Assembly: GCF_000148725.1 (NCBI RefSeq)
Contig: NZ_GL476315.1
Location: 133,173 to 197,172 of the forward strand
Source: Roseibium sp. TrichSKD4
GTDB lineage: Bacteria; Pseudomonadota; Alphaproteobacteria; Rhizobiales; Stappiaceae
Direction of reading: 5' to 3'
DNA length: 64,000 bases
A program made the translations under genes and the position numbers. How positions within the stretch are numbered: position 1 is the stretch's first letter; the number at the start of each line of letters is the position of its first letter. The notes beneath the pieces are model-generated. The model was not told the origin of the DNA. It made no database searches and saw nothing but the letters and a program-made list of their open reading frames with translations. This document shows positions 1 through 64,000 of the stretch, piece after piece.

Positions 1-230
1 CGTCGCTGGCGGGGCTGTCTGTTGCCGAATATGCGCCAAACTTGGTGAAAAAGACCGTGGTCGGTACGGGGCATGCCGAAAAGGACCAAATCCGTGCCAT
101 GGTGAAAGTGCTGATGCCAAAGGCGGTTTTCAACAGCGATGATGCTGCTGATGCATTGGCCATTGCCATTTGCCATGCCCATCACCGAAAAGTGGCTGCA
201 ACAGTCATGAACAAACGGGGTGCAGCATGA
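1..230 (+). CDS. ruvC: RuvC Holliday-junction endonuclease, C-terminal part
   Basis: This is the 3' end of a gene cut by the window edge. RuvC is the nuclease that resolves Holliday junctions together with RuvAB. The visible residues include the RuvC C-terminal pattern [15 protein letters not shown], followed by [17 protein letters not shown], which carries the conserved acidic residues of the last active-site segment. The frame enters at base 3. The TGA stop overlaps the ruvA start codon (ATGA), and the same-strand ruvA and ruvB follow, which supports the call. Confidence 0.93.
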
Positions 231-844
231 TCGGTAAGCTGAAAGGCACCATAGATAGTTACGGCGGTGACCATGTCATTATCGATGTGCATGGTGTCGG
301 GTATCAGGTGCATTGCCCATCTCGGATCTTGCAGAGTTTGCCGCGTGCTGGCGAAGCGGCGGTCCTGTTCATTGAAACGGTTGTCCGCGAAGACATGATC
401 CGCCTGTTCGGGTTTGGTGATGAAGCTGAACGAGAGTGGTTTCGCCTGCTGACGACCGTGCAGGGTGTCGGTGCAAAAGTCGCTCTTGGTATTCTTGGGA
501 TTTTGAAGGCAAGTGAAATTGCCAATGCGATTGCCTTGTCGGACAAGGCGACCATCACGCGGGCACCAGGGGTAGGTAAGCGGGTGGCTGAGCGCATCCT
601 TTCAGAACTCAAGGACAAGGCACCCAGCTATGCGAGCGTTGATGATGCGACGGTCGCTGTCAGCCAGAGTGTCTCAGACGATGTTGCTGCGAGACCTGTT
701 GCTGAAGCGGTGTCTGCCTTGACCAATCTCGGCTACGGTCAGCCGCAGGCTGCCGCTGCTGTCGCGAGAGCGGTCCAAAGCGCGGGCGAGGATGCCACGA
801 CTGAAACCCTGATCCGCCTCGGTTTGAAGGAACTGGCGCAATGA
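227..844 (+). CDS. ruvA: Holliday junction branch migration protein RuvA
   Basis: RuvA binds four-way junctions as a tetramer and loads the RuvB motor. The start [21 protein letters not shown] is the classic RuvA OB-fold N-terminus. Central helix-hairpin-helix motifs ([13 protein letters not shown] and [12 protein letters not shown]) bind DNA, and the C-terminal domain ([16 protein letters not shown]) contacts RuvB. At 205 aa the length is normal. The start at 227 is chosen over an upstream in-frame start because it matches family N-termini and overlaps the ruvC stop in an ATGA. The stop overlaps the next start in the same way. Confidence 0.97.
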
Positions 845-1086
845 TTGCCTTCACTTATGCCGCCATTGCCATCTTTTTTATCGTCGCTGGCCTCGGGGGC
901 ATCATGTATCTCGACCATCGGTTCTCCCTGACGGTTGTCGGGCGAAACTACGCCATGAAAGGGCGTAAGATCGAAACGGATGATCCTTATGTTCGCAGTC
1001 AGTATCGCAAATACTATGCGATGCGTGTTGCCTACTCGCTGTTCTTGCTGGTGCTGCTGTTTTGGATGGTAAGTCATGTCGGATGA
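841..1086 (+). CDS. small two-helix membrane protein between ruvA and ruvB
   Basis: This 81-aa protein has one hydrophobic segment at about residues 4-24 and a second at about 62-79, with a basic, tyrosine-rich segment between them ([12 protein letters not shown]). It overlaps the ruvA stop by 4 bases and the ruvB start by 11 bases, so it is translationally coupled into the ruv operon. No catalytic motif is visible and I do not recognise a named family. It may be a lineage-specific membrane protein co-expressed with Holliday-junction repair; a link to repair is not shown by the sequence. Confidence 0.7.
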
Positions 1087-2116
1087 TCAACGGCTTGTTA
1101 CGCCGGAAATCCGGGGCGATGAGATCGACAGTACCATGCGTCCGCAGGCACTGGATAACTTTGTCGGTCAGGCGCAGGCGCGTGCTAATCTGAAGATTTT
1201 TATCGAGGCAGCCAAGGCTCGGGGCGAGGCGCTTGACCATGTGCTGTTTGTTGGCCCTCCGGGTTTGGGCAAGACAACACTCGCGCAAATCATGGCGCGG
1301 GAACTTGGTGTCAATTTTCGGGCGACCTCCGGACCGGTGATCGCCAAATCTGGGGATTTGGCCGCACTTTTGACCAATCTGGAAGAGCGGGATGTTCTCT
1401 TCATTGATGAAATTCACCGTCTTAACCCAGCAGTTGAAGAGGTGCTTTATCCGGCAATGGAGGACTACCAGCTTGATCTGATCATAGGGGAGGGGCCTGC
1501 CGCCCGTTCCGTGAAGATCGATCTTGCCAAGTTCACGCTGGTTGCTGCAACCACTCGATTGGGCCTTTTGACCACACCCTTGCGTGATCGGTTCGGGATA
1601 CCGGTGCGGCTGGAGTTTTATACGCAGCCTGAGCTTGAACACATCGTCAAACGAGGTGCCCGCATTGTGGGTGTCGGAATGGCTGATGATGGTGCAACGG
1701 AAATTGCAAAGCGTTCTCGTGGAACACCGCGTATCGCAGGTCGCCTGCTGCGCCGGGTCCGGGATTTTGCAATTGTTGAGGGCGTTGATAGCGTTGACCG
1801 AGCGCTGGCCGACAAAGCGCTGTCGCAGCTGGAAGTGGATGCTGCCGGGCTGGATAGCCTTGATCGGCGTTATCTCAATCAGATTGCGCGCAACTTTGGG
1901 GGTGGGCCGGTAGGCATTGAAACGATTGCAGCGGCCTTGTCAGAGCCGCGCGATGCCATCGAAGAAATCGTTGAACCCTACTTGATCCAGAATGGGTTTT
2001 TGCAACGAACGCCGCGCGGCCGGGTTTTGACCAATGTTGCGTTCTCCCATTTGGGGCTCGCTGTTCCTGACCGCCCGGATATGCCGCAACTCGGCCTGTT
2101 CAGTGAACCGGACTAG
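1076..2116 (+). CDS. ruvB: Holliday junction branch migration helicase RuvB
   Basis: RuvB is the AAA+ hexameric motor that drives branch migration with RuvA. At 346 aa the length is normal. It shows [11 protein letters not shown] near the N-terminus, Walker [12 protein letters not shown], Walker [10 protein letters not shown], sensor 1 ([18 protein letters not shown], with the arginine finger region) and the C-terminal winged helix with RTPRGR. The start overlaps the preceding small membrane-protein gene by 11 bases. Confidence 0.98.
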
Positions 2117-2154
2117 TCGGCTACTCAACTACCCGGGCAATTGAGGAGACAGAT

Positions 2155-2613
2155 GTGAGCAATTGGCCGGATTTGGCAGGACGCCTCGAAGATAGCACGC
2201 ATATCCTTCCCGTTCGGGTCTATTACGAAGATACAGACTTTACCGGGATCGTTTATCACGGATCTTATGTGCGTTTTTTTGAGCGTGGCCGTTCCGATAT
2301 GCTCCGGATGATCGGCATTCACCACGCTGAATTGCAAGAGGGTGGGGCAGACGGTCGCTCACTTGCTTTTGCAGTCCGTGGCATGACCCTCGATTTTGCT
2401 CGACCTGCAACGATTGATGATGTGCTCACAGTGCGCACACAGCTATTATCGGCACGCGGCGCAAAAATCGAACTCCATCAGGAAATCTGGCGGGAAGTCG
2501 AAAAACTTGTCAGTGCAAATGTCACAGTCGCGGTGATCACATCTGAGGGCCGGCCAACGCGTCTCACAGAACGGATGCGTGAAAGCCTTGGCAAAATCAC
2601 CCCGGCCAGCTGA
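2155..2613 (+). CDS. ybgC: YbgC-type acyl-CoA thioesterase of the Tol-Pal cluster
   Basis: This 152-aa hot-dog-fold thioesterase carries the 4HBT signature YYEDTDFTGIVYHGSYVRFF, whose Asp is the usual catalytic residue. YbgC proteins hydrolyse short acyl-CoA esters at the inner membrane and are commonly the first gene of tol-pal operons. It starts at a GTG codon with GAGGAG about 7 bases upstream; the nearby ATG at 2153 is followed directly by TGA and cannot be used. A 247-base gap separates it from tolQ, so tolQ may have its own promoter. Confidence 0.92.
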   Translation: MSNWPDLAGRLEDSTHILPVRVYYEDTDFTGIVYHGSYVRFFERGRSDMLRMIGIHHAELQEGGADGRSLAFAVRGMTLDFARPATIDDVLTVRTQLLSARGAKIELHQEIWREVEKLVSANVTVAVITSEGRPTRLTERMRESLGKITPAS

Positions 2614-2860
2614 GGCTTTTTGTCCCGATTATCCGTCAAGTTCGCAATATTACTAAAAAGTTATCGGGAATCCGCGCCCTGTTAAGGCTGCGGTAACCAT
2701 AATTGATTCCTCTAGGGCTGATGTAATTCGAAGCAGGAAGTCCCAGTTTCGCCAAAATCCGGCGTCAAGGAGGCTGCGAGACTGGCCTGCGGGTCAGCGC
2801 TGTATTTGCCTGTCTTGAAAAGCGCGCGGTATTTTTTCGACCAAGAGGTCTAAGGGTTCA

Positions 2861-3567
2861 ATGGAACAACTTGTTCAGACGACACTGTCGGCGCCAGAAG
2901 GGGATCTGTCTTTCTTCTCGCTGTTTTGGCAAGCCCATATTGTCGTAAAGATTGTCATGCTCGGTCTGGTCGTTGCATCTGTATGGTGCTGGGCGATCAT
3001 GATTGACAAGGCGTTGCTTTATATGCGCGCCAAACGTCAGATGAACCGCTTTGAAACGGTGTTCTGGTCAGGCAGTCTCTGGAAGATCTCTATGGAACGC
3101 TGCAGAACCGGACCAATCACGGTATGGCCGCGATTTTCGTTGCTGTCATGCGCGAATGGAAGCGCAGCCATGAAGGCGCGCGCCCGGCCATCGCCAGCCT
3201 GCAGCAGCGCATTGACCGCGTGATGGATGTCACCATCCAGCGTGAGGCCGAGCGGCTTGAAAGCCGTCTGTTGATCTTGGCGTCTGTCGGCTCTGCCGGA
3301 CCATTCATTGGCCTGTTCGGAACTGTCTGGGGCATCATGACCGCGTTTCAGGCAATCGCGAATGCAGAAAGCACAAACTTGGCTGTCGTTGCGCCTGGTA
3401 TTGCGGAAGCGCTTTTTGCGACCGCGCTGGGCCTGCTTGCCGCAATCCCGGCGGTGATCGCCTACAACAAGTTTTCCTCAGACGTTGGCAAGGTTGTAGG
3501 CCGAATGGAAGGCTTTGCGGACGAGTTTTCTGCAATCCTGTCCCGTCAGATAGACCAGAGCGTATAA
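2861..3567 (+). CDS. tolQ: TolQ proton-channel protein, frameshifted in this sequence
   Basis: TolQ forms the inner-membrane proton channel with TolR and energises TolA. The frame opening at 2861 gives the first transmembrane segment (residues about 27-50) and reads sensibly to about 3072. It then continues only in another frame, which carries GMAAIFVAVMREWKRS and the two C-terminal transmembrane helices with GPFIGLFGTVWGIM. Adding one base near 3072 (a CC pair read as C) restores one 235-aa protein, the normal TolQ length. A sequencing indel is the simplest explanation; a real mutation cannot be excluded. Confidence 0.9.
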
Positions 3568-3570
3568 GCC

Positions 3571-4023
3571 ATGGGCATGAATGTCGCATCCGGGGGCGGG
3601 TCAGGTGGTGGACGGAGACGCCGCCGTCGGCGTAGCCAACCCATCAGCGAAATCAACGTGACGCCATTCGTGGATGTCATGCTGGTGCTGTTGATCATTT
3701 TCATGGTTGCAGCGCCACTTTTGACTGTGGGAGTGCCGATTGATTTGCCCGAGACACGGGCAAAAGCACTGGAAGGCGACACTGAGCCGATAACGATTTC
3801 GATCAACTCCGCAGGACAGATCTTCATTCAAGACACCGAAATCGCGTTGGAAGAAGTGGTTCCGAAACTCGGGGCCATTGCTGAAAATGGCTACGAAGAG
3901 CGGATTTATGTGCGCGGTGATCAAACCGCTGACTATGGCACCATGATGAAGGTCATGGGCCGTATCAATGCTGCCGGGTTCAAGCGCCTTGGCCTTGTGA
4001 CCCTTGAAGAACAGGATTCGTAA
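3571..4023 (+). CDS. tolR: TolR, Tol-Pal energising protein
   Basis: TolR is the ExbD-family partner of TolQ, with a single N-terminal membrane helix and a periplasmic domain. At 150 aa it has a Gly/Arg-rich cytoplasmic start, the motif PISEINVTPFVDVMLVLLII containing the proton-conducting Asp within the helix, and an ExbD periplasmic domain ending in ERIYVRGDQTADYGTMMKVM. It lies 3 bases after the tolQ stop, and tolA follows 6 bases later. Confidence 0.95.
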   Translation: MGMNVASGGGSGGGRRRRRRRSQPISEINVTPFVDVMLVLLIIFMVAAPLLTVGVPIDLPETRAKALEGDTEPITISINSAGQIFIQDTEIALEEVVPKLGAIAENGYEERIYVRGDQTADYGTMMKVMGRINAAGFKRLGLVTLEEQDS

Positions 4024-4029
4024 CGCGCC

Positions 4030-4935
4030 ATGCGTGTCGGTCTTATTGCATCCGTGGCGGGCCATTCGGCCATTTTCCTCTGGGGGCTGATCGTCTTTCC
4101 GGGTGCTGACACCTTGCCGACGCCGTCTGTGGATCCGCTTCCTGTCGAACTCGTTCCGATTGCAGAGCTGACGCGCTTGCAAAAGGGCGAAAAGACTGCC
4201 GAGGAAATTCGCGAGGTTGCAGCTCTGCAGCCAAGTGAAACGCCTGTGGAAGATGTTCCCACTCCGGCTGAAAGGCCAGGTGAACAGCAAGTCCAGCAAC
4301 CGACACCGCCAGCCCCGGCGCCCGAACCTGCCCCGGAACCTGAACCAGAGCCCGTGGCAGAACCGGAACCGGCACCAGAGCCGGAACCTGAAGTCGCACC
4401 TGAACCCAGCCCTGAGGCGGAACCTGCACCTGCTCCGGAACCGCAGCCAATCATCACGCAGGCGCGGCCACGGACCAAGCCGAAGCCACCGCGTCCAGAG
4501 CCGCAGCGCCAAGAGAATTTCAACAGCCAGATCTCGGCGCTTTTGAACAAGGTTGAGCCGGAAGGTGGGGCCTCGTCTGCTTCGCAAGAACCTGTGTCAC
4601 TTGGATCTCGCCGTGGGCAGGAAAATGTCCAGATGACACAGTCAGAGCTGGATGCCCTGCGTGGTCAGGTATCGGCCTGTTGGAACCCACCTGTTGGGGC
4701 TGCAGGAGCGGAAGACTTGCGGGTGCGCGTCCGGTTTAATCTTGATCAATCCGGAGGTGTATCGGGCAGTCCGGAAGTGATCAACAACAGCTCAAATCCG
4801 GCCTTCCGGGCCGCTGCGAGCAGTGCCGTGCGCGCTATCATGCGCTGCGCGCCTTATTCCCTTCCCATTGCCAAGTATGATGCGTGGGAGGAAGTCATCC
4901 TGAATTTCGATCCCAAGGAGCTTTTGGGCGGTTAG
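4030..4935 (+). CDS. tolA: TolA-like periplasm-spanning protein
   Basis: TolA links the TolQR motor to Pal. This 301-aa protein has an N-terminal membrane anchor (about residues 5-25), a long low-complexity linker rich in Pro-Glu pairs (about residues 78-165) and a C-terminal TonB/TolA-type domain with [15 protein letters not shown] and [11 protein letters not shown]. The Pro-Glu linker replaces the Ala/Lys-rich helix of enterobacterial TolA, as is common in Alphaproteobacteria. Its repeats create long antisense open frames that are not genes. Confidence 0.9.
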
Positions 4936-4966
4936 TATGTCGCATTACCAAGGAGTCGAAGGCCTT

Positions 4967-6316
4967 ATGCGTTCAACAGTCAGTATTCGCGGTTTGCAGT
5001 TGGCCGCTCGTGTCGCGTGCTTGATGCTGGTGGCCTTTGCGGGTTTGCTTACGGCCCTTGGCCCGGCGCGTGCCTTGATCGAGCTTGATATTACCCAAGG
5101 CAACATCGAGCCCCTGCCGATTGCCCTGCCTGATTTTGCAGCGGCTGGCAGTGACCCAAAGCTTGCATCGGACATGATCGGTGTAATCACGGCAGACCTG
5201 AAACGCTCTGGTCTTTTCAAGCCATTGGATCCGGCCAGTTTCATCCAGAAAAACATGGATGTGAACACCACGCCGCGTTTCGGGGATTGGCGGACAATTG
5301 GCGCTCAGGCTCTGGTCAGTGGCACTGTGTCCAAGCAAGCCGATGGTCGCCTGCGGGCTGAGTTTCGGCTCTGGGATGTCTTTGCTTCTGAGCAGATGTT
5401 GGGACAGCAGTTTTTTACCACGGAAGAAAACTGGCGTCGTTTGGCTCACATCATTGCCGATGCGATCTACGAGCGGTTGACCGGTGAAAAGGGCTATTTT
5501 GATACCCGGATTGTTTATATTGACGAAACGGGGCCAAAGGACAAACGGGTCAAGCGCCTAGCCATCATGGATCAGGATGGCGCGAATGTTCGCTATTTGA
5601 CTAAAGGCGATGACCTTGTGCTGACGCCGCGCTTCTCGCCGACCAGCCAGGAAATCACCTACATGTCCTATTCAGGGGCAGACCCGAGTGTCTATCTCCT
5701 GAATATTGAGACCGGACAGCGCGAGATCGTTGGCAATTTCCCCGGTATGACCTTTGCGCCGCGGTTTTCGCCGGACGGACAAAGTGTTGTCATGAGCCTT
5801 CAGCAAGGCGGAAATGCCAATATCTTCAAAATGGATTTGCGCTCGCGTCGAACCACACGGCTTACAAACACAGCCGCAATTGATACGAGCCCGTCCTATT
5901 CGCCAGATGGCAGCCGGATCGTGTTTGAATCCGATCGCGGTGGAACCCAGCAACTCTATGTCATGAGTGGAAATGACGGGAATCCGCTGCGGATCTCGTT
6001 TGGTCCAGGCCGCTATTCAACCCCGGTCTGGTCCCCGCGCGGCGATCTGATTGCCTTCACAAAAATGCATCAGGGCCGGTTCATGATTGGTGTAATGAAA
6101 CCGGATGGCAAGGGTGAGCGGATTTTGACCGAGGGCTATCACAATGAAGGTCCAGCCTGGTCACCAAACGGCCGTGTTCTGGTGTTCTTCCGCGACACAC
6201 CGGGCGCAAATGGTGGGCCGCAGGTTTGGACCGTAGATTTGACGGGTTACAATGAGCAGCGTGTGAACACACCAGCCTTTGCGTCCGACCCCTCATGGTC
6301 ACCCTTGATCGATTGA
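4967..6316 (+). CDS. tolB: TolB periplasmic beta-propeller protein
   Basis: TolB is the periplasmic partner of Pal and TolA. The protein has a signal peptide ending near GPARA, the N-terminal domain ([18 protein letters not shown]), and a C-terminal propeller made of WD40-like repeats ([49 protein letters not shown]). The start at 4967 is preferred over 4937 because AAGGAG lies upstream and the product then begins with a standard signal peptide; the upstream ATG remains possible. It follows tolA directly. Confidence 0.95.
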
Positions 6317-6452
6317 ACCAATATGGGCGAACCGGGAATTTCTGGTTCGCTTTCGTAAATTAGGTAAAAATTTACCATGTTTGCCAACGCCGCCTTAACC
6401 ATAGTTGGATAGCAGCTGGACATTCAGTCGGGCGGGTGGCTGGCAGTAGGAG

Positions 6453-6950
6453 ATGAGAATGGCTTTAGTAAGCGAACTTGGTCGAGGTGCGAAGCTGTTC
6501 GCGACCGTGGCTATCCTGATGTTTTTGGCTGCATGTGCCCAGACCAAGCCGGATCTGGCAGGCGGCGCAGGTAATGTTGCGCCGGGCAGTGGACAGGACT
6601 TCGTGGTCAATGTCGGCGACCGGATCTATTTTGCTGAAGATCAGTCAACCCTGTCTTCGCAGGCCCGCGCCACATTGGACAAACAGGTTCAGTGGTTGAA
6701 CCGTTATTCCCAATACACGGTTACTGTTGAAGGTCACGCGGATGAGCGCGGCACTCGTCAGTACAACCTTGCACTCGGGGCCCGCCGTGCGAACTCCGCT
6801 CGGGACTATCTTGTATCTCGCGGCATTTCTACAACGCGTATCAAAACCATTTCCTACGGCAAAGAACGGCCTGTTGCTGTGTGTAACAATGACAGCTGTT
6901 GGACCCAGAACCGCCGTGCTGTAACCGTGTTGAACAACGCGACAAACTAA
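6453..6950 (+). CDS. pal: Pal peptidoglycan-associated lipoprotein
   Basis: Pal is an outer-membrane lipoprotein that binds peptidoglycan and TolB. The 165-aa product has a lipobox LAAC near residue 28, the entry IYFAEDQSTL, and the OmpA-like peptidoglycan-binding signature TVEGHADERGTRQYNLALG with the ligand-binding Asp and Arg. The C-terminus CWTQNRRAVTVL is typical. A 136-base AT-rich leader precedes it and a strong terminator follows at 6992, so pal may also be expressed from its own promoter. Confidence 0.97.
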   Translation: MRMALVSELGRGAKLFATVAILMFLAACAQTKPDLAGGAGNVAPGSGQDFVVNVGDRIYFAEDQSTLSSQARATLDKQVQWLNRYSQYTVTVEGHADERGTRQYNLALGARRANSARDYLVSRGISTTRIKTISYGKERPVAVCNNDSCWTQNRRAVTVLNNATN

Positions 6951-6991
6951 GCCTTGGCTTCGTCAATACCGACGGGCTAATAAGACAAGTG

Positions 6992-7022
6992 GGCCATCAG
7001 ATTACGATCTGATGGCCTTTTT
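6992..7022 (+). terminator. rho-independent terminator after pal
   Basis: A perfect 10-bp stem (GGCCATCAGA with TCTGATGGCC, 6-base loop) is followed by a run of five T. It separates tolB-pal from cpoB. Confidence 0.9.
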
Positions 7023-7121
7023 CGTGATCCTGTCAAAATTTGGCCGAACTCGACGCGCCCTGTGGTATCGGTATTTGGGTGACATCTGTCGGCATGGATT
7101 TGCCGCTGCTCGGAGGAAGGA

Positions 7122-8048
7122 ATGGGAAAAGCACGAGTGCTCGTGATGGGTTTGGCTGCATTGCTGGTGGTGATGACCAGTATGCCGTCCCAAGCGCAGC
7201 TGTTTGGAAAACGAAATGACGATTCAGCCGTTCGTCTCAATGAAATGGAAGAGCGTTTGCGTCGGTTGACCGGCCAGATCGAGCAATTGACCTATCAATT
7301 GCGCGAAATGCAGGAACAAATGCGGCGTATGCAGGAAGACAATGAGTATCGCTTCCAGCAACTTGAAAGCGCGCCCAATGGCAAACGATCCGATCTTGCA
7401 CCGTCCGGAAATTCAACGGCTCAGGCCGGGTCTACGGGTATCTTGGGCACGTTGCCAGTTGATGGATCCGGCGATGGGAATTGGGATCAAACGGGTGGAT
7501 ATCAAGATGGAACCGGCGGAGAGACGACCGGCGGTCCCATCGACCTATCTGCGCTTGCCAATGGTCAGATCAATCCCGGTGGCAGCAATGCACTGAGGTC
7601 TGTTGCTCCTGAGCAAACGGTCCCGGATACAGGTGATCAAATTGCCGGATTGATTGCCACCGGAAATCCGCGCACCGATTATGACAGTGCTTATGGTCTT
7701 GCGGTGAACGGTGACTACCAAGGCGCTGAAAACGGTTTTCGGGCCTTTTTGTCGAACTATCCCGGGCACCAGCTCTCCTCCAATGCCCAATATTGGTTGG
7801 GCGAAAGCTTGCTTGCCCAAAACAATTATCGGGATGCGGCAGACGCCTTTCTCAAAACCTATACAGATCACCCCAATTCATCAAAGTCCGCTGATAGCCT
7901 CTTGAAGCTCGGTGTCTCTCTGCGTGGTCTTGGCGAGATTGACGCCGCATGTGCGACTTTCACAGAACTTTTGAATAAATTCCCGAACGCGGCTCCGGCT
8001 CTGCTTTTGCAGGCGCGTGATGAACAGCGCAGGGCCAATTGCGCTTAA
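7122..8048 (+). CDS. cpoB: CpoB (YbgF), Tol-Pal coordinator with TPR repeats
   Basis: CpoB couples peptidoglycan synthesis with Tol-driven outer-membrane constriction. This 308-aa protein has a signal peptide ending near SQAQ, a short coiled coil at about residues 37-80 (EMEERLRRLTGQIEQLTYQL) that mediates trimerisation, a Gly-rich linker, and C-terminal TPR repeats (ANGDYQGAENGFRAFL, YWLGESLLAQNNYRDAADAF). AGGAGG upstream supports the start. The gene's 3' end overlaps the proposed tilS start. Confidence 0.93.
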   Translation: MGKARVLVMGLAALLVVMTSMPSQAQLFGKRNDDSAVRLNEMEERLRRLTGQIEQLTYQLREMQEQMRRMQEDNEYRFQQLESAPNGKRSDLAPSGNSTAQAGSTGILGTLPVDGSGDGNWDQTGGYQDGTGGETTGGPIDLSALANGQINPGGSNALRSVAPEQTVPDTGDQIAGLIATGNPRTDYDSAYGLAVNGDYQGAENGFRAFLSNYPGHQLSSNAQYWLGESLLAQNNYRDAADAFLKTYTDHPNSSKSADSLLKLGVSLRGLGEIDAACATFTELLNKFPNAAPALLLQARDEQRRANCA

Positions 8049-9360
8049 AGCGATGGGACTTGATGTGAGCGCTCTTGCGCCGACGGATATCGATCCGCTT
8101 CTGGATATTCTTTCCCCTTATAAGTCGATCACATTAGGCGTGTCGGGCGGTGCCGATTCCCTTGCGCTTTTGTTTCTTGTGGTCGAATGGAAAAAACGGC
8201 AATCATGGTCCGGCGCACTTGATGTGGTGACTGTTGATCATGGTTTGCGGGCAGAAAGCGCGAAGGAGGCGCGGTTTGTCTCTGATATCTGCCGCAGCTT
8301 ACAGGTCCGACATACAATTTTGGAATGGCGACCTGAGGGCGCACTTTCAAACCTCCAAGGCCGGGCGCGTGAAGCCCGCTATGCCCTTATCGCAGAGCAC
8401 ATGGAAGAGAGCAGCTCCGAGGCGCTGGTTCTCGGACATCACCTTGATGACCAAGCGGAAACATTTCTTGACCGATTGACCCGTGGGAGCGGTGTCTATG
8501 GCTTAAGTGCGATGGCTTCCGTCGAACACCAAGGTCCAAATGGGCTTCAAATCGTTAGGCCATTGCTTTCACTCTCCAAAGACCAGCTTGTTTTGTCGTT
8601 AGAGGCGAGAGGGCAAAGTTGGGTCGAAGATCAAAGCAACGAGGTTGAAGCCTATAAGCGCGTTCGCCTCAGAAAATTGCTCAAAGGCCTTTCGGATGAA
8701 GGCCTTTCTCGAGACGGACTTGCGGAGACTGCAAAGCGGATGCGAAGAGCCCGCGAGGCTTTGGAAGAGTGGGTTTCAAGCTTTTGGTCAACACGTGTGA
8801 CACAGCATCCAGCAGGGCCATTGGCAATTTGTTTTGATGCCTGGCAGAATCTACCACTTGAGATGCGCCTTCGTGTGTTGTCCCAGGCTTTGTCCGCGAC
8901 TGCTGGAATGGAGTATCCTTCCAGACTTTCAAAACTTGAAGCACTGGAGGCTGACCTACAAAAACAAGCTCAGCTCAAGAAAACTATGAGCGGATGCATA
9001 GTGTCAAAGACTGTCCGTCATCTTTTGGTTTGGAAAGAAGTCGGGCGAAGTGAAATTCCCTCCGTCGGCCTTGCAAAGTTCATGAATGGTTGCAGGCGGC
9101 GTATTTGGGACGGTCGGTTCGAAATAACGCTGGAAGACCAGTTCGGTGAGCTCGGAGATGCCATGTCAATCGGCCAATTGATTACGGCTCCCAAGCCGGA
9201 AGAAGAGTTTGCTGATTGTGCACCATGGCCTAAGGAGGCGTTTCGGGCATCACTTGCCATTTATGAGAACGAGCGCTTGTTGCTGGTGCCGGGCCTTTAT
9301 GCGAATCGCAACCGCAATTTGGACGGTTTGAAAATTCAGATTGTGGGACGAAAGTCCTAG
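8020..9360 (+). CDS. tilS: tRNA(Ile)-lysidine synthase TilS
   Basis: TilS converts C34 of the tRNA-Ile CAU anticodon to lysidine, using ATP and lysine. The PP-loop motif GVSGGADSLALL lies at about residue 40, and VDHGLRAES and LGHHLDDQAET follow in the N-type ATP pyrophosphatase core. The start is uncertain: the ATG at 8020 overlaps cpoB by 29 bases, while an ATG at 8053 just after the cpoB stop is also possible; neither has a strong ribosome-binding site. The C-terminal third is divergent, as is usual. Confidence 0.93.
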   Translation: MNSAGPIALKAMGLDVSALAPTDIDPLLDILSPYKSITLGVSGGADSLALLFLVVEWKKRQSWSGALDVVTVDHGLRAESAKEARFVSDICRSLQVRHTILEWRPEGALSNLQGRAREARYALIAEHMEESSSEALVLGHHLDDQAETFLDRLTRGSGVYGLSAMASVEHQGPNGLQIVRPLLSLSKDQLVLSLEARGQSWVEDQSNEVEAYKRVRLRKLLKGLSDEGLSRDGLAETAKRMRRAREALEEWVSSFWSTRVTQHPAGPLAICFDAWQNLPLEMRLRVLSQALSATAGMEYPSRLSKLEALEADLQKQAQLKKTMSGCIVSKTVRHLLVWKEVGRSEIPSVGLAKFMNGCRRRIWDGRFEITLEDQFGELGDAMSIGQLITAPKPEEEFADCAPWPKEAFRASLAIYENERLLLVPGLYANRNRNLDGLKIQIVGRKS

Positions 9361-9503
9361 GCGTACAGCCGTTTTTCGGGCGCCAGATTATTTTGCCTGC
9401 CAATCAAATTCTCTTGATGAGGCGACATCGGCATAATCACCGATAAAAACTCGACTTATTTTAAGAAAAAACTCAAAGAGATTGAGCAAGAATGGCGCAC
9501 CGC

Positions 9504-9531
9504 CTTGGCATAGCCTTCATGCCGACCTATC
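9504..9531 (+). promoter_or_regulatory. candidate RpoH (heat-shock sigma) promoter of ftsH
   Basis: CTTGGC, 16 bases, then CCTATC lies about 57 bases upstream of the ftsH start. This resembles alphaproteobacterial RpoH promoters (CTTG with a C-rich -10). ftsH is a common heat-shock gene and rpoH itself is in this window. This is a pattern match only. Confidence 0.4.
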
Positions 9532-9587
9532 TTGGCTCCTAAGTGGAACCCCGTGTACAGGCCATACCGGATGGCCGAGGGAAAGAA

Positions 9588-11510
9588 ATGAACGCACATT
9601 TTCGCAATTTCGCATTGTGGGTGATTATCGCCCTATTGCTGATCGCTCTGTTTCAGCTGTTTCAAAGCCCGGCGCAAACCGGTGCGACGAACGACATTCC
9701 GTTTTCGGACTTCCTGAACAGGGTCGAGCAAGGTGATGTCAGGGATGTCACCATTCAGGAGCAGCAGGTCACAGGACATTTCGTCAGTGGCGGAGCGTTC
9801 CAAACTTATGCACCGGACGGAGCGCAGTATGTCGAGACGCTTCAGGGTAAGGGCGTAACGATTAACGCACGACCCAAAGCAGAGGGCATTTCGCTTGTCG
9901 GGACGCTGATTTCCTGGTTCCCGATGTTGATCATCTTGGGTATTTGGCTCTTCGTTATGCGGCAGATGCAAGGTTCTGGCGGCAAAGCGATGGGTTTTGG
10001 CAAGTCCAAGGCCAAGATGCTGACTGAGGCCAATGGCCGGGTCATGTTCGAAGACGTTGCGGGCATTGACGAAGCCAAGGAAGACCTGCAAGAGATCGTC
10101 GAATTTCTTCGCGATCCGCAGAAATTCCAGCGCCTTGGTGGCCGTATTCCGCGTGGAGTTTTGCTTGTCGGTCCTCCTGGTACCGGTAAAACCCTGACAG
10201 CGCGTGCCGTCGCCGGGGAAGCAAACGTTCCGTTTTTCACGATTTCTGGTTCTGACTTCGTTGAGATGTTTGTCGGTGTTGGTGCAAGCCGCGTTCGGGA
10301 CATGTTCGAACAGGCCAAGAAAAACGCACCTTGCATCATCTTCATCGATGAAATTGATGCGGTTGGTCGTCATCGTGGCGCAGGCCTTGGCGGCGGCAAT
10401 GATGAGCGCGAGCAAACGTTGAACCAGCTTCTCGTGGAGATGGATGGTTTTGAGCCGAATGAGGGCATCATCATCATCGCGGCGACAAACCGTCCGGACG
10501 TTTTGGACCCGGCATTGCTGCGCCCGGGCCGTTTTGACCGCCAGATCGTGGTACCAAATCCGGATATCACTGGCCGTGAGAAGATCCTCAAGGTTCACAT
10601 GCGCAAGGTGCCGTTGGCTCCGGATGTCGATGTGAAGACACTCGCACGTGGTACGCCGGGCTTTTCTGGTGCGGACCTGATGAACCTCGTCAATGAAGCA
10701 GCTCTGCTTGCGGCGCGTCGCTCCAAGCGCCTGGTGACCATGAGCGAGTTCGAAGACGCCAAGGATAAGGTGATGATGGGCGCCGAACGTCGGACGCTTG
10801 TCATGACCGAGGAAGAGAAAAAGCTGACCGCCTATCACGAGGCTGGCCACGCACTTGTTGCCTTGCATCAAGAAGCATCTGATCCAATCCATAAGGCGAC
10901 GGTCATCCCTCGTGGTCGCGCGCTCGGTATGGTTATGCGCCTTCCGGAAAAGGATCAGGTTTCCCTGACGCGCGCTAAGTGTAAGGCAGACCTTGCCGTT
11001 GCGATGGGTGGCCGCGTGGCTGAAGAAATGATCTTTGGCTATGAGAAAGTGACATCGGGTGCTTCTGGCGACATTCAGATGGCTACCAAGTTGGCTCGTG
11101 CCATGGCGACCCAGTTCGGCATGTCCGACAAGTTGGGTCCTCTTCTCTATGGTGAAAATCAGGAAGAGGTCTTCCTTGGACATTCGGTTGCCAAAAACCA
11201 GAGCGTCTCTGATGAAACGCAAAAGGTGGTTGATGCCGAGATCAAGTCTTTCGTGAACCGTGGATATGAAACGGCGAAGAAGATCCTGACAGATCATGAG
11301 GATCAGCTTCACACGATTGCGCAAGGTTTGCTTGAGTATGAGACCTTGTCGGGTGACGAGATCAAAGACCTGTTGGATGGGAAGCCACCTGTGCGCGACA
11401 CGGATGATGACCAGCCGGTTGGTCGCGGTTCTGCTGTTCCATCTGCTGGAGCAAAGCGCGGCGGCGATGAGCCAAGTGGTGGTGGTTTGGAGCCTCAACC
11501 ACAGGCCTGA
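9588..11510 (+). CDS. ftsH: ATP-dependent zinc metalloprotease FtsH
   Basis: FtsH is the membrane-anchored AAA+ protease that degrades sigma-32, LpxC and misassembled membrane proteins. It has two transmembrane segments (about residues 5-22 and 105-123), Walker A GPPGTGKT, Walker [16 protein letters not shown], the second region of homology [16 protein letters not shown], and the zinc site HEAGH with the third ligand further on. The start at 9588 is chosen over an upstream in-frame start because [18 protein letters not shown] matches family N-termini and GGGAAAG precedes it. The length is 640 aa. Confidence 0.98.
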
Positions 11511-11537
11511 CCCTGATCCATTCTCAAAATTATGGAG

Positions 11538-11569
11538 ACGCCCGGTTGATTGACCGGGCGTTTTCTTTT
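11538..11569 (+). terminator. rho-independent terminator after ftsH
   Basis: The stem ACGCCCGG / CCGGGCGT with an 8-base loop is followed by TTTTCTTTT. Confidence 0.9.
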
Positions 11570-11660
11570 CCAAACGTTACAGAAAAACACAATAATTGAA
11601 CTGCCGATCAGCGTTTAAGGGATTAAGAAGCCCTCACAATACGCAAGGGATGAGTTTTTC

Positions 11661-13004
11661 ATGCGAAAGTATTTCGGAACCGACGGTATTCGTGGTCGTG
11701 CCAATGTGCCGCCAATGACAGCAGAAGCTGCACTCAAGGTCGGCATGGCTGCTGGTTTGACCTTCAAGAACGGCGGGCACAAACATCGTGTTGTTATCGG
11801 CAAGGACACACGCCTGTCCGGCTACACGATCGAAAACGCACTTGTCGCCGGTTTTACCTCTGTTGGAATGGATGTATTCTTACTCGGTCCAATGCCGACA
11901 CCCGCAGTTGCAATGTTGACCCGGTCTTTGCGGTCAGATGTGGGGGTGATGATTTCTGCATCTCACAATCCTTTTCAGGACAACGGCATCAAATTCTTCG
12001 GCCCCGATGGCTTCAAACTGTCTGATGAGGTGGAGATGCAGATCGAAAAGCTCATGGACAGCGACCTGAATTCCTACCTCCCGGATGCTTCCGAGCTTGG
12101 GCGGGCGAAACGGATCGACAGCGCTCAGCATCGTTATGTTGAATTTGCGAAGCGCACCTTGCCGCGGGCGATGAGCCTGGAGGGGCTGCGTGTCGTTGTC
12201 GACTGCGCAAATGGCGCGGCTTACAAGGTGGCTCCTGAAGCCCTGTGGGAGCTTGGCGCTGAAGTTATTTCCTTAGGCGTCGAGCCAAACGGTACGAACA
12301 TCAACAAGGAATGCGGCTCCACCTATCCCGAGGCGCTGTCGCGCAAGGTGCAGGAAGTCCGTGCCGATATCGGCATTGCGCTTGATGGTGACGCAGACCG
12401 GGTCATCATTGTTGATGAAAACGGTGCGGTCATTGATGGTGATCAGTTGATGGCGGTCATCGCGCAGTTCTGGTACAAGCGGAACCGCTTGGCTGGCAAC
12501 GGTATTGTTGCAACCGTCATGTCAAATCTCGGGCTGGAGCGCTATCTTGAAAGCTTGGGCCTAGGACTTGCCCGGACAAAAGTGGGGGATCGCTATGTGG
12601 TGGAACATATGCGATCTCACGGGTTTAATATCGGAGGGGAGCAGTCCGGTCACATTGTGTTGTCTGACTTTACGACAACTGGGGACGGCTTGATTGCGGC
12701 ACTGCAGGTTCTGGCCTGTATCAAAGATCAAGATCGCCCGGTGTCAGAAGTCTGTAAACGGTTTGATCCGGTTCCGCAGCTCTTGAAGAACGTGCGTTAT
12801 TCGGGTGGAAAGCCTTTGGAACTTGATAGTGTCAAAGCCGCTATTTCTGAGGGCGAGGCCCGCCTTGGGAAGGAAGGGCGTCTTGTCATTCGGGCCTCCG
12901 GGACAGAGCCTCTAATTCGGGTTATGGCAGAAGGGGACGATGCCGCCTTGGTGCGGGAAGTCGTCAATGAGATATCTGACGTGGTGGCGCAGTCCGCAGC
13001 CTGA
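11661..13004 (+). CDS. glmM: phosphoglucosamine mutase GlmM
   Basis: GlmM interconverts glucosamine-6-phosphate and glucosamine-1-phosphate for UDP-GlcNAc and peptidoglycan synthesis. The 447-aa protein begins [14 protein letters not shown], carries the phosphoserine loop [17 protein letters not shown] near residue 100, the Mg-binding DGDADR motif, the sugar-binding GGEQSGH and the phosphate-binding [12 protein letters not shown]. The ftsH-glmM order is common in Alphaproteobacteria. Terminators on both sides suggest a monocistronic unit. Confidence 0.98.
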
Positions 13005-13030
13005 CTGTTGCACTTATTGAAATGATAAAC

Positions 13031-13057
13031 AGGCGTGCTGTCGGGCACGCCTTTTTT
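13031..13057 (+). terminator. rho-independent terminator after glmM
   Basis: The stem AGGCGTGC / GCACGCCT with a 6-base loop runs into TTTTTT. Confidence 0.92.
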
Positions 13058-13131
13058 CTTTATAAAATGTAAATAATATTTCTGAATGGTAAGGTTTAAT
13101 TAAGGTAAAAAAACGCAGTTAAAGAACAGGG

Positions 13132-13146
13132 TTAAGTTCGTCTTAA
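13132..13146 (+). promoter_or_regulatory. CtrA-type box (TTAA-N7-TTAA) upstream of the outer-membrane protein gene
   Basis: TTAA, seven bases, TTAA exactly matches the spacing of the CtrA consensus. It lies about 80 bases before the outer-membrane protein start in an AT-rich leader with further TTAA half-sites. ctrA itself is in this window. Binding is not shown. Confidence 0.5.
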
Positions 13147-13225
13147 TCAATTTTCACCATGATCCCAAGGTGACTCAAGTGCGAACCGCAGCTGACATGC
13201 GGATGCTTGAACTGAAGACGAGGAC

Positions 13226-14044
13226 ATGGACATGTTTTTAAAGAGATTGTCTTTGGCTGGCGCTGCTGCGGTCATGTCAACCGCGGCCATCGCCGCCGAT
13301 CTCCCGGCACCGATCATCGAACACGTGCCAGAAATACCGGCTCCAGCCGCTGTTGGCGGCGGGTTCTATCTGCGTGGTGATATCGGCTATAAGATTTATG
13401 GGGATCCGACCCAGGAATACAGCGATACCACCCTCGGCGACATTCGGTATGATCGGGAAAGTCTTGATGATACCTGGATGATTGGCGTCGGCGTTGGTTA
13501 TAAATTCAACAAATATTTTCGTACTGACCTTACTATCGACTATGAAGCAGCGGCTGAAGCAGTCGGGTATGTTGAATGTGCTCATCCGTGTGGTAGCACT
13601 TCACGGGATACAGCTGACATAGATGTTTGGACAGTTATGCTCAACGGATATGTTGATCTGGCGACCTGGAACAAAATCACACCATATGTAGGCGCTGGTA
13701 TCGGAGCCGCCTATGTGAACACGAGCGACTTCTATTCCGGAAGCCCAACGACTCCGTATCAATTCGACGGCTCGAACGGTGAATGGAACTTTGCTTGGGC
13801 CTTGATGGCTGGTGCTTCTTACGCCGTCACGAATAATTTCGCGATTGATGCGGGATACCGCTATAAGGATCTCGGTGAAGCCAAGACCACAATTCTTCAC
13901 AATGTGGGCTCGAAAGATAGTCGGATGGAATACAAAGACCTAACGGCACATGAGTTCCGGCTAGGTGCGCGTTACACCTTTGGTGGTGGCGCTGCAGCAG
14001 CTCCTGCTTATTATCCTTCAGGACCGATCAGCAGCAACTTCTGA
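13226..14044 (+). CDS. outer-membrane beta-barrel protein (Omp25/Omp31 type)
   Basis: This 272-aa protein has a signal peptide cleaved near AIAA|DLPAP, a short proline-rich segment, then alternating beta strands typical of the small OmpW/Omp25-like barrels (GGGFYLRGDIGYKIYG, WMIGVGVGYKFNKYF, ITPYVGAGIGAAYV, FAIDAGYRYKDLGEA). It ends with strand LTAHEFRLGARYTFGG and an unusual Ala/Tyr/Pro tail. The start can be ATG at 13226 or 13232. It is likely abundant in the outer membrane and may be cell-cycle regulated through the upstream CtrA-type box. The exact subfamily is not certain. Confidence 0.85.
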   Translation: MDMFLKRLSLAGAAAVMSTAAIAADLPAPIIEHVPEIPAPAAVGGGFYLRGDIGYKIYGDPTQEYSDTTLGDIRYDRESLDDTWMIGVGVGYKFNKYFRTDLTIDYEAAAEAVGYVECAHPCGSTSRDTADIDVWTVMLNGYVDLATWNKITPYVGAGIGAAYVNTSDFYSGSPTTPYQFDGSNGEWNFAWALMAGASYAVTNNFAIDAGYRYKDLGEAKTTILHNVGSKDSRMEYKDLTAHEFRLGARYTFGGGAAAAPAYYPSGPISSNF

Positions 14045-14066
14045 TCGCACGCAGAAAAGAGTTTGG

Positions 14067-14094
14067 AAAGGGTCGGACATCTACCGACCCTTTT
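14067..14094 (+). terminator. rho-independent terminator after the outer-membrane protein gene
   Basis: The stem AAAGGGTCGG / CCGACCCTTTT with a 7-base loop ends in T residues. Confidence 0.9.
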
Positions 14095-14109
14095 CTTTGC
14101 GTAAAAAGT

Positions 14110-14138
14110 TTGACGCGCTTCCAGAATGCCCGTACTCC
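14110..14138 (+). promoter_or_regulatory. displaced ancestral serC promoter (candidate)
   Basis: TTGACG, 17 bases, TACTCC lies so that transcription would begin at about 14144, where the 26-bp repeat of the serC leader starts. On the chromosome without the element this would drive serC. Now it points into the element, antisense to the 3' end of the integrase gene. The -10 box is weak. Confidence 0.45.
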
Positions 14139-14143
14139 TGACT

Positions 14144-14169
14144 GTGGGACACCCCTCCCCAACGAGGGG
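14144..14169 (+). repeat. left attachment site (attL), 26-bp direct repeat
   Basis: These 26 bases, beginning GTGGGACACCCC, recur perfectly at 39689-39714 with the same orientation. The copy contains the hairpin CCCCTC / GAGGGG of the serC leader. A tyrosine integrase gene begins 31 bases inside, which is the usual att-int arrangement. Confidence 0.88.
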
Positions 14170-14200
14170 TAGCGAGCATTCATTTAAATCATTGTAATTA

Positions 14201-15181
14201 TTATATTATTTTCTTTGCAGTTTTGGCGTGTGCCACTGGTGTGTCAAAAACCCGATCGATTACACCATTGTCTTCGCTTGCGTGGCCGTAGGTCCGGAAG
14301 AGCTGCTGGGTGTCTTTCCACCCTCCGCGCTTTGCAACGGTGACCGGGTCCACACCGGCCTGAAGCATTGTCGTCGCAAAGCCGTGACGGCAGGCGTGAA
14401 AGGATAGGTGTTTTATTCCTGCTCGCTTGATCACCTTGTTCCATTGTATTTTGGCGGTGTCACGCGAGGAGTATTTGAATACCTTACCTGTGCGATCCCC
14501 TTCGATGTTGGCCATAGCGGCAACCAGGTGGGCAGGTAGATGCGCTCGGCGTTCGTCCATGATCTTCGTCTGGCGAATGAGGGCTTTTCGATCTGTTAGG
14601 GATACGTCTTCCCAATGCACATTGAGCGCTTCTGAAATGCGTGCGCCAGTGCAGAACATGAACAATGCCAATGCGCCCAAGTGAGGATTGGCGGAGACCA
14701 TGAATCGCTCGATCCAAACCGCAGTTGCCGGCTCTTTTTCTTTCCGCTCAACGGGGAAACGCTTAACAGAAACTCTGGAGCATAGTTCCAGTTCAGCAGC
14801 GTGATTGATGATGGCTTGGGTGGGAACAATGACCTGCCGGTTTCGTGTCGCCGCACCGGCATTGGGGTAAAGATCGAGGGCGCTTTTTCTGATTGCGCCT
14901 GGTGTGATTTGATTGACCAGAGTGTTTTTCCAGTAGTCTTCAACTGGAACAAGGAACCTGTCGGACTTCTCGGCCTCGCGATGGAGGAGAGCTGCTTGCG
15001 CAAATGTCAGGACTGCTTCTGGGCCATTGAGATGACTTTGCCAGTACCGCGCTTCGACCTTTGCGGCGATTTGCTGCGCGGTCGTTTTTTGCGTCGTTCG
15101 ACAAGATCCGCGTAGTCGATGTCCGGCAACAGTTCCGGCGTAGTGCCAGACTTCGCCTCGTTTGTAGAGCTTGAGTGGCAT
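14201..15181 (-). CDS. tyrosine recombinase (phage integrase)
   Basis: This 326-aa integrase should catalyse recombination at the 26-bp core next to it. The catalytic domain shows the first Arg in FCTGARISEALNVHWED, the second box FHACRHGFATTMLQAG (His-x-x-Arg), GGWKD and the nucleophile Tyr in FRTYGHA. The N-terminal part has MPLKLYKRGEVWHYAG, a beta-rich arm-binding start typical of this group. It points out of the element towards attL. The start overlaps the xis-like gene by 175 bases. Confidence 0.93.
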   Translation of the reverse strand: MPLKLYKRGEVWHYAGTVAGHRLRGSCRTTQKTTAQQIAAKVEARYWQSHLNGPEAVLTFAQAALLHREAEKSDRFLVPVEDYWKNTLVNQITPGAIRKSALDLYPNAGAATRNRQVIVPTQAIINHAAELELCSRVSVKRFPVERKEKEPATAVWIERFMVSANPHLGALALFMFCTGARISEALNVHWEDVSLTDRKALIRQTKIMDERRAHLPAHLVAAMANIEGDRTGKVFKYSSRDTAKIQWNKVIKRAGIKHLSFHACRHGFATTMLQAGVDPVTVAKRGGWKDTQQLFRTYGHASEDNGVIDRVFDTPVAHAKTAKKII

Positions 15182-15363
15182 GGTCTATGCGCCTCCACTA
15201 TCCGTTGCACATCTTCTGCGGTCAGCTTCATGCTTTTGCCGAACACATGGCAAGCGCCAATTTGTCGGGCGATCTCTCTAATTCGTCGCTCAGAGCATCC
15301 AACATATTCGGCAACTTCGCCAGGAAGGTAATATCTCGGAAGAATGTCTCGCAAGCTGCTCAT
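15007..15363 (-). CDS. excisionase-like HTH protein overlapping int
   Basis: This 118-aa basic protein has a MerR/Xis-like winged-helix start (YLPGEVAEYVGCSERRIREI, then KLTAEDVQRIVEA) and an Arg/Lys/Ser-rich tail (ERRKKRPRSKSPQRSKRG). It lies upstream of int on the same strand; its last 58 codons overlap the start of int in another frame. Position and fold suggest a recombination directionality factor; this is inference. If int started further downstream the overlap would shrink, but the int N-terminus looks genuine. Confidence 0.65.
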   Translation of the reverse strand: MSSLRDILPRYYLPGEVAEYVGCSERRIREIARQIGACHVFGKSMKLTAEDVQRIVEAHRPCHSSSTNEAKSGTTPELLPDIDYADLVERRKKRPRSKSPQRSKRGTGKVISMAQKQS

Positions 15364-15462
15364 CTGGTGCGCCTCAGTGCTGACGGTTGGAAATGATGTG
15401 CTGCCCTGGCCGGTGTTCCGGCTTCAGGGCAGCGGAGCGCGCGATGGGGCGTGCTTGTTGGT

Positions 15463-15738
15463 TCAAGTGCGGCCTCTGCGCTTCAGGGGGGAGCGCAGAG
15501 GCCGGGCGGGCCCCATGCCTTTCTTGTCGTCTGCCGGGGAGGAGGACGGCAAACGACGGCATTCTTGCGGGGCGGGAAACTGTTCAGAGGAATTTACGTC
15601 TGGCCAAGCATTGAATTGATGGCGCTGACGAGAGCCGCTGCATTCGCGGAATAGGATCAGTGCGGTTAATGCGGCGGAAGTTCCAATGGCGATGTATGGG
15701 GCATTTAGTCCTGCGATGACGAAGATCAGTTCCCACAT
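15463..15738 (-). CDS. small phage membrane protein, unknown function
   Basis: This 91-aa frame has a strong ribosome-binding site (AGGAGG) 6 bases before its ATG. Residues 1-30 are hydrophobic (one transmembrane segment), followed by a polar, Pro/Arg-rich tail of no recognised family. It lies between the xis-like gene and the operator region, on the same strand as int. Small membrane proteins at this place are common in temperate phages, but no role can be read from the sequence. Confidence 0.5.
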   Translation of the reverse strand: MWELIFVIAGLNAPYIAIGTSAALTALILFRECSGSRQRHQFNAWPDVNSSEQFPAPQECRRLPSSSPADDKKGMGPARPLRSPLKRRGRT

Positions 15739-15878
15739 TCCACTACCTCCTGAATAATCCCTAAAACGATTGGTGTTCGGCAGATTTTGTGACTGCTTTT
15801 TGATTGCCGTTATGCCGGTCTCTTTCGGTAGGAGGACGCGTCACGCGGATCAAAGTAGCGGCAATATTCTGACAATAA

Positions 15879-15895
15879 ATTGCCAAATAGGTAAT
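15879..15895. promoter_or_regulatory. phage repressor operator 1 (ATTGCC-N5-GGTAAT)
   Basis: This near-perfect palindrome is repeated at 17936-17952 with identical arms and N5 spacer. It lies 80 bases before the GNAT-like gene. A second shared palindrome, TTGATCAAA, lies close by in both regions. This is the pattern expected for sites of one phage repressor. Confidence 0.6.
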
Positions 15896-15976
15896 ATTGG
15901 TTTGATCGATTCGGTAAGAAATTGATCAAATGGCTGAATATAATGGCAATTCTCCGCCCAACCCGGTGGGGAGACT

Positions 15977-16708
15977 GTGTCAAAATTCAAAGAGGGAGTA
16001 GTTCGCGTGATCGTCAATAAGCTTGAACTTCAAGATGCATCCGCTCAATTAAAAGCACAAATCCATGCGCTCAATAGGATAAGTGCGGTCCGGCTAATCC
16101 ATGATATTGCGGCAATGGAAGAGGTTGCCGAGCTGATTGGCAAAGGCAGTTTGGGCCATCACTTTGCTCGGAACGCAAATGATCTATCACCCGGCCAGCT
16201 AATGGTAATCGCCGCATATAATGAAGATGGCGCTCCCGTTGGAATGGTCGCTGCCCGACGTGATAGCGTGCCGGGTTGGGATTTAAGAACTTTCTTGGCT
16301 GCGCACTGGCTTAGGTTATATCCCGGGGAGAAGCTGGGCACGTTCGCAACATTTGATGAAAACAGCAGTCAGTATGCGTCCGGCCTCAAGGGGGCATTTG
16401 CATATATTGGTGATGGGTGGATCTCAAAGGAGTATCGCGGAGGTAACTTGCTTGCCCTCATACAGCGCTGGCTCCTTCTTCTTGTCTACGATGAATGGAA
16501 GCCAGACTTAATTTATGGTTGGATGCGTCCTGATAAAGTTCGGAGCGGCTACGCAGCGCGTTGGGGTTATTCGATTGTTTATCCAAAAGGCATCACGTGG
16601 AAGATCAAACCGAAGCAAACGGATCTGCATGACTTGTATTTTGTGGCCGTTGATCAACACGGAATTCGTCAATTGATTCTTGATGAAACTGTTGAATGTA
16701 GCGGTTAG
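15977..16708 (+). CDS. GNAT-like acyltransferase under phage operator
   Basis: This 243-aa protein starts at GTG with GGTGGGGA upstream. The central part fits a GNAT fold: MVIAAYNEDGAPVGMVAARR (strand-turn-strand) and GWISKEYRGGNLLALIQRWL in the place of the acetyl-CoA pyrophosphate-binding loop, followed by IYGWMRPDKVRSGYAARWGY. The substrate is unknown. It is isolated on the + strand between int-side genes and the repressor operon, and the palindrome it shares with the Cro-like promoter suggests it belongs to the phage regulon. It could be a protein- or DNA-modifying enzyme. Confidence 0.55.
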   Translation: MSKFKEGVVRVIVNKLELQDASAQLKAQIHALNRISAVRLIHDIAAMEEVAELIGKGSLGHHFARNANDLSPGQLMVIAAYNEDGAPVGMVAARRDSVPGWDLRTFLAAHWLRLYPGEKLGTFATFDENSSQYASGLKGAFAYIGDGWISKEYRGGNLLALIQRWLLLLVYDEWKPDLIYGWMRPDKVRSGYAARWGYSIVYPKGITWKIKPKQTDLHDLYFVAVDQHGIRQLILDETVECSG

Positions 16709-17174
16709 AGGAAAAAGAGTAACAGGCTATAATATTCGCTCCCGCCTTGGTTGAGACGGGCAGGATTAGGCGCTCATAGACCAGGTCTATTTTGTGTGTT
16801 TTTAGTTTGAATGGTGTGGTGACCAGGTCGTAAGCGGGGCGCTGTGTGTTGTGCGCTATTGTGTATTGTCGCCCAACTAACTCTCTATAGTCTCGATCAA
16901 AGGCGGCTGCGGCTGTTTCAGCGTTATCTGCCCATTCCCTGCCCATTATCTTTGCGGCCAGTGCTTCTTCCCCGCAATAGAGAATATCAGGAGAGTTACC
17001 GTCAGCGTTGGCTGGATCGAGCAATACTAACTTGGGCAATGCGTAGCATAAATCATCAAGGAGGTGACCTTTGCTAGCTTCCCAAGAAGTCAAAAGATCT
17101 TTTGATAGTTCGTCAGCGAAGCCGTTCGATATCGCTTTGATATCAAGCGAAACCACTTTTCCATTCATGTTCAT
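16605..17174 (-). CDS. PAS-like protein at the end of the repressor operon
   Basis: The last gene of a three-gene unit with the phage repressor, 189 aa. It has a central stretch compatible with the small alphaproteobacterial PAS-like family (PKLVLLDPANADGNSPDILY, then DRDYRELVGRQY and DLVYERLILPV), but the match is weak. The start at 17174 overlaps the upstream stop in an ATGA; a longer start at 17198 exists. Its 3' end overlaps the convergent GNAT-like gene by about 100 bases. A sensory input to lysogeny is a speculation. Confidence 0.5.
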   Translation of the reverse strand: MNMNGKVVSLDIKAISNGFADELSKDLLTSWEASKGHLLDDLCYALPKLVLLDPANADGNSPDILYCGEEALAAKIMGREWADNAETAAAAFDRDYRELVGRQYTIAHNTQRPAYDLVTTPFKLKTHKIDLVYERLILPVSTKAGANIIACYSFSSNRYIQQFHQESIDEFRVDQRPQNTSHADPFASV

Positions 17175-17431
17175 ACCGAGGTGATCTTGATCGCGCATAA
17201 GCGCTGTAGGCGAGACGCCATGATCAAAGGCCTAATTAAGTCATCGAACTGGATCACTTGTTCATCAGTAAGTTGGTCCACCTGATAATGACGAGCAACT
17301 CTGTAGCAAATCGCCTGCGCAATGCCGTCCAATTTTTCCTGCCTGATAGAGGCGAGCGTATCCAATAAAATATCACTTGGATTGTACGGAGACTTGTTTT
17401 TGTAAAGCGGAGCTAGTTGTCGAAAATGCAT
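17171..17431 (-). CDS. small helical protein in the repressor operon
   Basis: This 86-aa protein lies 3 bases after the repressor stop and overlaps the next start. Predicted all-helical (SDILLDTLASIRQEKLDGIA; DEQVIQFDDLIRPLIMASRL). No family recognised. Co-transcription with the repressor suggests a role in repressor control or immunity. Confidence 0.6.
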   Translation of the reverse strand: MHFRQLAPLYKNKSPYNPSDILLDTLASIRQEKLDGIAQAICYRVARHYQVDQLTDEQVIQFDDLIRPLIMASRLQRLCAIKITSV

Positions 17432-17434
17432 GGC

Positions 17435-17857
17435 TCAATCTTCTTCAGTAACGGGGGCGTGTTGAGCTGCTATGTCCGAATAAGCCTGCTCTAATATTAT
17501 CGCAAAGTCTGCATTGGAGCCGCGCCCACCAAGCATGGTTTGTTCTATGGCACGTGCTCGTTCGTATGCTTTTTTGAAAAGATTCGGATCAATTAATAGC
17601 GCATCGTTAGCTGAATGGCCGCTAAGTGCTTCCTGTGCTTCTAATATGTCTGCGGGATGAGTGCCCAACAGGCTGTAGAATTCATCTACAGATTTCCCGC
17701 TGATTTCCGCCAATTTCTCGATGTGTTCAGTGGTTATTCGTCGTTTGTTGCTTCCCATCCGTGACAGGTGGGTTGCTGATACGCCTAGTTTTTCGGCGAG
17801 TTTCTCACCGGTGAGGCCGGTAAGTGATTTGGCTAGGGAAATAGGGCTCTTGGGCAT
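17435..17857 (-). CDS. phage repressor, XRE-family HTH
   Basis: This 140-aa protein has an N-terminal helix-turn-helix (LTGEKLAEKLGVSATHLSRM, then NKRRITTEHIEKLAEIS) and a helical C-terminus without a LexA-type protease motif. It faces the divergent Cro-like gene across a 115-base region that holds palindromic operators, which is the standard layout of a lysogeny switch. The ATG at 17857 is preferred to a TTG at 17884. The lack of a Ser/Lys cleavage domain implies that induction does not run through RecA-stimulated self-cleavage. Confidence 0.8.
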   Translation of the reverse strand: MPKSPISLAKSLTGLTGEKLAEKLGVSATHLSRMGSNKRRITTEHIEKLAEISGKSVDEFYSLLGTHPADILEAQEALSGHSANDALLIDPNLFKKAYERARAIEQTMLGGRGSNADFAIILEQAYSDIAAQHAPVTEED

Positions 17858-17935
17858 AACTAAATTATTGCCCGTTAAAATCAACGGTCTAGCGCCTATT
17901 TGGCAATCTGATGGGTATGGTTTTTGATCAAATAT

Positions 17936-17952
17936 ATTGCCTTAAAGGTAAT
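17936..17952. promoter_or_regulatory. phage repressor operator 2 (ATTGCC-N5-GGTAAT)
   Basis: Same palindrome as at 15879-15895, here between the repressor and the Cro-like gene, 21 bases before the Cro-like start. GCGGCAATTATTGC next to it is a related partial site. Confidence 0.65.
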
Positions 17953-17972
17953 ATTGCGGCAATTATTGCTAA

Positions 17973-18233
17973 ATGGTTGCGCTAAAGACATACTTGAAAC
18001 GAGAAGGCATCACCGGGAATGACTTCGGCGAGAAGGTCCGGGTTAGTGCCTCTACAATTTCGCGGATTTGTAGTGGCAAACGATTGCCGTCTGCACGCCT
18101 TGTGCGATTGATTGTCATGGAAACTGCTGGAGCTGTCACGGCGGTTGACCTCCTGAATTTGAACCTAGTTTCCACCTCGAGAAACAATAAGTCATCCCGC
18201 AGAGCTGAAGAAAATTGCGGGGTGGATCAATGA
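17973..18233 (+). CDS. Cro-like HTH protein
   Basis: This 86-aa protein has a helix-turn-helix at residues about 12-40 (GNDFGEKVRVSASTISRICS, then KRLPSARLVRLI). It is divergent from the repressor and is the first gene of the rightward early operon, the position of Cro. Its stop overlaps the next start (ATGA). Confidence 0.75.
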   Translation: MVALKTYLKREGITGNDFGEKVRVSASTISRICSGKRLPSARLVRLIVMETAGAVTAVDLLNLNLVSTSRNNKSSRRAEENCGVDQ

Positions 18234-18745
18234 ACGCACCCCGTCCAGCAGATCCCAACGCACTCAGGCGGATCAAGATTGCGACCCAACGCAGTATCGA
18301 GCTGTGCGGAGGTCAGGAAAGTACGGCAACAATTACCCGTGTCGGGCGCAATACACTCTCCGACTACAGCAACACGGGAAGTGAGCGGCACCAAGCGACA
18401 TACATGCCGGTTGATGTGCTGGCTGACATCATTCTTGACCGAAAGCAGTCGGGTGAAGTGCCAGCATTGCTTCATGAGCTGTGTCGGTTAGCGGGCGGGC
18501 GGTTCGTCAAGCTTCCGGAACCGGATACGTCAGCCAATGCCCGGCAGTATGAGTTGGCAGCAGCGGGTGTTGCCCTTTTGGAAGCTGGAACCGCCATTGC
18601 CCGCCAAGTCGCTGGCCCGTCAGAGGTGGAGTTTCCCGCTGTCATGAGCGCCATTGAAGACGCGCTTGGCAAGCTTTTGGAAGTTCAGTCTCAATTGAAA
18701 GCCGGCTCTCCCTTGCCCGTTACCGATAAGGAGGGCGGGGAATGA
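18230..18745 (+). CDS. phage regulatory (CII-like) protein, unknown
   Basis: This 171-aa protein overlaps the Cro-like gene in an ATGA. The N-terminal part (RSIELCGGQESTATITRVGR, then TLSDYSN) has the look of a non-canonical HTH like the CII-like regulators of alphaproteobacterial prophages, followed by a helical segment with ALLEAGTAIARQVAG. Function not demonstrated. Confidence 0.6.
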   Translation: MNAPRPADPNALRRIKIATQRSIELCGGQESTATITRVGRNTLSDYSNTGSERHQATYMPVDVLADIILDRKQSGEVPALLHELCRLAGGRFVKLPEPDTSANARQYELAAAGVALLEAGTAIARQVAGPSEVEFPAVMSAIEDALGKLLEVQSQLKAGSPLPVTDKEGGE

Positions 18746-18819
18746 CAAGATTTGTTCCTTCATCCGGGATAAAACAGAGCTGGCTGAGAGTCCTACCGCC
18801 AGCACCGACCAATGACAAT

Positions 18820-19356
18820 TCAGGTGTCGTTGAAGTGGGGAGAGCCGAAGTCCACGTTCAGCGTACGCTTTACCCGCTTCGCTTCGGGCTTTGGCTCAAA
18901 AAAATATACATTCGAAAACTTCTCGCATACCCGGCAGGGCTTCTCGTGCTGTCCTCCCTGCAGAATGCTTATGTGCGCATTCTCATAGCATTTTGGGCAG
19001 GCGTAGTGCTTTGGCTGTTCTTTTGCGTGCTCTTCTTTAAGGCGGTACACGAGGCTACCCGAGGCCGTTTCCCAAAGCTCATAGCGGTCAAGTTTGTTTT
19101 GCAGTTTTTCTGTGTCCAGAGCCGCCTGTTTGAACTGAAGCAGTTGCTCCTGAAGCTCCATATTCGCCAGCTTCGTATCCATAATCTGCTGCATAAGTTC
19201 CGTGACAAGCGGCTGAAGCTCTTCACGGTTTGGGAGCTTCGGTCGCTCCGTAAGGGCTTTAAGCTTCTTAACAATGTCGAGGGCGGTGCTGGCATGTCGA
19301 AGGCCTTGGCCGAGAGCATTGGGGTCGCGTGTCAGCATCTCGATGATGTCGATCAT
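18820..19356 (-). CDS. coiled-coil protein with zinc-ribbon C-terminus
   Basis: This 178-aa protein has a strong Shine-Dalgarno (GGAGGG) before its ATG. Residues about 45-95 form a Gln/Leu-rich coiled coil (LANMELQEQLLQFKQAALD), and a C-terminal four-cysteine zinc ribbon follows (CPKCYENAHISIL, then CRVCEKF). It runs against the early operon, as a separately expressed moron gene would. A long + strand frame over the same bases is its shadow. Confidence 0.7.
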   Translation of the reverse strand: MIDIIEMLTRDPNALGQGLRHASTALDIVKKLKALTERPKLPNREELQPLVTELMQQIMDTKLANMELQEQLLQFKQAALDTEKLQNKLDRYELWETASGSLVYRLKEEHAKEQPKHYACPKCYENAHISILQGGQHEKPCRVCEKFSNVYFFEPKPEAKRVKRTLNVDFGSPHFNDT

Positions 19357-19420
19357 GACACCCTCCTAAACCTGTTTCTTGGGAAAAGCTGCAAACCCCG
19401 CCAGGGGTCGAGAATCTCCA

Positions 19421-19522
19421 CTAGTCGAAAGGCAGGTGGGGGATGACAGCATCAGCCGCTAAGTCGTTGCACTGCGATTTCCAAGGCGCAGCCGGGTTTT
19501 CAGCACGCAAGGCGTTCATCAT
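19421..19522 (-). CDS. possible small protein (33 aa)
   Basis: ATG ATG start with GAAGGAAG about 8 bases upstream and a clean frame of 33 codons to TAG, upstream of and in the same direction as the coiled-coil zinc-ribbon gene. No similarity is recognised. A 9-bp hairpin (GCCGGTGCG / CGCACCGGC, 19563-19590) lies just upstream. Confidence 0.35.
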   Translation of the reverse strand: MMNALRAENPAAPWKSQCNDLAADAVIPHLPFD

Positions 19523-19699
19523 ATTCACTTCCTTCTGCTTGTTTCAGATCGAGGTGATAGGGGCCGGTGCGCGTCGCCAGGCGCACCGGCTCTGTGCATA
19601 CATTAACAGGCTCGCTTGTTACTCCCTAGTTACCGCTCTCCATCTCCAAAATGATCCACAAGGGATCGGGGTGCCCTTAATGGCGCGTGAGGTGCGGTT

Positions 19700-20203
19700 A
19701 TGACCTCTGGAACGATCATTGAGGCCCTGCCGTGGGCAGCGCTGACGGCACGCGAAAAAACAAAAGCTGTCAGCCATTGCTTTGAAGCAGGCTTAACCGT
19801 GGCTGAAACCGCTGAGCGCTTGTCGGCTACATATGGAGTGGTTTCTGACGGTGCTGTGCGGGGGCTAGCCTTCCGCCAAGGGCTTCGGCCAAACCGGGAC
19901 GCAGATCGCGAAGCCTTTGACAGGCTTAAAGCCGACCGGGCCATGCGCGGAAAGTCTCGGGTAAAATCATCCCCCGCGCCGCGAGTTACTCCCGAGGCTT
20001 ACCCGGTCATTTCCCATGAGATCCGGGGGAGCGCTGTCAACATCTTCACGGTGAAGCAGGGGCAGTGCCGGTTTCCGCTTTGGGGTCATCAGAAAGTCCC
20101 AATTGGTCAGAAGCTCTTTTGCGGGAAGCCTGCCATAGAAGGCCAGAGCTTTTGTCCTGCTTGCTATGAGCGGACCCATCGCAGGCCGGGAGAGGGTGAA
20201 TGA
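19700..20203 (+). CDS. GcrA-like cell-cycle regulator encoded by the element
   Basis: This 167-aa protein resembles GcrA, the sigma-70 cofactor that reads GANTC methylation in Alphaproteobacteria. The N-terminal half has a GcrA-type HTH (LTVAETAERLSATYGVVSDG, then AVRGLAFRQGL), and the C-terminal half carries the GcrA pattern QGQCRFPLW, FCGKPAIEGQSFCPACYERT. A phage copy could redirect host cell-cycle transcription towards phage genes. It overlaps the next gene start in an ATGA. Confidence 0.72.
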   Translation: MTSGTIIEALPWAALTAREKTKAVSHCFEAGLTVAETAERLSATYGVVSDGAVRGLAFRQGLRPNRDADREAFDRLKADRAMRGKSRVKSSPAPRVTPEAYPVISHEIRGSAVNIFTVKQGQCRFPLWGHQKVPIGQKLFCGKPAIEGQSFCPACYERTHRRPGEGE

Positions 20204-20523
20204 CCGTCTCCGATCATCAAATCCTTGCCTTGTTCACCATGGCGCGGGCCGTGCATCTGGATCGCTCGCGCCCCTTTGGTCTGTTGCCCTGGTTGTTGGC
20301 ACGGCGGATTGGCATACGAACCGAGCAGGTGCATGCGCTCTATGACGGAATGCCGGAGCGCATCGGGACGACAGCCCGCAAAAAGCTTCTGGCCTTTAAT
20401 GGCTTGACTGAGGCAGACCTTACGAACCGTCCTGACTTTTCAATGCCGGAGCCTGTTGCCGAACAAGCGGCGATCGAGGCGAAAGTGCTGGCCTATCGCC
20501 TGACGGCGGGAGGCGCGGCATGA
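20200..20523 (+). CDS. early phage protein, unknown
   Basis: This 107-aa protein is overlapped at both ends by its neighbours (ATGA junctions), so it is part of the early operon. It is helical, with PFGLLPWLLARRIGIRTEQV resembling a DNA-binding helix pair. No family recognised. Confidence 0.6.
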   Translation: MTVSDHQILALFTMARAVHLDRSRPFGLLPWLLARRIGIRTEQVHALYDGMPERIGTTARKKLLAFNGLTEADLTNRPDFSMPEPVAEQAAIEAKVLAYRLTAGGAA

Positions 20524-20867
20524 ACGAGGATTATGCGCATCTTCTGCAGGATGCTCGTCTGAGTTTTGTCCGTGTCGGAACGGCTTTGAAGGCTGTGATG
20601 GCGACGCGCAACATGACCCTAGCTGAGGTGGCGTCTGAGAGCCGCGTCTCTCGTGCAACGTTGAGCCGGGTCTCCAATGGCTTTCAGGTCGGAACTCTTG
20701 AATTTTTGAAAATCTGCATTTGGGCGGACCTCAATCCGTTTGAAGCGTTGTGCTCGCTGGAACCGTCCGAAGACACACTGGATGTCTTGTTGTTTCACGG
20801 GAAAGCACCTCAGAAACCATCTGAAAAATCTCAGGAATTTGAAACGGAGAGGCCAGATAATGGGTAA
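20520..20867 (+). CDS. XRE-family HTH regulator
   Basis: This 115-aa protein has a helix-turn-helix at about residues 35-60 (MTLAEVASESRVSRATLSRV, then SNGFQVGTLEFLKIC). It is the third predicted DNA-binding protein of the early region. It overlaps both neighbouring genes by 4-8 bases. Confidence 0.75.
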   Translation: MNEDYAHLLQDARLSFVRVGTALKAVMATRNMTLAEVASESRVSRATLSRVSNGFQVGTLEFLKICIWADLNPFEALCSLEPSEDTLDVLLFHGKAPQKPSEKSQEFETERPDNG

Positions 20868-21477
20868 ATACTCCGATTTCAAACGCATTCCCAAAGACCT
20901 CTACATGACGCGTGATCCGCTGGCCGCGGCGCGTCTCATCCCGTTTTTGAAGGCAGAAGGGATTATGAGTTTTGTCGAGCCTTGTTATGGCTGGGGGCAC
21001 CTTGTCGGGCCATTGACGGCGGCAGGGCTGGAATGTCGGGGGCGTTACGACATCGAGCTGCGGGGCAGGGCGGTCAAGGATCATCTTGCGCCTGCCGCCT
21101 TCGGAACCTTGCAGCGACGCGACGGGTGGCAGTTGTCCTTTTTTGATCTGCATAACGCAGATGCGATAATCACCAATCCCCCATGGACACGAGCTGTCCT
21201 GCACAGATTGATCGCCCGGTGGGCGTTCATGGTGCCGACATGGCTGCTGTTTGACGCTGGCTGGAAGCACACACGGCAAGCGCGTCTCTTGATGCCGCTT
21301 TGCACTGACATTATGGCTCTGCCGCGTCTTCGCTGGTTTCCGGGAACAACCTCCAAGGCAGCAGATGATTGCTGCTGGTACCGCTTCCATGCGGCAGAGG
21401 CGGAGCGCATGGATTGCGCCCGTTTCTGGCCGCTCGGGTCAAGTCCGAAAAGTGATGGAAGCAGGAGGGCGTTGTGA
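20860..21477 (+). CDS. DNA-methyltransferase-like protein with NPPW motif
   Basis: This 205-aa protein starts at an ATG overlapping the previous stop region. It shows an AdoMet-type motif I analogue (SFVEPCYGWGHLVGPL), an acidic motif II (RYDIEL) and the adenine-methyltransferase motif IV ITNPPWTRAVLHRLI. The small size fits a solitary phage methyltransferase without its own specificity domain. Whether it methylates DNA is untested. It is the last gene before the deletion-like junction of the prophage. Confidence 0.65.
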   Translation: MGKYSDFKRIPKDLYMTRDPLAAARLIPFLKAEGIMSFVEPCYGWGHLVGPLTAAGLECRGRYDIELRGRAVKDHLAPAAFGTLQRRDGWQLSFFDLHNADAIITNPPWTRAVLHRLIARWAFMVPTWLLFDAGWKHTRQARLLMPLCTDIMALPRLRWFPGTTSKAADDCCWYRFHAAEAERMDCARFWPLGSSPKSDGSRRAL

Positions 21478-21485
21478 TGCTCGGC

Positions 21486-22292
21486 TCAGGGTTTCAGCTT
21501 GCCGATGAGTTCGACCACATTCGGTTGGGCATCTTCCTTGGACGAAACTTCGGCTGTTCTAAAGAGGGTTCTCAGGAACAAGATACGCTCTTCCTCAGTC
21601 AGCTTGGTATCCGGGTTTTCCTGAAGGCGGACATAAGACACCAGCAGGGCAAGCCGCTGGCGAGCATCATTTTCCAGTGCGAAATGGGAGGCGTTTTGCC
21701 GACTGAAAATGCGCAGCAACCATGCAACACCCAAGACAGGCAAGAGAATTCCTTTGAGGCTCAGGATCGCCCAGAGCCAGCTGGTGTTGCCTTTAGCCGT
21801 CAAATAAGCGTCCTGCCAGAAGTTTTGCCATGGGGTCGGGCAAAGGCTGTCATTGTTGCAAAGCTGCAGGACAATGGCCTGAAGAATACCAGTCTGGTTA
21901 AGGCCAAAGAGAAACAGAGCTGCGACCAACGTAACTGCAAACCACATAAAGTTGCTGGCACGTCTCAACTGGTGGTGTTGGATTTTGTCGTGCCAGTGTT
22001 TGGTCAAGCGCTCCAACCCTTCCGCTGCCGCTTCAGCACCAAGTGCAGCGTCGGTTTTCCGATGCGCGTCTTCTTCTATCGCATCGGCTTCACGTGCAGT
22101 TTGTTTTGCTTCCCGGAGCCTCCCAATAGCTTTTTGCTCGTTGGTTCGGGCGAGAACTTTCATCTCCCTTTCAAGTGTCCGGCGCTCCGAAAAACTGAGT
22201 TTTTCAACGATTTCAGGAACTTCAACAATAATGTCCTGAATAAATGCAGCAATAATTTCATCGGTGTTGGGTGTGGATTTGCGCCTTGCCAC
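21486..22292 (-). CDS. coiled-coil, two-helix membrane protein (DUF6161-like), inverted between early and tail genes
   Basis: It runs against the phage operons, at the place where terminase, head and sheath genes would lie. From the GTG at 22292 it encodes about 268 aa: an N-terminal coiled coil (RTLEREMKVLARTNEQKAIG), two transmembrane segments (FMWFAVTLVAALFLFGL; LSLKGILLPVLGVAWLL) and a C-terminal helical part (HFALENDARQRLALLVSYVR, then EEERILFLRTLFR) that recalls DUF6161 proteins. Its start overlaps the tail-tube gene by 29 bases, suggesting that the 5' end is at a recombination joint. The family assignment is tentative. Confidence 0.5.
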   Translation of the reverse strand: MARRKSTPNTDEIIAAFIQDIIVEVPEIVEKLSFSERRTLEREMKVLARTNEQKAIGRLREAKQTAREADAIEEDAHRKTDAALGAEAAAEGLERLTKHWHDKIQHHQLRRASNFMWFAVTLVAALFLFGLNQTGILQAIVLQLCNNDSLCPTPWQNFWQDAYLTAKGNTSWLWAILSLKGILLPVLGVAWLLRIFSRQNASHFALENDARQRLALLVSYVRLQENPDTKLTEEERILFLRTLFRTAEVSSKEDAQPNVVELIGKLKP

Positions 22293-22776
22293 TGACGACA
22301 GCGACACACGCGCACTGACTTTGACCAAGCTTGCGCTGCCGTCTCTGAAACTCGCCAAGGCAACCCATGATCCAGCCGGTGGTCCGGGGGCCGTTGGCTT
22401 CGTCAAGCCGAAGCTGGAGGAACTCAGCCCAAAGGCCGAAATTGCCGGTCTTGATGAGCGCTTTATCGGCCTGATCGGTACGAAACAAGCATTCGAGTTC
22501 GCCAAGGTCTGGACGGACAAGGAAGACGGGCAGGACTACAGCGTTCGCGGTGAAATCCACGGTGTTCTGATGTCTTGGGAGCCGGATGAAGCCGGAGGCG
22601 GAGCCGAGATCCACAAGTGCAATCACGAGTTCGCTGAGGTCACGCGCTACACCTATTACATCAATGGGCGGCGGATCTTTGATTACGATTACTTCGCGAT
22701 CAAGGCGTTCTTTGGCGACAATGATCTGTTCGAGAGCTATCGCCGTGGTCTTGGGATCGGTGGAGCACGCGGTTAA
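22264..22776 (+). CDS. phage tail tube protein (P2 FII-like)
   Basis: This 170-aa protein has the FII layout: LTLTKLALPSLKL with a GG turn after it (DPAGGPGAVGF), a charged middle, and the C-terminal strand pair EVTRYTYYINGRRIFDYDYF. It would build the inner tube of a contractile tail. It starts at GTG without a visible ribosome-binding site and overlaps the divergent membrane-protein gene, so its first codons and promoter may have been lost in the deletion that removed the upstream phage genes. Confidence 0.72.
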   Translation: MLGVDLRLATDDSDTRALTLTKLALPSLKLAKATHDPAGGPGAVGFVKPKLEELSPKAEIAGLDERFIGLIGTKQAFEFAKVWTDKEDGQDYSVRGEIHGVLMSWEPDEAGGGAEIHKCNHEFAEVTRYTYYINGRRIFDYDYFAIKAFFGDNDLFESYRRGLGIGGARG

Positions 22777-22792
22777 GTGAGAGGGAGAGATT

Positions 22793-23298
22793 ATGCTGAA
22801 ACCGGTAAAACTGCCTCTGACTGCAGAGGCTGAGTGGGAAGGCGAAACGATTTGCGAGCTGATCATCAGACCGGTTCGGATGATCGATCTTGAAAACTCT
22901 GATGGGGCGGAAAACGAGGAAGAGGCTTTCAAGATCCTCATTGCCGGAATGATCCGCATGCCCATCGAGTTTTTAGGCGAGCTTGGCCCGGATGATTGGG
23001 AGGCGCTTGCGCTTGCCAGCCCGCCATTGATGGGAAAACGGGCTCAAGATGTCATGGCGCAGCAGAAACAAAAGACTGCTGCGCCCAAAAAAAAAGCGAC
23101 CCGGGCTCGGTCGAGGCGCTCCTAGAAAAGGTGCATGGTGAACCGGAGCAAACCTTTGTTCCCATTCGCGACATGATCATCATCATGGCTCGGGAAACGA
23201 TGACCCCGGTTCAAGACATCAGGCTCTGGACTGTCGACGATTTTTTTCTCTACGCCGACAGTCTGATGCGGCTCCGCCGTCAGTCGGAAAAGCCATAG
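22793..23298 (+). CDS. tail assembly chaperones E and E+E' (programmed -1 frameshift)
   Basis: The zero frame from 22793 gives the 110-aa E protein ending at 23125. Near its end a run of nine A (23087-23095) forms three in-frame AAA codons. A -1 slip there opens a second frame to 23298, reading SDPGSVEALLEKV and then a helical segment with WTVDDFFLYADSLMRLRRQ, for a 168-aa E+E' fusion. This is the P2/lambda tail-chaperone arrangement, and the gene lies directly between tail tube and tape measure as expected. GAGGGAGAG precedes the ATG. Confidence 0.82.
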
Positions 23299-23606
23299 GA
23301 TTTGGCAACACGTCGGATCTGGGCGCAATGCGCTGTTTTGGTTGATGGGGTCATCTGGCCAAGATTGTATTGCGCACCCTGTGTCATCATTCCCAGTTCC
23401 GCCGCAAATTCCATGTCATCTGCGGGCACGGTCTTTTCGATATAGGCTTCGATTTTCGCCTGATTATAGGTAAACTCGCACGGCTCTTCACTCGCCAGAA
23501 CGTTGGAAAGCTGCATGACCGCCTGCATGCGTTCAAGGTCCGACCAGGCATGTGCAGACCCTAAAGTTCCAGTCAACAATGCGACTGCGACCAAAAACTG
23601 TTTCAT
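23280..23606 (-). CDS. secreted moron protein inside the tail operon
   Basis: This 108-aa protein has a clean signal peptide (MKQFLVAVALLTGTLGSAHA, cleaved before WSDL) and two Cys that could form a periplasmic disulphide. TTGGAGG precedes its ATG. It is inverted between E' and the tape-measure gene and overlaps E' by 19 bases, the arrangement of a phage moron expressed from the lysogen. No family recognised. Confidence 0.65.
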   Translation of the reverse strand: MKQFLVAVALLTGTLGSAHAWSDLERMQAVMQLSNVLASEEPCEFTYNQAKIEAYIEKTVPADDMEFAAELGMMTQGAQYNLGQMTPSTKTAHCAQIRRVAKSYGFSD

Positions 23607-23660
23607 CTAAACCTCCAATAAAAACGGGGCAAGCTTAGCCGCTTGCAAGTTTGAAGCGCA

Positions 23661-26099
23661 ATGGCAGTTCTTTCGTCAAAACTGATCGTCTCATTGATTG
23701 ATCAGGTCACTCGGCCTGCGCGGTCGATTGCGGGTCAAATGGGCCGCATGACTGACCAGTTGCGCCGCAACCAGCGTGACATGGCACGTATGCGCGGATC
23801 GATGGTGGAAGGGGCGGCAGCAGGCTATGCACTTGCCCGTGGTCTGGCGGCTCCGGTCAAAGCGGCGATGGCCTTTGAAGATGCCATGGCCGATGTCAAC
23901 AAGGTGGTGGATTTCGACGCGTTCGAAAAAGAAACCACGCTTGAAGACCTCTCTGCCTCCATTTTGGAAATGAGCCGTTATGTTCCGCTCGCTGCCGAAG
24001 GCATTGCCTCGATCGTGGCAGCGGCTGGTCAGGCGGGCATGAAGGGAGATGAGCTTCTACAGTTTGCCGAGATCGCAGCCAAGGTTGGCGTTGCCTTCGA
24101 TATGACCGCCGATGAGGTCGGCACCAGCCTTGCCAAGATCAAGACAGCGCTTGGCCTGAGTGTCAGTGAGACTGAACTCTTGGCCGACGCCATCAACCAC
24201 CTGTCGAACACCTCTGCCTCGGAAGCGCCGTCGCTACTCGATTACATGCGCCGGGTCGGCTCCATCGGCAAGCAATACGGCTTCACGGCGGAACAAACCG
24301 TTGCCATTGGCTCGGCCATGATTGCAGCGGGCGCGCAGGCGGATGTTGCAGCAACCTCATTCCGCAATGTGGGTAAAGCTCTGGCACGCGGGGAATCGGC
24401 AACCAAGCGGCAAAGGACCGCTTATAAGCGCCTCGGGCTGGATGCGCGTGTTGTTGCAAAGTCCTTGCAAAAGGACGCTGTTGGAACGCTCAACTCTGTA
24501 CTGGAGCTGGTGCGCCAACTGCCTAAGGAATTGCAGGCCTCGACCGTGTCCGATCTATTTGGCGACGAAGCTCGCGCCATCATGCCCTTGATCGAAAACA
24601 CAAAGCTCCTGAAGCAATCGCTTGGGGAGGTCTCTGACGAGTTTAACTATGTCGGATCTGCGCAGAAGGAATTTGATGTCCGGGCCAACACGTCGTCCAA
24701 TACGCTCCAGCTTCTGCAGAACCGGGCGAAGGAAGTCGCCATCGCCATTGGGAATGCCTTGCTTCCGGCAATCATGGATGTGGCCTGGCATCTCGGGCCA
24801 ATCCTTACAAGTATCTCGGAGTGGGTGAAGGCCAATCCGGAATTGACGGCAGGGATCGTCGGGTTGGCGGCAGCTCTTGTGGCGGTGAAAGTTGCCGCAA
24901 TTGCCTCCGCCTTTGGTTTTGCGTTTCTGAAGGGCGGCGCGCTGACTGCGGGTCTTGGGGTTGCTCGGGCAGCATCGCTTATTGTGGCAGCATCCAAGCA
25001 GGTGCGCATGGCCATGCTCGGCATGTCACTCCTGTCCAGTCTTGGCTCGGGCGCGATGGTGTCTGGCATCGCGCCGGGTTTGGTGGCTGTTGGCGCTGCT
25101 CTTAAAGGGGTTGCGATTGCCGTTGCTGCAGCGGTTGCCACGATCAGCGCGCCGATCTGGCTGTTGATTGGAGGCATCGCTGCCGTTTCCCTTGCCATCT
25201 ACAATTATTGGGAGCCGATCCGCGAGTTTGTCACCGGGTTTGCATCCACGATCATGGAGGCTCTTGATCCGCTCATCACGGCCATGACGGATTTTGGCAA
25301 GCGGCTCGCCACGGCGGCTGGAACCTGGGCGAAAGAAAAGCTCGTCGATATCGGTGAGCTGATCGGGTTCGACCGGGCCGAAGTGGAGGCGATGATCAAT
25401 GACGCGGTGACCATGGTCACTGGTCTGGCGGATCGGATCATCGCCGCGGTCAGGGGAATACCGTCGGCTGTTGGCGACTGGATCTCCGATCTCTTTTCCA
25501 TGAACGATTATTCCGCCGAGCAGGAGGCCGAGTTCAGAAGCGCTGGCGAGCGGGCAGGGCGTGCTGCCGTGGATGCCATCAAGAATGCCTTTTCCAGCCT
25601 CGCCAACGGCATGCAGGCGCTCGGCAAACAGATGATGGACGCCTTGCTTCAAGGCATCATCGACGGGGCCAAGGCAATCTTGAGCTATGTCGGCAATCTG
25701 GGCTCGCAGATCAAGTCCAAGATCATGGGTTCGGTCTCCGGTGCGTTTGACAGTGTGAAAGGGTTCTTTGGCGGCGGTTCTGACACAAAGGTCGCAGGCG
25801 AGCGGGCGGCAGGCGGTCCAGTCAAGGCGGGCATGACCTACATGACCGGCGAGCGCGGGCGCGAACTCTTCACCGCGCCAGCTGATGGCTATGTCCACAA
25901 TGCCTCGGACACCGACGCCATCGTGAAAGGCAAGGGCGGAGCGGCTGTGCCCGGTGGTCGAAGCACGACCATCCAGAACCTGACCATGAATATCTATGAG
26001 CAAACCGATGCCCATTCTCTTCTGCAGCAGCTCGAAGACAAACTCGCTGATGCAGAGCGTGGGCTTCATGCCGACCTTGAACATGCGAGCACGGGCTGA
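23661..26099 (+). CDS. phage tail tape measure protein
   Basis: This 812-aa protein is the tail length ruler (P2 gene T class). Residues about 70-350 match the tape-measure core (AMAFEDAMADVNKVVDF; ASIVAAAGQAGMKGDELLQF; ATSFRNVGKALARGE), followed by several hydrophobic segments (about 385-500) that would insert into the host membrane and a Gly-rich C-terminus (MTGERGRELFTAPADGYVHN). It starts 50 bases after the moron gene and overlaps the next start by one base. Confidence 0.93.
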   Translation: MAVLSSKLIVSLIDQVTRPARSIAGQMGRMTDQLRRNQRDMARMRGSMVEGAAAGYALARGLAAPVKAAMAFEDAMADVNKVVDFDAFEKETTLEDLSASILEMSRYVPLAAEGIASIVAAAGQAGMKGDELLQFAEIAAKVGVAFDMTADEVGTSLAKIKTALGLSVSETELLADAINHLSNTSASEAPSLLDYMRRVGSIGKQYGFTAEQTVAIGSAMIAAGAQADVAATSFRNVGKALARGESATKRQRTAYKRLGLDARVVAKSLQKDAVGTLNSVLELVRQLPKELQASTVSDLFGDEARAIMPLIENTKLLKQSLGEVSDEFNYVGSAQKEFDVRANTSSNTLQLLQNRAKEVAIAIGNALLPAIMDVAWHLGPILTSISEWVKANPELTAGIVGLAAALVAVKVAAIASAFGFAFLKGGALTAGLGVARAASLIVAASKQVRMAMLGMSLLSSLGSGAMVSGIAPGLVAVGAALKGVAIAVAAAVATISAPIWLLIGGIAAVSLAIYNYWEPIREFVTGFASTIMEALDPLITAMTDFGKRLATAAGTWAKEKLVDIGELIGFDRAEVEAMINDAVTMVTGLADRIIAAVRGIPSAVGDWISDLFSMNDYSAEQEAEFRSAGERAGRAAVDAIKNAFSSLANGMQALGKQMMDALLQGIIDGAKAILSYVGNLGSQIKSKIMGSVSGAFDSVKGFFGGGSDTKVAGERAAGGPVKAGMTYMTGERGRELFTAPADGYVHNASDTDAIVKGKGGAAVPGGRSTTIQNLTMNIYEQTDAHSLLQQLEDKLADAERGLHADLEHASTG

Positions 26100-26527
26100 T
26101 GCTTTACATTTTGGGAAATGTCCGGATCGACACCTTTCCATTTTCCGTGTCCGGGGTGCAGGAAGAAGGCGAGGCCAGTATCGTCTCCAAGGGTGTGTTG
26201 GGCCGCCCTCCTGCAAAGGAGTTCACCGCACCAGCTGACGAGGTCTTGACCCTGACTGGCGAAATCCTGCCGCACAAGATTGGCGGCATGGATGAGCTGG
26301 ATGAACTCAGGGCCATGCGTGACCGCGGCGAGCGGTTCCGGGTGGAGCGCGGCGATGGTGTCGGGCTTGGCTGGTTTTCCATCACGTCGATCAGCAAGTC
26401 TCATCGGGACATCATGGCGGACGGTGTCGGTTTCCGTGTGGGCCACACGATCAAGCTAACGGAAACCGAGCGCAGCCGGGAAGACGGTCAGGCAACGCTC
26501 CAAAAGCTCTTCTCACTCTTCGGGTAA
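26099..26527 (+). CDS. phage tail protein U
   Basis: This 142-aa protein fits the P2 gpU family (tail terminator/completion): LYILGNVRIDTFPFSV at the start and EILPHKIGGMDELDELRAMR in the middle. Position after the tape measure and before X and D is the conserved P2-like order. Confidence 0.88.
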   Translation: MLYILGNVRIDTFPFSVSGVQEEGEASIVSKGVLGRPPAKEFTAPADEVLTLTGEILPHKIGGMDELDELRAMRDRGERFRVERGDGVGLGWFSITSISKSHRDIMADGVGFRVGHTIKLTETERSREDGQATLQKLFSLFG

Positions 26528-26531
26528 GATC

Positions 26532-26756
26532 ATGCGGGAAATCACCATCAGGCGGGAAGGCGTCACCCTGGATACGCTTTTAGGGATGCCGGAAATCCCA
26601 CGCGCGGCCATGCTGCTCGCCAAGGCTTATGACCTCAACAGGGGCATTGCAGATGGCGGCTTGTTCCTGCCGGTCGGGTCCGTGGTCAAGGTGCCGGACG
26701 AGATCGAAGTGCCAGAAGAAGAAATCATTCAAACCGCAGTGTCTCTCTTCAGCTGA
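26532..26756 (+). CDS. phage tail protein X
   Basis: This 74-aa protein has the gpX pattern: a short domain with EGVTLDTLLGMPEIP and a C-terminal FLPVGSVVKVPDEIEVPEEE, related to LysM-like baseplate proteins. It lies 4 bases after gene U. In the intact order gene D would follow directly; here a 960-base insertion intervenes. Confidence 0.82.
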   Translation: MREITIRREGVTLDTLLGMPEIPRAAMLLAKAYDLNRGIADGGLFLPVGSVVKVPDEIEVPEEEIIQTAVSLFS

Positions 26757-26870
26757 TCATGTCGAACAAGACAGTGACAGGCGACAAACGGAAGTTCGAT
26801 CTGTTTCGGATAGGAATAGCAGCCCCAAAGTTCCCACTTGCTCTGGGGCTGCCTGCCTCCGGAGGCGTGT

Positions 26871-27146
26871 TTAGGAAACGCGGCTTTCTTGAAAATCCTG
26901 TTCGTTGATGTCCGCTTCTTGAAAGAACTCGTCCTGATAGTATTCAATCATGCGCTTCAATGAACGTGTTTCTGTGGTGTTCGGTAGTAAATTGGCAAAT
27001 CCGGAAAACACCTCATAAAGCTGTTGATGTTCTGCAGGAGTGCGGACGGTTATGACTTCAAGAAGGGTGGCGGCATTCTTCGCCAGTGCGCTTGTATAGT
27101 CTTCGTTGATTGCTTCTCGTATTTCTTGTTCGTTCGTGGTCTTCAT
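26871..27146 (-). CDS. small acidic helical protein, inserted between tail genes X and D
   Basis: This 91-aa protein starts at ATG 27146 with GGAG upstream. It is acidic and helical (EQEIREAINEDYTSALAKNA; SLKRMIEYYQDEFFQEADIN). Convergent with tail gene X and followed upstream by an AT-rich leader, it looks like a separately acquired moron. No family recognised; a regulatory or antitoxin-like role cannot be judged. Confidence 0.55.
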   Translation of the reverse strand: MKTTNEQEIREAINEDYTSALAKNAATLLEVITVRTPAEHQQLYEVFSGFANLLPNTTETRSLKRMIEYYQDEFFQEADINEQDFQESRVS

Positions 27147-27168
27147 TGTGAATTCTCCATAACGAAAG

Positions 27169-27212
27169 TCGATGGGGTACTCGGCACAAATCGATGGGGT
27201 ACTCGGCACAAA
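27169..27212. repeat. tandem 22-bp direct repeat
   Basis: TCGATGGGGTACTCGGCACA followed by AA occurs twice head to tail with no mismatch, immediately upstream of the small acidic-protein gene. It may be an operator pair or a recombination remnant. Confidence 0.85.
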
Positions 27213-27723
27213 ACACAAAACAAGTTGACGTCTATCCCAAGGTAAACACCTTGAGAAATAACTCTGTTTATTTAAGCGGCGTTCGAGTACTAATCCTTCC
27301 GGAATATTATTGGAATGAGAGAACTTACCGCTAGAAATACAAGTTAAGTAGATGCTGCAATAAATACACAAAATTGCAACTCATGAGCCGTGAAAAGTGG
27401 AAAAATAACGAATTAAAGAGATAACATGCTGAAAATATGAGCAAAAATACGATTGGTTGAATTTCGGTTGTAGTATTAATTCACGGAATTTCAGTTATTA
27501 AGTGGGAAAATTCGCGAAATTTGTAGCGCATGCGAATCAAAATTATGTAATTTGTAGTATAGATTTTAATTTATATATCGTCATTTTTAGCATTATTATT
27601 GAATTCATTCAATTTTAAAGCCCTGCGACACTATGGAAGCCGAGTGGCCGTTTCTTCTGGGTCTCTTCATTCAAATTCCATCGGCAGTTAACCACCAATA
27701 CACCCAGTGAGCGTTGCAAGGTG
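27213..27723. other. AT-rich non-coding stretch between tail genes X and D
   Basis: About 500 bases with clearly lower GC than the neighbours and no convincing gene on either strand. The small inverted gene and tandem repeat lie at its left. The composition suggests foreign DNA inserted in the tail operon and a likely target of H-NS/MucR-like silencing; that role is inference. Confidence 0.6.
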
Positions 27724-28758
27724 ATGACAAATGACAACTGGAAAGTTGACTGGAAGGTCTTTGTCGGCGGCAAGGATCGATCTTCTGTCATGCATCCCTA
27801 TCTGCTGTCGGTGGGGGTGACGCTGATGGATGGTGGATCGGCAGACAAATGCCGGCTGTCCTTCAATGATGCGATTGGCGAAATAAAGCTGCCGCAACCG
27901 GGTGACCCTATCCAAATTGCTGTGAGGGGGAAGATTGTCTTTTCCGGGATCAGCGATGAGCCGGAGTTCATAATCAACAAGAATGGCGGCTCCCTGCTGT
28001 CTGTCTCTGGCAGCAGTGTCGACATGACAAGCGCCGTCAAAAAGCCGCTCTCCTTCCACATGGATGATGCAACGCTTGGTGATGTCATGCGCAAGGCGGC
28101 TGATCTGGCTGGCATTCGCAACATGCGCATTGACCCAGCTTTTGACCAGATCCGCCGCGACTATTGGCTGGTCAATCGCCAGAGCCTGATGTCGCTTGGG
28201 GACCGCTTTGCCCGTGAACTGGCAGGCACATTCAAGTTTGCCGGGGATGAGGCTGCGCTGGCAAAGCGCGGAACGGGTCTTGCTCCAAGTGGACTGCTGT
28301 TACCAACGGTGGTGGCGGAACGCGGAAAAAACCTGAAATCAGCCCGCGTCAAACCGCTCTCGCTGCGCCGGGTGTTCGGCTCAACCAAAGTCACTTGGTT
28401 CGACCAGAAGACAGGCCAGCACCGCGAAGTCGAAGAGCAGGGCGAAGCGGATGCCGGAGACGTTGATGCTGTAAATGTCACGCGCCTTCTGGCAGCCAGT
28501 GAAGATCAGGCGCGTGAGCAGGCATCTGCCCGCAACCGGGAAAGCGCGCAAAACCGGGGCTCTGGCCGGATTACCATTGATCCCAACGCCCAGCCGGAAG
28601 GTTTGTGTGTGCTGAAAGGCGCGCGGGTCGGCGTTGATGGCAATTACCGGATTGGTCAGGTCGATCACACCGGTTCCAAGCCGAGCGGCTCAATCACACA
28701 AATGTCGGTTCGCCATCCGCAAGGCGGGGCGGGCAAGGACACGCGGCCCACCCGCTGA
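27724..28758 (+). CDS. phage late protein D (tail/spike hub)
   Basis: This 344-aa protein fits the P2 gpD family of tail hub/baseplate proteins: WKVDWKVFVGGKDRSSVMHP at the start, DPIQIAVRGKIVFSGISDEP in the beta domain, DDATLGDVMRKAADLAG in the middle and the C-terminal VDHTGSKPSGSITQMSVRHP. It is the last tail gene; a terminator follows. ATG 27724 and GTG 27721 are both possible. Confidence 0.88.
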   Translation: MTNDNWKVDWKVFVGGKDRSSVMHPYLLSVGVTLMDGGSADKCRLSFNDAIGEIKLPQPGDPIQIAVRGKIVFSGISDEPEFIINKNGGSLLSVSGSSVDMTSAVKKPLSFHMDDATLGDVMRKAADLAGIRNMRIDPAFDQIRRDYWLVNRQSLMSLGDRFARELAGTFKFAGDEAALAKRGTGLAPSGLLLPTVVAERGKNLKSARVKPLSLRRVFGSTKVTWFDQKTGQHREVEEQGEADAGDVDAVNVTRLLAASEDQAREQASARNRESAQNRGSGRITIDPNAQPEGLCVLKGARVGVDGNYRIGQVDHTGSKPSGSITQMSVRHPQGGAGKDTRPTR

Positions 28759-28786
28759 GATCCCGACACTTTCAAATCATCACAGT

Positions 28787-28811
28787 GCCTGCCGGTTCGG
28801 CGGGCTTTTTT
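28787..28811 (+). terminator. rho-independent terminator after tail gene D
   Basis: An 8-bp stem GCCTGCCG / CGGCGGGC (one G-T pair) with a 3-base loop and six T. It separates the tail operon from the lysis genes. Confidence 0.9.
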
Positions 28812-28831
28812 CATTGAAAATGGAGACCTGC

Positions 28832-29746
28832 ATGCTTGGAAAGGGAAGGGCGGAAGCCCTGGATGATGGTGCGTTTGAAGCACTGGCAATTGAGCTGGCT
28901 TGTCCCCCTCAAAATCTGGAGGCCATTGCCAAGGTGGAATCCAAAGGATTTGGGTGGTTTCCAGATGGCCGGATCAAGATCCTTTTTGAAAAACATTGGT
29001 TCTACAGGCTTTTGAAAGGCGCAAAGCGCAAACAAGCGGTGGCGGCTGGTTTGGCGCGGCGCAAGTGGATTGCTCCCAAAAAGGGCGGATACAGGGACCA
29101 GAGCACGCCGGATGATCGGTATGCGCTGCTGGCGCGCGCGATGGACATCGATGTTGAGGCCGCGCTTCAGTCCATCTCCATGGGAACCTACCAGATCATG
29201 GGGTTCAACTATAAGACTTGCGGGTTCTCCAGCGCCGGGGAGATGTGGGCTGCTTTTCTCGACAGCGAGAAGCACCAGCTTCGCGCCTTCGCGAACTTCC
29301 TGAAAGAAAAGGGTCTGGTTCGCGCGTTTCAAACCGGGGAGTTTGAACAGGTTGAAGAGATCTATAACGGTGGTGGTCTCAACGGCACCTATGCCGCCCG
29401 AATGAAAAAATGGACGGCGAAACTTGGGGCTGGCAAATGGGCGGATTGGGATCCGACCTCTGTTGTGATCAATCACCCCATGGAGCATCCACCAGTTCCC
29501 AATTCCAAACCGCTCGCGAAAAGCCGGACGGTGGCCGGTTCTGGTATTGCCGGGGTGGGTGGTGCATCCATTCTTGTCGAACCCGTCCAGAAGGTGGTGG
29601 AGGTCGTGGAAGGGCAGGAAGCTGCCTTCAGCGGTGGCGACCTGACCGCCATGGTCATCGGGCTCGTGGTGGTCGCTGGTGCTCTCTTCGCGCTTTATGC
29701 GCGTTGGGATGACGCGGGCAGGCCGTTGCCATGGGGCGAGGCCTGA
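28832..29746 (+). CDS. endolysin: N-acetylmuramidase domain with C-terminal transmembrane segment
   Basis: This 304-aa protein has an N-terminal DUF3380-type muramidase: AIAKVESKGFGWFPDGRIKI contains the expected catalytic Glu, and FEKHWFYRLL, LQSISMGTYQIMGFNYKTCG and VEEIYNGGGLNGTYAARMKK are typical of the family. Residues about 270-292 (MVIGLVVVAGALFALYARW) form a transmembrane segment near the C-terminus. GGAG precedes the ATG. A terminal membrane anchor suggests that release or activation depends on holin/pinholin action. Confidence 0.85.
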   Translation: MLGKGRAEALDDGAFEALAIELACPPQNLEAIAKVESKGFGWFPDGRIKILFEKHWFYRLLKGAKRKQAVAAGLARRKWIAPKKGGYRDQSTPDDRYALLARAMDIDVEAALQSISMGTYQIMGFNYKTCGFSSAGEMWAAFLDSEKHQLRAFANFLKEKGLVRAFQTGEFEQVEEIYNGGGLNGTYAARMKKWTAKLGAGKWADWDPTSVVINHPMEHPPVPNSKPLAKSRTVAGSGIAGVGGASILVEPVQKVVEVVEGQEAAFSGGDLTAMVIGLVVVAGALFALYARWDDAGRPLPWGEA

Positions 29747-30021
29747 TGTTCGGCCTTCCATCAATGAACTTGATCGGGGCGGCGGGGCTCGGCGTCCTGA
29801 TCGCTCTCGGCGCTGGTTATGGTTGGGGCAGGCTGGATGGCACGGCTCTGACCAAGGCCGCAATTGAACGCGCGTTGCGCAAAGCAGAAAAATCCACCGA
29901 GGATGCAATCAATGAACTCGCGGAAGAAGCTGACCGGGCTCGTATGCGCCGGCGCAATTGCCTTGATCGTCGGGGGCGTGTGGTCCTTCGCAAACAACGA
30001 GTGCGTCAAAACCGAAACTGA
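29746..30021 (+). CDS. Rz-like inner-membrane spanin candidate
   Basis: This 91-aa protein overlaps the endolysin stop by one base (TGATG). It has an N-terminal transmembrane segment (NLIGAAGLGVLIALGAGYGW) and a charged helical region (IERALRKAEKSTEDAINELA, then EEADRARMRRR), the layout of an i-spanin. It lies in the lysis cassette with an overlapping second-frame gene, as Rz/Rz1 pairs do. Confidence 0.6.
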   Translation: MFGLPSMNLIGAAGLGVLIALGAGYGWGRLDGTALTKAAIERALRKAEKSTEDAINELAEEADRARMRRRNCLDRRGRVVLRKQRVRQNRN

Positions 30022-30173
30022 ACCTGACGGCTCGGCAGATCGTCGGAACGTCCCTGATCGGAGCTGAAGGCAGGACGCTGCAAGATCAGGAGAAAATTGA
30101 CAACACGGTTGCCGGACTATGCGGGGCCGGAACCTGGACCAAATCGGAATGTCAGAGACACGAGGCGCACTGA
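29912..30173 (+). CDS. second lysis-cassette protein in an overlapping frame, with an apparent +1-base frameshift
   Basis: It starts at 29912 inside the Rz-like gene. The frame gives a hydrophobic N-terminus (MNSRKKLTGLVCAGAIALIV) and then changes to the frame of KPKLNLTARQIVGTSLIGAE at an A4 run (about 30005-30010), ending CQRHEAH at 30173. If one A is dropped, a single 86-aa protein results, with a Cys near residue 12 and a C-terminal Cys pair. It may be an Rz1-type outer-membrane partner; the lipobox is not canonical. The extra A may be a sequencing error. Confidence 0.5.
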
Positions 30174-30532
30174 TGGATATCGAGCAACATTTTGGCGTCA
30201 AGATCTCTGCGCTTGTGGCAGGCCTTGTCGGGGCAGTGGTCAGTTTGACCTTCATGCGTGATCTAAGTCCGGCGCGGGCATTGCTTTACATCATCACCGG
30301 GACAGCCTGTGCGGCCTATGGCACGCCCTTGGTGGTGAAATGGCTCAGCCTGACAGGCCCAACGGAAAACGGGATCGCGTTTATAACCGGCATGGTCGGG
30401 ATGAATATTCTGGCTGGTGTCTTCAAGATCAGTGAGCGGTTCAAGCGCGAGCCGGTCAAGACGTATCACGCGATCAAAAACGCGCCGCTGGATGCTTTGA
30501 AAGACAAGAAGCCGGACGGAGGGTCCGGCTGA
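30173..30532 (+). CDS. holin-like phage membrane protein
   Basis: This 119-aa protein overlaps the previous stop (TGATG). It has hydrophobic segments at about residues 11-29 (ISALVAGLVGAVVSLTFM), 35-58 and 70-90, a charged C-terminus (KDKKPDGGSG) and lies between lysis genes. Three membrane segments with a charged tail fit a class I holin. Confidence 0.6.
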   Translation: MDIEQHFGVKISALVAGLVGAVVSLTFMRDLSPARALLYIITGTACAAYGTPLVVKWLSLTGPTENGIAFITGMVGMNILAGVFKISERFKREPVKTYHAIKNAPLDALKDKKPDGGSG

Positions 30533-30831
30533 TGGAGAACTTTCATCTCTGGCTCACGGTGATCCTCGATCCGATTGCGGGAACCGTGATCCTGATTGCC
30601 CTGCTGATCAATCCCTGGCTGAAGGTCGCGCCGCTTTGGCATCGTTTGGGAATGACATTGGCTGCGGCGGGGCTCGATGGGCAGACCTTTCGAAATTACG
30701 TCGCGCTGACAACCGGCATGGCACCTCGCGATAGTGAAATCCCGTGGTGGGTGCTCAAAGACCTTGGACTGGTCCTGCTCGCGTTTCACTTCCTGTTTTT
30801 GTGTTTGAGGAAGTGCAAGGAAGCAGGCTGA
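30532..30831 (+). CDS. phage membrane protein, last gene of the lysis cassette
   Basis: This 99-aa protein overlaps the previous stop by one base. It has transmembrane segments at about residues 6-27 (WLTVILDPIAGTVILIALLI) and 78-93 (LGLVLLAFHFLFLCL). It could be an additional holin or antiholin. No family recognised. Confidence 0.6.
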   Translation: MENFHLWLTVILDPIAGTVILIALLINPWLKVAPLWHRLGMTLAAAGLDGQTFRNYVALTTGMAPRDSEIPWWVLKDLGLVLLAFHFLFLCLRKCKEAG

Positions 30832-30867
30832 TTTTTATCAGGGAGTTAGTAGTTTACTTACCCTTCA

Positions 30868-31071
30868 ATGAGGTTTCTGCTCACGGCAGTGATTCTATTT
30901 ACCGGCACTGTGTTTTATACCGCTGGTCCGAAGGGTTTCGCGAAGTCGCTCTTTGGGCAGTCAACTGGGGAGGGCGTCTGGGTGATTGACCGTTGCCAGA
31001 CGCTCTTCTCTATTGGGGCCATCGATGTGCGAAGGATGGAGATCACACGTGCGAGACCTAAGGGTTTCTAA
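30868..31071 (+). CDS. possible small secreted or membrane protein
   Basis: A 67-aa frame with a hydrophobic N-terminus (MRFLLTAVILFTGTVFYTAG) and no visible ribosome-binding site. It lies in the boundary between the lysis cassette and the cargo. Could be spurious. Confidence 0.3.
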   Translation: MRFLLTAVILFTGTVFYTAGPKGFAKSLFGQSTGEGVWVIDRCQTLFSIGAIDVRRMEITRARPKGF

Positions 31072-31133
31072 GATGTGAGTGCCGCTATTTCATAGACAAC
31101 GAGCCAATTGCTTCGTGGATGTTGCCTGACTGC

Positions 31134-32024
31134 TTAAGACGTTTGACAGAAGGCATCTCTCAATAATTCTGAGGCCTTTGACAGCCTTTTGTTCGATCTC
31201 CAGATCACACCTACATCCATTTTCGGGATGGGTTCAGCTATATCAATTCGCTCAATACGTCGCCCGTCTAAGGTCCAAGGACGATAAACCACGTCGCTCA
31301 AAATAGTAACAGCGCCTCCAATGCCGACAAAGTTTCGAACCGCTTCAATGGAGGATGAGGCAAACTTCACTTTCGGAGAAGTTATTGGGTTTTTCCAATA
31401 GGAGAGCGCCTGTTTTTCGGCTTCATCAGAGCGCAACACCGCATAAGGTTCGCTTGCAACGTCTGTTAAGCTTATTTGTTTGTAGTCTGCGAATGGATGA
31501 TTACTGGCGACCCAAAGACGGCGGGCAGATACATGAAATGTTTTGTTTTCAATATTGGTTTTTCCTGAAATATTTGAAGTTAGCACGAGTGCTAGATCGA
31601 GCTCATCATCGTTGATTTTTCTTTCCAATTCCTCCCTGAAATCTTCGGAAACGTCCAGAATGATTTCTGGATATCTTCGTGCGAAACGCTCAATTACTGG
31701 AAATGCAAAATAACTTGATAGTGTCCAACTCATGCCGAGTCGAACGTTTCCAGTAACGCAATGGGCTTCAGATTTAACATTTCGTAAAGCCGCGTTGAGC
31801 TCGGTTGAAATGATATGTGCGTGACTTTTAAACCGATGCCCCGCATTCGTTAATCTTAGGTGTCGTGGAAGGCGTTCAAAGAGTTCAACTCCTAGATGCG
31901 CCTCTAGCTCCTTGATGGATATCGTAATTGTCGATTGGGATACATTCAAAGCGCGGGCCGCAGCAGAAATCTGCTGTGTTTCTGCGACAGCTAAAAAGTA
32001 GGTTATTTGCCGTGTTGATATCAT
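31134..32024 (-). CDS. LysR-family transcriptional regulator
   Basis: This 296-aa regulator has an N-terminal winged HTH (TYFLAVAETQQISAAARALN, then VSQSTITISIKELEAHLGV) and a C-terminal substrate-binding domain (GNVRLGMSWTLSSYFAFPVI). It is divergent from the small gene at 32116 with a 91-base AT-rich gap, where LysR binding would be expected. Target and inducer are unknown. Confidence 0.9.
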   Translation of the reverse strand: MISTRQITYFLAVAETQQISAAARALNVSQSTITISIKELEAHLGVELFERLPRHLRLTNAGHRFKSHAHIISTELNAALRNVKSEAHCVTGNVRLGMSWTLSSYFAFPVIERFARRYPEIILDVSEDFREELERKINDDELDLALVLTSNISGKTNIENKTFHVSARRLWVASNHPFADYKQISLTDVASEPYAVLRSDEAEKQALSYWKNPITSPKVKFASSSIEAVRNFVGIGGAVTILSDVVYRPWTLDGRRIERIDIAEPIPKMDVGVIWRSNKRLSKASELLRDAFCQTS

Positions 32025-32115
32025 ATGAAAAAAATCAATACCGACTATTTAGTATTTGAAATTTAAATGTATTTATTGCTGTGTCAAGGTCGCTCTGCTT
32101 ACGTGGAGATAGGTC

Positions 32116-32400
32116 ATGAAATTAAAGGAAGAACGCTTACATTCTGAGGTTTATAGGGGCAATGAAGGAAAGTCAGAGGATGCTGCTTCAGCTCCAGATG
32201 GCAATGACCTGCTGAGCCATAGTTTGCCACAAGACGTACCTAAGAGGAAATCGGACTGGCTCTCCGTTTTAAAAAGTTTTTTGAGATCCTTTCGAACGCG
32301 AACTGGCGAAGAACAAACCCCCGATTTCACAAACATGGGAAACACTGATTTCTCAGAACCAAATTGGCACGGGCATTGGCAATCAACAAAATGGCTATAA
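32116..32400 (+). CDS. small hydrophilic protein, unknown
   Basis: A 94-aa frame with GGAG 8 bases before the ATG. It is polar, with KSDWLSVLKSFLRSFRTRTG in the middle and a Trp-rich end (EPNWHGHWQSTKWL). It is divergent from the LysR gene, which supports it being real, but there is no recognised family. A − strand frame over it lacks good signals. Confidence 0.4.
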   Translation: MKLKEERLHSEVYRGNEGKSEDAASAPDGNDLLSHSLPQDVPKRKSDWLSVLKSFLRSFRTRTGEEQTPDFTNMGNTDFSEPNWHGHWQSTKWL

Positions 32401-32491
32401 GCAGCGTAATCTGGGTGACTTTTTAGACCGATTATATTTGTCGGCAGTACCAACTGACCTGTTTGGAAATCTTGTTTGAGGAGCGTCATTC

Positions 32492-32893
32492 GTGAGTAAA
32501 GTGATGCATGGCCGGTGTCTTTGCGGAGATATCGAGTTTCAGGCGATAGTCCCGAAAAAGGAATACTACGCCTGCCATTGTAATATGTGCCAAAAATGGT
32601 CGTCGGGGCTTCACTTCAGTGTAATAGCTGAAGAATTGAATCTTAGAGCACATGAAAACTTGCAGACCTTCCGGTCGTCTGAGAGCGCGGAAAGAGGTTT
32701 CTGTCGCCGTTGTGGTAGTAGTGTCCTTTATCGCAACGACAAGTCCAATCTGCTGGTTGTTAACCTTGGTTTGTTTGATCAGAGGCAGGACTTTATGATC
32801 GTCACCGAACTCTTCATTGATCAAGGCCTTTGTTCGCTAGACGGCGGGCATAATCGGCTATCCGAAAAAGATATGGAAATGCGTGACTTATAA
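32492..32893 (+). CDS. GFA-family (glutathione-dependent formaldehyde-activating-like) protein
   Basis: This 133-aa zinc-binding protein has the GFA cysteine pattern: GRCLCGDIEFQA, YYACHCNMCQKWSSG and GFCRRCGSSVLYRN. Such proteins have a Mss4-like fold; true glutathione-formaldehyde activity is known for only a few. It starts at GTG with GAGGAG upstream and overlaps the following GNAT gene. Confidence 0.88.
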   Translation: MSKVMHGRCLCGDIEFQAIVPKKEYYACHCNMCQKWSSGLHFSVIAEELNLRAHENLQTFRSSESAERGFCRRCGSSVLYRNDKSNLLVVNLGLFDQRQDFMIVTELFIDQGLCSLDGGHNRLSEKDMEMRDL

Positions 32894-33326
32894 GGAGTTT
32901 CAAATCATTTTCTCGTCTGAGTTGGAAATCAAGAAAATAGCCGCCGAGGAAGCGATTGATATTCGTCATCGGGTTATGTGGCCTGATCGTCCTCGGAGGG
33001 ATGTTATCCTGGCAGATGACATGAAAGCCCTGCACTTTGGTGCTTTCAAGAACGGACAGTTAGTTGCTGTTGGCAGTTTTTTTAACGACAGTGGGGTCGT
33101 CCGACTGCGTAAGCTAGCGGTTGAACATGAACACCAAGGCAACGGTATCGCCAGTAACTTGCTGCATACCGCGATAGAAGTGCTTCGTCGTGAAGGATGC
33201 ACGCGAATTTGGTGTGATGCACGTGTTTCAGCGTCCGAATTTTATCTGCGGAATGGTTTCAGTCTGGACGCGCGTGTCTTTCAGAAAAGGGGTAAAGACT
33301 ACGTTGTCGCAAATCGAGCCCTGTAA
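32883..33326 (+). CDS. GNAT-family N-acetyltransferase
   Basis: This 147-aa protein has the acetyl-CoA motif A LRKLAVEHEHQGNGIASNLL (Q/R-x-x-G-x-G/A type) and motif B RIWCDARVSASEFYLRNGFS. Its GTG start overlaps the GFA gene by 11 bases, so the two are coupled. Substrate unknown; probably a small-molecule acetyltransferase. Confidence 0.9.
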   Translation: MTYKEFQIIFSSELEIKKIAAEEAIDIRHRVMWPDRPRRDVILADDMKALHFGAFKNGQLVAVGSFFNDSGVVRLRKLAVEHEHQGNGIASNLLHTAIEVLRREGCTRIWCDARVSASEFYLRNGFSLDARVFQKRGKDYVVANRAL

Positions 33327-33537
33327 AAGAGCTGGTCGTGCGGGTTAAGCGAACCTTCGCATTCGAAAAAGCTACTGGATCATGTTTTCGGTCTTGGCAC
33401 CTTGAGGGTGAAGACGGGAAACCACTGTTTCCCGATATCGAGCAATCGAGGTGGCGCAGCGAATGTATGGAAGCTCCTATCGTGAAATTTGTATTGGAAA
33501 TGTCGAGCTCCTATATATGAAGGGCAGGGAGCTTCCG

Positions 33538-34200
33538 ATGTACGAAAAACTGAAGTATTTTCTTGGTGGTGCGATAGCTACGCTGGGTGTTGTCGTAACG
33601 ATTACAGACCCCGAGACACTTGAGAATGTGCTGACCTTCCCTGACCGTTTGTCGAGTCACTTTAAGGATGACGAAGCCTCACAAGTGGATTTGGTTGCAG
33701 CTAAAATCATCCTTGAAGCCCGCCTCAGTCGTGTTTTTGAAGAGAAGCTTGATCTTCCAGATGCAAGCAAGGACAAACTTGCAGCGCACTTCGCGGATAA
33801 ATGCACAGCCGGGATTGCCGATACGGCAAGTTTTGGAAACGATTTCTCGTTTGTCGGCAGTAGGGCTGTCATTCGAGAGCCGATGGACAGAGGGGCAACC
33901 TTCGAAACCGTCTCCGGCAACATCGCTACGTCAATCAAATCATTGCCGGTTCTGACAACTGGCTGTTCCTATTATGCTGGCGTTGTTTTGGGTCAAATGG
34001 GCCCGCTTGAATACCGGGACTTTGTCGAGAAACCATCTTCAGTCCCCCTACAAAACGGAGCGATACGATTGGTGGCAGGTGGTGGGTTGTTTGCGCTGCC
34101 AATAGTTTATGAGGCAATGCAAACCACAGTAGGAGACGGGAGCCAGCCTTCAGGCATCATAATTGATTCAGTTGGCGCTTCTTTTGATCTTAATAATTAA
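33538..34200 (+). CDS. anchored protein of unknown function
   Basis: This 220-aa protein has a hydrophobic segment near its N-terminus (about residues 8-25, FLGGAIATLGVVVTI), then a helical and beta-rich region (KIILEARLSRVFEEKLDLPD; TTGCSYYAGVVLGQMG). No known domain is recognised. ATG 33538 with AGGGAG upstream is chosen; an ATG at 33517 is also in frame. The 238 bases that follow (34201-34438) hold nothing convincing. Confidence 0.55.
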   Translation: MYEKLKYFLGGAIATLGVVVTITDPETLENVLTFPDRLSSHFKDDEASQVDLVAAKIILEARLSRVFEEKLDLPDASKDKLAAHFADKCTAGIADTASFGNDFSFVGSRAVIREPMDRGATFETVSGNIATSIKSLPVLTTGCSYYAGVVLGQMGPLEYRDFVEKPSSVPLQNGAIRLVAGGGLFALPIVYEAMQTTVGDGSQPSGIIIDSVGASFDLNN

Positions 34201-34438
34201 TACCCGAATGATACACGTATTTCTAAATCGAAAATAGCGCGCCTCTATTCCAGTTGTAAGGTCGAGCAAAAGTTGTCGGCTCCAAGCGCCATAATCGCTG
34301 GTGCATTTTGGTGGTTCTTGATCAGGGTAGCGGAAGCTCAAATTAAGCGGTTGTTTTGGCGATTTTGGCTATTCTCTCTGGCTGATTGTAGGGATGGTTG
34401 CGAAGAATATCTTCGAGCTTTCTATGGAAGGTTACACT

Positions 34439-34999
34439 TTACCGCTTCAGGCCAATGTGGTGGTCGGCGAAGATGTTTTGTTGATCACCGGCGCTTGCCT
34501 CGTGACATGTTGAACATACCTCCCTTGGCATTAATTCTGCGGTTGTGGAATAAGGTTCTGGATGGTGCCCGAATTGGAAAAAGCCCAGATATCCTGTTTC
34601 CGCCGTATAACGCTCGGTGTCCTTGATGATCATGCCGAGACCATTATAGTGGCTTTCGGAAACGGGTTCTCCAGCCTCCGCTGGGTGTGCAGGTGTGAAT
34701 TCCTTCGCAATCTGCGTTCCGTTCGGCCAAACCCCTGTTGCCATTTAAATCGCAAATGACTGAGGTTCGACGTATGTGTCGATGTATTCGTCATTCGGGA
34801 TGGGTAGGTTGTCGATAATGTTGACTGTCCCTTTCGGAAGGAGCGTTGTTCCAACGTTGACCCATTGGAGATAGTGCGGAGGGCGATTAAGCGTTCCATC
34901 TTTGTTGATGGAAACTGGCAGTTTGACTTCCTTATTGGTTGCCGCTCCAACGCTGGCAAAAATGAATAAAATTGTGATGGCAGCTATGGTTCTCTTCAT
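34439..34999 (-). pseudogene. cytochrome P460-family gene interrupted by an in-frame TAA
   Basis: The first part (from ATG 34999) has a signal peptide and the P460 N-terminal pattern (PPHYLQWVNVGTTLLP). It ends at TAA (34745-34747), and the same frame resumes at once with MATGVWPNGTQIAKEFTPAH and runs to the c-type heme site CSTCH near the C-terminus, ending FADHHIGLKR. Without the TAA it would be one 186-aa cytochrome P460. The stop is followed directly by ATG, so the second half could in principle be re-initiated, but it would lack a signal peptide. Likely a nonsense mutation. Confidence 0.75.
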
Positions 35000-35063
35000 C
35001 TGAAACACCGTCTGAGGAAAAGGGCAGCCTTCTGCAGCACAAGGTTACAGAAGGTTGCTTGCA

Positions 35064-36134
35064 TTATTTTGCTGGGCTTATGTATGGAAACTCTTCGCGA
35101 TAGCGTTTTCCATCGTTTGCAAAATCGTCGATGGCCACACCATTCATCAATTGAAGCACGGTATTCATGGCGTCATCTTGAAGAGGGCGGCCATTGAGCT
35201 CATCGACCACATAGTTTGCTTTTGAACCAATGGTGTAGGTGATGACATCAGGCATTACCAAGTCCGCGACCGTTTGAGCGTATTCCATCTCCCGCCCCTT
35301 TTGAGAGCCTGAAACTGAAACAGCCCAGAAGGTATTGTTCACCACAGCCTGCCGGCGTTCTTCAACATCAAGATCGGGTCTATGTTGCTGGTGATCTTCT
35401 TGTACTGCCGGAGTGTCTGCCAGAAAAACGTATGGGAACAAGACGTTAGCCAATCGATCAACTTGTCGCCACTCACCCTTGTGCATTGTGGCTGTGGTTG
35501 TGAAATATTTTACCTTGTCGCCAAGCATGCTGTTTGGGATGTCTGCGACAATAAAGCTTGCAGTCGCATTGGCGAACAGGTCGCCGCCTTCCTTAAACGC
35601 GTCGGGTTTGAACTGGCCGCGCTGTCTGCTGTCATTAAAATCGGCTAAACCGATGCCATTTCCGAAAAACGGATCGTTTCCCCGTCCGGCCCAAATGCGG
35701 ATGCCACCGGTGATCTCGAAGGCTGCTCCTACTTTTCCCTGCCCAATCGGGTTTCCTTTTTCCCCTATGGGCGAATTGGGGGATGTGAGTTTGGACACCG
35801 TGATGTCTTCTCCAAGGAAAGAAAACGCGAGTGTCATGCCTGTTTTGAATTTTTCATCCCCGGCTATGTGGAGGTTATACAATCCGCCTTGCCCGAAAAC
35901 CACTCCGGCGGGAGGCTTGTTGGAGCCCGGTGTGCTTGGATTGGAGGAGAGGATGAATGACGTATATCCTTCAGTGCTTGATTGGAACACGTATGCGTCA
36001 TCGAGGTCATAGGCCGGATACATACTTTGCAGGCCGGATATAAAATGTCCAGCAGCTAGCGTGGGCGATGCGAAGGCTGACATAACGATGGCCGAAATCG
36101 CAAAAACTGTCCCATTTGAATTCCCTATTTTCAT
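35064..36134 (-). CDS. secreted DUF4331-family protein
   Basis: This 356-aa protein has a signal peptide (cleavage near TLAA|GH) and the DUF4331 features: an Asp-rich start (YPAYDLDDAYVFQSSTEGYT), the middle RIWAGRGNDPFFGNGIGLAD and the C-terminal VDELNGRPLQDDAMNTVLQL, then MNGVAIDDFANDGK. The function of the family is unknown. AGGGA lies before ATG 36134. The P460 gene follows downstream on the same strand, so they are probably co-transcribed; a LysR gene is divergent upstream. Confidence 0.85.
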   Translation of the reverse strand: MKIGNSNGTVFAISAIVMSAFASPTLAAGHFISGLQSMYPAYDLDDAYVFQSSTEGYTSFILSSNPSTPGSNKPPAGVVFGQGGLYNLHIAGDEKFKTGMTLAFSFLGEDITVSKLTSPNSPIGEKGNPIGQGKVGAAFEITGGIRIWAGRGNDPFFGNGIGLADFNDSRQRGQFKPDAFKEGGDLFANATASFIVADIPNSMLGDKVKYFTTTATMHKGEWRQVDRLANVLFPYVFLADTPAVQEDHQQHRPDLDVEERRQAVVNNTFWAVSVSGSQKGREMEYAQTVADLVMPDVITYTIGSKANYVVDELNGRPLQDDAMNTVLQLMNGVAIDDFANDGKRYREEFPYISPAK

Positions 36135-36341
36135 ATGCACGGTCCCTGAACTCGCTCAATTGACTTTTCGCTTCGACAGAAACACAAACTCGGTTTTTCT
36201 GTCGCCTCGGAGAATAGACCGCCAACATTGATTGAAAAGGAATAGAATTTATAACCGACGTATGCGGTTGTTACGAAGGTGGCACCCAAATAATATTGTG
36301 CTTGGATAAGCATCGGTTTCTCGATACGAGGCGCGCTCAGG

Positions 36342-37226
36342 TTGGATACAAAGCAAATCGGATATTTCGTTACTCTTGCGCAGACGCTGAATTTTTCAGA
36401 CGCAGCAGACATTCACAAAGTGACGCAGCCGGCCTTGACCAAAGCAATTCAACGGCTGGAAAAGGACCTCGGTGGCATGCTCATTCATCGGGATGGAAAA
36501 GATACTAGACTCACGTCCTTAGGGCGAATGGTTTTGCCCGATTTTACTTCAATTGCAAATATGGAAGAACGGGCACGGGAGTTGGCGAACGCCATTACAA
36601 TTGGGTATCAAGACAAAATCCGAATTGGGCTCGCCAGCACTATTATTCCCCAACAGTCTTCGGAGATTCTGAGAAGAATTTTTGCTGAAGTTCCAAAATC
36701 AAAGATCGTTTTTGATGTCGTTAAACCAATAGAACTGAACAAGCTTATCCTATCCGGAAAACTGGACTGCTGTTTCTGGTCCGATTTTGGGTACGAAAAT
36801 ATCAAACTATCGACAATCAAGCTTTACAGTGAACGGCTGCTGTTGGCATGCAGCCCCGATCATAGGTTCGCATCGATGGAAAGCGTTCCCATTAAAGAGC
36901 TCCAACAGGAACACTACCTAGAAAGAACGAATTGCGAGTTCCGCGATACTGCACGCGAAATTCTTGCCAGATATGGAACTTCGGTGAGGCCTGTGGCCGA
37001 ATCTGCGAGAGAGGATTGGATTCAGCACATGGTGATGAACAACCTAGGTGTCACCACGCTACCGGAACATTCTAGGCTGTTTTCAGCACTAGTTGTTAAG
37101 CCAATAGTGGGGCTCAACCTTGGTAGAAATGTTCATTTTGTCATGATTTCGGGATCTACTGCCTCCGAAGGTGCCAAGAAGATCGAGAATATAGTGAAGG
37201 AAACTCACTTTGCGCGACGGTCCTGA
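36342..37226 (+). CDS. LysR-family regulator next to the DUF4331/P460 pair
   Basis: This 294-aa LysR protein shows YFVTLAQTLNFSDAADIHKV and TQPALTKAIQRLEKDLGG in the HTH and an effector domain starting KIRIGLASTIIPQQSSEILR. It is divergent from the DUF4331 gene with a 207-base gap, the common arrangement of a LysR regulator and its target operon. Confidence 0.9.
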   Translation: MDTKQIGYFVTLAQTLNFSDAADIHKVTQPALTKAIQRLEKDLGGMLIHRDGKDTRLTSLGRMVLPDFTSIANMEERARELANAITIGYQDKIRIGLASTIIPQQSSEILRRIFAEVPKSKIVFDVVKPIELNKLILSGKLDCCFWSDFGYENIKLSTIKLYSERLLLACSPDHRFASMESVPIKELQQEHYLERTNCEFRDTAREILARYGTSVRPVAESAREDWIQHMVMNNLGVTTLPEHSRLFSALVVKPIVGLNLGRNVHFVMISGSTASEGAKKIENIVKETHFARRS

Positions 37227-37242
37227 CACCAATAATTTTCGT

Positions 37243-37704
37243 TCAAAAATGCAAATATGCTTTTTCTATGACTTCCTTCAGGACAAAGAAACTTCTCAGC
37301 TGGCGGACGTTGGGTAGCGTTAGTAACTGGGCACGGTGCCGATTGTTGAAATCGGCAATGTCCTTTACGCGGATTTTTAAAAAATAGTCAAAGTCTCCTG
37401 CAACGCAGTGGCATTCGAGGACAAATGGGAAACGGGCAATTTCAGCTTCAAAGTCCGCGAAACTCTCAGGTGTTGATTGATCCAGTATAGCGCCGACCAA
37501 AACCAGTACGCCAAGATCTACGGCTTCAGGTCTTACACGCGCTGAAACCCCATCGATGATGCCCTCATCAAAGAGGCGCTGGATACGCCGATGACAAGTC
37601 GCTGCGCTGACATTCACCTGGGCCGCAATATCGGCATTGCTCATGCGACCGTCTGTCTGCAGGTACCTAAGAATCTTACGATCGATTTTGTCGAGATCGG
37701 ACAT
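37243..37704 (-). CDS. acdR: Lrp/AsnC-family regulator, probable AcdR
   Basis: This 153-aa protein has the AsnC-type HTH (DKIDRKILRYLQTDGRMSNA, then DIAAQVNVSAATCHRRIQRL) and the RAM ligand-binding domain (VLECHCVAGDFDYFLKIRVK). It is divergent from acdS across 157 bases, the arrangement of acdR-acdS in rhizobia and pseudomonads, where AcdR senses ACC/leucine and activates acdS. The name is by position and family. Confidence 0.85.
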   Translation of the reverse strand: MSDLDKIDRKILRYLQTDGRMSNADIAAQVNVSAATCHRRIQRLFDEGIIDGVSARVRPEAVDLGVLVLVGAILDQSTPESFADFEAEIARFPFVLECHCVAGDFDYFLKIRVKDIADFNNRHRAQLLTLPNVRQLRSFFVLKEVIEKAYLHF

Positions 37705-37861
37705 GAAAGAATCTTCCGAATAATCTGAATAATTTCTGTCATTGAGCGTTAATTGACAGGACTAATGAAGGAAGACAAGAAAAAAGCCTTCAAAATAGAG
37801 AGTACATTTCATTATTGCTTCGTTAGGGTTTCTCGAGCGCTCAATGCTGGGAGAAAATGCA

Positions 37862-38878
37862 ATGAAGCTATCTAAATTCGAACGATATCCGTTGACTTTT
37901 GGTCCGACGCCCATCGAATTTTTGCCGCGACTATCTGATGCTATTGGAGCGGAAGTCGAATTTTACGCGAAGCGGGAAGATTGCAACTCTGGGCTCGCGT
38001 TAGGTGGCAACAAGCTCCGCAAGCTCGAGTATATAGTACCGGATGCAGTGGCTTCCGGTGCAGACACGTTGGTTTCAATTGGGGGTGTCCAATCCAATCA
38101 TACTCGGATGGTTGCGGCGACCGCGGCAAAGATAGGCATGAAATGCGTCGTAATACAGGAAAGCTGGGTGCCTCACGATGACGCGGTTTATGACCGAGTC
38201 GGCAATATCCTTATGACCCGACTTATGGGTGCTGACAGCCGTCTTGTAGATGACGGGTTTGATATTGGCATTCGTCGGAGCTGGGAAGAGGCGATGCAGT
38301 CCGTCCGGGATGCCGGAGGTGTTCCCTATGCAATACCAGCAGGGGCTTCAGTCCATAAATATGGGGGGTTGGGTTATGCGAATTTTGCTGAGGAGGTGCG
38401 CTCTCAGGAAGCCGATCTGGGCTTCAGGTTCGACTATGTTGTTGTTTGCTGTGTGACCGGTTCAACACAGGGCGGAATGATCGTCGGGTTCGCAGCAGAC
38501 AACCGCGCCGACCGGGTAATCGGGATAGATGCTTCTGGGACGCCGGATCAATTGCGTGTGCAAATGCGCGGTATCGTCGATACGACCGCAAAACTGGTCG
38601 AGTTGGGCAGAGCGGTTCGCGAAGACGAGATTGTAATCAAAAAAGATTACGCCTATCCCTCCTACGGGGTTCCAAGCTCGGAAACCAATGACGCCATCCG
38701 TCTAGCCGCGCGAACAGAAGCGATGATTACTGATCCGGTTTATGAGGGAAAGTCTATGCAAGGAATGATCGACTTGGCGAAGAAGGGATTTTTTCCAAAA
38801 GGTTCCAAGGTTCTCTATGCCCATCTAGGCGGAGTTCCGGCGATCAATGGATACAGTTACACCTATCGAAATGGCTGA
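37862..38878 (+). CDS. acdS: 1-aminocyclopropane-1-carboxylate (ACC) deaminase
   Basis: AcdS is a PLP enzyme that cleaves the plant ethylene precursor ACC to alpha-ketobutyrate and ammonia. At 338 aa the length is exact for AcdS. It has Lys51 ([10 protein letters not shown]), Ser78 ([10 protein letters not shown]), Tyr294, Glu295 (DPVYEGKSM) and Leu322 (YAHLGGVPA), the set that separates true ACC deaminase from D-cysteine desulfhydrase. The ATG at 37862 is chosen over 37844 because numbering then matches the family exactly. It lies on the integrated element with its regulator. Confidence 0.96.
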
Positions 38879-39009
38879 CAACGCGCACCTGCTCATTAGA
38901 TGTACCTATCAAAGGGTATTTCTGGTTTGAACGAAACAAATCCAATTAGGGCAGCACTGGTTTAGAGCATTTCAACCTGTGTCATTTGCCGTGTCGATTG
39001 ATTAACAAG

Positions 39010-39039
39010 AGCGGGGCCGTTTATCTCGGCCCCGCTTTT
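39010..39039. terminator. rho-independent terminator between acdS and the RTX fragment
   Basis: A 10-bp GC-rich stem AGCGGGGCCG / CGGCCCCGCT with a 7-base loop and TTTT on the + strand. Confidence 0.85.
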
Positions 39040-39043
39040 CCCA

Positions 39044-39418
39044 TCATACAAAGTGGAAGTCATCCAACTGCAACTGGCCGTCAATGCTATTGGTCGCGTC
39101 CGCCCCCCAGACAACATTGTTGCCGCTACCCATTTGAGCATTTTCAAATGCGCCTTGGGCCAGGGAGTATTGGCGATCGTCTGTGCCGAGATAAATCAGG
39201 GTGTCGATTCGCGCATCGCCTGAGAACCAGATGTCGTCTGCATCTGCATAGACAGTGTCGTTTCCATCGCCGCCCATAAGTGAATCTGCGCCTGATCCGC
39301 CGATCAAGGTGTCGTCGCCACCGTAGCCATGGATTACATCATTTCCGGCCTGCCCGCCTATGATGCTGTGACCAGCTGTTCCCCAGACGGTGTTATTGCC
39401 GGCGCGCCAACTCGTCTC
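39044..39418 (-). pseudogene. RTX (hemolysin-type calcium-binding repeat) C-terminal fragment
   Basis: A 5'-truncated open frame with three nonapeptide-repeat rows (GGQAGNDVI, GYGGDDTLI, GGSGADSLMGGDGNDTV) that bind calcium in secreted type I substrates. It has no start codon upstream of the repeats; the frame is closed by TGA just upstream at 39419. The natural C-terminus (DGQLQLDDFHFV) is kept. It is the remnant of a larger secreted protein cut during rearrangement near the element's right end. Confidence 0.75.
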
Positions 39419-39542
39419 TCAATCCATGGTTTGTTTTTCGCATCCTCACTCAAGGAAACTTATGCGCGAGTTTCTATTCGATGCCCAATGCGCACGAAAC
39501 AGTGAGCAGAAATGGGGAACATAGATCGAACAACGCTGTGTC

Positions 39543-39571
39543 AAACTTGTGTCAATTTCTGGCACAAGTTT
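39543..39571. repeat. inverted repeat near attR
   Basis: AAACTTGTG and CACAAGTTT are perfect 9-bp arms around an 11-base spacer, 118 bases inside attR. It may be an arm-type integrase/excisionase site or a terminator-like hairpin; there is no T-run. Confidence 0.6.
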
Positions 39572-39653
39572 CAGCTTTGTTCCGCAAGGTTTGGTTAGGT
39601 CCAGCAAGAACCTGCAAGTGTTGGGTCAAAAAACCTAGGTTTTTCAATGTGAA

Positions 39654-39682
39654 TTGACAGCGGTCCTCTATTTCAGTTAGTC
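39654..39682 (+). promoter_or_regulatory. element-borne promoter for serC (candidate)
   Basis: TTGACA lies 35 bases before the 26-bp core, with TTAGTC/TAGTCC 17-18 bases later. The native left flank has TTGACG 34 bases before the core. This element-end promoter would start transcription at about the first base of the serC leader hairpin. Confidence 0.55.
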
Positions 39683-39688
39683 CAGTAA

Positions 39689-39714
39689 GTGGGACACCCC
39701 TCCCCAACGAGGGG
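39689..39714 (+). repeat. right attachment site (attR), 26-bp direct repeat
   Basis: Perfect copy of 14144-14169, continuous with the rest of the serC leader. Confidence 0.88.
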
Positions 39715-39735
39715 CACCTATCTGGAAGGGTAGTT
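39689..39735 (+). ncRNA. serC leader RNA (serC-motif-like cis-regulatory element)
   Basis: Two short hairpins sit directly before the serC start: CCCCTC / GAGGGG (39697-39714) and CTATC / GGGTAG (about 39718-39733). This agrees with the serC RNA motif described upstream of serC-serA in Alphaproteobacteria, which is presumed cis-regulatory. I recognise it by position and shape, not by a covariance search. Confidence 0.65.
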
Positions 39736-39737
39736 AC

Positions 39738-40916
39738 ATGACTGGAAGTACTTCGAAGCCGGATAATCGTCCGGCTAATTCGCATTTTTCGTCCGGACCT
39801 TGCTCAAAACGTCCGGGTTGGAGCCTTCAAGGGCTGTCTGACGCGCCGCTCGGTCGGTCTCATCGCGCAAAAATAGGCAAAGCCAAGCTTGCTGAAGCGA
39901 TTGAGGTGACGCGCTCGGTGCTTAATGTTCCTGATGAATATCGTATTGGCATTGTGCCTGCCTCCGATACCGGAGCGGTCGAAATGGCCATGTGGTCTTT
40001 GCTGGGAGAGCGCCCGGTCGACATGCTGGCGTGGGAAAGCTTCGGGGCAGGTTGGGTAACCGACGTGGTTAAACAGCTGAAACTGGATGATGCGCGTAAG
40101 CTTGAAGCGCCCTATGGCGAGCTGCCAGACCTCTCGAGCGTTAATTTTGATCATGATGTTGTCTTCACATGGAATGGCACCACCTCCGGGGTCCGCGTTC
40201 CAAACGGTGACTGGATTGCAGATGACCGAGAAGGACTGACCATTTGCGATGCAACGTCAGCTGCTTTCGCTCAGGATCTGGATTTTTCCAAGCTCGATGT
40301 GGTGACTTTCTCTTGGCAGAAGGTGCTTGGTGGGGAAGGAGGGCATGGTGTCCTCATTCTAAGCCCTCGAGCTGTCGAGCGCCTCGAGACGTATTCCCCT
40401 CCTTGGCCGTTGCCTAAAATCTTCCGTTTGACGAAGGGTGGGAAACTAATTGAGGGCATTTTCCGAGGGGAAACCATCAACACGCCATCCATGTTGTGTG
40501 TTGAAGATTACCTAGACGCCTTGAAGTGGGCCCAATCGCTTGGGGGGCTTTCCGCTCTTATCAAGCGTGCGGATACCAGCCTTTCGGTTCTGGATCATTG
40601 GGTTTCCAAAACGGATTGGGTGGATTTTCTTGCCGCAGATCCGGCGACACGGTCCAATACATCGATTTGCCTGAAGGTCGTTGATCCCGACGTGTCTGCC
40701 TTACCGCAAGATCAACAATCGGCTTTTGCTAAGTCCATCGTCTCTCTCCTTGAGGCGGAAGGCGTTGCTTTCGATATTGGCTCCTATCGCGATGCGCCTG
40801 CTGGCCTTCGTATCTGGACTGGTGCAACCGTTGAAAGCTCTGATGTTGAGGCGCTAACTGCCTGGCTCGACTGGGCCTATGCGGAAGCCAAAATCCAGCT
40901 TCAAAAAGCGGCCTGA
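39738..40916 (+). CDS. serC: phosphoserine aminotransferase SerC
   Basis: SerC converts 3-phosphohydroxypyruvate to phosphoserine with glutamate. This 392-aa class V aminotransferase is of the alphaproteobacterial type: [20 protein letters not shown] near the N-terminus, [20 protein letters not shown] with the PLP Lys, and [20 protein letters not shown]. It is the first gene of the serC-serA pair. The integrated element ends 24 bases before its start. Confidence 0.96.
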
Positions 40917-40997
40917 GGGCCTCCTTTTCCTGAAACGGGCGGAGGGCGGCCTTATCGCTGCCCGCTTACGAAAAAATTCAGTCTGAAAGAGGCCAAT

Positions 40998-42584
40998 ATG
41001 GCACCTAAAGTACTTATTTCCGACAAATTGTCGGAAGCCGCTGTCCAGATCTTCAAGGATCGGGGCGTCGATGTCGATTTCTTGCCAGATGTTGGCAAGG
41101 ATAAGGAAAAACTTGCAGAAATCATCGGCGAGTATGACGGCTTGGCCATTCGCTCTGCCACCAAGGTCACCGAGAAGATCATTGTTCATGCCGATCAGTT
41201 AAAGGTGGTTGGGCGCGCTGGCATTGGCGTAGATAATATCGATATTCCGAAAGCGACGGCGCGCGGAATTATCGTTATGAACACGCCGTTTGGTAATGCG
41301 ATCACCACTGCTGAACATGCTATTGCGATGATGATGGCAGTGGCGCGACAGATCCCAGCTGCCGACGCATCAACGCAAGCCGGCAAGTGGGAAAAGTCCC
41401 GTTTCATGGGCACAGAGCTAACGGGCAAAACGCTTGGGCTCATCGGCTGCGGCAATATTGGGTCAATCGTTGCAGATCGTGCGCAAGGGCTGAAAATGAA
41501 GGTGATTGCGTTTGATCCCTTCCTCACGCCTGAACGGGCAGCAGACCTTGGAGTTGAAAAGGTCACTCTCGAACAGCTCTTCCCACAGGCAGATGTAATC
41601 ACGCTGCATACGCCTTTAACCGACAAAACCCGGAATATTGTTGATGAGAAGGCCATCGCTTCCATGAAGTCGGGAGCCTATCTTGTGAACTGTGCCCGGG
41701 GCGGTTTGGTTGATGAGCAAGCCGTTCGATCTGCGCTTGATAGTGGCAAGCTTGGTGGTGCGGCCTTTGACGTTTTTGTTGAAGAACCAGCCACGGAAAA
41801 TGTTTTGTTCGGCGCACCCAATTTTGTGTCCACACCTCACTTGGGCGCGGCAACCTCAGAAGCGCAGGAAAACGTTGCTCTGCAGGTCGCCGAACAAATG
41901 TGCGATTACCTCCTGCATGGGGCGGTCAGCAATGCCCTCAATATGCCGTCAATCACGGCGGAAGAAGCCCCGAAACTGGTACCATTTGTGCGTTTGGCTG
42001 AACAATTGGGGTCCTTTGCCGGGCAGTTGACAGAGACAGGCATCAAGGAAATTCGCCTGGAATATGCGGGTGTTGTTTCCGACATGAAAACCGAAGCTCT
42101 GACGGCGGCTGCTCTCAGCGGGCTTTTGACGCCACTTTTGCAAACGGTGAACATGGTGTCTGCACCGGTTTTCGCGAAAGAACGTGGTATTGAGGTTGCT
42201 GAAGTCAAGCGTGGCAAGCGCGGGGCTTATGAAACCTATATCCGGCTGACGCTTGTGTCAGAGACCCAAGAGCGATCTGTTGCTGGAACTGTATTCGCTG
42301 ACGGACGGCCGCGCATCATTCAGGTCAAGGGCATCAATATGGAAGCCGGACTGAGCGAGCACATGCTGTATATCACCAACGAGGACAAGCCCGGTTTTAT
42401 CGGCCAGTTGGGTATGGAGCTCGGTAGCAATGGTGTGAATATTGCTTCGTTCAACTTGGGGAGAACTGCGCCGGGTGAGGATGCAATATGTTTGATTGAG
42501 GTTGATGGTGAAGTGCCTGCCAGCATTATGGCACGCCTCTCTGCAGTGCCACATGTCAAACAGGTCAAGGCGCTTCAGTTTTAG
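40998..42584 (+). CDS. serA: D-3-phosphoglycerate dehydrogenase SerA
   Basis: SerA catalyses the first step of serine synthesis. The 528-aa long-form enzyme has the substrate domain start (KVLISDKLSEAAVQIFKDRG), the NAD-binding motif GLIGCGNIGSIVADRA, the catalytic residues in NCARGGLVDE and PHLGAATSEAQENVA, an intervening domain, and a C-terminal ACT domain (ITNEDKPGFIGQLGMELGSN) for serine feedback. It lies 81 bases after serC and is convergent with the next gene, overlapping it by 4 bases. Confidence 0.97.
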   Translation: MAPKVLISDKLSEAAVQIFKDRGVDVDFLPDVGKDKEKLAEIIGEYDGLAIRSATKVTEKIIVHADQLKVVGRAGIGVDNIDIPKATARGIIVMNTPFGNAITTAEHAIAMMMAVARQIPAADASTQAGKWEKSRFMGTELTGKTLGLIGCGNIGSIVADRAQGLKMKVIAFDPFLTPERAADLGVEKVTLEQLFPQADVITLHTPLTDKTRNIVDEKAIASMKSGAYLVNCARGGLVDEQAVRSALDSGKLGGAAFDVFVEEPATENVLFGAPNFVSTPHLGAATSEAQENVALQVAEQMCDYLLHGAVSNALNMPSITAEEAPKLVPFVRLAEQLGSFAGQLTETGIKEIRLEYAGVVSDMKTEALTAAALSGLLTPLLQTVNMVSAPVFAKERGIEVAEVKRGKRGAYETYIRLTLVSETQERSVAGTVFADGRPRIIQVKGINMEAGLSEHMLYITNEDKPGFIGQLGMELGSNGVNIASFNLGRTAPGEDAICLIEVDGEVPASIMARLSAVPHVKQVKALQF

Positions 42585-43483
42585 ACTTTGCGTTTCTGGA
42601 TGGCGGGAAGCCGCAGCACCCTGCCATCCAACAACAACAGGCCAAGCAATAGGCAGGTAAACCCGGCGATTTGCACGGCAACAAGCTTCTCGCCCAGCAG
42701 CAGGTAGCCGAATAGAACCGTATTGGCCGGTATAAGCAGGGTTACCAGGGCCGCATTTGTTGCTCCTGCTTGGGCCAACAAGCGAAAGTAGATCAAATAG
42801 GCTGCAGCGGTGGCGACGACGCCAAGCGCGATGACATTCGCCCACGCTACTGCACTTGTTGTTATCGGGGACCAGCTTCCCGCGAAAACAATCGCCGGGA
42901 CCAATAACAAAACGGTTGAACCGGTCAGCTGCCCCGTTGCTGAAACGATCGGTGGTGTGCCTTTAAAGCGTTTTGCATAGGCGGCTGCAAGACCATAGGA
43001 AACTGCTGCGCCTAGGCAAGCGATCTGAGCCCAAACCGGTGAACTTTCCAGGTCGGAGAAGCCGGATGAAAGAATAAGGGCAACGCCTGCAAATCCGGCA
43101 AACACACCGAGAAATCGATGCAGGGCAATGGCTTCTTGCTTCTGCCAAACGCCTGCTATCAGAAACGCGAATATCGGGGTCGTTGCATTCAAGATCGCGG
43201 CCAATCCTGCTGCGATCTGTGTTTGCCCCCAGAACAAAAGCGAAAACGGGACTGCATTGTTCAATAGCCCCATGACCAAAAATGGGACCATGGCGCTAAG
43301 GGACCAATTGAAGCGGTGGCCGGTCATGTAAAGGGCGATGTGCAAGACAGCAGCGGCCGAAGCGACGCGCAAGAATGCCAACATGAGCGGCTGAATTTCA
43401 CTGACAGCAACTTTTGCAAACAAAAAGGCTCCAGCCCAGATGAGGCTTAAGATACAAAGGAGTGCCCAGTTTTTCGCGTTCAT
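42581..43483 (-). CDS. DMT-superfamily (EamA) transporter
   Basis: This 300-aa protein has ten transmembrane segments in two EamA repeats (ALLCILSLIWAGAFLFAKVA; AQIACLGAAVSYGLAAAYAK). Such proteins export amino acids or other metabolites. Substrate unknown; convergence with serA suggests, but does not show, a link to amino acids. The start at 43483 has GGAGGATCAA upstream and is preferred to 43537. Confidence 0.92.
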   Translation of the reverse strand: MNAKNWALLCILSLIWAGAFLFAKVAVSEIQPLMLAFLRVASAAAVLHIALYMTGHRFNWSLSAMVPFLVMGLLNNAVPFSLLFWGQTQIAAGLAAILNATTPIFAFLIAGVWQKQEAIALHRFLGVFAGFAGVALILSSGFSDLESSPVWAQIACLGAAVSYGLAAAYAKRFKGTPPIVSATGQLTGSTVLLLVPAIVFAGSWSPITTSAVAWANVIALGVVATAAAYLIYFRLLAQAGATNAALVTLLIPANTVLFGYLLLGEKLVAVQIAGFTCLLLGLLLLDGRVLRLPAIQKRKV

Positions 43484-43773
43484 TTGATCCTCCGCAGGTC
43501 TCAGCCAGATGTGCCCGAGATTTGGCGGGTAGACCACCCGAAATGCGATGTTCGTCTAAATGCGTGTCATTTTTGGAATTTGGCACCCCGTCACTCAGGT
43601 CAAGTGACTGATGTTTATCGGAAAAAACGACATCTACGAAAAACGTCACAATTGGCTCGCCAGCGCAGCGGCAAATGTCTATAGTCCGCCGCGTTTGCCC
43701 CGGAGGTTGTCTGGGGCTTTGAGTGTTTGCACCTTCGGGTGCCAATTGCCGCTTCAGGAGGGCGTTGCAGGAT

Positions 43774-45051
43774 ATGGCCAATGTGGTTGTTGTCGGGTCG
43801 CAGTGGGGCGATGAGGGCAAAGGCAAGATTGTGGACTGGTTGTCCGAGCAAGCCGATGTCATTGTCCGCTTTCAAGGTGGTCATAATGCTGGCCATACGC
43901 TCGTTATTGACGGCATCAGCTACAAGCTTTCCCTTCTGCCGTCCGGTGTCGCCCGGAAGGGTAAACTGTCGGTCATTGGCAACGGTGTTGTCGTCGACCC
44001 TCATGCATTTGTCAGCGAAGTCGAGCGGATTACCGAGCAAGGTGTTGTGGTCAACCCGGAAACACTTCGGATTGCTGAAAATGCCACGCTGATCCTGTCG
44101 CTTCATCGTGAACTGGATGCCATGCGTGAGAACTCCAATACGGGCACCCGTATTGGCACGACGCGCCGCGGGATTGGGCCGGCTTATGAAGACAAGGTGG
44201 GACGCCGCGCCATTCGGGTCATGGACCTGAAAAACATGAACACCCTGCCAGCCAAAATTGACCGCCTGCTAACGCACCACAATGCGCTGCGCCGGGGGCT
44301 TGGTCAGGAAGAGATTTCAGCCACTGCGATCTTCGAGGAACTGTCCAGCGTGGCAGACAAGATGCTGCCTTACATTGATTCTGTTTGGCGTCTTCTTGAT
44401 GAGCAGCGTCGTCAGGGCAAGCGCATTCTTTTTGAAGGGGCGCAGGGCGCACTTTTGGATATCGACCACGGAACGTACCCGTTCGTCACGTCGTCGAACA
44501 CGGTTGCTGGTCAGGCAGCAACAGGCTGTGGTCTTGGTCCGAATTCCATTGATTACGTTCTTGGGATCACCAAAGCTTACACAACCCGCGTTGGCGAAGG
44601 TCCGTTCCCGACCGAACAAGAGAACGAGATCGGCGAGTCCTCGGAACGCGCGGTCATGAGTTTGGACAGTGACTGGCCGCAGCCGCCGTGTGCTGTCGAT
44701 GCAGTCTGTCGTCAAACGGTTGCACATCGGCATTAGCGGTATCGCGCTACCAAACTTGATGTCTGATGGTCTTGATGAAATCAAGATCTGCGTTGCTATG
44801 AGTTGGACGGCGAGCGGATTGACTATCTGCCAGCTTCCCAGGGCGCTCAGGAGCGGGTTGTTCCAATCTATGAGACATTGCCGGGCTGGAAAGAGTCTAC
44901 GGAAGGGGCCCGCAGCTGGGCTGACCTTCCGGCGCAGGCGGTTAAATATGTTCGCCATGTGGAAGAGTTGATCGGCGCACCAGTGGCGCTTCTCTCCACA
45001 AGTCCTGAGCGGGATGACACAATTCTTGTGCAGAATCCATTTCAGGATTGA
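43774..45051 (+). CDS. purA: adenylosuccinate synthetase PurA, damaged by many 1-base gaps
   Basis: PurA makes adenylosuccinate from IMP and aspartate with GTP. The first 285 codons are intact: [20 protein letters not shown] with the GTP-binding loop, GGHNAGHTL and [11 protein letters not shown]. From about 44634 to 44806 the frame breaks repeatedly and family residues appear only in pieces ([22 protein letters not shown]) before the intact end ([20 protein letters not shown]). Restoring about a dozen bases, mostly in doubled letters, gives 429 aa, the normal length. PurA is nearly always essential, so a low-quality read region is far more likely than a pseudogene. Confidence 0.93.
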
Positions 45052-45286
45052 GAATAACAGTTGTAAAACCGCATAATTCGAAAGTCATAAAATGACTTGA
45101 TTCGTGTGGTACGGACCCGGGTCTGAGCTCTGGCAAAGGCTATTGCCAGACAAACCAACGCCGTGATGCTTCCACGAAGTGTCCCGGCGTTTGAGGCGTG
45201 GATCCGTTATCGGCTGGCTGAGCTTGCAGCAATCTGCCAGATAGACACGGGAAGAATGGGCCGCGTATGGGCCAACGGGCAGGAAT

Positions 45287-47053
45287 ATGGCTGATTATTA
45301 TTCGATTTTGAAAAAAACGATCGCGTCTTTGCCTGAGAGTAACGGGTCGGCGCGCAGAAGCGTCTACAGCCGCGCCCGAAATGCGATCGTCAGCCAACTC
45401 AAGGCTTATGAACCCCCTCTTTCCCCCTCTGAAATTACGGCTGAACAGCTGCGCCTGGAAGAGGCAATCCGGAAGGTTGAAGCTGAGGCGGCCCGTGAGG
45501 CGTTAGGTCTCGGCCCAAGCACCACGATTGCGCCAGAGCCATCCCCGCAAGAAGCACCTGCAGAACTGGAACTTGAAAAATCTTCTGAGCCTGAAGCGCC
45601 AGCACCTGCTGTTACAGCAAACGATGTTCCAGAGGTTGCTAGCGAGCCGACTCTGTCCGCCGACCTCGATAGTCCTCTAACCGGCGGCCCTTCGCATTCT
45701 CCGCTCAAGTCTGAAATTGAAGCAGCCGAGCAACTCGGATCTGCCTCGCATGAAGCGGTTCAAAGTGCGCGTGAAGCTTACGAAGAAGCACCGGAGCCGG
45801 TTGAGGAAAAGGCAGATACCTCTAAGGAGCGCAAGGAGCCGACGCTTGGTAATGTCGCTTCTCGTGAAGATGATAGCACTGGCAATGGTGATGACGACGC
45901 TTCGTCGTTGTTTGCGGATGAGGAGCCCGTGGCTCCTTCAGCGACGTCAGAGGTTGTTTCCAAGGCGGAGGCGCGCGAGCGACGCCGGGCTGGACGAGAA
46001 AAGCGGAGTGCTTCGGCTGCGCTTTCCAAAAATGGCGGTCGGTCTTCCAATGTGATGCCGATAGCCCTGGCAGCTGTTCTTGCTGTTGTGATAGCTGGGG
46101 TTTCCTATTTCGTCCTTGTTCCTCAGGACAATGGCGCTTCTCTTCAAGAGACAGCTCAGGAAACCGGCACGGATACAGGTACGGAGAAAATCGAGGCTCC
46201 AACCCCTGCACAGCAGGCAGCTGTTGAACCGGAAGCATCTGAAACAGAAGAAGCTTCAAATAAAAACACGGATCGTTTGCTGGATGATAACGGTGAACCA
46301 GCTGCTGCGCCTGATGCGCGCAGCGTAACAACCACCTTGATTACTCCCGGCCAGACCGAGACGGTTTTGGTAGAGCCTCAACCATCTGCGACGCCATTGC
46401 CCAGCCTTCCGGAAGACGGGGCTCCAGCAGATGGGCAAGCGTCAGGCACAGATGTTGCGAGCACTTCGCCTACCGAAACGCCGCCTGCGCCTTCGACCGC
46501 AGCAACTGCGGATGCGCAGCGGTCTATCCTCTATGAAGAGGGCGAAGATGGCAGCGGGTCAGGATCAGCTTCGCAGGGCGCAGTTGTCTGGTCTTTGGAA
46601 GATGAAACGGACCTGAGCGGTAAGGCTCAAAAGGTTCTGGTGGCCGATGTGACGATCCCTGAGCGAGATGTGAACGTCAACCTTCGGATCAAGCCGAATG
46701 ACGACACGTCGCTGCCAGCTAGCCATCTTGTTGAAATCAAGTACGAATTCCCCGAGAACTATTCTGCGGGTGATGTTGTCAACGTTCCAGGCCTTGTGAT
46801 GAAACCAACGGAAGAAGCACGGGGAGATGCGCTGTTGGGGGCATCTGTGAAGGTGTCTCCAGGATACTTCTGGATCGCGCTCTCCAGCTTGACCAGTGAG
46901 CGGGACCGGAACCTCGGATTGCTACGTGAGCGTGGCTGGATCGATATCCCGATGCTTTATGACAACGGCAAACGCGGTATCCTGACCCTTGAAAAAGGCG
47001 GTGTAGGGTCTCAGGCCGTAGATCAGGCGATCTCCTCCTGGACAGCGGGTTAA
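45287..47053 (+). CDS. large anchored Pro/Glu/Ser-rich protein of unknown function
   Basis: This 588-aa protein begins MADYYSILKKTIASLPESNG with an Arg-rich helical segment resembling a small DnaJ-less N-terminal domain. A long acidic linker follows (about residues 75-250), then one transmembrane segment near residues 256-278 (VMPIALAAVLAVVIAGVSYF), a second low-complexity linker and a C-terminal globular domain from about 430 (VVWSLEDETDLSGKAQKVLV, then VTIPERDVNVNLRIKPN). The domain order predicts a cytoplasmic N-domain and a periplasmic C-domain. I do not recognise the family; it appears conserved in this order by general knowledge. Confidence 0.8.
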   Translation: MADYYSILKKTIASLPESNGSARRSVYSRARNAIVSQLKAYEPPLSPSEITAEQLRLEEAIRKVEAEAAREALGLGPSTTIAPEPSPQEAPAELELEKSSEPEAPAPAVTANDVPEVASEPTLSADLDSPLTGGPSHSPLKSEIEAAEQLGSASHEAVQSAREAYEEAPEPVEEKADTSKERKEPTLGNVASREDDSTGNGDDDASSLFADEEPVAPSATSEVVSKAEARERRRAGREKRSASAALSKNGGRSSNVMPIALAAVLAVVIAGVSYFVLVPQDNGASLQETAQETGTDTGTEKIEAPTPAQQAAVEPEASETEEASNKNTDRLLDDNGEPAAAPDARSVTTTLITPGQTETVLVEPQPSATPLPSLPEDGAPADGQASGTDVASTSPTETPPAPSTAATADAQRSILYEEGEDGSGSGSASQGAVVWSLEDETDLSGKAQKVLVADVTIPERDVNVNLRIKPNDDTSLPASHLVEIKYEFPENYSAGDVVNVPGLVMKPTEEARGDALLGASVKVSPGYFWIALSSLTSERDRNLGLLRERGWIDIPMLYDNGKRGILTLEKGGVGSQAVDQAISSWTAG

Positions 47054-47082
47054 GCGTCGACATCAGAACGTTTTGGCAGTTT

Positions 47083-47122
47083 GGACAGCGGGCTTCTCAT
47101 CAAGCCCGCTGTCCTTTTTTTT
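47083..47122 (+). terminator. strong rho-independent terminator
   Basis: A perfect 13-bp stem GGACAGCGGGCTT / AAGCCCGCTGTCC with a 6-base loop and eight T. Confidence 0.95.
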
Positions 47123-47188
47123 GAAAAACCGTATGTCCGGACTTCTTGCTCTTGCCAATCGCGATGAGGTTGTGCATGTTCGACCTTG

Positions 47189-47277
47189 GTCCGAGGGGTG
47201 TTCCTGAAAGGGAACTGAGATAGCAGACGCTGAACCCTTAGAACCTGATCCGGGTCATGCCGGCGAAGGGACGGAAG
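47189..47277 (+). promoter_or_regulatory. TPP (THI-box) riboswitch
   Basis: The conserved TPP aptamer core is visible: GAGGGGTGTTCC at the 5' side, CTGAGATA in the J2-3 region, and ACCTGATCCGGGTCATGCCG followed by GCGAAGGGA at the 3' side. It lies just upstream of thiamine-precursor transporter genes, which confirms the call. Confidence 0.95.
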
Positions 47278-47293
47278 CCTTTAGCCTATTCCC

Positions 47294-47337
47294 GGATCTC
47301 CAGTGTCAGTTTCGGTTTGTCCGAAGACGGGAGATCC
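47294..47337 (+). promoter_or_regulatory. expression platform hairpin hiding the ribosome-binding site
   Basis: GGATCTCC (47294-47301) pairs with GGAGATCC (47330-47337), with a further inner stem around GTTTCGG / CCGAAGAC. The Shine-Dalgarno GGGAG (47329-47333) for the GTG at 47342 lies in the 3' arm. This suggests translational OFF control by the TPP riboswitch. The pairing is read by eye, not computed. Confidence 0.65.
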
Positions 47338-47341
47338 TTGT

Positions 47342-48172
47342 GTGTTGAATGCAAAAACGCCAAATGGCGTTCAAAAGCGCAGTGTATCTGCAGCTGCGGG
47401 CAGACAAATGCCAACACCTTGGGGTGTTTTTGGCAAGCTAATGCGGGTCGTTCTGGGCTTTGCCTTTTTCCTCCTCGCATGGGACGTTTTGGTCCGCCTC
47501 CTTGATATTCCGCCTTTCATGTTACCGGGGCCGATGAAGGTTTTGGATGCGTTTCAGGCGCGTGGTTGGTTCTTGCTGGAGCATGCGGCGATCACCGCGC
47601 AGGAAACTGTTCTCGGTTTTATTCTGGGGGTTTTTGCAGGCACCTTGATAGCCGTGGCAATGTGGCTTTTTCCGCTGGCCCGGCGTGGTCTTCTGCCCAT
47701 GATCCTGATCACGCAAGCTTTGCCGGTTTTCGCCATTGCACCCATTCTTGTTCTTTGGCTTGGGTTTGGGTTGGCCTCGAAAATCGTGATGGCCGTGTTG
47801 GTTATCTTCTTTGCCGTAACGTCCACGTTTTATGATGGCTTGAGGCGGGCTGATCCGGGATATTCGGATCTGGCGAAACTCTATCGCGTTGGACGTTGGA
47901 AAGAACTGATCTATTTCCGCTTCCCGGCTGCCCTTTCTGCGCTCGCATCCGGCATTCGAATTGCCGCTGTCTTTGCTCCCATTGGTGCCATCGTGGGCGA
48001 ATGGGTTGGGGCAAAGGGCGGCCTTGCTTTCATCATGCTTCAAAGCAATGCGCGCATGCAGACAGACATGATGTTTGCCGCGCTCATCCTGCTGGCGCTG
48101 ATGGTTCTCACGCTCCGCTACACGGTGGAGCGCCTCACCACATTGATGGTCCCCTGGCAAGTCGAAGAATGA
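47342..48172 (+). CDS. thiX: ThiX-type ABC transporter permease (HMP/thiamine precursor)
   Basis: This 276-aa permease has six transmembrane segments and the EAA loop (SDLAKLYRVGRWKELIYFRF). It follows a TPP riboswitch and precedes the matching binding protein, the ThiXYZ arrangement for hydroxymethylpyrimidine precursor uptake. The GTG at 47342 is chosen because GGGAG lies 8 bases upstream, inside the riboswitch-controlled hairpin; an ATG at 47408 and a start at 47303 are alternatives. No ATPase gene (ThiZ) follows in the window. Confidence 0.87.
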   Translation: MLNAKTPNGVQKRSVSAAAGRQMPTPWGVFGKLMRVVLGFAFFLLAWDVLVRLLDIPPFMLPGPMKVLDAFQARGWFLLEHAAITAQETVLGFILGVFAGTLIAVAMWLFPLARRGLLPMILITQALPVFAIAPILVLWLGFGLASKIVMAVLVIFFAVTSTFYDGLRRADPGYSDLAKLYRVGRWKELIYFRFPAALSALASGIRIAAVFAPIGAIVGEWVGAKGGLAFIMLQSNARMQTDMMFAALILLALMVLTLRYTVERLTTLMVPWQVEE

Positions 48173-48197
48173 CTGCCTGTTTTATTGGAGGTGTTTT

Positions 48198-49139
48198 ATG
48201 ACACATCGTTTCAAGGCTGGGCTCTTTGCTCTGGCGCTGGCGTTCTCCAGTCCTGCGCATGCAGCTGAAAAGCTGACGGTGCTGCTGGATTGGTTCACAA
48301 ACCCGGATCACGCGCCGATCATCGTCGCCAAGACAAACGGCTTTTTTGAAGCTGAAGGCCTTGATGTTGAGCTTATTGAGCCAGCTGACCCGTCCATGCC
48401 GCCAAAGCTGGTTGCTGCCGGGCAGGGCGACATTGCGATCTCCTATCAGCCAACTCTTCATGCGCAGATTGACGAAGGCCTGCCAGTCAAGTGGATTGGT
48501 ACACTTGTTGAGACGCCACTGAACTCACTGATTGTGCTGGAAGACGGTCCGATCCAGAAACTGGAAGACCTGAAAGGCAAAAAAATCGGCTTTTCCGTTT
48601 CCGGTTTTGAAGATGCAATGCTTGGACAGATGCTGAAGTCTGTTGGCCTGTCTGTCACCGATGTAGAGTTGATCAATGTGAACTTTGCCTTGTCGCCGTC
48701 TTTGATGTCGGGCCAGGTGGATGCTGTCATTGGTGCCTATCGCAATTTTGAACTCACTCAGATCGAGATTGAAGGTAAAAAGGGCCGTGCCTATTTCCCG
48801 GAAGAGAACGGTGTACCGATCTTTGACGAACTGATTTACGTGGTTCACAAGGACAAGACGGATGACCCGCGTTACGCCAAGTTTCTTGCCGCTGTAGAGG
48901 CTGCAACTGTTTATCTCACGAACCATCCGGAAGAAGCCTGGAAAGCCTTTATCGGCGCATATCCGAGCCTTGATGACGAGCTCAACAGTCGCGCCTGGTA
49001 CGACACGTTGCCCCGTTTTGCCAAACGCCCGGCAGCCCTCGATGAAGGACGTTATCAGAGGTTTGCGGAGTTTATGGCGGCCAATGAGCTGATTTCAAAA
49101 GTTGTTCCTATCGAGATATACGCGCAGGAAATTCGCTAA
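48198..49139 (+). CDS. thiY: ThiY-type substrate-binding protein for thiamine precursor
   Basis: This 313-aa periplasmic protein has a signal peptide (cleaved near AHAA) and the THI5/ThiY NMT1 fold: KLTVLLDWFTNPDHAPIIVA, GFFEAEGLDVELIEPADPSM and GQGDIAISYQPTLH, which bind the pyrimidine moiety. It is 25 bases after the permease. A strong terminator ends the operon at 49169-49199, so the ATPase must be elsewhere. Confidence 0.93.
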   Translation: MTHRFKAGLFALALAFSSPAHAAEKLTVLLDWFTNPDHAPIIVAKTNGFFEAEGLDVELIEPADPSMPPKLVAAGQGDIAISYQPTLHAQIDEGLPVKWIGTLVETPLNSLIVLEDGPIQKLEDLKGKKIGFSVSGFEDAMLGQMLKSVGLSVTDVELINVNFALSPSLMSGQVDAVIGAYRNFELTQIEIEGKKGRAYFPEENGVPIFDELIYVVHKDKTDDPRYAKFLAAVEAATVYLTNHPEEAWKAFIGAYPSLDDELNSRAWYDTLPRFAKRPAALDEGRYQRFAEFMAANELISKVVPIEIYAQEIR

Positions 49140-49168
49140 CTGCGTCTTTCCTGACATGCAAAAAAAGA

Positions 49169-49199
49169 AAGCCGCCGAGAGGTTCTCGGCGGCTTTTCG
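49169..49199. terminator. bidirectional terminator between thiY and rpoH
   Basis: The stem AAGCCGCCGAGA / TCTCGGCGGCTT with a 3-base loop has a T-run on the right and an A-run (AAAAAAGAAA) on the left, so it can end both convergent genes. Confidence 0.92.
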
Positions 49200-49221
49200 T
49201 GTTTCTTATCGGCCAATAACG

Positions 49222-50106
49222 TTAGGCAGCAGGCAATTCCTTGGCCCGCGCACTGTTTTTGACGGCCTTTTGAACCTTTTCAAAAGCGCGAACTTCAATC
49301 TGGCGTACCCGCTCACGGCTTACCCCGAACTCAGTCGACAGATCTTCCAGAGTGATCGGATCTTCCGACAGGCGGCGCGCAGTAAAGATGCGGCGTTCGC
49401 GTTCGTTCAGTTCGTCCATCGCCTGGCTCAGGAGCTCGCGGCGTTGGTCCAGCTCTTCCTGATTGGCCAGAAGCGTTTCCTGACTATCAGCTTCATCAAC
49501 CAGCCAGTCCTGCCACTCTCCAGCATCAGCTTCTGCGCGCACAGGCGAATTGAGGCTGGTATCGCCGCCAAGTCGGCGGTTCATGGAGATAACTTCTTCT
49601 TCGCTCACACCGAGCTTGGTCGCAATCTCCTGAACCTGATGTGGCTTCAGATCACCTTCTTCAAGAGCCTGAATTTTGCCTTTCAACCGGCGCAGGTTGA
49701 AGAACAGACGCTTCTGGTTGGCTGTGGTGCCCATTTTAACGAGCGACCAGGATCGCAGGATATATTCCTGAATTGCGGCCTTGATCCACCACATGGCGTA
49801 GGTGGCAAGACGGAAGCCTTTATCCGGCTCAAACCGCTTGACGGCTTGCATCAGGCCAACATTACCCTCGGACACGACTTCGCCAATCGGCAAACCATAT
49901 CCGCGGTAGCCCATGGCGATCTTTGCCACAAGACGCAAATGAGAATTCACCAGCCGTTCGGCTGCTTCCGGGTCCGCATGCTCTTTGTAACGCTTGGCGA
50001 GCATGTACTCTTCCTGCGGCTGCAGGAGCGGAAACTTCCGGATTTCATCGAGGTAGCGGCTCAATCCGCCTTCCCCGGCAGTCAACATTGGTACGTTTTG
50101 GGCCAT
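49222..50106 (-). CDS. rpoH: heat-shock sigma factor RpoH
   Basis: This 294-aa sigma-32 has region 2 (HLRLVAKIAMGYRGYGLPIG, then EVVSEGNVGLMQAVKRFEPD, FRLATYAMWWIKAAIQEYIL), the RpoH box QKRLFFNLRRLK, and region 4 with the HTH (ITLEDLSTEFGVSRERVRQI). It directs RNA polymerase to heat-shock genes such as ftsH. Many Alphaproteobacteria have more than one copy. Confidence 0.97.
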   Translation of the reverse strand: MAQNVPMLTAGEGGLSRYLDEIRKFPLLQPQEEYMLAKRYKEHADPEAAERLVNSHLRLVAKIAMGYRGYGLPIGEVVSEGNVGLMQAVKRFEPDKGFRLATYAMWWIKAAIQEYILRSWSLVKMGTTANQKRLFFNLRRLKGKIQALEEGDLKPHQVQEIATKLGVSEEEVISMNRRLGGDTSLNSPVRAEADAGEWQDWLVDEADSQETLLANQEELDQRRELLSQAMDELNERERRIFTARRLSEDPITLEDLSTEFGVSRERVRQIEVRAFEKVQKAVKNSARAKELPAA

Positions 50107-50288
50107 TGAATGCGCCCCCTTTCTCCCAAATAAAAGCGCGTTCCCTTATCGGAGCAGGTCATCCCTCCCGGGGTCAAACGCTTGCGCCAAGGCGAACACA
50201 ATCTCGTAGACGTCCGATTACGGCACGTCAGTCACCTACATATAGGTATAAATATGCTGATTACATGGCTTTTGGGCGAAATTGAATT

Positions 50289-51314
50289 CTAATATTTTTG
50301 TAATGTTGATAATAACGCGTTGAAATCAGTCGGAAATGGCGATTCAAACCGCAACGTCTCGCCGCTAACCGGGTGCGCGAATGCCAGAAGTCCGGCGTGC
50401 AAGGCCTGTCGCGTGAAAGTGTTAATCGTGGTTTTCAGCGGATCTTCAAGGCGTTTTGTCTTGGTCTTGAAACCGGCACCGTAATCCATATCGCCGATCA
50501 AGGGGTGGCCAATATGGGCCATATGAACGCGAATCTGGTGTGTTCTGCCTGTTTCAAGTCGACACTCCATGAGTGAAGCCAAAGCTTCCGTGTCTTTTTC
50601 CCCAAAGCGTTCCTTCACTTGCCAACGGGTAATCGCATGTCGTCCGGCCGTTTTAACGACGGCGATTTTCTGCCTGTTTGCCTGTGATCTCGCCAAATTG
50701 GCATTTATGGTGCCTTTTAGGCTGCTTGGTGCACCCCAGACGAGTGCTGAATAGGCGCGTTCCAGCGGACCGGTTTTCCCGTGATCTGCGAATTGTTCGG
50801 ACAGCCCCTGATGGGCCTGATCCGTTTTGGCCACGACCAGAAGGCCGCTGGTGTCTTTATCGATGCGATGAACGATGCCTGGACGCTTCACACTACCAAT
50901 GCCAGACAGACTGTCGCCGCAGTGATGAATAAGCGCGTTGACCAACGTTCCCGTCAAGTTGCCGGCCCCTGGATGGACGACAAGGCCTGCAGGCTTGTCG
51001 ACAACAATCAGATGATCATCTTCATAGATGATGGAAAGCGGAATGTTCTCGCCTTTGGGGTCCGGGTCTTCAGGTTCTGGCAAAGTGAGGGTAAGAGTCT
51101 GACCTTCATTGACCCGGTGTTTGGGCTCCACTATTTTGCGCCCATCGACGGTGACCTCGCCGCCTTTGATCAACGTCTGGATCCTGTTCCGGCTCAGAGA
51201 TGCAATCTGACCGGCAAGGACGGCATCCAACCGTTTTCCGTGGTCATCTGCATCAACCTTCAATGTGAAATCCTGGTCCAGTTCGACCGGATCATCCGGA
51301 GTATTATTTGCCAT
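50289..51314 (-). CDS. rluD: 23S rRNA pseudouridine synthase RluD
   Basis: RluD modifies U1911, U1915 and U1917 of helix 69. The 341-aa protein has an N-terminal S4 domain (GKRLDAVLAGQIASLSRNRI, then QTLIKGGEVTVDG) and the catalytic motif GIVHRIDKDTSGLLVVAKTD with the Asp nucleophile, then ETGRTHQIRVHMAHIGHPLI. Divergent from the small membrane-protein gene at 51313, with overlapping start codons. Confidence 0.96.
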   Translation of the reverse strand: MANNTPDDPVELDQDFTLKVDADDHGKRLDAVLAGQIASLSRNRIQTLIKGGEVTVDGRKIVEPKHRVNEGQTLTLTLPEPEDPDPKGENIPLSIIYEDDHLIVVDKPAGLVVHPGAGNLTGTLVNALIHHCGDSLSGIGSVKRPGIVHRIDKDTSGLLVVAKTDQAHQGLSEQFADHGKTGPLERAYSALVWGAPSSLKGTINANLARSQANRQKIAVVKTAGRHAITRWQVKERFGEKDTEALASLMECRLETGRTHQIRVHMAHIGHPLIGDMDYGAGFKTKTKRLEDPLKTTINTFTRQALHAGLLAFAHPVSGETLRFESPFPTDFNALLSTLQKY

Positions 51315-51666
51315 GAGTCATTCCGATTTGCGTGACGAAGACCAGGAAGAGGCACCGCTTGACCCGGCCGCGCAACGTTTGCAGGCGAAGCTGCGGCGGT
51401 TGTTGCTTGGATCGTCTCTTATCATGTTTCTGGGCTTCATCGCTGTCTTCGCAGCAATCATGTACAAGATCAATGCATCTGGCGGGAATGAAGCAGATCG
51501 TTTTGCAGAAACGATTGAATTGGCTCCGGGCAGTGAAGTGCAAAGCGCGACGCTTTCCGACGGTGTGCTGGTCTTGCTTGTTCGCAAGGAAAACGCGACG
51601 TCCATCGTCTATGTTGATGCAAGTACCGGGGCAACGCTCGGGACAAGCGGCTTTGTTGGCCGATAA
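51313..51666 (+). CDS. small single-helix membrane protein (DUF6476-type)
   Basis: This 117-aa protein has one transmembrane segment at about residues 34-56 (LLLGSSLIMFLGFIAVFAAI) and a small beta-rich extracytoplasmic domain (VQSATLSDGVLVLLVRKENA). Homologous small proteins are found beside rluD in Rhizobiales; the DUF name is from memory and tentative. Its start codon overlaps the rluD start on the other strand, so the two genes share one promoter region. Confidence 0.65.
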   Translation: MSHSDLRDEDQEEAPLDPAAQRLQAKLRRLLLGSSLIMFLGFIAVFAAIMYKINASGGNEADRFAETIELAPGSEVQSATLSDGVLVLLVRKENATSIVYVDASTGATLGTSGFVGR

Positions 51667-51776
51667 AGTTATAAACAGACAAACATAAAAAAGAGCGGTG
51701 AGGGGCTTGCGCGGTGTCAAATAGCCCCTTATACGCACCATCCAACGACCGGCGACAAGCGTCGCCGCACGAAAGT

Positions 51777-51852
51777 GCGCCCATCGTCTAGCGGTCTAGG
51801 ACGCCGCCCTTTCACGGCGGAAACACGGGTTCGAGTCCCGTTGGGCGTGCCA
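51777..51852 (+). tRNA. tRNA-Glu (anticodon TTC)
   Basis: A full cloverleaf is visible: acceptor GCGCCCA / TGGGCGT, D-loop with TAGCGGTCTAGGAC, anticodon stem CCGCC / GGCGG with loop CTTTCAC (anticodon 51811-51813), T-arm ACGGGTTCGAGTCCCGT and encoded CCA end. Confidence 0.97.
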
Positions 51853-51900
51853 TTTCTCTCTCAAATGTGCATTTAAGTTCTGTTCGGCCTAAGATTCAGT

Positions 51901-52671
51901 TCAGTCGTCGAAGCTGCCTGTTTCGACAAGGGCAACGTCATGCTCCTGTGCTGTTTGCAGCAGGTGGTCTGACGGGCAGTGGTCGGTCACAAATGTGGTG
52001 ACTTGAGACAAATGCCCCACCCGAACCGGTGCTGTTCTCTCGAACTTGGTGCTATCTGCCACCAGAATAACGTGCCGCGCGTTTTGCATGATCGTCTGCG
52101 TGACCCGGACTTCCCGATAATCATAGTCGAGAAGAGAGCCATCGGGATCTATGGCTGAGGCGCCTATGATGGCGAAGTCCACCTTGAATTGGCTCATGAA
52201 GTCGACAGCCGCTTCACCGACGATGCCGCCATCTGAGTGGCGCACCACGCCACCTGCAATGACAACCTCAATTTGTGAATAGCCGCGCATCAGGCTCGCC
52301 ACGTTGATGTTGTTGGTGATCACCATCAGGCCCTGATGTTGTAGTAGCGCTTGTGCTACAGCTTCCGTGGTGGTGCCGATATTGATTGATAGAGAAGCGT
52401 TGTCCGGAATCATGGAGGCGACATGCGTCGCAATATCAGCCTTTTCCCGACTGGAGATGATGCGCCGGGCTTCATAACCAACGTTTTCAATGCCGGATGA
52501 TAGGAGAGCCCCACCGTGCGTACGGGCCAACAGGCGGCGGTCGCAAAGCTCGTTCAGGTCCTTGCGAATGGTTTGGGGGCTGACGTCAAACCTTTTTGCG
52601 AGATCATCAACGCTCACACGCCCATTTCGGCGGGCCAGTTCCAGAATTTCGTTATGTCGTGGGATCAGCAT
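51901..52671 (-). CDS. glpR: DeoR-family regulator (GlpR-like)
   Basis: This 256-aa repressor has the DeoR HTH (RHNEILELARRNGRVSVDDL, then AKRFDVSPQTIRKDLNEL) and the sugar-phosphate-sensing domain (SINIGTTTEAVAQALLQHQG; IVGEAAVDFMSQFKVDFAII; VADSTKFERTAPVRVGHLSQ). Closest in pattern to GlpR, which binds glycerol-3-phosphate; no glp genes are in the window, so the specific name is tentative. Confidence 0.82.
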   Translation of the reverse strand: MLIPRHNEILELARRNGRVSVDDLAKRFDVSPQTIRKDLNELCDRRLLARTHGGALLSSGIENVGYEARRIISSREKADIATHVASMIPDNASLSINIGTTTEAVAQALLQHQGLMVITNNINVASLMRGYSQIEVVIAGGVVRHSDGGIVGEAAVDFMSQFKVDFAIIGASAIDPDGSLLDYDYREVRVTQTIMQNARHVILVADSTKFERTAPVRVGHLSQVTTFVTDHCPSDHLLQTAQEHDVALVETGSFDD

Positions 52672-52737
52672 GGTGGGAGCAGGGTCATCTTATAATGTAC
52701 GATGGCGCCATGGATCTTCCCAGTTAGGCGGGGGGCG

Positions 52738-53967
52738 TCAGGCGACATCCTTGTTTTTTTGTTTTCTTGAACTGCGTTCAGACTTTTGCGCTGCGACCGC
52801 TTCCTCAGTGACCGGTGAATCGTCATTCGTTTCGGAAGTGGTATCAGCGCGCTGGCGGTCCGGCTTTTCGTTTATGCTCTTGCCTGAATTGGCTTTTACA
52901 ATCTTCTGTACCAACACGCTGGCGGGGGACGGAAGGTCTGAAGAAGATGCTGCACCGTTTTCCGGCGATTGATCGGAGTCTGACTTTTGTGCGCCGTTGC
53001 CAGTGATTTTGAGCTTTGCACGGTCTGCTTCGGGTAGTTGTTCTTGGGCAAACGCCACAAGGTTGCTCCGGAGTTTTGTCAGTTTCGAAGCATTTTGCAG
53101 GTCAGTGCGGTACTGTAGAAGTTTATTGTGCGCGCGTTTCAGGGCCCGTTCCCGATCTGAGACCATTGCCTGTAGTCGGGCCTTGTCCTCTATGGCTTCT
53201 TTCAGGTTGTTTTCCAAGGATGAGGAAATTTTCTCAGATGGTGCTCCAGCCATATCTTGCAGGGCTACCAATTGAGCAACATGGCTTTGGGCTGCAATAT
53301 ATTTTGCTTCAATATTGATCAGTTGTTTTTCGAGATCCTTTATGACACGGCTTTGGTCGGCAGGATCAATATCAATGAGTTCGATGCCTTTTTCAGCCGC
53401 TTGCGCCTCACTCAGCATCTTTTGCAATTCGACGACCTCTGCAATTTCCTCGTCCTGCGCAGCCTCTTGTTTCGAGGGGGTATCTGAGGAGGGGAGAGGC
53501 TGTGCAGCATTCAAGGCGTCGACCTCTGCGCGGTAGCCATTTGCAGATTTTGTGGCTTCCTGCAGTTGCTTCTTTAGAGCTGCTATTTCCTCAAGAAGCT
53601 GATCAGAGGCGGTCTTATTGTCTGTGTCAGTTTGTTGTTGCAACTGACGCAGTTTTTCGAGCTCGCGCTGGTTCTCGCTTTTGATGCGAACGAGCTCCGA
53701 GCGAAGGTTCCCGGCAACAAGCTTTTCGTCTGCCGTTCGATTACGCTCCTCGGAAACGGCACGTTCCAAACGCCGTCTCTCCACCGCATGTTGCGCGAGC
53801 ATCTGGTCTTGTGAGGCTCGGACTTCCGCATATGTGGTAGGGTTCACGGCCTCATAGGCTTCACGGGTGAGCCGAACCGCTCGACGATAAAATGCGGGAA
53901 ACACTGCCAAGGCGATAAGGCCAGCGAACAGGAAGCCCAAAGCAATATACATTGCAGCTTCAATCAC
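52738..53967 (-). CDS. membrane-anchored coiled-coil protein, unknown function
   Basis: This 409-aa protein has one N-terminal transmembrane helix (about residues 5-25, MYIALGFLFAGLIALAVFPA) and then an uninterrupted charged coiled coil to about residue 300 (ERRRLERAVSEERNRTADEK; RSELVRIKSENQRELEKLRQ), with a disordered, Lys-rich tail. The plan resembles envelope-organising or polar scaffold proteins. No family name recognised. Confidence 0.85.
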   Translation of the reverse strand: MIEAAMYIALGFLFAGLIALAVFPAFYRRAVRLTREAYEAVNPTTYAEVRASQDQMLAQHAVERRRLERAVSEERNRTADEKLVAGNLRSELVRIKSENQRELEKLRQLQQQTDTDNKTASDQLLEEIAALKKQLQEATKSANGYRAEVDALNAAQPLPSSDTPSKQEAAQDEEIAEVVELQKMLSEAQAAEKGIELIDIDPADQSRVIKDLEKQLINIEAKYIAAQSHVAQLVALQDMAGAPSEKISSSLENNLKEAIEDKARLQAMVSDRERALKRAHNKLLQYRTDLQNASKLTKLRSNLVAFAQEQLPEADRAKLKITGNGAQKSDSDQSPENGAASSSDLPSPASVLVQKIVKANSGKSINEKPDRQRADTTSETNDDSPVTEEAVAAQKSERSSRKQKNKDVA

Positions 53968-54070
53968 GCTTTGCTCCCCTTTCCCCGGTCATCGTCGAGT
54001 TAAATTACTAACTTCATCGACACAAAAACACATATCACACGGGGATTTCTATTGAAAAATCCGATTAATC

Positions 54071-54661
54071 CTAGAAAGGATTCCATGTCGGCTTTGGTGT
54101 AAATTTCAAATAGCCCATGTTGAGGCCCAGCCTAGCGCCGACACCAGCACGGATCGGGACCAAGATAATGTCATGGTTGCTCAGGACGGTCATTCCGACA
54201 CCGCCGACCAAATAGGCCGATCCATTTACACCAAGAAAGCGATTGTTGATCGCGTCAACTGATGGAAGGTTATAGACCAGCATCATCACGCGTGCGCCGT
54301 CGGCCCCAAAATCGAAGCCGACCGACGGGCCTTGCCAGAACACTTTGTGATTGCCTGCGTTACGCGTGTAGAGTTCGCCTTCGCCGTATCTTGCGCCTGC
54401 GACAAACGCCCCTGCCCCTTCTTCACCCAGAATGTAGCCATTGGGCTGTCCATAGCTGGAAAAGGCTCGTTCGACCACGGATGCGAGCCCTCCCGAGACT
54501 TTCCCAAAGAACTGATGTCCTGCAGAGACAATCTGATCCTGACTATATTGTTCTGGAGCTGGTCCTGCAGTCTGGGCACTTGTAGGTCCAGCAAATCCCA
54601 AGCTGGCGATGAGCAGACCTGTTGCAAACACCTTGGCAAACGCGGTTTGAAGGGGCTTCAT
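54071..54661 (-). CDS. eipA: EipA-like periplasmic protein (DUF1134)
   Basis: This 196-aa protein has a signal peptide cleaved near TSAQ and the conserved DUF1134 body (AGHQFFGKVSGGLASVVERA; GYILGEEGAGAFVAGARYGE; VYNLPSVDAINNRFLGVNGS; LVPIRAGVGARLGLNMGYLK). EipA is needed for envelope integrity in Brucella. ATG 54661 is preferred to 54745 because it gives the signal peptide. It is divergent from the YHS-like gene. Confidence 0.87.
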   Translation of the reverse strand: MKPLQTAFAKVFATGLLIASLGFAGPTSAQTAGPAPEQYSQDQIVSAGHQFFGKVSGGLASVVERAFSSYGQPNGYILGEEGAGAFVAGARYGEGELYTRNAGNHKVFWQGPSVGFDFGADGARVMMLVYNLPSVDAINNRFLGVNGSAYLVGGVGMTVLSNHDIILVPIRAGVGARLGLNMGYLKFTPKPTWNPF

Positions 54662-54774
54662 ATGTGTATTTCTCCGTTCAAATTCCTTGATGCCGGTGAA
54701 TTCGGCTCTCGCCCGAACCGGGGCAGTGCTATGATAGTATTTCACTAATTTCCGATTCGCGGGCGTTTCGTCTT

Positions 54775-55281
54775 ATGAAATCCACTTTCCGAATGATGGT
54801 ATGGGGTGCAAATCGGACAAGGTTGTGGCCGTCTGTGGTGATTGCCGCTTTGGGATTACTGTTTTTAGACAATGAAGCCAACACCCGGCCAAAACGGTTT
54901 ATTTCTGACCCCATAACCGGGCTTGCATTGGCAGGCCATGATCCGGTGGCCTATTTTGTGGACGGATATCCAAGGCGCGGCAGTGACGAATACACCTATC
55001 AATGGGGTGGAGCGCTATGGGTGTTTGTCAATCAAGGGAACCGGGAAGCCTTTAAGCTGGCACCCCACGCCTATGCACCACTTTATGCAGGGTGTGGCGG
55101 ATATGCACTTTCGGAAGGCTATGCCACGGCAGGTAATCCGACCACATTTGCATTCATCAACGGTCGTCTCGTTTTCTTTCATTCCCCCGTCAATCGGTTC
55201 CTTTATCTTGTGAACGTTGACCTCATGGCGACGGCCGCGGCAGAAAATGCGCGGAAAACGCGGTGTGAACCACTGCTTTAA
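54775..55281 (+). CDS. YHS-domain-like exported protein
   Basis: This 168-aa protein has an N-terminal hydrophobic segment (about residues 18-32, WPSVVIAALGLLFLD) and a YHS-like domain (GLALAGHDPVAYFVDGYPRR; HAYAPLYAGCGGYALSEGYA). YHS domains bind metals through Cys/His; here one Cys pair is not evident. Probably a periplasmic or membrane-anchored protein. Function unknown. Confidence 0.72.
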   Translation: MKSTFRMMVWGANRTRLWPSVVIAALGLLFLDNEANTRPKRFISDPITGLALAGHDPVAYFVDGYPRRGSDEYTYQWGGALWVFVNQGNREAFKLAPHAYAPLYAGCGGYALSEGYATAGNPTTFAFINGRLVFFHSPVNRFLYLVNVDLMATAAAENARKTRCEPLL

Positions 55282-55384
55282 AGTCTCGCTGGCTTGGCAT
55301 AAACAAGCGCTATGTGTATCCAATTGAGAGTGCTTGATCGAATCAAGCCGTGGCTGAAACTCGCAAATTACGTCGTAGGAAACC

Positions 55385-56029
55385 ATGTCCGAACTTAAAG
55401 AGCTGCCGTCCCTGGATCTTTCTGCGTTGGTGGCCAGCCGTGTCTGCCACGATATCATTAGTCCGGTAGGTGCCATTACCAACGGTCTTGAGGTGCTGGA
55501 TGAGGATGGTGCGGAGGACATGCGCGATTTTGCCATGGACCTCATTCGCAAAAGTGCCCGTCAAGCATCTGCGAAGCTGCAATTTGCGCGGCTTGCATTC
55601 GGTGCTGCTGGTTCTGCGGGAGCTGAAATCGACCTTGGTGATGCTCAAGTTGTCGCCACCGGGTTCATGGAAAATGAAAAATCGGATCTAGACTGGCAAG
55701 TGACGCGGCATTTGATGCCGAAAAACTACGTAAAGTTGCTGCTAAACCTTATCTTGATTGCAAACCAGTGTGTGCCGCGTGGCGGCACGATCAAGGTTAC
55801 TATGGAAGGAGAGCCTTCTTCGCCTTCATTTGAGCTTGTCGCAAGCGGCCAAAACCCGCGGATTCCCATTGGTATGAAGGAAACGCTTGAGGGGACGGAA
55901 CCCGAGCGTGTAGATGCTCACTCTGTTCAGCCGATTTACACGTTTTTGCTTGCGAAAGAATGTGGAAGCGCTGTTGTTATTAACAAAGAAGAAGAACAGG
56001 TCAGAATAACTACATCATCTAAAATGTAA
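55385..56029 (+). CDS. chpT: histidine phosphotransferase ChpT
   Basis: ChpT relays phosphate from CckA to CtrA and CpdR. This 214-aa protein has the DHp helix with the phospho-accepting His (ASRVCHDIISPVGAITNGLE) and a degenerate ATPase-like domain (KLLLNLILIANQCVPRGGTI) as in Caulobacter ChpT. The gene lies upstream of the che operon and 6.4 kb from ctrA, so donor and target are encoded in the same block. Confidence 0.93.
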   Translation: MSELKELPSLDLSALVASRVCHDIISPVGAITNGLEVLDEDGAEDMRDFAMDLIRKSARQASAKLQFARLAFGAAGSAGAEIDLGDAQVVATGFMENEKSDLDWQVTRHLMPKNYVKLLLNLILIANQCVPRGGTIKVTMEGEPSSPSFELVASGQNPRIPIGMKETLEGTEPERVDAHSVQPIYTFLLAKECGSAVVINKEEEQVRITTSSKM

Positions 56030-56164
56030 TTTCTGCCGAGAAAACTCTTCTCCTGTTTCAGCGTATCTTAACTGTTTTGGCTCAGCCTCACTCGTATGGA
56101 CACCTCGGTCCAGCCGTCCCGACTCGGGGCGCGGTACCAGCATTCAGACGGGTGAGAGCAGGCA

Positions 56165-58939
56165 ATGGACGACCTTCTCAGGGAATTTATTACTGAGACG
56201 AATGAAAGTCTCGATGTTGTAGACGTCGAGCTCGTCAAGTTCGAACAAGAACCAAACAACGCAACTATTCTCGATAACATTTTCCGACTTGTTCATACGA
56301 TCAAGGGAACATGTGGCTTCCTCGGCTTACCACGCCTGGAGGGAATTGCACACGCGGCCGAGACGCTGATGGGCAAGTTTCGTGACGGGGCTCCCGTTAC
56401 GCAGGAAGCTGTCTCTCTCATTCTTACCTCTATTGACCAGATCAAGGATATCCTTGGTGAGTTGGAAGAGGCTGGCGGTGAAGAACCGGCAGGTGATGAC
56501 AGCGAGTTGATTTCCAAACTTGAGGCGATGTCTGCGAAAGCGGATGCAGCTATGTCCGGTGGTGCACCCGCAGAAGAAAAGGCCGAAGAAGATTCGGCTT
56601 CTGATGCCGATGCGATCAACGTGCCTGACCAGTCTCTTGAGCGCGAGTTGCGTCCAGGCGAAGTTTCGCTTGACGAACTTGAGCGCGCCTTCCGTGAAAC
56701 GGAAATTGAAGTTGAGGTCGCAGAGTCGAACGTTGCTGCAGAAGCTTCGCCTGCGCCGGAACCGGCTCCAGCACCTGAGCCCGTAAAGGCTGAGTCAAAA
56801 CCCGCTCCTGCGGCAAAGAAAGAGCCGGAGAAGAAAGAAGCGGAAAAGAAATCTGGCGGCGGTGGAAGTGTGTCCAGCCAGAGTATCCGAGTGGCGGTCG
56901 ATACGCTCGAACATTTGATGACGATGGTGTCGGAGCTTGTGCTAACGCGCAACCAGCTTCTGGAGATTGTTCGTCGACATGAGGACAGTGAATTCAAGGT
57001 CCCGCTGCAGCGCCTTTCCAACGTAACTGCTGAGCTGCAGGAAGGGGTCATGGCGACCCGGATGCAGCCAATTGGAAATGCGTGGCAGAAGCTTCCACGT
57101 ATCGTTCGGGATCTTAGTCAGGAACTTGATAAGCCGATCGAGCTGGAAATGATCGGTGCAGACACCGAACTGGACCGTCAAGTTCTTGAGATGATCAAGG
57201 ATCCGCTGACACATATGGTTCGGAATTCGGCTGACCATGGGCTAGAAATGCCTGCGGACCGCCGCACGGCCGGTAAGCCGGACAAGGGCACAATTACTCT
57301 TGCGGCTTACCATGAAGGCGGTCATATCATCATCGAAGTTCGAGATGACGGTAAAGGCATCGACGTTGAGAAGGTGAAGGAGAAGGCTCTTGACAAGGGT
57401 CTGGCGACCGAAGCCGAACTCGACAAGATGTCCGACACACAGATTCAGAAGTTCATCTTCTCTGCGGGGTTCTCTACAGCCGCAGCCATCACCAGTGTTT
57501 CTGGTCGTGGCGTCGGCATGGACGTTGTACGCAACAACATCGAGCTGATTGGTGGTACAGTTGATCTGCGCTCTGTACAGGGCAAAGGTTCAAGCTTCAT
57601 CATCAAAATTCCGCTGACATTGGCGATTGTTTCGACCTTGATCGTGGAAGCAGGTGGTGATCGTTTCGCTATTCCACAGTTGTCCGTTGTTGAATTGGTT
57701 CGTGTGCAGTCCAATTCTGAGCACCGCATCGAGCGGATCAAGGACACGCCGGTCCTACGGTTGCGGAACCAGTTGCTCCCACTTGTTCATCTCTCCTATC
57801 TTCTTGGCATTGCCGACGAAGATCATGCTGATGGTGAACTTGATACGGACAACGGCTTCATCGTCGTGATGCAGGTCGGCAGCCAAACCTTTGGTGTGGT
57901 TGTGGACGGTGTCTTCCATACCGAGGAAATCGTGGTCAAACCAATGTCCACGATGCTTCGCAACCTCACGATGTTCTCTGGGAACACCATTCTTGGTGAC
58001 GGCTCGGTCATCATGATCGTCGATCCAAATGGTGTTGCAAGCGCGATGGCAAGTCATGCATCGAGCGCTGTGGCCGAGCAAACTTCAGAAGGTGAAGAGA
58101 AGCAGCGCCAAGTAGAAAGCAGCCAGAATGCTATTTCTCTTCTTCTGTTCCGCGCTGGCGCGCCAGAACCGAAGGCGGTGCCGCTGTCGCTGGTGACGCG
58201 TTTGGAAGAGTTTGATGTCTCCAAGATCGAACGCTCCAATGGCCGAGACCTTGTTCAGTACCGTGGTTCACTGATGCCATTGGTCTACATCAATGAAGGC
58301 GACCAGCATAAAGCCGAGGGGACACAGCCAATGCTTGTCTTCTCTGACTCAGGCCGTTCGATGGGGCTGGTTGTCGATGAGATTGTCGACATTGTCGAAG
58401 ATCAGATGAATATCGAGGTCGGATCAGAGCGTGTTGGTGTTCTTGGTTCTGCCATCATCAAAGAGCGTGCAACTGAAATCATCGACCTTGGCTACTATCT
58501 GCCATTGGCCTTTGAAGACTGGTTCATGCGTAAAGAGATGGACATTCAAGCGCTTACAAAGAAAGTTCTGTTTGTCGACGACTCTTCCTTCTTCCGCAAT
58601 ATGTTAACGCCGGTTCTGAAGGCAGCTGGATATGACGTTACTGTCTGCAGCAGCCCGAAACAGGCTCTGGATCATCTCGAAGATGGTATGCGCTTCCACG
58701 CAGTGGTGAGTGATATCGAGATGCCTGAGATGAACGGCTTTGAATTCTGCGAAAGCCTGCGGCGTGATCCGCGTTATCGGGAGATGCCTGTTGTGGCACT
58801 CTCTTCGTTGATTACTCCGGCGTCCATCGAGAGAGGTCGTCAAGCAGGTTTTGACGACTATGTGGCGAAATTTGACCGACCTGGCCTGATTGCGGCGCTC
58901 AAAGAGGTCTTTTCCGGTGAAATGGGAGTTGCAGCATGA
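56165..58939 (+). CDS. cheA: chemotaxis histidine kinase CheA with extra CheW-like and receiver domains
   Basis: This 924-aa kinase has an Hpt domain with His44 (RLVHTIKGTCGFLGL), a Glu/Pro/Ala-rich linker, a dimerisation domain, the HATPase domain (N box DPLTHMVRNSADHG; G boxes DDGKGID and GRGVGMDVV), and a CheW domain. A second CheW-like domain (about residues 660-790) and a C-terminal receiver (about 800-924, VLFVDDSSFFRNML, VSDIEMPEMNGFEF) follow. It signals to CheY and CheB; the receiver may act as a phosphate sink. It overlaps cheW by 4 bases. Confidence 0.97.
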   Translation: MDDLLREFITETNESLDVVDVELVKFEQEPNNATILDNIFRLVHTIKGTCGFLGLPRLEGIAHAAETLMGKFRDGAPVTQEAVSLILTSIDQIKDILGELEEAGGEEPAGDDSELISKLEAMSAKADAAMSGGAPAEEKAEEDSASDADAINVPDQSLERELRPGEVSLDELERAFRETEIEVEVAESNVAAEASPAPEPAPAPEPVKAESKPAPAAKKEPEKKEAEKKSGGGGSVSSQSIRVAVDTLEHLMTMVSELVLTRNQLLEIVRRHEDSEFKVPLQRLSNVTAELQEGVMATRMQPIGNAWQKLPRIVRDLSQELDKPIELEMIGADTELDRQVLEMIKDPLTHMVRNSADHGLEMPADRRTAGKPDKGTITLAAYHEGGHIIIEVRDDGKGIDVEKVKEKALDKGLATEAELDKMSDTQIQKFIFSAGFSTAAAITSVSGRGVGMDVVRNNIELIGGTVDLRSVQGKGSSFIIKIPLTLAIVSTLIVEAGGDRFAIPQLSVVELVRVQSNSEHRIERIKDTPVLRLRNQLLPLVHLSYLLGIADEDHADGELDTDNGFIVVMQVGSQTFGVVVDGVFHTEEIVVKPMSTMLRNLTMFSGNTILGDGSVIMIVDPNGVASAMASHASSAVAEQTSEGEEKQRQVESSQNAISLLLFRAGAPEPKAVPLSLVTRLEEFDVSKIERSNGRDLVQYRGSLMPLVYINEGDQHKAEGTQPMLVFSDSGRSMGLVVDEIVDIVEDQMNIEVGSERVGVLGSAIIKERATEIIDLGYYLPLAFEDWFMRKEMDIQALTKKVLFVDDSSFFRNMLTPVLKAAGYDVTVCSSPKQALDHLEDGMRFHAVVSDIEMPEMNGFEFCESLRRDPRYREMPVVALSSLITPASIERGRQAGFDDYVAKFDRPGLIAALKEVFSGEMGVAA

Positions 58940-59412
58940 CCGCAGCAGAAGACAACATTCAAGCAAGCGGTGACTCGATCCAGTATGTGACCGTGGTCAT
59001 CGGCGGACAGTTGTTTGGACTGCCCATTTCTCAGGTCCATGATGTGTTCGTTCCCGATAGTGTGACAAGGGTACCTCTTTCGGCCCCGGAAGTGGCTGGT
59101 GTCCTGAATTTGCGTGGACGCATTGTGACCGCGATCAACATGCGCCGTCGCCTGCATCTTCCACCATTGGAAGACGAGCAGATGATGGCGGTAGGGATTG
59201 AGTACAAGAACGAGAGCTATGGCCTCGTCATCGACTCCGTCGGTGAAGTGCTGACTTTGCCGACCGATAATGCTGAACCAAATCCGACCAACCTTGACAA
59301 GCGCTGGGCGGAAATCGCCGGAGGCGTTCACCGTTTGGATGGTCAGCTGATGGTTATTCTGGATGTAGACCGTCTTCTCGGCTCGATGTTCACCGAGCCG
59401 GTGGCAGCATAG
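58936..59412 (+). CDS. cheW: chemotaxis coupling protein CheW
   Basis: This 158-aa CheW couples receptors to CheA. The SH3-like beta barrel is visible in TVVIGGQLFGLPISQVHDVF, VLNLRGRIVTAINMRRRLHL and YGLVIDSVGEVLTLPTDN. It overlaps the cheA stop in an ATGA. Confidence 0.97.
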   Translation: MTAAEDNIQASGDSIQYVTVVIGGQLFGLPISQVHDVFVPDSVTRVPLSAPEVAGVLNLRGRIVTAINMRRRLHLPPLEDEQMMAVGIEYKNESYGLVIDSVGEVLTLPTDNAEPNPTNLDKRWAEIAGGVHRLDGQLMVILDVDRLLGSMFTEPVAA

Positions 59413-59447
59413 TTGTACCTGGGTTGAACAGATCGGAGAAAAACCCA

Positions 59448-59813
59448 ATGAAACAGTGCCTTGTAGTCGATGACTCCAGCGTTATCCGTAAGGTTGCCCG
59501 CCGTATTCTCGAAGACTTGAACTTCGAGATTACCGAGGCAGAGGATGGCCAACAGGCTCTAGACGAGTGCCGGAAAAACATGCCGGACGCGATCCTGCTT
59601 GACTGGAACATGCCGGTTATGGACGGTCTTGAGTTCTTGACCAGCCTGCGCGGTGAAGACGGTGGTGAGAATCCAATCGTTGTATTTTGTACGACTGAAA
59701 ATGATGTTGCGCATATCGCCCGAGCCATTCGGGCCGGTGCAAATGAATACATCATGAAACCCTTCGACCGAGAAATTGTCGAAGCCAAGTTTCAGGAAGT
59801 CGGCTTGATTTAA
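59448..59813 (+). CDS. cheY: chemotaxis response regulator CheY
   Basis: This 121-aa single-domain receiver has the acidic pair Asp8/Asp9 (CLVVDDSSVIRKVARRIL), phospho-Asp52 (ILLDWNMPVMDG), a Thr/Ser switch (FCTTENDVAH) and Lys (YIMKPFDREI). GGAGAAAAACCC precedes the ATG at 59448, which is preferred to an upstream start at 59424. It controls the flagellar motor. Confidence 0.96.
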   Translation: MKQCLVVDDSSVIRKVARRILEDLNFEITEAEDGQQALDECRKNMPDAILLDWNMPVMDGLEFLTSLRGEDGGENPIVVFCTTENDVAHIARAIRAGANEYIMKPFDREIVEAKFQEVGLI

Positions 59814-59832
59814 CCGCACGGCGGAACTTTAG

Positions 59833-61095
59833 ATGGCGATAGCTCAAGAAAAAATAGGATCCGGTGCGCGGCCGGACGCAGACCCTATTCGGGTGATGGT
59901 CGTCGATGACGCTGTCGTCATTCGGGGTTTGTTGAGCCGATGGATTGATGCTGATCCGGCTCTGACTGTTGTTGGATCGCACCGAAATGGGAAACTCGCG
60001 GTCGAGGATATCGAGAAAAGCAATCCCCATGTGGTTGTTCTCGATATCGAAATGCCCGAGATGGACGGCATGACGGCCCTACCGCTCATGCTTGCTAAAA
60101 AACGCGATCTCGTGGTGATTATGGCATCCACGCTGACACGGCGAAATGCTGAGGTCAGCTTGAAGGCCCTATCACTCGGGGCCGCGGATTACGTTCCCAA
60201 ACCGGAATCAACCTCGGAGGTCACGACATCTGTCGACTTCCGGCGTGAGTTGATTGAAAAGGTGAAGGTACTCGGGCAGCAAGCCTTGCGCGCCCGCGCT
60301 CCTGCTGCGCCGCCAAAGGTGATGCGGGCGCAAACCACCAAGCCAACACCGACAGCTTCGGCAGCAACAAGCCCTGTTTCCGCTGCACAATCGGCTCCCA
60401 AGCCGATCAATACGCGGGACGCGTTTCGTGCGAGACCGACACCCGCCGCAGCTGCTGCGCCTGCTCTGGAAACGGATGTCAAGTATCAATTCAAGCCTTA
60501 CTCGGCTTCAAAGCCCCGGATATTGGCAATTGGCTCTTCGACCGGTGGACCGCAAGCATTGCAGCAGGTCATCCGTTCTGTCGGCACAGCCATGAGTGAT
60601 ATCCCGGTGGTTGTGACACAACATATGCCGCCGACTTTTACGTCGATTCTTGCTGAGCATCTCGGTAAGGCCGCCATGCGACCTTCAAAAGAAGGTGAAG
60701 ATGGCGAGCATCTGAAGCCAGGGCATATTTATGTTGCGCCTGGGGGCAAGCATATGATCCTGGAAAAGGACGGGGCCGGGGGGGTTATCCGGTTAAATGA
60801 CGGACCGCCGGTAAATTTCTGTAAGCCTGCAGTCGACCCGCTCTTTGAGAGCGTGGCGAATGTTTACGGGTCCGCGACGCTAGGTCTTATTCTTACGGGA
60901 ATGGGGCAAGATGGCGCCGAGGGCGTTCGACGGATTTCCGCAGCAGGCGGAAGCGTTGTTACACAAGATGAGGCCACCAGTGTTGTTTGGGGAATGCCCG
61001 GCGCAGCCGCACATACAAATATGTGCAGTGATGTTCTGCCGCTTGGTGAAATTGGCCCCAAAGTCGCACGCGTCATTAAAGGGATGTCCCGATGA
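59833..61095 (+). CDS. cheB: chemoreceptor methylesterase CheB
   Basis: This 420-aa CheB has an N-terminal receiver with phospho-Asp (VVLDIEMPEMDGMTALPLML), an unusually long Pro/Ala-rich linker (about residues 150-215) and the methylesterase domain with the Ser nucleophile (AIGSSTGGPQALQQVI), His (VTQHMPPTFTSILAEHL) and Asp (ILTGMGQDGAEGVRRI). It demethylates or deamidates chemoreceptors. Confidence 0.97.
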   Translation: MAIAQEKIGSGARPDADPIRVMVVDDAVVIRGLLSRWIDADPALTVVGSHRNGKLAVEDIEKSNPHVVVLDIEMPEMDGMTALPLMLAKKRDLVVIMASTLTRRNAEVSLKALSLGAADYVPKPESTSEVTTSVDFRRELIEKVKVLGQQALRARAPAAPPKVMRAQTTKPTPTASAATSPVSAAQSAPKPINTRDAFRARPTPAAAAAPALETDVKYQFKPYSASKPRILAIGSSTGGPQALQQVIRSVGTAMSDIPVVVTQHMPPTFTSILAEHLGKAAMRPSKEGEDGEHLKPGHIYVAPGGKHMILEKDGAGGVIRLNDGPPVNFCKPAVDPLFESVANVYGSATLGLILTGMGQDGAEGVRRISAAGGSVVTQDEATSVVWGMPGAAAHTNMCSDVLPLGEIGPKVARVIKGMSR

Positions 61096-61964
61096 CTCCG
61101 ATTGAATTCGATTTTCTAAAAAAGTTCCTGAAGGACCGCTCTGGCCTCGTATTGAGCGACGATAAACAATATCTGGTCGAGAGCAGGCTCCTTCCAATTG
61201 CCAACAACTCCGGTTTGGAGACCTTGAGCAAGCTTGTGCAAGAGTTGCAACGGCCGGGAAGTCGGAAGCTGCAGGAAGATGTCGTCGAAGCGATGACGAC
61301 TAATGAATCCTTCTTTTTCCGTGACAAAACGCCGTTTGATAACTTCAAAGAGATCATGATGCCGCATATGCTTGAGGCGCGTGGTTCAAGCAGATCGGTG
61401 AAGATTTGGTGTGCGGCGGCCTCCACTGGGCAGGAGCCATATTCCCTGGCAATTTGCCTAAAGGAGATGGGGCCGAAACTGGCTGGCTGGCGCACGCGTA
61501 TCGTAGGAACGGATCTTTCTGCAGAAGTGTTGGAGAAGGCTAAGGCTGGTCTTTACAGCCAGTTTGAAGTGCAGCGCGGCCTGCCAATCCAGCTATTGCT
61601 GAAGTACTTCGAACAAAAGGGTGACCTTTGGCAAATTGATGCTGGCATCAAGGCGATGGTTGAGCTGAGTAAACTCAATCTTCTAGAGAATTTCTCCCAT
61701 ATGGGTGAGTTCGACATCATCTTCTGCCGTAACGTTCTGATTTATTTTGATCAGGCAACCAAATCCGAGATTCTCGGCCGGCTGGCTAAGCTGATGCCAG
61801 AGGACGGTTACCTGGTGCTTGGAGCTGCGGAAACTGTTGTCGGTTTGACCGATGCGTTCAAACCGGTGTCTGGCAAACGTGGTTTGTTCCAACGGAATTC
61901 TACAGCCGGTGTTTCCGCAGCGCGTACTCGTCCGCTTGCAGCAGGTCTTGCCGGTCGCGTTTAA
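61092..61964 (+). CDS. cheR: chemoreceptor methyltransferase CheR
   Basis: This 290-aa CheR has the helical N-terminal domain and an AdoMet fold: VKIWCAAASTGQEPYSLAIC, RIVGTDLSAEVLEKAKAGLY and FDIIFCRNVLIYFDQATKSE. It methylates Glu residues in chemoreceptors, opposing CheB. Its start overlaps the cheB stop by 4 bases; a terminator follows. Confidence 0.97.
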   Translation: MTPIEFDFLKKFLKDRSGLVLSDDKQYLVESRLLPIANNSGLETLSKLVQELQRPGSRKLQEDVVEAMTTNESFFFRDKTPFDNFKEIMMPHMLEARGSSRSVKIWCAAASTGQEPYSLAICLKEMGPKLAGWRTRIVGTDLSAEVLEKAKAGLYSQFEVQRGLPIQLLLKYFEQKGDLWQIDAGIKAMVELSKLNLLENFSHMGEFDIIFCRNVLIYFDQATKSEILGRLAKLMPEDGYLVLGAAETVVGLTDAFKPVSGKRGLFQRNSTAGVSAARTRPLAAGLAGRV

Positions 61965-61987
61965 GCAATCTGGCTTTTGAAATAATG

Positions 61988-62016
61988 AAAAGGCGGTCGT
62001 TAAACGATCGCTTTTC
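61988..62016 (+). terminator. rho-independent terminator after cheR
   Basis: The stem AAAAGGCGGTCG / CGATCGCTTTT (with one bulge) is followed by T residues. Confidence 0.75.
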
Positions 62017-62052
62017 TTATTGCCAGAATCTTAGACATGTTAAGTAGCGTGT

Positions 62053-62360
62053 TGAGTGCCGCATTGTCTGTAGCTATACGATGGGCAGTCGAGGCAAAGG
62101 TGGCAGATATCGATCCATGATGATGGCGCGAAAGCCGTGGTGCCTTGTGGAACAATCCGACATGGTCAGACTGTTCGGTTACACCATTAAGCCGCTTCGG
62201 CGTTAATCGTGTTTTGCATCCGCCATAAGCCTAATTCATCGCCGGTTGTCCGCCGGGCGCGTCTGCGCTATAAGGGAATTCACGTACTGGTGTGTTTCGA
62301 TCGGGTAATCGTACTATCGGTGGGTTGAGCGGCTACGACACATGTTGTGGCCGCTTTTTT
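62053..62360 (+). ncRNA. candidate small RNA between cheR and ctrA
   Basis: A promoter-like TTGAGT, 17 bases, TATACG (62053-62081) follows the cheR terminator, and an independent terminator with stem AGCGGC / GCCGCT and six T ends at 62328-62360. No convincing gene lies between, giving a transcript of about 270 bases. A 41-codon frame from 62082 is possible but overlaps the -10 region and has no ribosome-binding site. Nothing in it matches an RNA family I recognise. Confidence 0.45.
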
Positions 62361-62374
62361 ATTTCATGAAACGG

Positions 62375-62399
62375 AAAAAGCCCCCGAAATTCGGAGGCT
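62375..62399 (-). terminator. rho-independent terminator of ctrA
   Basis: On the − strand: stem AGCCTCCGA / TCGGGGGCT (with a G-T pair) and a run of T. Confidence 0.85.
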
Positions 62400-62432
62400 C
62401 TTTGATTTTTTGATATGCCGATAGGGCGCTTA

Positions 62433-63125
62433 TTAAGCGGCTTGCTCGACTTCCGGCTCGCGAAGAACGTAACCACGACCCCAAACGGTTTCGATGTAGT
62501 TCTTGCCTGAGGCTGCAGAGGCAAGCTTTTTACGTAGCTTACAAATGAAGACGTCGATGATCTTCAGCTCCGGCTCGTCCATACCGCCATACAGATGGTT
62601 CAGGAACATCTCTTTCGTCAGGGTTGTGCCCTTACGGAGTGAGAGAAGCTCCAGCATCTGGTATTCTTTACCTGTCAGGTGAACGCGCTGACCGGAAACC
62701 TCAACTGTTTTGGTGTCGAGGTTGACCTTCAGGTCGCCGGTTACGATCACTGACTGGGCATGACCCTTGGAGCGGCGAACAATTGCGTGAATGCGCGCTA
62801 CCAGCTCATCCTTATGGAAGGGCTTGGTCATGTAGTCGTCGGCACCAAAGCCGAGACCGCGAACCTTATCTTCGATACCTGCGTTACCGGAAAGGATAAG
62901 GATCGGTGTCTTAACCTTTGAAACGCGAAGTGTGCGCAGAACCTCATAACCGGACATGTCCGGAAGATTGAGATCCAGCATAATAATGTCGTAATCGTAC
63001 AGTTTGCCGAGGTCGATACCTTCCTCGCCAAGATCTGTCGTGTAGACGTTGAAGTTCTCGGACTTGAGCATAAGCTCAATGCTCTGCGCTGTGGCGCTGT
63101 CATCCTCAATCAACAATACACGCAT
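62433..63125 (-). CDS. ctrA: cell-cycle master regulator CtrA
   Basis: CtrA is the OmpR-type response regulator controlling division, flagella and replication in Alphaproteobacteria. The 230-aa protein has the receiver with Asp51 ([16 protein letters not shown]), Lys ([10 protein letters not shown]) and the winged-helix domain ([35 protein letters not shown]). The start at 63125 matches family N-termini ([20 protein letters not shown]). Its C-terminal Ala-Ala (EQAA) is the ClpXP signal seen in CtrA. Confidence 0.97.
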
Positions 63126-63241
63126 GCCAATCCCCTTATGATGCCTATCCTGGGCAAGTCGCAACGGCTGTGTCGGCGCCTGCTACGAAGGACTGTGTTA
63201 ACCCCGACCCAATCTTAGATCATTAATGGTTAACAAATTCT

Positions 63242-63449
63242 GATTCATAGCTGCAAGCGAAGCGCGGACGAATCTGTTAACAACGCTCAAAGTGTTGAGT
63301 CCCCAGAAAAATCCGGGTTATCAACTCTTAATGTTCTTGTTTAAGAAACCGGAATAGCCGACTCTAACAAGACTCGTTTTGACAACACTTGCGAACCTCG
63401 AATTGGCGCTCGCCCAACGACGTTCTATTCGTTAACATTAACCAGAGTC
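63242..63449. promoter_or_regulatory. ctrA-fliI intergenic control region with a cluster of GANTC sites
   Basis: Six GANTC sites (63242, 63270, 63297, 63360, 63371, 63445) lie in 208 bases; one per 256 bases is the random expectation. They are the target of CcrM methylation and GcrA, which control ctrA in Caulobacter. Several TTAA half-sites (63198, 63223, 63230, 63277, 63328, 63341, 63432, 63438) are also present, without an exact N7 pair. The 371 bases between the ctrA and fliI starts hold no gene. Confidence 0.7.
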
Positions 63450-63496
63450 GTAAACGATCCGTTACCAAATGCCTCTAGGTTGGTAAGGAAATGGTC

Positions 63497-64000
63497 ATGA
63501 AAGCGCTTTTTTCTGAAATTGATTCGCTAATGACCACCAAAATCTATGGTCGGGTCGTCGCGGTTCAGGGATTGCTGGTCGAGGTTGCCGGTCCGATCCA
63601 CGAAATGAGCGTCGGTTCGCTTCTTATGATTGAAATTGGTGAAGACCAACCCAAAGTCCCGGCTGAAGTCGTTGGGTTTCGGGATAATCACGCCTTATGC
63701 ATGCCCTTTTCCGGACTTGAAGGCGTGCGGATGGGCTGCAAGGCAGTCATTCATGCGCGGGAAAGCGTCGTGCACCCTTCAGACGCATGGCTTGGTCGCG
63801 TCATCAATGCCATGGGTGAGCCGATCGACGGAAAGGGTGAGTTGCCTCGCGGCGAAGCACCCCGTTGGATGAGGGCTGCTCCACCACCCGCTTCTGAACG
63901 CGCCCGGGTTGGCCCGCCGCTGGATCTCGGTGTTCGGGCGCTCAATACCTTCGTCACCTGCTGCCAAGGGCAAAGAATGGGGATATTTGCTGGCTCTGGT
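63497..64000 (+). CDS. fliI: flagellar export ATPase FliI, N-terminal part
   Basis: This gene runs off the window. The visible 168 residues have the FliI N-terminal barrel (TTKIYGRVVAVQGLLVEVAG, VVGFRDNHALCMPFSGLEGV), the linker LGRVINAMGEPIDGKGEL and the start of the ATPase domain, ending GQRMGIFAGSG, the beginning of the Walker A loop. FliI powers export of flagellar subunits. The ATG at 63497 has AAGGA 7 bases upstream; ATG 63491 is in frame and also possible. It is divergent from ctrA. Confidence 0.95.
   Translation, partial: MKALFSEIDSLMTTKIYGRVVAVQGLLVEVAGPIHEMSVGSLLMIEIGEDQPKVPAEVVGFRDNHALCMPFSGLEGVRMGCKAVIHARESVVHPSDAWLGRVINAMGEPIDGKGELPRGEAPRWMRAAPPPASERARVGPPLDLGVRALNTFVTCCQGQRMGIFAGSG

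Follow-up and report, generated by a model that had tools for sequence, protein, structure and literature searches.

A phage-derived element integrated in the serC leader hairpin of Roseibium sp. TrichSKD4 seems to bring a replacement promoter

We analyzed a 64-kb stretch of the Roseibium sp. TrichSKD4 genome (here referred to as the window) containing the serine-making genes serC and serA, the serC leader RNA and the genes glmM and OMP. In empty genomes the order is glmM–OMP–leader–serC–serA. In the window, glmM and the OMP gene are separated from serC by 25.5 kb carrying a tyrosine integrase gene, phage genes and cargo (Table 1).

Table 1. Features of the serC leader element and its host flanks
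Feature	Position	Strand	Basis
glmM, left host flank	11661..13004	+	TIGR01455 647.7 bits, cut-off 447.55
Outer-membrane beta-barrel (OMP) gene, left host flank	13226..14044	+	PF13505 7.7e-20
OMP terminator-like hairpin with T-rich tail	14067..14098	+	by eye; consensus scan did not list hairpin
Displaced host serC promoter-like pair TTGACG-N17-TACTCC	14110..14138	+	register as in 31/31 empty sites; not called by E. coli-type scan
Truncated serC leader left behind	14142..14181	+	RF00517 38.9 bits
attL core, 26-bp direct repeat (leader hairpin 1)	14144..14169	+	exact repeat search
Tyrosine integrase	14201..15181	-	PF00589 2.1e-23; phrog_1 8.2e-36
HTH regulator (-), HTH regulator (+), CII-like activator (+)	17435..18745		phrog_8, phrog_35, phrog_101
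DNA methyltransferase	20740..21477	+	phrog_799 2.2e-21
Head-closure, tail, tape-measure genes	22264..28758	+	phrog_55, 166, 28, 76; phrog_52
Endolysin (muramidase) and holin	28634..30532	+	PF11860; phrog_1224, phrog_2359
Cargo: two LysR regulators, GFA, GNAT, DUF4331, unknowns	31134..37226		family matches
Lrp/AsnC-type regulator, divergent from acdS	37243..37704	-	PF13404, PF01037
ACC deaminase gene (acdS)	37844..38878	+	TIGR01274 540.6 bits, cut-off 392; PDB 1rqx 4.7e-153
Three putative integrase arm-type sites GTGTCA/GTGTCA/TGGCAC, 11 bp apart	39538..39565	+	motif counts
Element-borne replacement promoter-like pair TTGACA-N18-TAGTCC	39654..39683	+	host register; not called by E. coli-type scan
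Regenerated full serC leader	39687..39738	+	RF00517 71.1 bits, cut-off 35
attR core, 26-bp direct repeat	39689..39714	+	exact repeat search
serC	39738..40916	+	NF002841 711.6 bits, TIGR01365 698.2 bits
serA	40998..42584	+	TIGR01327 670.2 bits, cut-off 454

At its right end the element carries roughly 8 kb of cargo along with a short RTX-repeat ORF. Terminase, portal and capsid genes were not recognized among the scanned ORFs of the element, several of which had no family match. By its recognized ORFs it is not a complete temperate phage, which would carry terminase, portal and major capsid genes.

The interval is bounded by two exact copies of a 26-bp direct repeat, GTGGGACACCCCTCCCCAACGAGGGG, both on the + strand, as the first-pass annotation had described. 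With up to 3 mismatches allowed these were the only copies in the 64-kb window, and none was found in 100 shuffles, which rules out a chance origin. With up to 7 edits allowed eleven extra matches appeared, every one at 6–7 edits; a scatter over many unrelated places, which the annotation had named as evidence against an insertion, was not seen within the window. Hairpin 1 of the leader reads CCCCTC-CCCAAC-GAGGGG. The repeat had been equated exactly with this hairpin; it does contain hairpin 1, but additionally the 8 bases 5' of it.

With a score above the Rfam cut-off and a position upstream of serC, the right-hand leader belongs to the serC motif RF00517. Folded at minimum energy, the attR leader RNA did not give the two-hairpin structure (z -0.05); that structure rests on Rfam. 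A tRNA gene as the target of integration was rejected, in line with the earlier reading, the sole tRNA found in the window being located at 51777–51852.

Removal of the element had been proposed to rebuild an uninterrupted order of OMP gene, leader and serC. This order was seen in element-free relatives: among 31 best-scoring single-leader loci the leader was preceded by an OMP relative in 15 and by the end of glmM in 9, both counts being a floor because only up to 1.5 kb upstream was covered. A check of element-free relatives for unlinked flanks, which would have argued against an insertion, gave no such case.

Within one order, a leader above cut-off was present in 336 of 397 genomes, with two matches in five; this search misses weak half-leaders, since G086 and G250 (G and L numbers are our working labels) each hold one and yet gave a single match. 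Two leaders per genome are no proof of an element, as only G183 of the five double-match genomes contains one. In G080 the two leaders differ from each other and each has its own contig. G187 and G013 resemble branch points in mixed assemblies, and G364 carries a partial tandem copy of hairpin 1.

The integrase gene points with its 3' end towards the left repeat, and the outward-facing tyrosine integrase claimed there was borne out by its family matches. The PF00589 catalytic domain and the R..H-R..H/W..Y residues place it in the tyrosine recombinase family; R181, H262, R265, W288 and Y298, which we take to have the catalytic roles, were invariant in 8/8 sequences. We infer that the stem arms CCCCTC/GAGGGG are probably inverted core-binding sites of the integrase and the loop its crossover region. 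The repeats upstream of the element's promoter-like pair are likely to be arm sites: the heptamer TGACACA occurred in 15/20 element sides compared with 1/31 hosts, and at least two arm-like motifs in 14/20 compared with 1/31, the motif having been chosen after viewing the sequences. It was absent from 3/20 element sides (L104, L115 and L181).

Among relatives of the integrase (47–62% identical), the hairpin core was found 3' of int in 19 of the 62 loci with sequence there and on the 5' side in 0/86 loci; for 16 of the 19 the distance between stop codon and core was 6–22 bp. The 62 loci stem from the best 80 of 102 relatives and the profile was built from serC-site integrases, so that 19/62 is not to be read as a rate. 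Furthermore, both ends were found in four other elements, namely G183 (16.8 kb), G086 (9.7 kb), G405 (10 kb) and G250 (two contigs). Each had a same-family integrase at its attL end, with an OMP relative beyond attL in G086 and G250. The serC-side leader was above cut-off in 8/8 other loci. The attL loop of G405 was one base shorter than its attR loop, and L167 and L172 also carried the short form. Beyond the core, phage late or HNH genes were present in five of nine contigs tested (L104, L111, L114, L174 and L181), so that core and promoter look like an attP there. The leader halves, the empty order and the same-family integrases at the same site elsewhere uphold the first-pass reading; there is strong support for the integration of a 25.5-kb phage-derived element in this hairpin of the serC leader.

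The idea that all integrases of the family target serC was rejected, the Rhizobiales-2 RNA being found beside related integrases in 5/62 and others at further sites. Identity to the window integrase does not predict the site, since two integrases 57.6–59% identical to it lie elsewhere. One of them, from G037, sits at a poorly defined site with a 13-bp repeat only. The other (57.6%) belongs to the Bradyrhizobium phage ppBeUSDA76-2 (OP596614); an identical integrase in G795 adjoins a 22-bp repeat elsewhere, and the serC leader of G795 is single. One clean serC clade was rejected as well, because the site label needs 8 changes on a tree of 93, in which a group of 23 rows (support 88/90) held only serC or unknown sites. 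The tree left out G185 (a 98-aa piece), L003, G312, L006 and eight duplicate records, and its 300-aa limit removed no integrase. L118 was classed as 'other site', but its 677-bp flank stops short of the core position in its near-twin L108 (686 bp). The counts are not independent, as the integrases of L115/L116, L121/L122 and L142/L143 are identical and L145 and L159 repeat earlier records.

In a class-wide sample of 385 genomes three integrase relatives were found, none with an adjoining core. A genome scan with the window integrase likewise gave three relatives, the best at 44% (Jiella), with no core nearby. The deposited phage collection contained no convincing core; the attL stretch matched Pseudomonas phages 13 times, but weakly (E about 1), and the attR stretch gave no match.

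The pattern TTG-N16-18-TA preceded the hairpin in the host register at 9/9 attR sites (G187-C208 counted once, by position only), 5/5 attL sites, 19/19 sites representing attP or attL and 31/31 empty hosts, compared with 1.2% of mononucleotide shuffles. Within the integrase family, a promoter-like pair was present in 16/16 flanks of serC-site integrases with a near core, and in 12/41 flanks of integrases at other sites (shuffles 23%). A strict scan with an E. coli-type consensus called neither the host nor the element promoter. The replacement pair, as well as the recurrence of the site in other elements, had been missed in the first reading.

Since the pair lies on the element side, in the host register and before the hairpin, integration probably exchanges the promoter of serC and at the same time restores the leader. 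The element seems to bring a replacement promoter that keeps the serine-making genes on, and phage elements related to it apparently do likewise in other bacteria.

We assign a probability of roughly 0.86 to the reading that the element's own tyrosine integrase put it into the DNA of leader hairpin 1 and that serC-serA received from the element a promoter-like pair, followed by a leader that is complete again. The integrase would recombine attP site-specifically with this DNA, attP being ordered as arm-type integrase sites, promoter-like pair and 5' half of the leader. After integration the host promoter and a dead half-leader would be stranded at the far end, and serC-serA would come under the promoter of the element, with a full leader attached to it. 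The basis in the sequence consists of the repeats, the intact leader, the conserved empty order, the recurrence, the promoter-like register and the arm-like repeats; promoter activity and any effect on serine/PLP synthesis we infer.

An element integrated at the leader might have kept the TTG-TA pair for recombination instead, e.g. for host-factor bending between arm and core, with serC driven otherwise or poorly expressed. That the pair is flanked in attP by arm-like repeats on one side and the core on the other, and that the E. coli-type scan misses it, would fit such a role. However, the pair precedes the leader in equal register in all 31 empty hosts, in which a phage plays no part at this site, relatives with other targets stay near the shuffle level, and the available text of Corbino et al. 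(2005; PMC1273637) reports promoters directly 5' of every example of the motif, which makes this role unlikely. That the repeats originated at the leader by duplication or by homologous recombination, with no part played by the integrase, is very improbable: even though the ends of G183 share 38 bp, more than the core, many elements have the core next to an integrase of this family, mostly at the short distance given above, and its flanks differ between elements.

Compatible with integration by the element's own integrase is the view, to which we give slightly less than an even chance, that the window element once integrated site-specifically and is now a dead relic, unable to excise or to form particles unaided. 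The unrecognized terminase, portal and capsid genes and the cargo and RTX-repeat ORF at the right end point in this direction, but the element has an integrase frame, a core at either end and three arm-like repeats, and genes that seem absent may be unrecognized among the ORFs lacking a family match. More doubtfully, attP may double as a regulatory cassette through which the element controls serine/PLP synthesis (by integrase or host-factor occupancy, or by copy number on induction), the displaced host promoter running antisense towards int. Serine supply would then be coupled to the prophage state.

The dusA islands are a precedent for a promoter being replaced at a 5' end. According to the available part of Farrugia et al. 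(2015; PMC4482086), tyrosine integrases there insert prophages and islands at the 5' end of the gene and exchange this end for DNA of the element; both before and after insertion the site has putative -35/-10 regions. The window element shares the 5'-end target and the replacement of this end by element DNA. In contrast to the dusA islands, whose target is coding sequence, it lies in the untranslated serC leader hairpin and leaves the coding sequence intact; the promoter-like register at the serC site, again unlike dusA, matches that of the host in the sites examined.

Islands in tRNA genes usually supply the 3' end of their target, whereas the window element supplies the 5' end with a putative promoter. 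As in the tRNA/tmRNA islands covered by the available part of the Islander report (PMC4383910), an RNA-coding sequence is split, rebuilt at one end and displaced as a fragment at the other. Intact target, displaced fragment, flanking repeat and terminal integrase were all found, the target being neither a tRNA nor a tmRNA gene. This points to a second strategy for sparing a target, in which the element brings along a promoter together with the 5' half of the transcript.

In the published literature searched, no leader hairpin was found as an integration target, and the available text of PMC7643969 and PMC10111431 names neither leader nor riboswitch as one. Related integrases at the Rhizobiales-2 RNA and at other dyad-symmetric-looking sites suggest that RNA hairpins are targets since their DNA offers ready-made inverted core sites. 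The serC leader is an orphan riboswitch candidate (RF00517); the available text of the serC motif literature (PMC1273637, PMC7266159) gives no known ligand and does not mention mobile elements. Natural promoter swaps before an intact serC leader could be useful for finding what it senses. Additionally, the integrase family is a candidate for DNA insertion into leader-bearing bacteria.

Capsid-forming PICI carry their own capsid and packaging genes but no tail genes, and are induced and transferred by a helper phage. The window element is the opposite in gene content and falls outside this group, with head-closure, tail and lysis genes present and a capsid gene not found. By gene content (packaging, capsid and replication genes, no tail gene recognized), the G086 and G405 elements resemble capsid-forming PICI-like satellites.

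The 26-bp sequence GTGGGACACCCCTCCCCAACGAGGGG occurs in the window as two exact direct copies, and with up to three mismatches it had no match in 100 shuffles. A gene between the two serC leaders, whose 3' end points at the left copy, was identified as a tyrosine integrase. Both the perfect repeats and the adjoining integrase claimed in the first-pass annotation were thereby confirmed.

Besides HTH regulators, a CII-like regulator and a DNA methyltransferase, the element carries genes for head closure, tail, tape measure, endolysin and holin. About 8 kb of cargo follow, in which three regulators (two of LysR and one of Lrp type) accompany GFA, GNAT and an ACC deaminase gene. Among the scanned element ORFs none was recognised as terminase, portal or capsid. 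In IMG/VR, a record 16,631 bp long begins at window position 14201 and matched exactly over the 10,981 bp compared. From its length it is expected to end near 30831 and thus to leave out the cargo. The ACC deaminase gene and the divergent Lrp-type regulator of this phage-derived element have the acdR-acdS layout of plant-associated bacteria. A short ORF with RTX repeats, close to the element's right end, is perhaps a gene fragment.

Coordinates of features in the window and in two related loci
Feature	Position	Remarks
Left repeat copy	14144-14169	integrase end
Right repeat copy	39689-39714	serC end
Truncated serC leader (RF00517)	14142-14181	Rfam 38.9 bits
Full serC leader (RF00517)	39687-39738	immediately 5' of serC; Rfam 71.1 bits, cut-off 35
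Putative arm-type repeats	39538-39565	
ACC deaminase gene and Lrp-type regulator	37243-38878	cargo
RTX-repeat ORF	39044-39307	
TPP riboswitch	47184-47288	76.3 bits
BstA homologue, G183 element	L056:3051-3836	phrog_6287, 4.7e-59
serC leader with partial duplicate, genome G364	L049:635-707	

The empty site was sought in 397 genomes of one order, that of a Jiella sp. found via an integrase match (order sample). A serC leader scored above the cut-off in 336 of them, with two matches in five; this search used stricter filters and missed weak half-leaders, so that genomes G086 and G250 gave one match each, yet both contain a half-leader. Among 31 single-leader loci (the 30 best-scoring of the order sample and one other, viewed up to 1.5 kb upstream), the leader was preceded by an OMP relative in 15 and by the end of glmM in 9, and a longer stretch of genome G187 reads tilS-ftsH-glmM-OMP-leader. 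OMP and serC in the window therefore represent the usual order, interrupted, which bears out the uninterrupted OMP-leader-serC arrangement proposed earlier for the site without the element. Because the repeat is perfect, the rebuilt window leader is identical to the empty leader from GTGGG on. The serC-side leader was above the cut-off in 8/8 other loci. A single-sequence minimum fold of the attR leader did not return the two-hairpin form, and the RNA structure hence rests on the covariance model.

Both ends were visible in four further elements, in G183, G086, G405 and G250, each with an integrase of the same family (50-57% identical) at the attL end. Full and partial leader are separated by 16.8 kb in G183, and the elements of G086 and G405 (an IMG/VR record) measure 9.7 kb and about 10 kb; G250 is split between two contigs: its attL adjoins an OMP relative, and its attR, on the other contig, adjoins serC. 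The block common to both ends spans 26 bp in the window, 38 in G183, 23 in G086 and 16 in G405, where the attL and attR loops differ by one base. Two unusual bases are common to both ends in G250, as would be expected if attP must match attB. The G183 element also encodes a homologue of the abortive-infection protein BstA. The 9.7- and 10-kb elements of G086 and G405 (L086 and L044) encode terminase, portal, protease and capsid as well as replication functions, with no tail gene recognised; from gene content they are candidate capsid-forming satellites. Two G187 contigs (L057, L058) have leader and serC start in common. Upstream of this common part their sequences diverge, to an OMP relative in one and an element-style promoter in the other, which looks as though the sample contained both occupied and empty sites. 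The partial tandem duplicate of hairpin 1 in G364 is possibly a scar.

A promoter-like pair (TA 12-13 bases 5' of GGGACACC, TTG 16-18 bases before the TA hexamer) preceded the leader in 31/31 empty sites, 9/9 attR, 5/5 attL and 19/19 attP-or-attL sites, the last including one record without integrase (G404), and in 1.2% of mononucleotide shuffles of element sequences. Six of the nine attR sites have an identified integrase (window, G183, G086, L038, L040, L044) and three were assigned by position only (L039, L042, G187-C208). As a within-family control, TTG-N19-21-TA within 110 bp was found in 16/16 near-core serC-site flanks, 12/41 other-site integrases and 23% of shuffles. The sections of Corbino et al. 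2005 (PMC1273637) on serC motifs describe near-consensus promoters immediately 5' of all those examined, which favours a genuine promoter at the TTG/TA register. Counting against it, neither window promoter was called by a strict E. coli-type scan. Nine phage contigs were tested for what lies past the core: five have endolysin, tail or HNH genes there, so that in these the promoter and hairpin look like parts of attP. Among the others, L116 and L120 matched a phage family with no assigned function and a methyltransferase, and L110 and L112 gave no match past the core.

Tyrosine-recombinase cores consist of an inverted repeat around a short central stretch, and the DNA of the serC leader hairpin, with its short loop, has this layout. 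Integration there would most likely yield attL with host promoter, half leader and integrase, and attR with arm sites, element promoter, whole leader and serC. The putative arm-type integrase sites are GTG[TC]CA/TG[AG]CAC repeats 5' of the element promoter, often spaced by 11 bp and mostly 100-153 bp from the core. At least two such motifs, picked post hoc after viewing the same sequences, were present on 14/20 element sides versus 1/31 hosts, and the heptamer TGACACA on 15/20 versus 1/31.

Promoter replacement at a gene 5' end is already described in the sections of PMC4482086 on dusA islands, a precedent for the swap proposed here. Integration at the serC leader appeared in no title among the open-access literature matches listed, and serC was not named as a site in the main text of a Sinorhizobium hot-spot survey or in a 2026 integrase survey.

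Integrase relatives (E <=1e-40) were found in 10/397 genomes of the order sample, with the core adjoining in three (G183, G086, G250), and in 3/385 genomes of a class sample, none with the core beside the integrase. Seven IMG/VR contigs contained the core in an exact pattern scan, and four of them encode the integrase. A profile scan built from serC-site integrases (best 80 of 102 loci, plus six from one genus) gave 86 loci, 62 of them with at least 100 bp past the integrase. The hairpin core followed the integrase in 19 of these 62, at 6-22 bp from the stop codon in 16 and 645-899 bp in 3, and was on the 5' side in 0/86. Three serC-site loci (L159, L167, L172) have a core with a loop shortened by one base, which may mark a separate attP type.

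A Rhizobiales-2 RNA hairpin took the place of the serC core in 5/62 loci, and Rfam confirmed this RNA at the site in three host genomes. Relatives at this hairpin (RF01723) are L098, L100, L101, L179 and L180. At two more host sites of the family the repeats measure 22 and 26 bp and, judged by eye, seem dyad-symmetric. A tree of 93 integrases contained a group of 23 rows (support 88/90) with 12 serC-site and 11 unknown-site members and no others; the remaining serC-site integrases were dispersed, the five Rhizobiales-2 integrases clustered with one other-site row, and the window integrase took no firm position. From the dispersed members and mixed groups, the target site has probably changed several times within the family. 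At a Rhizobiales-2 RNA site in genome G173, about 45 kb are flanked by an 18-bp repeat.
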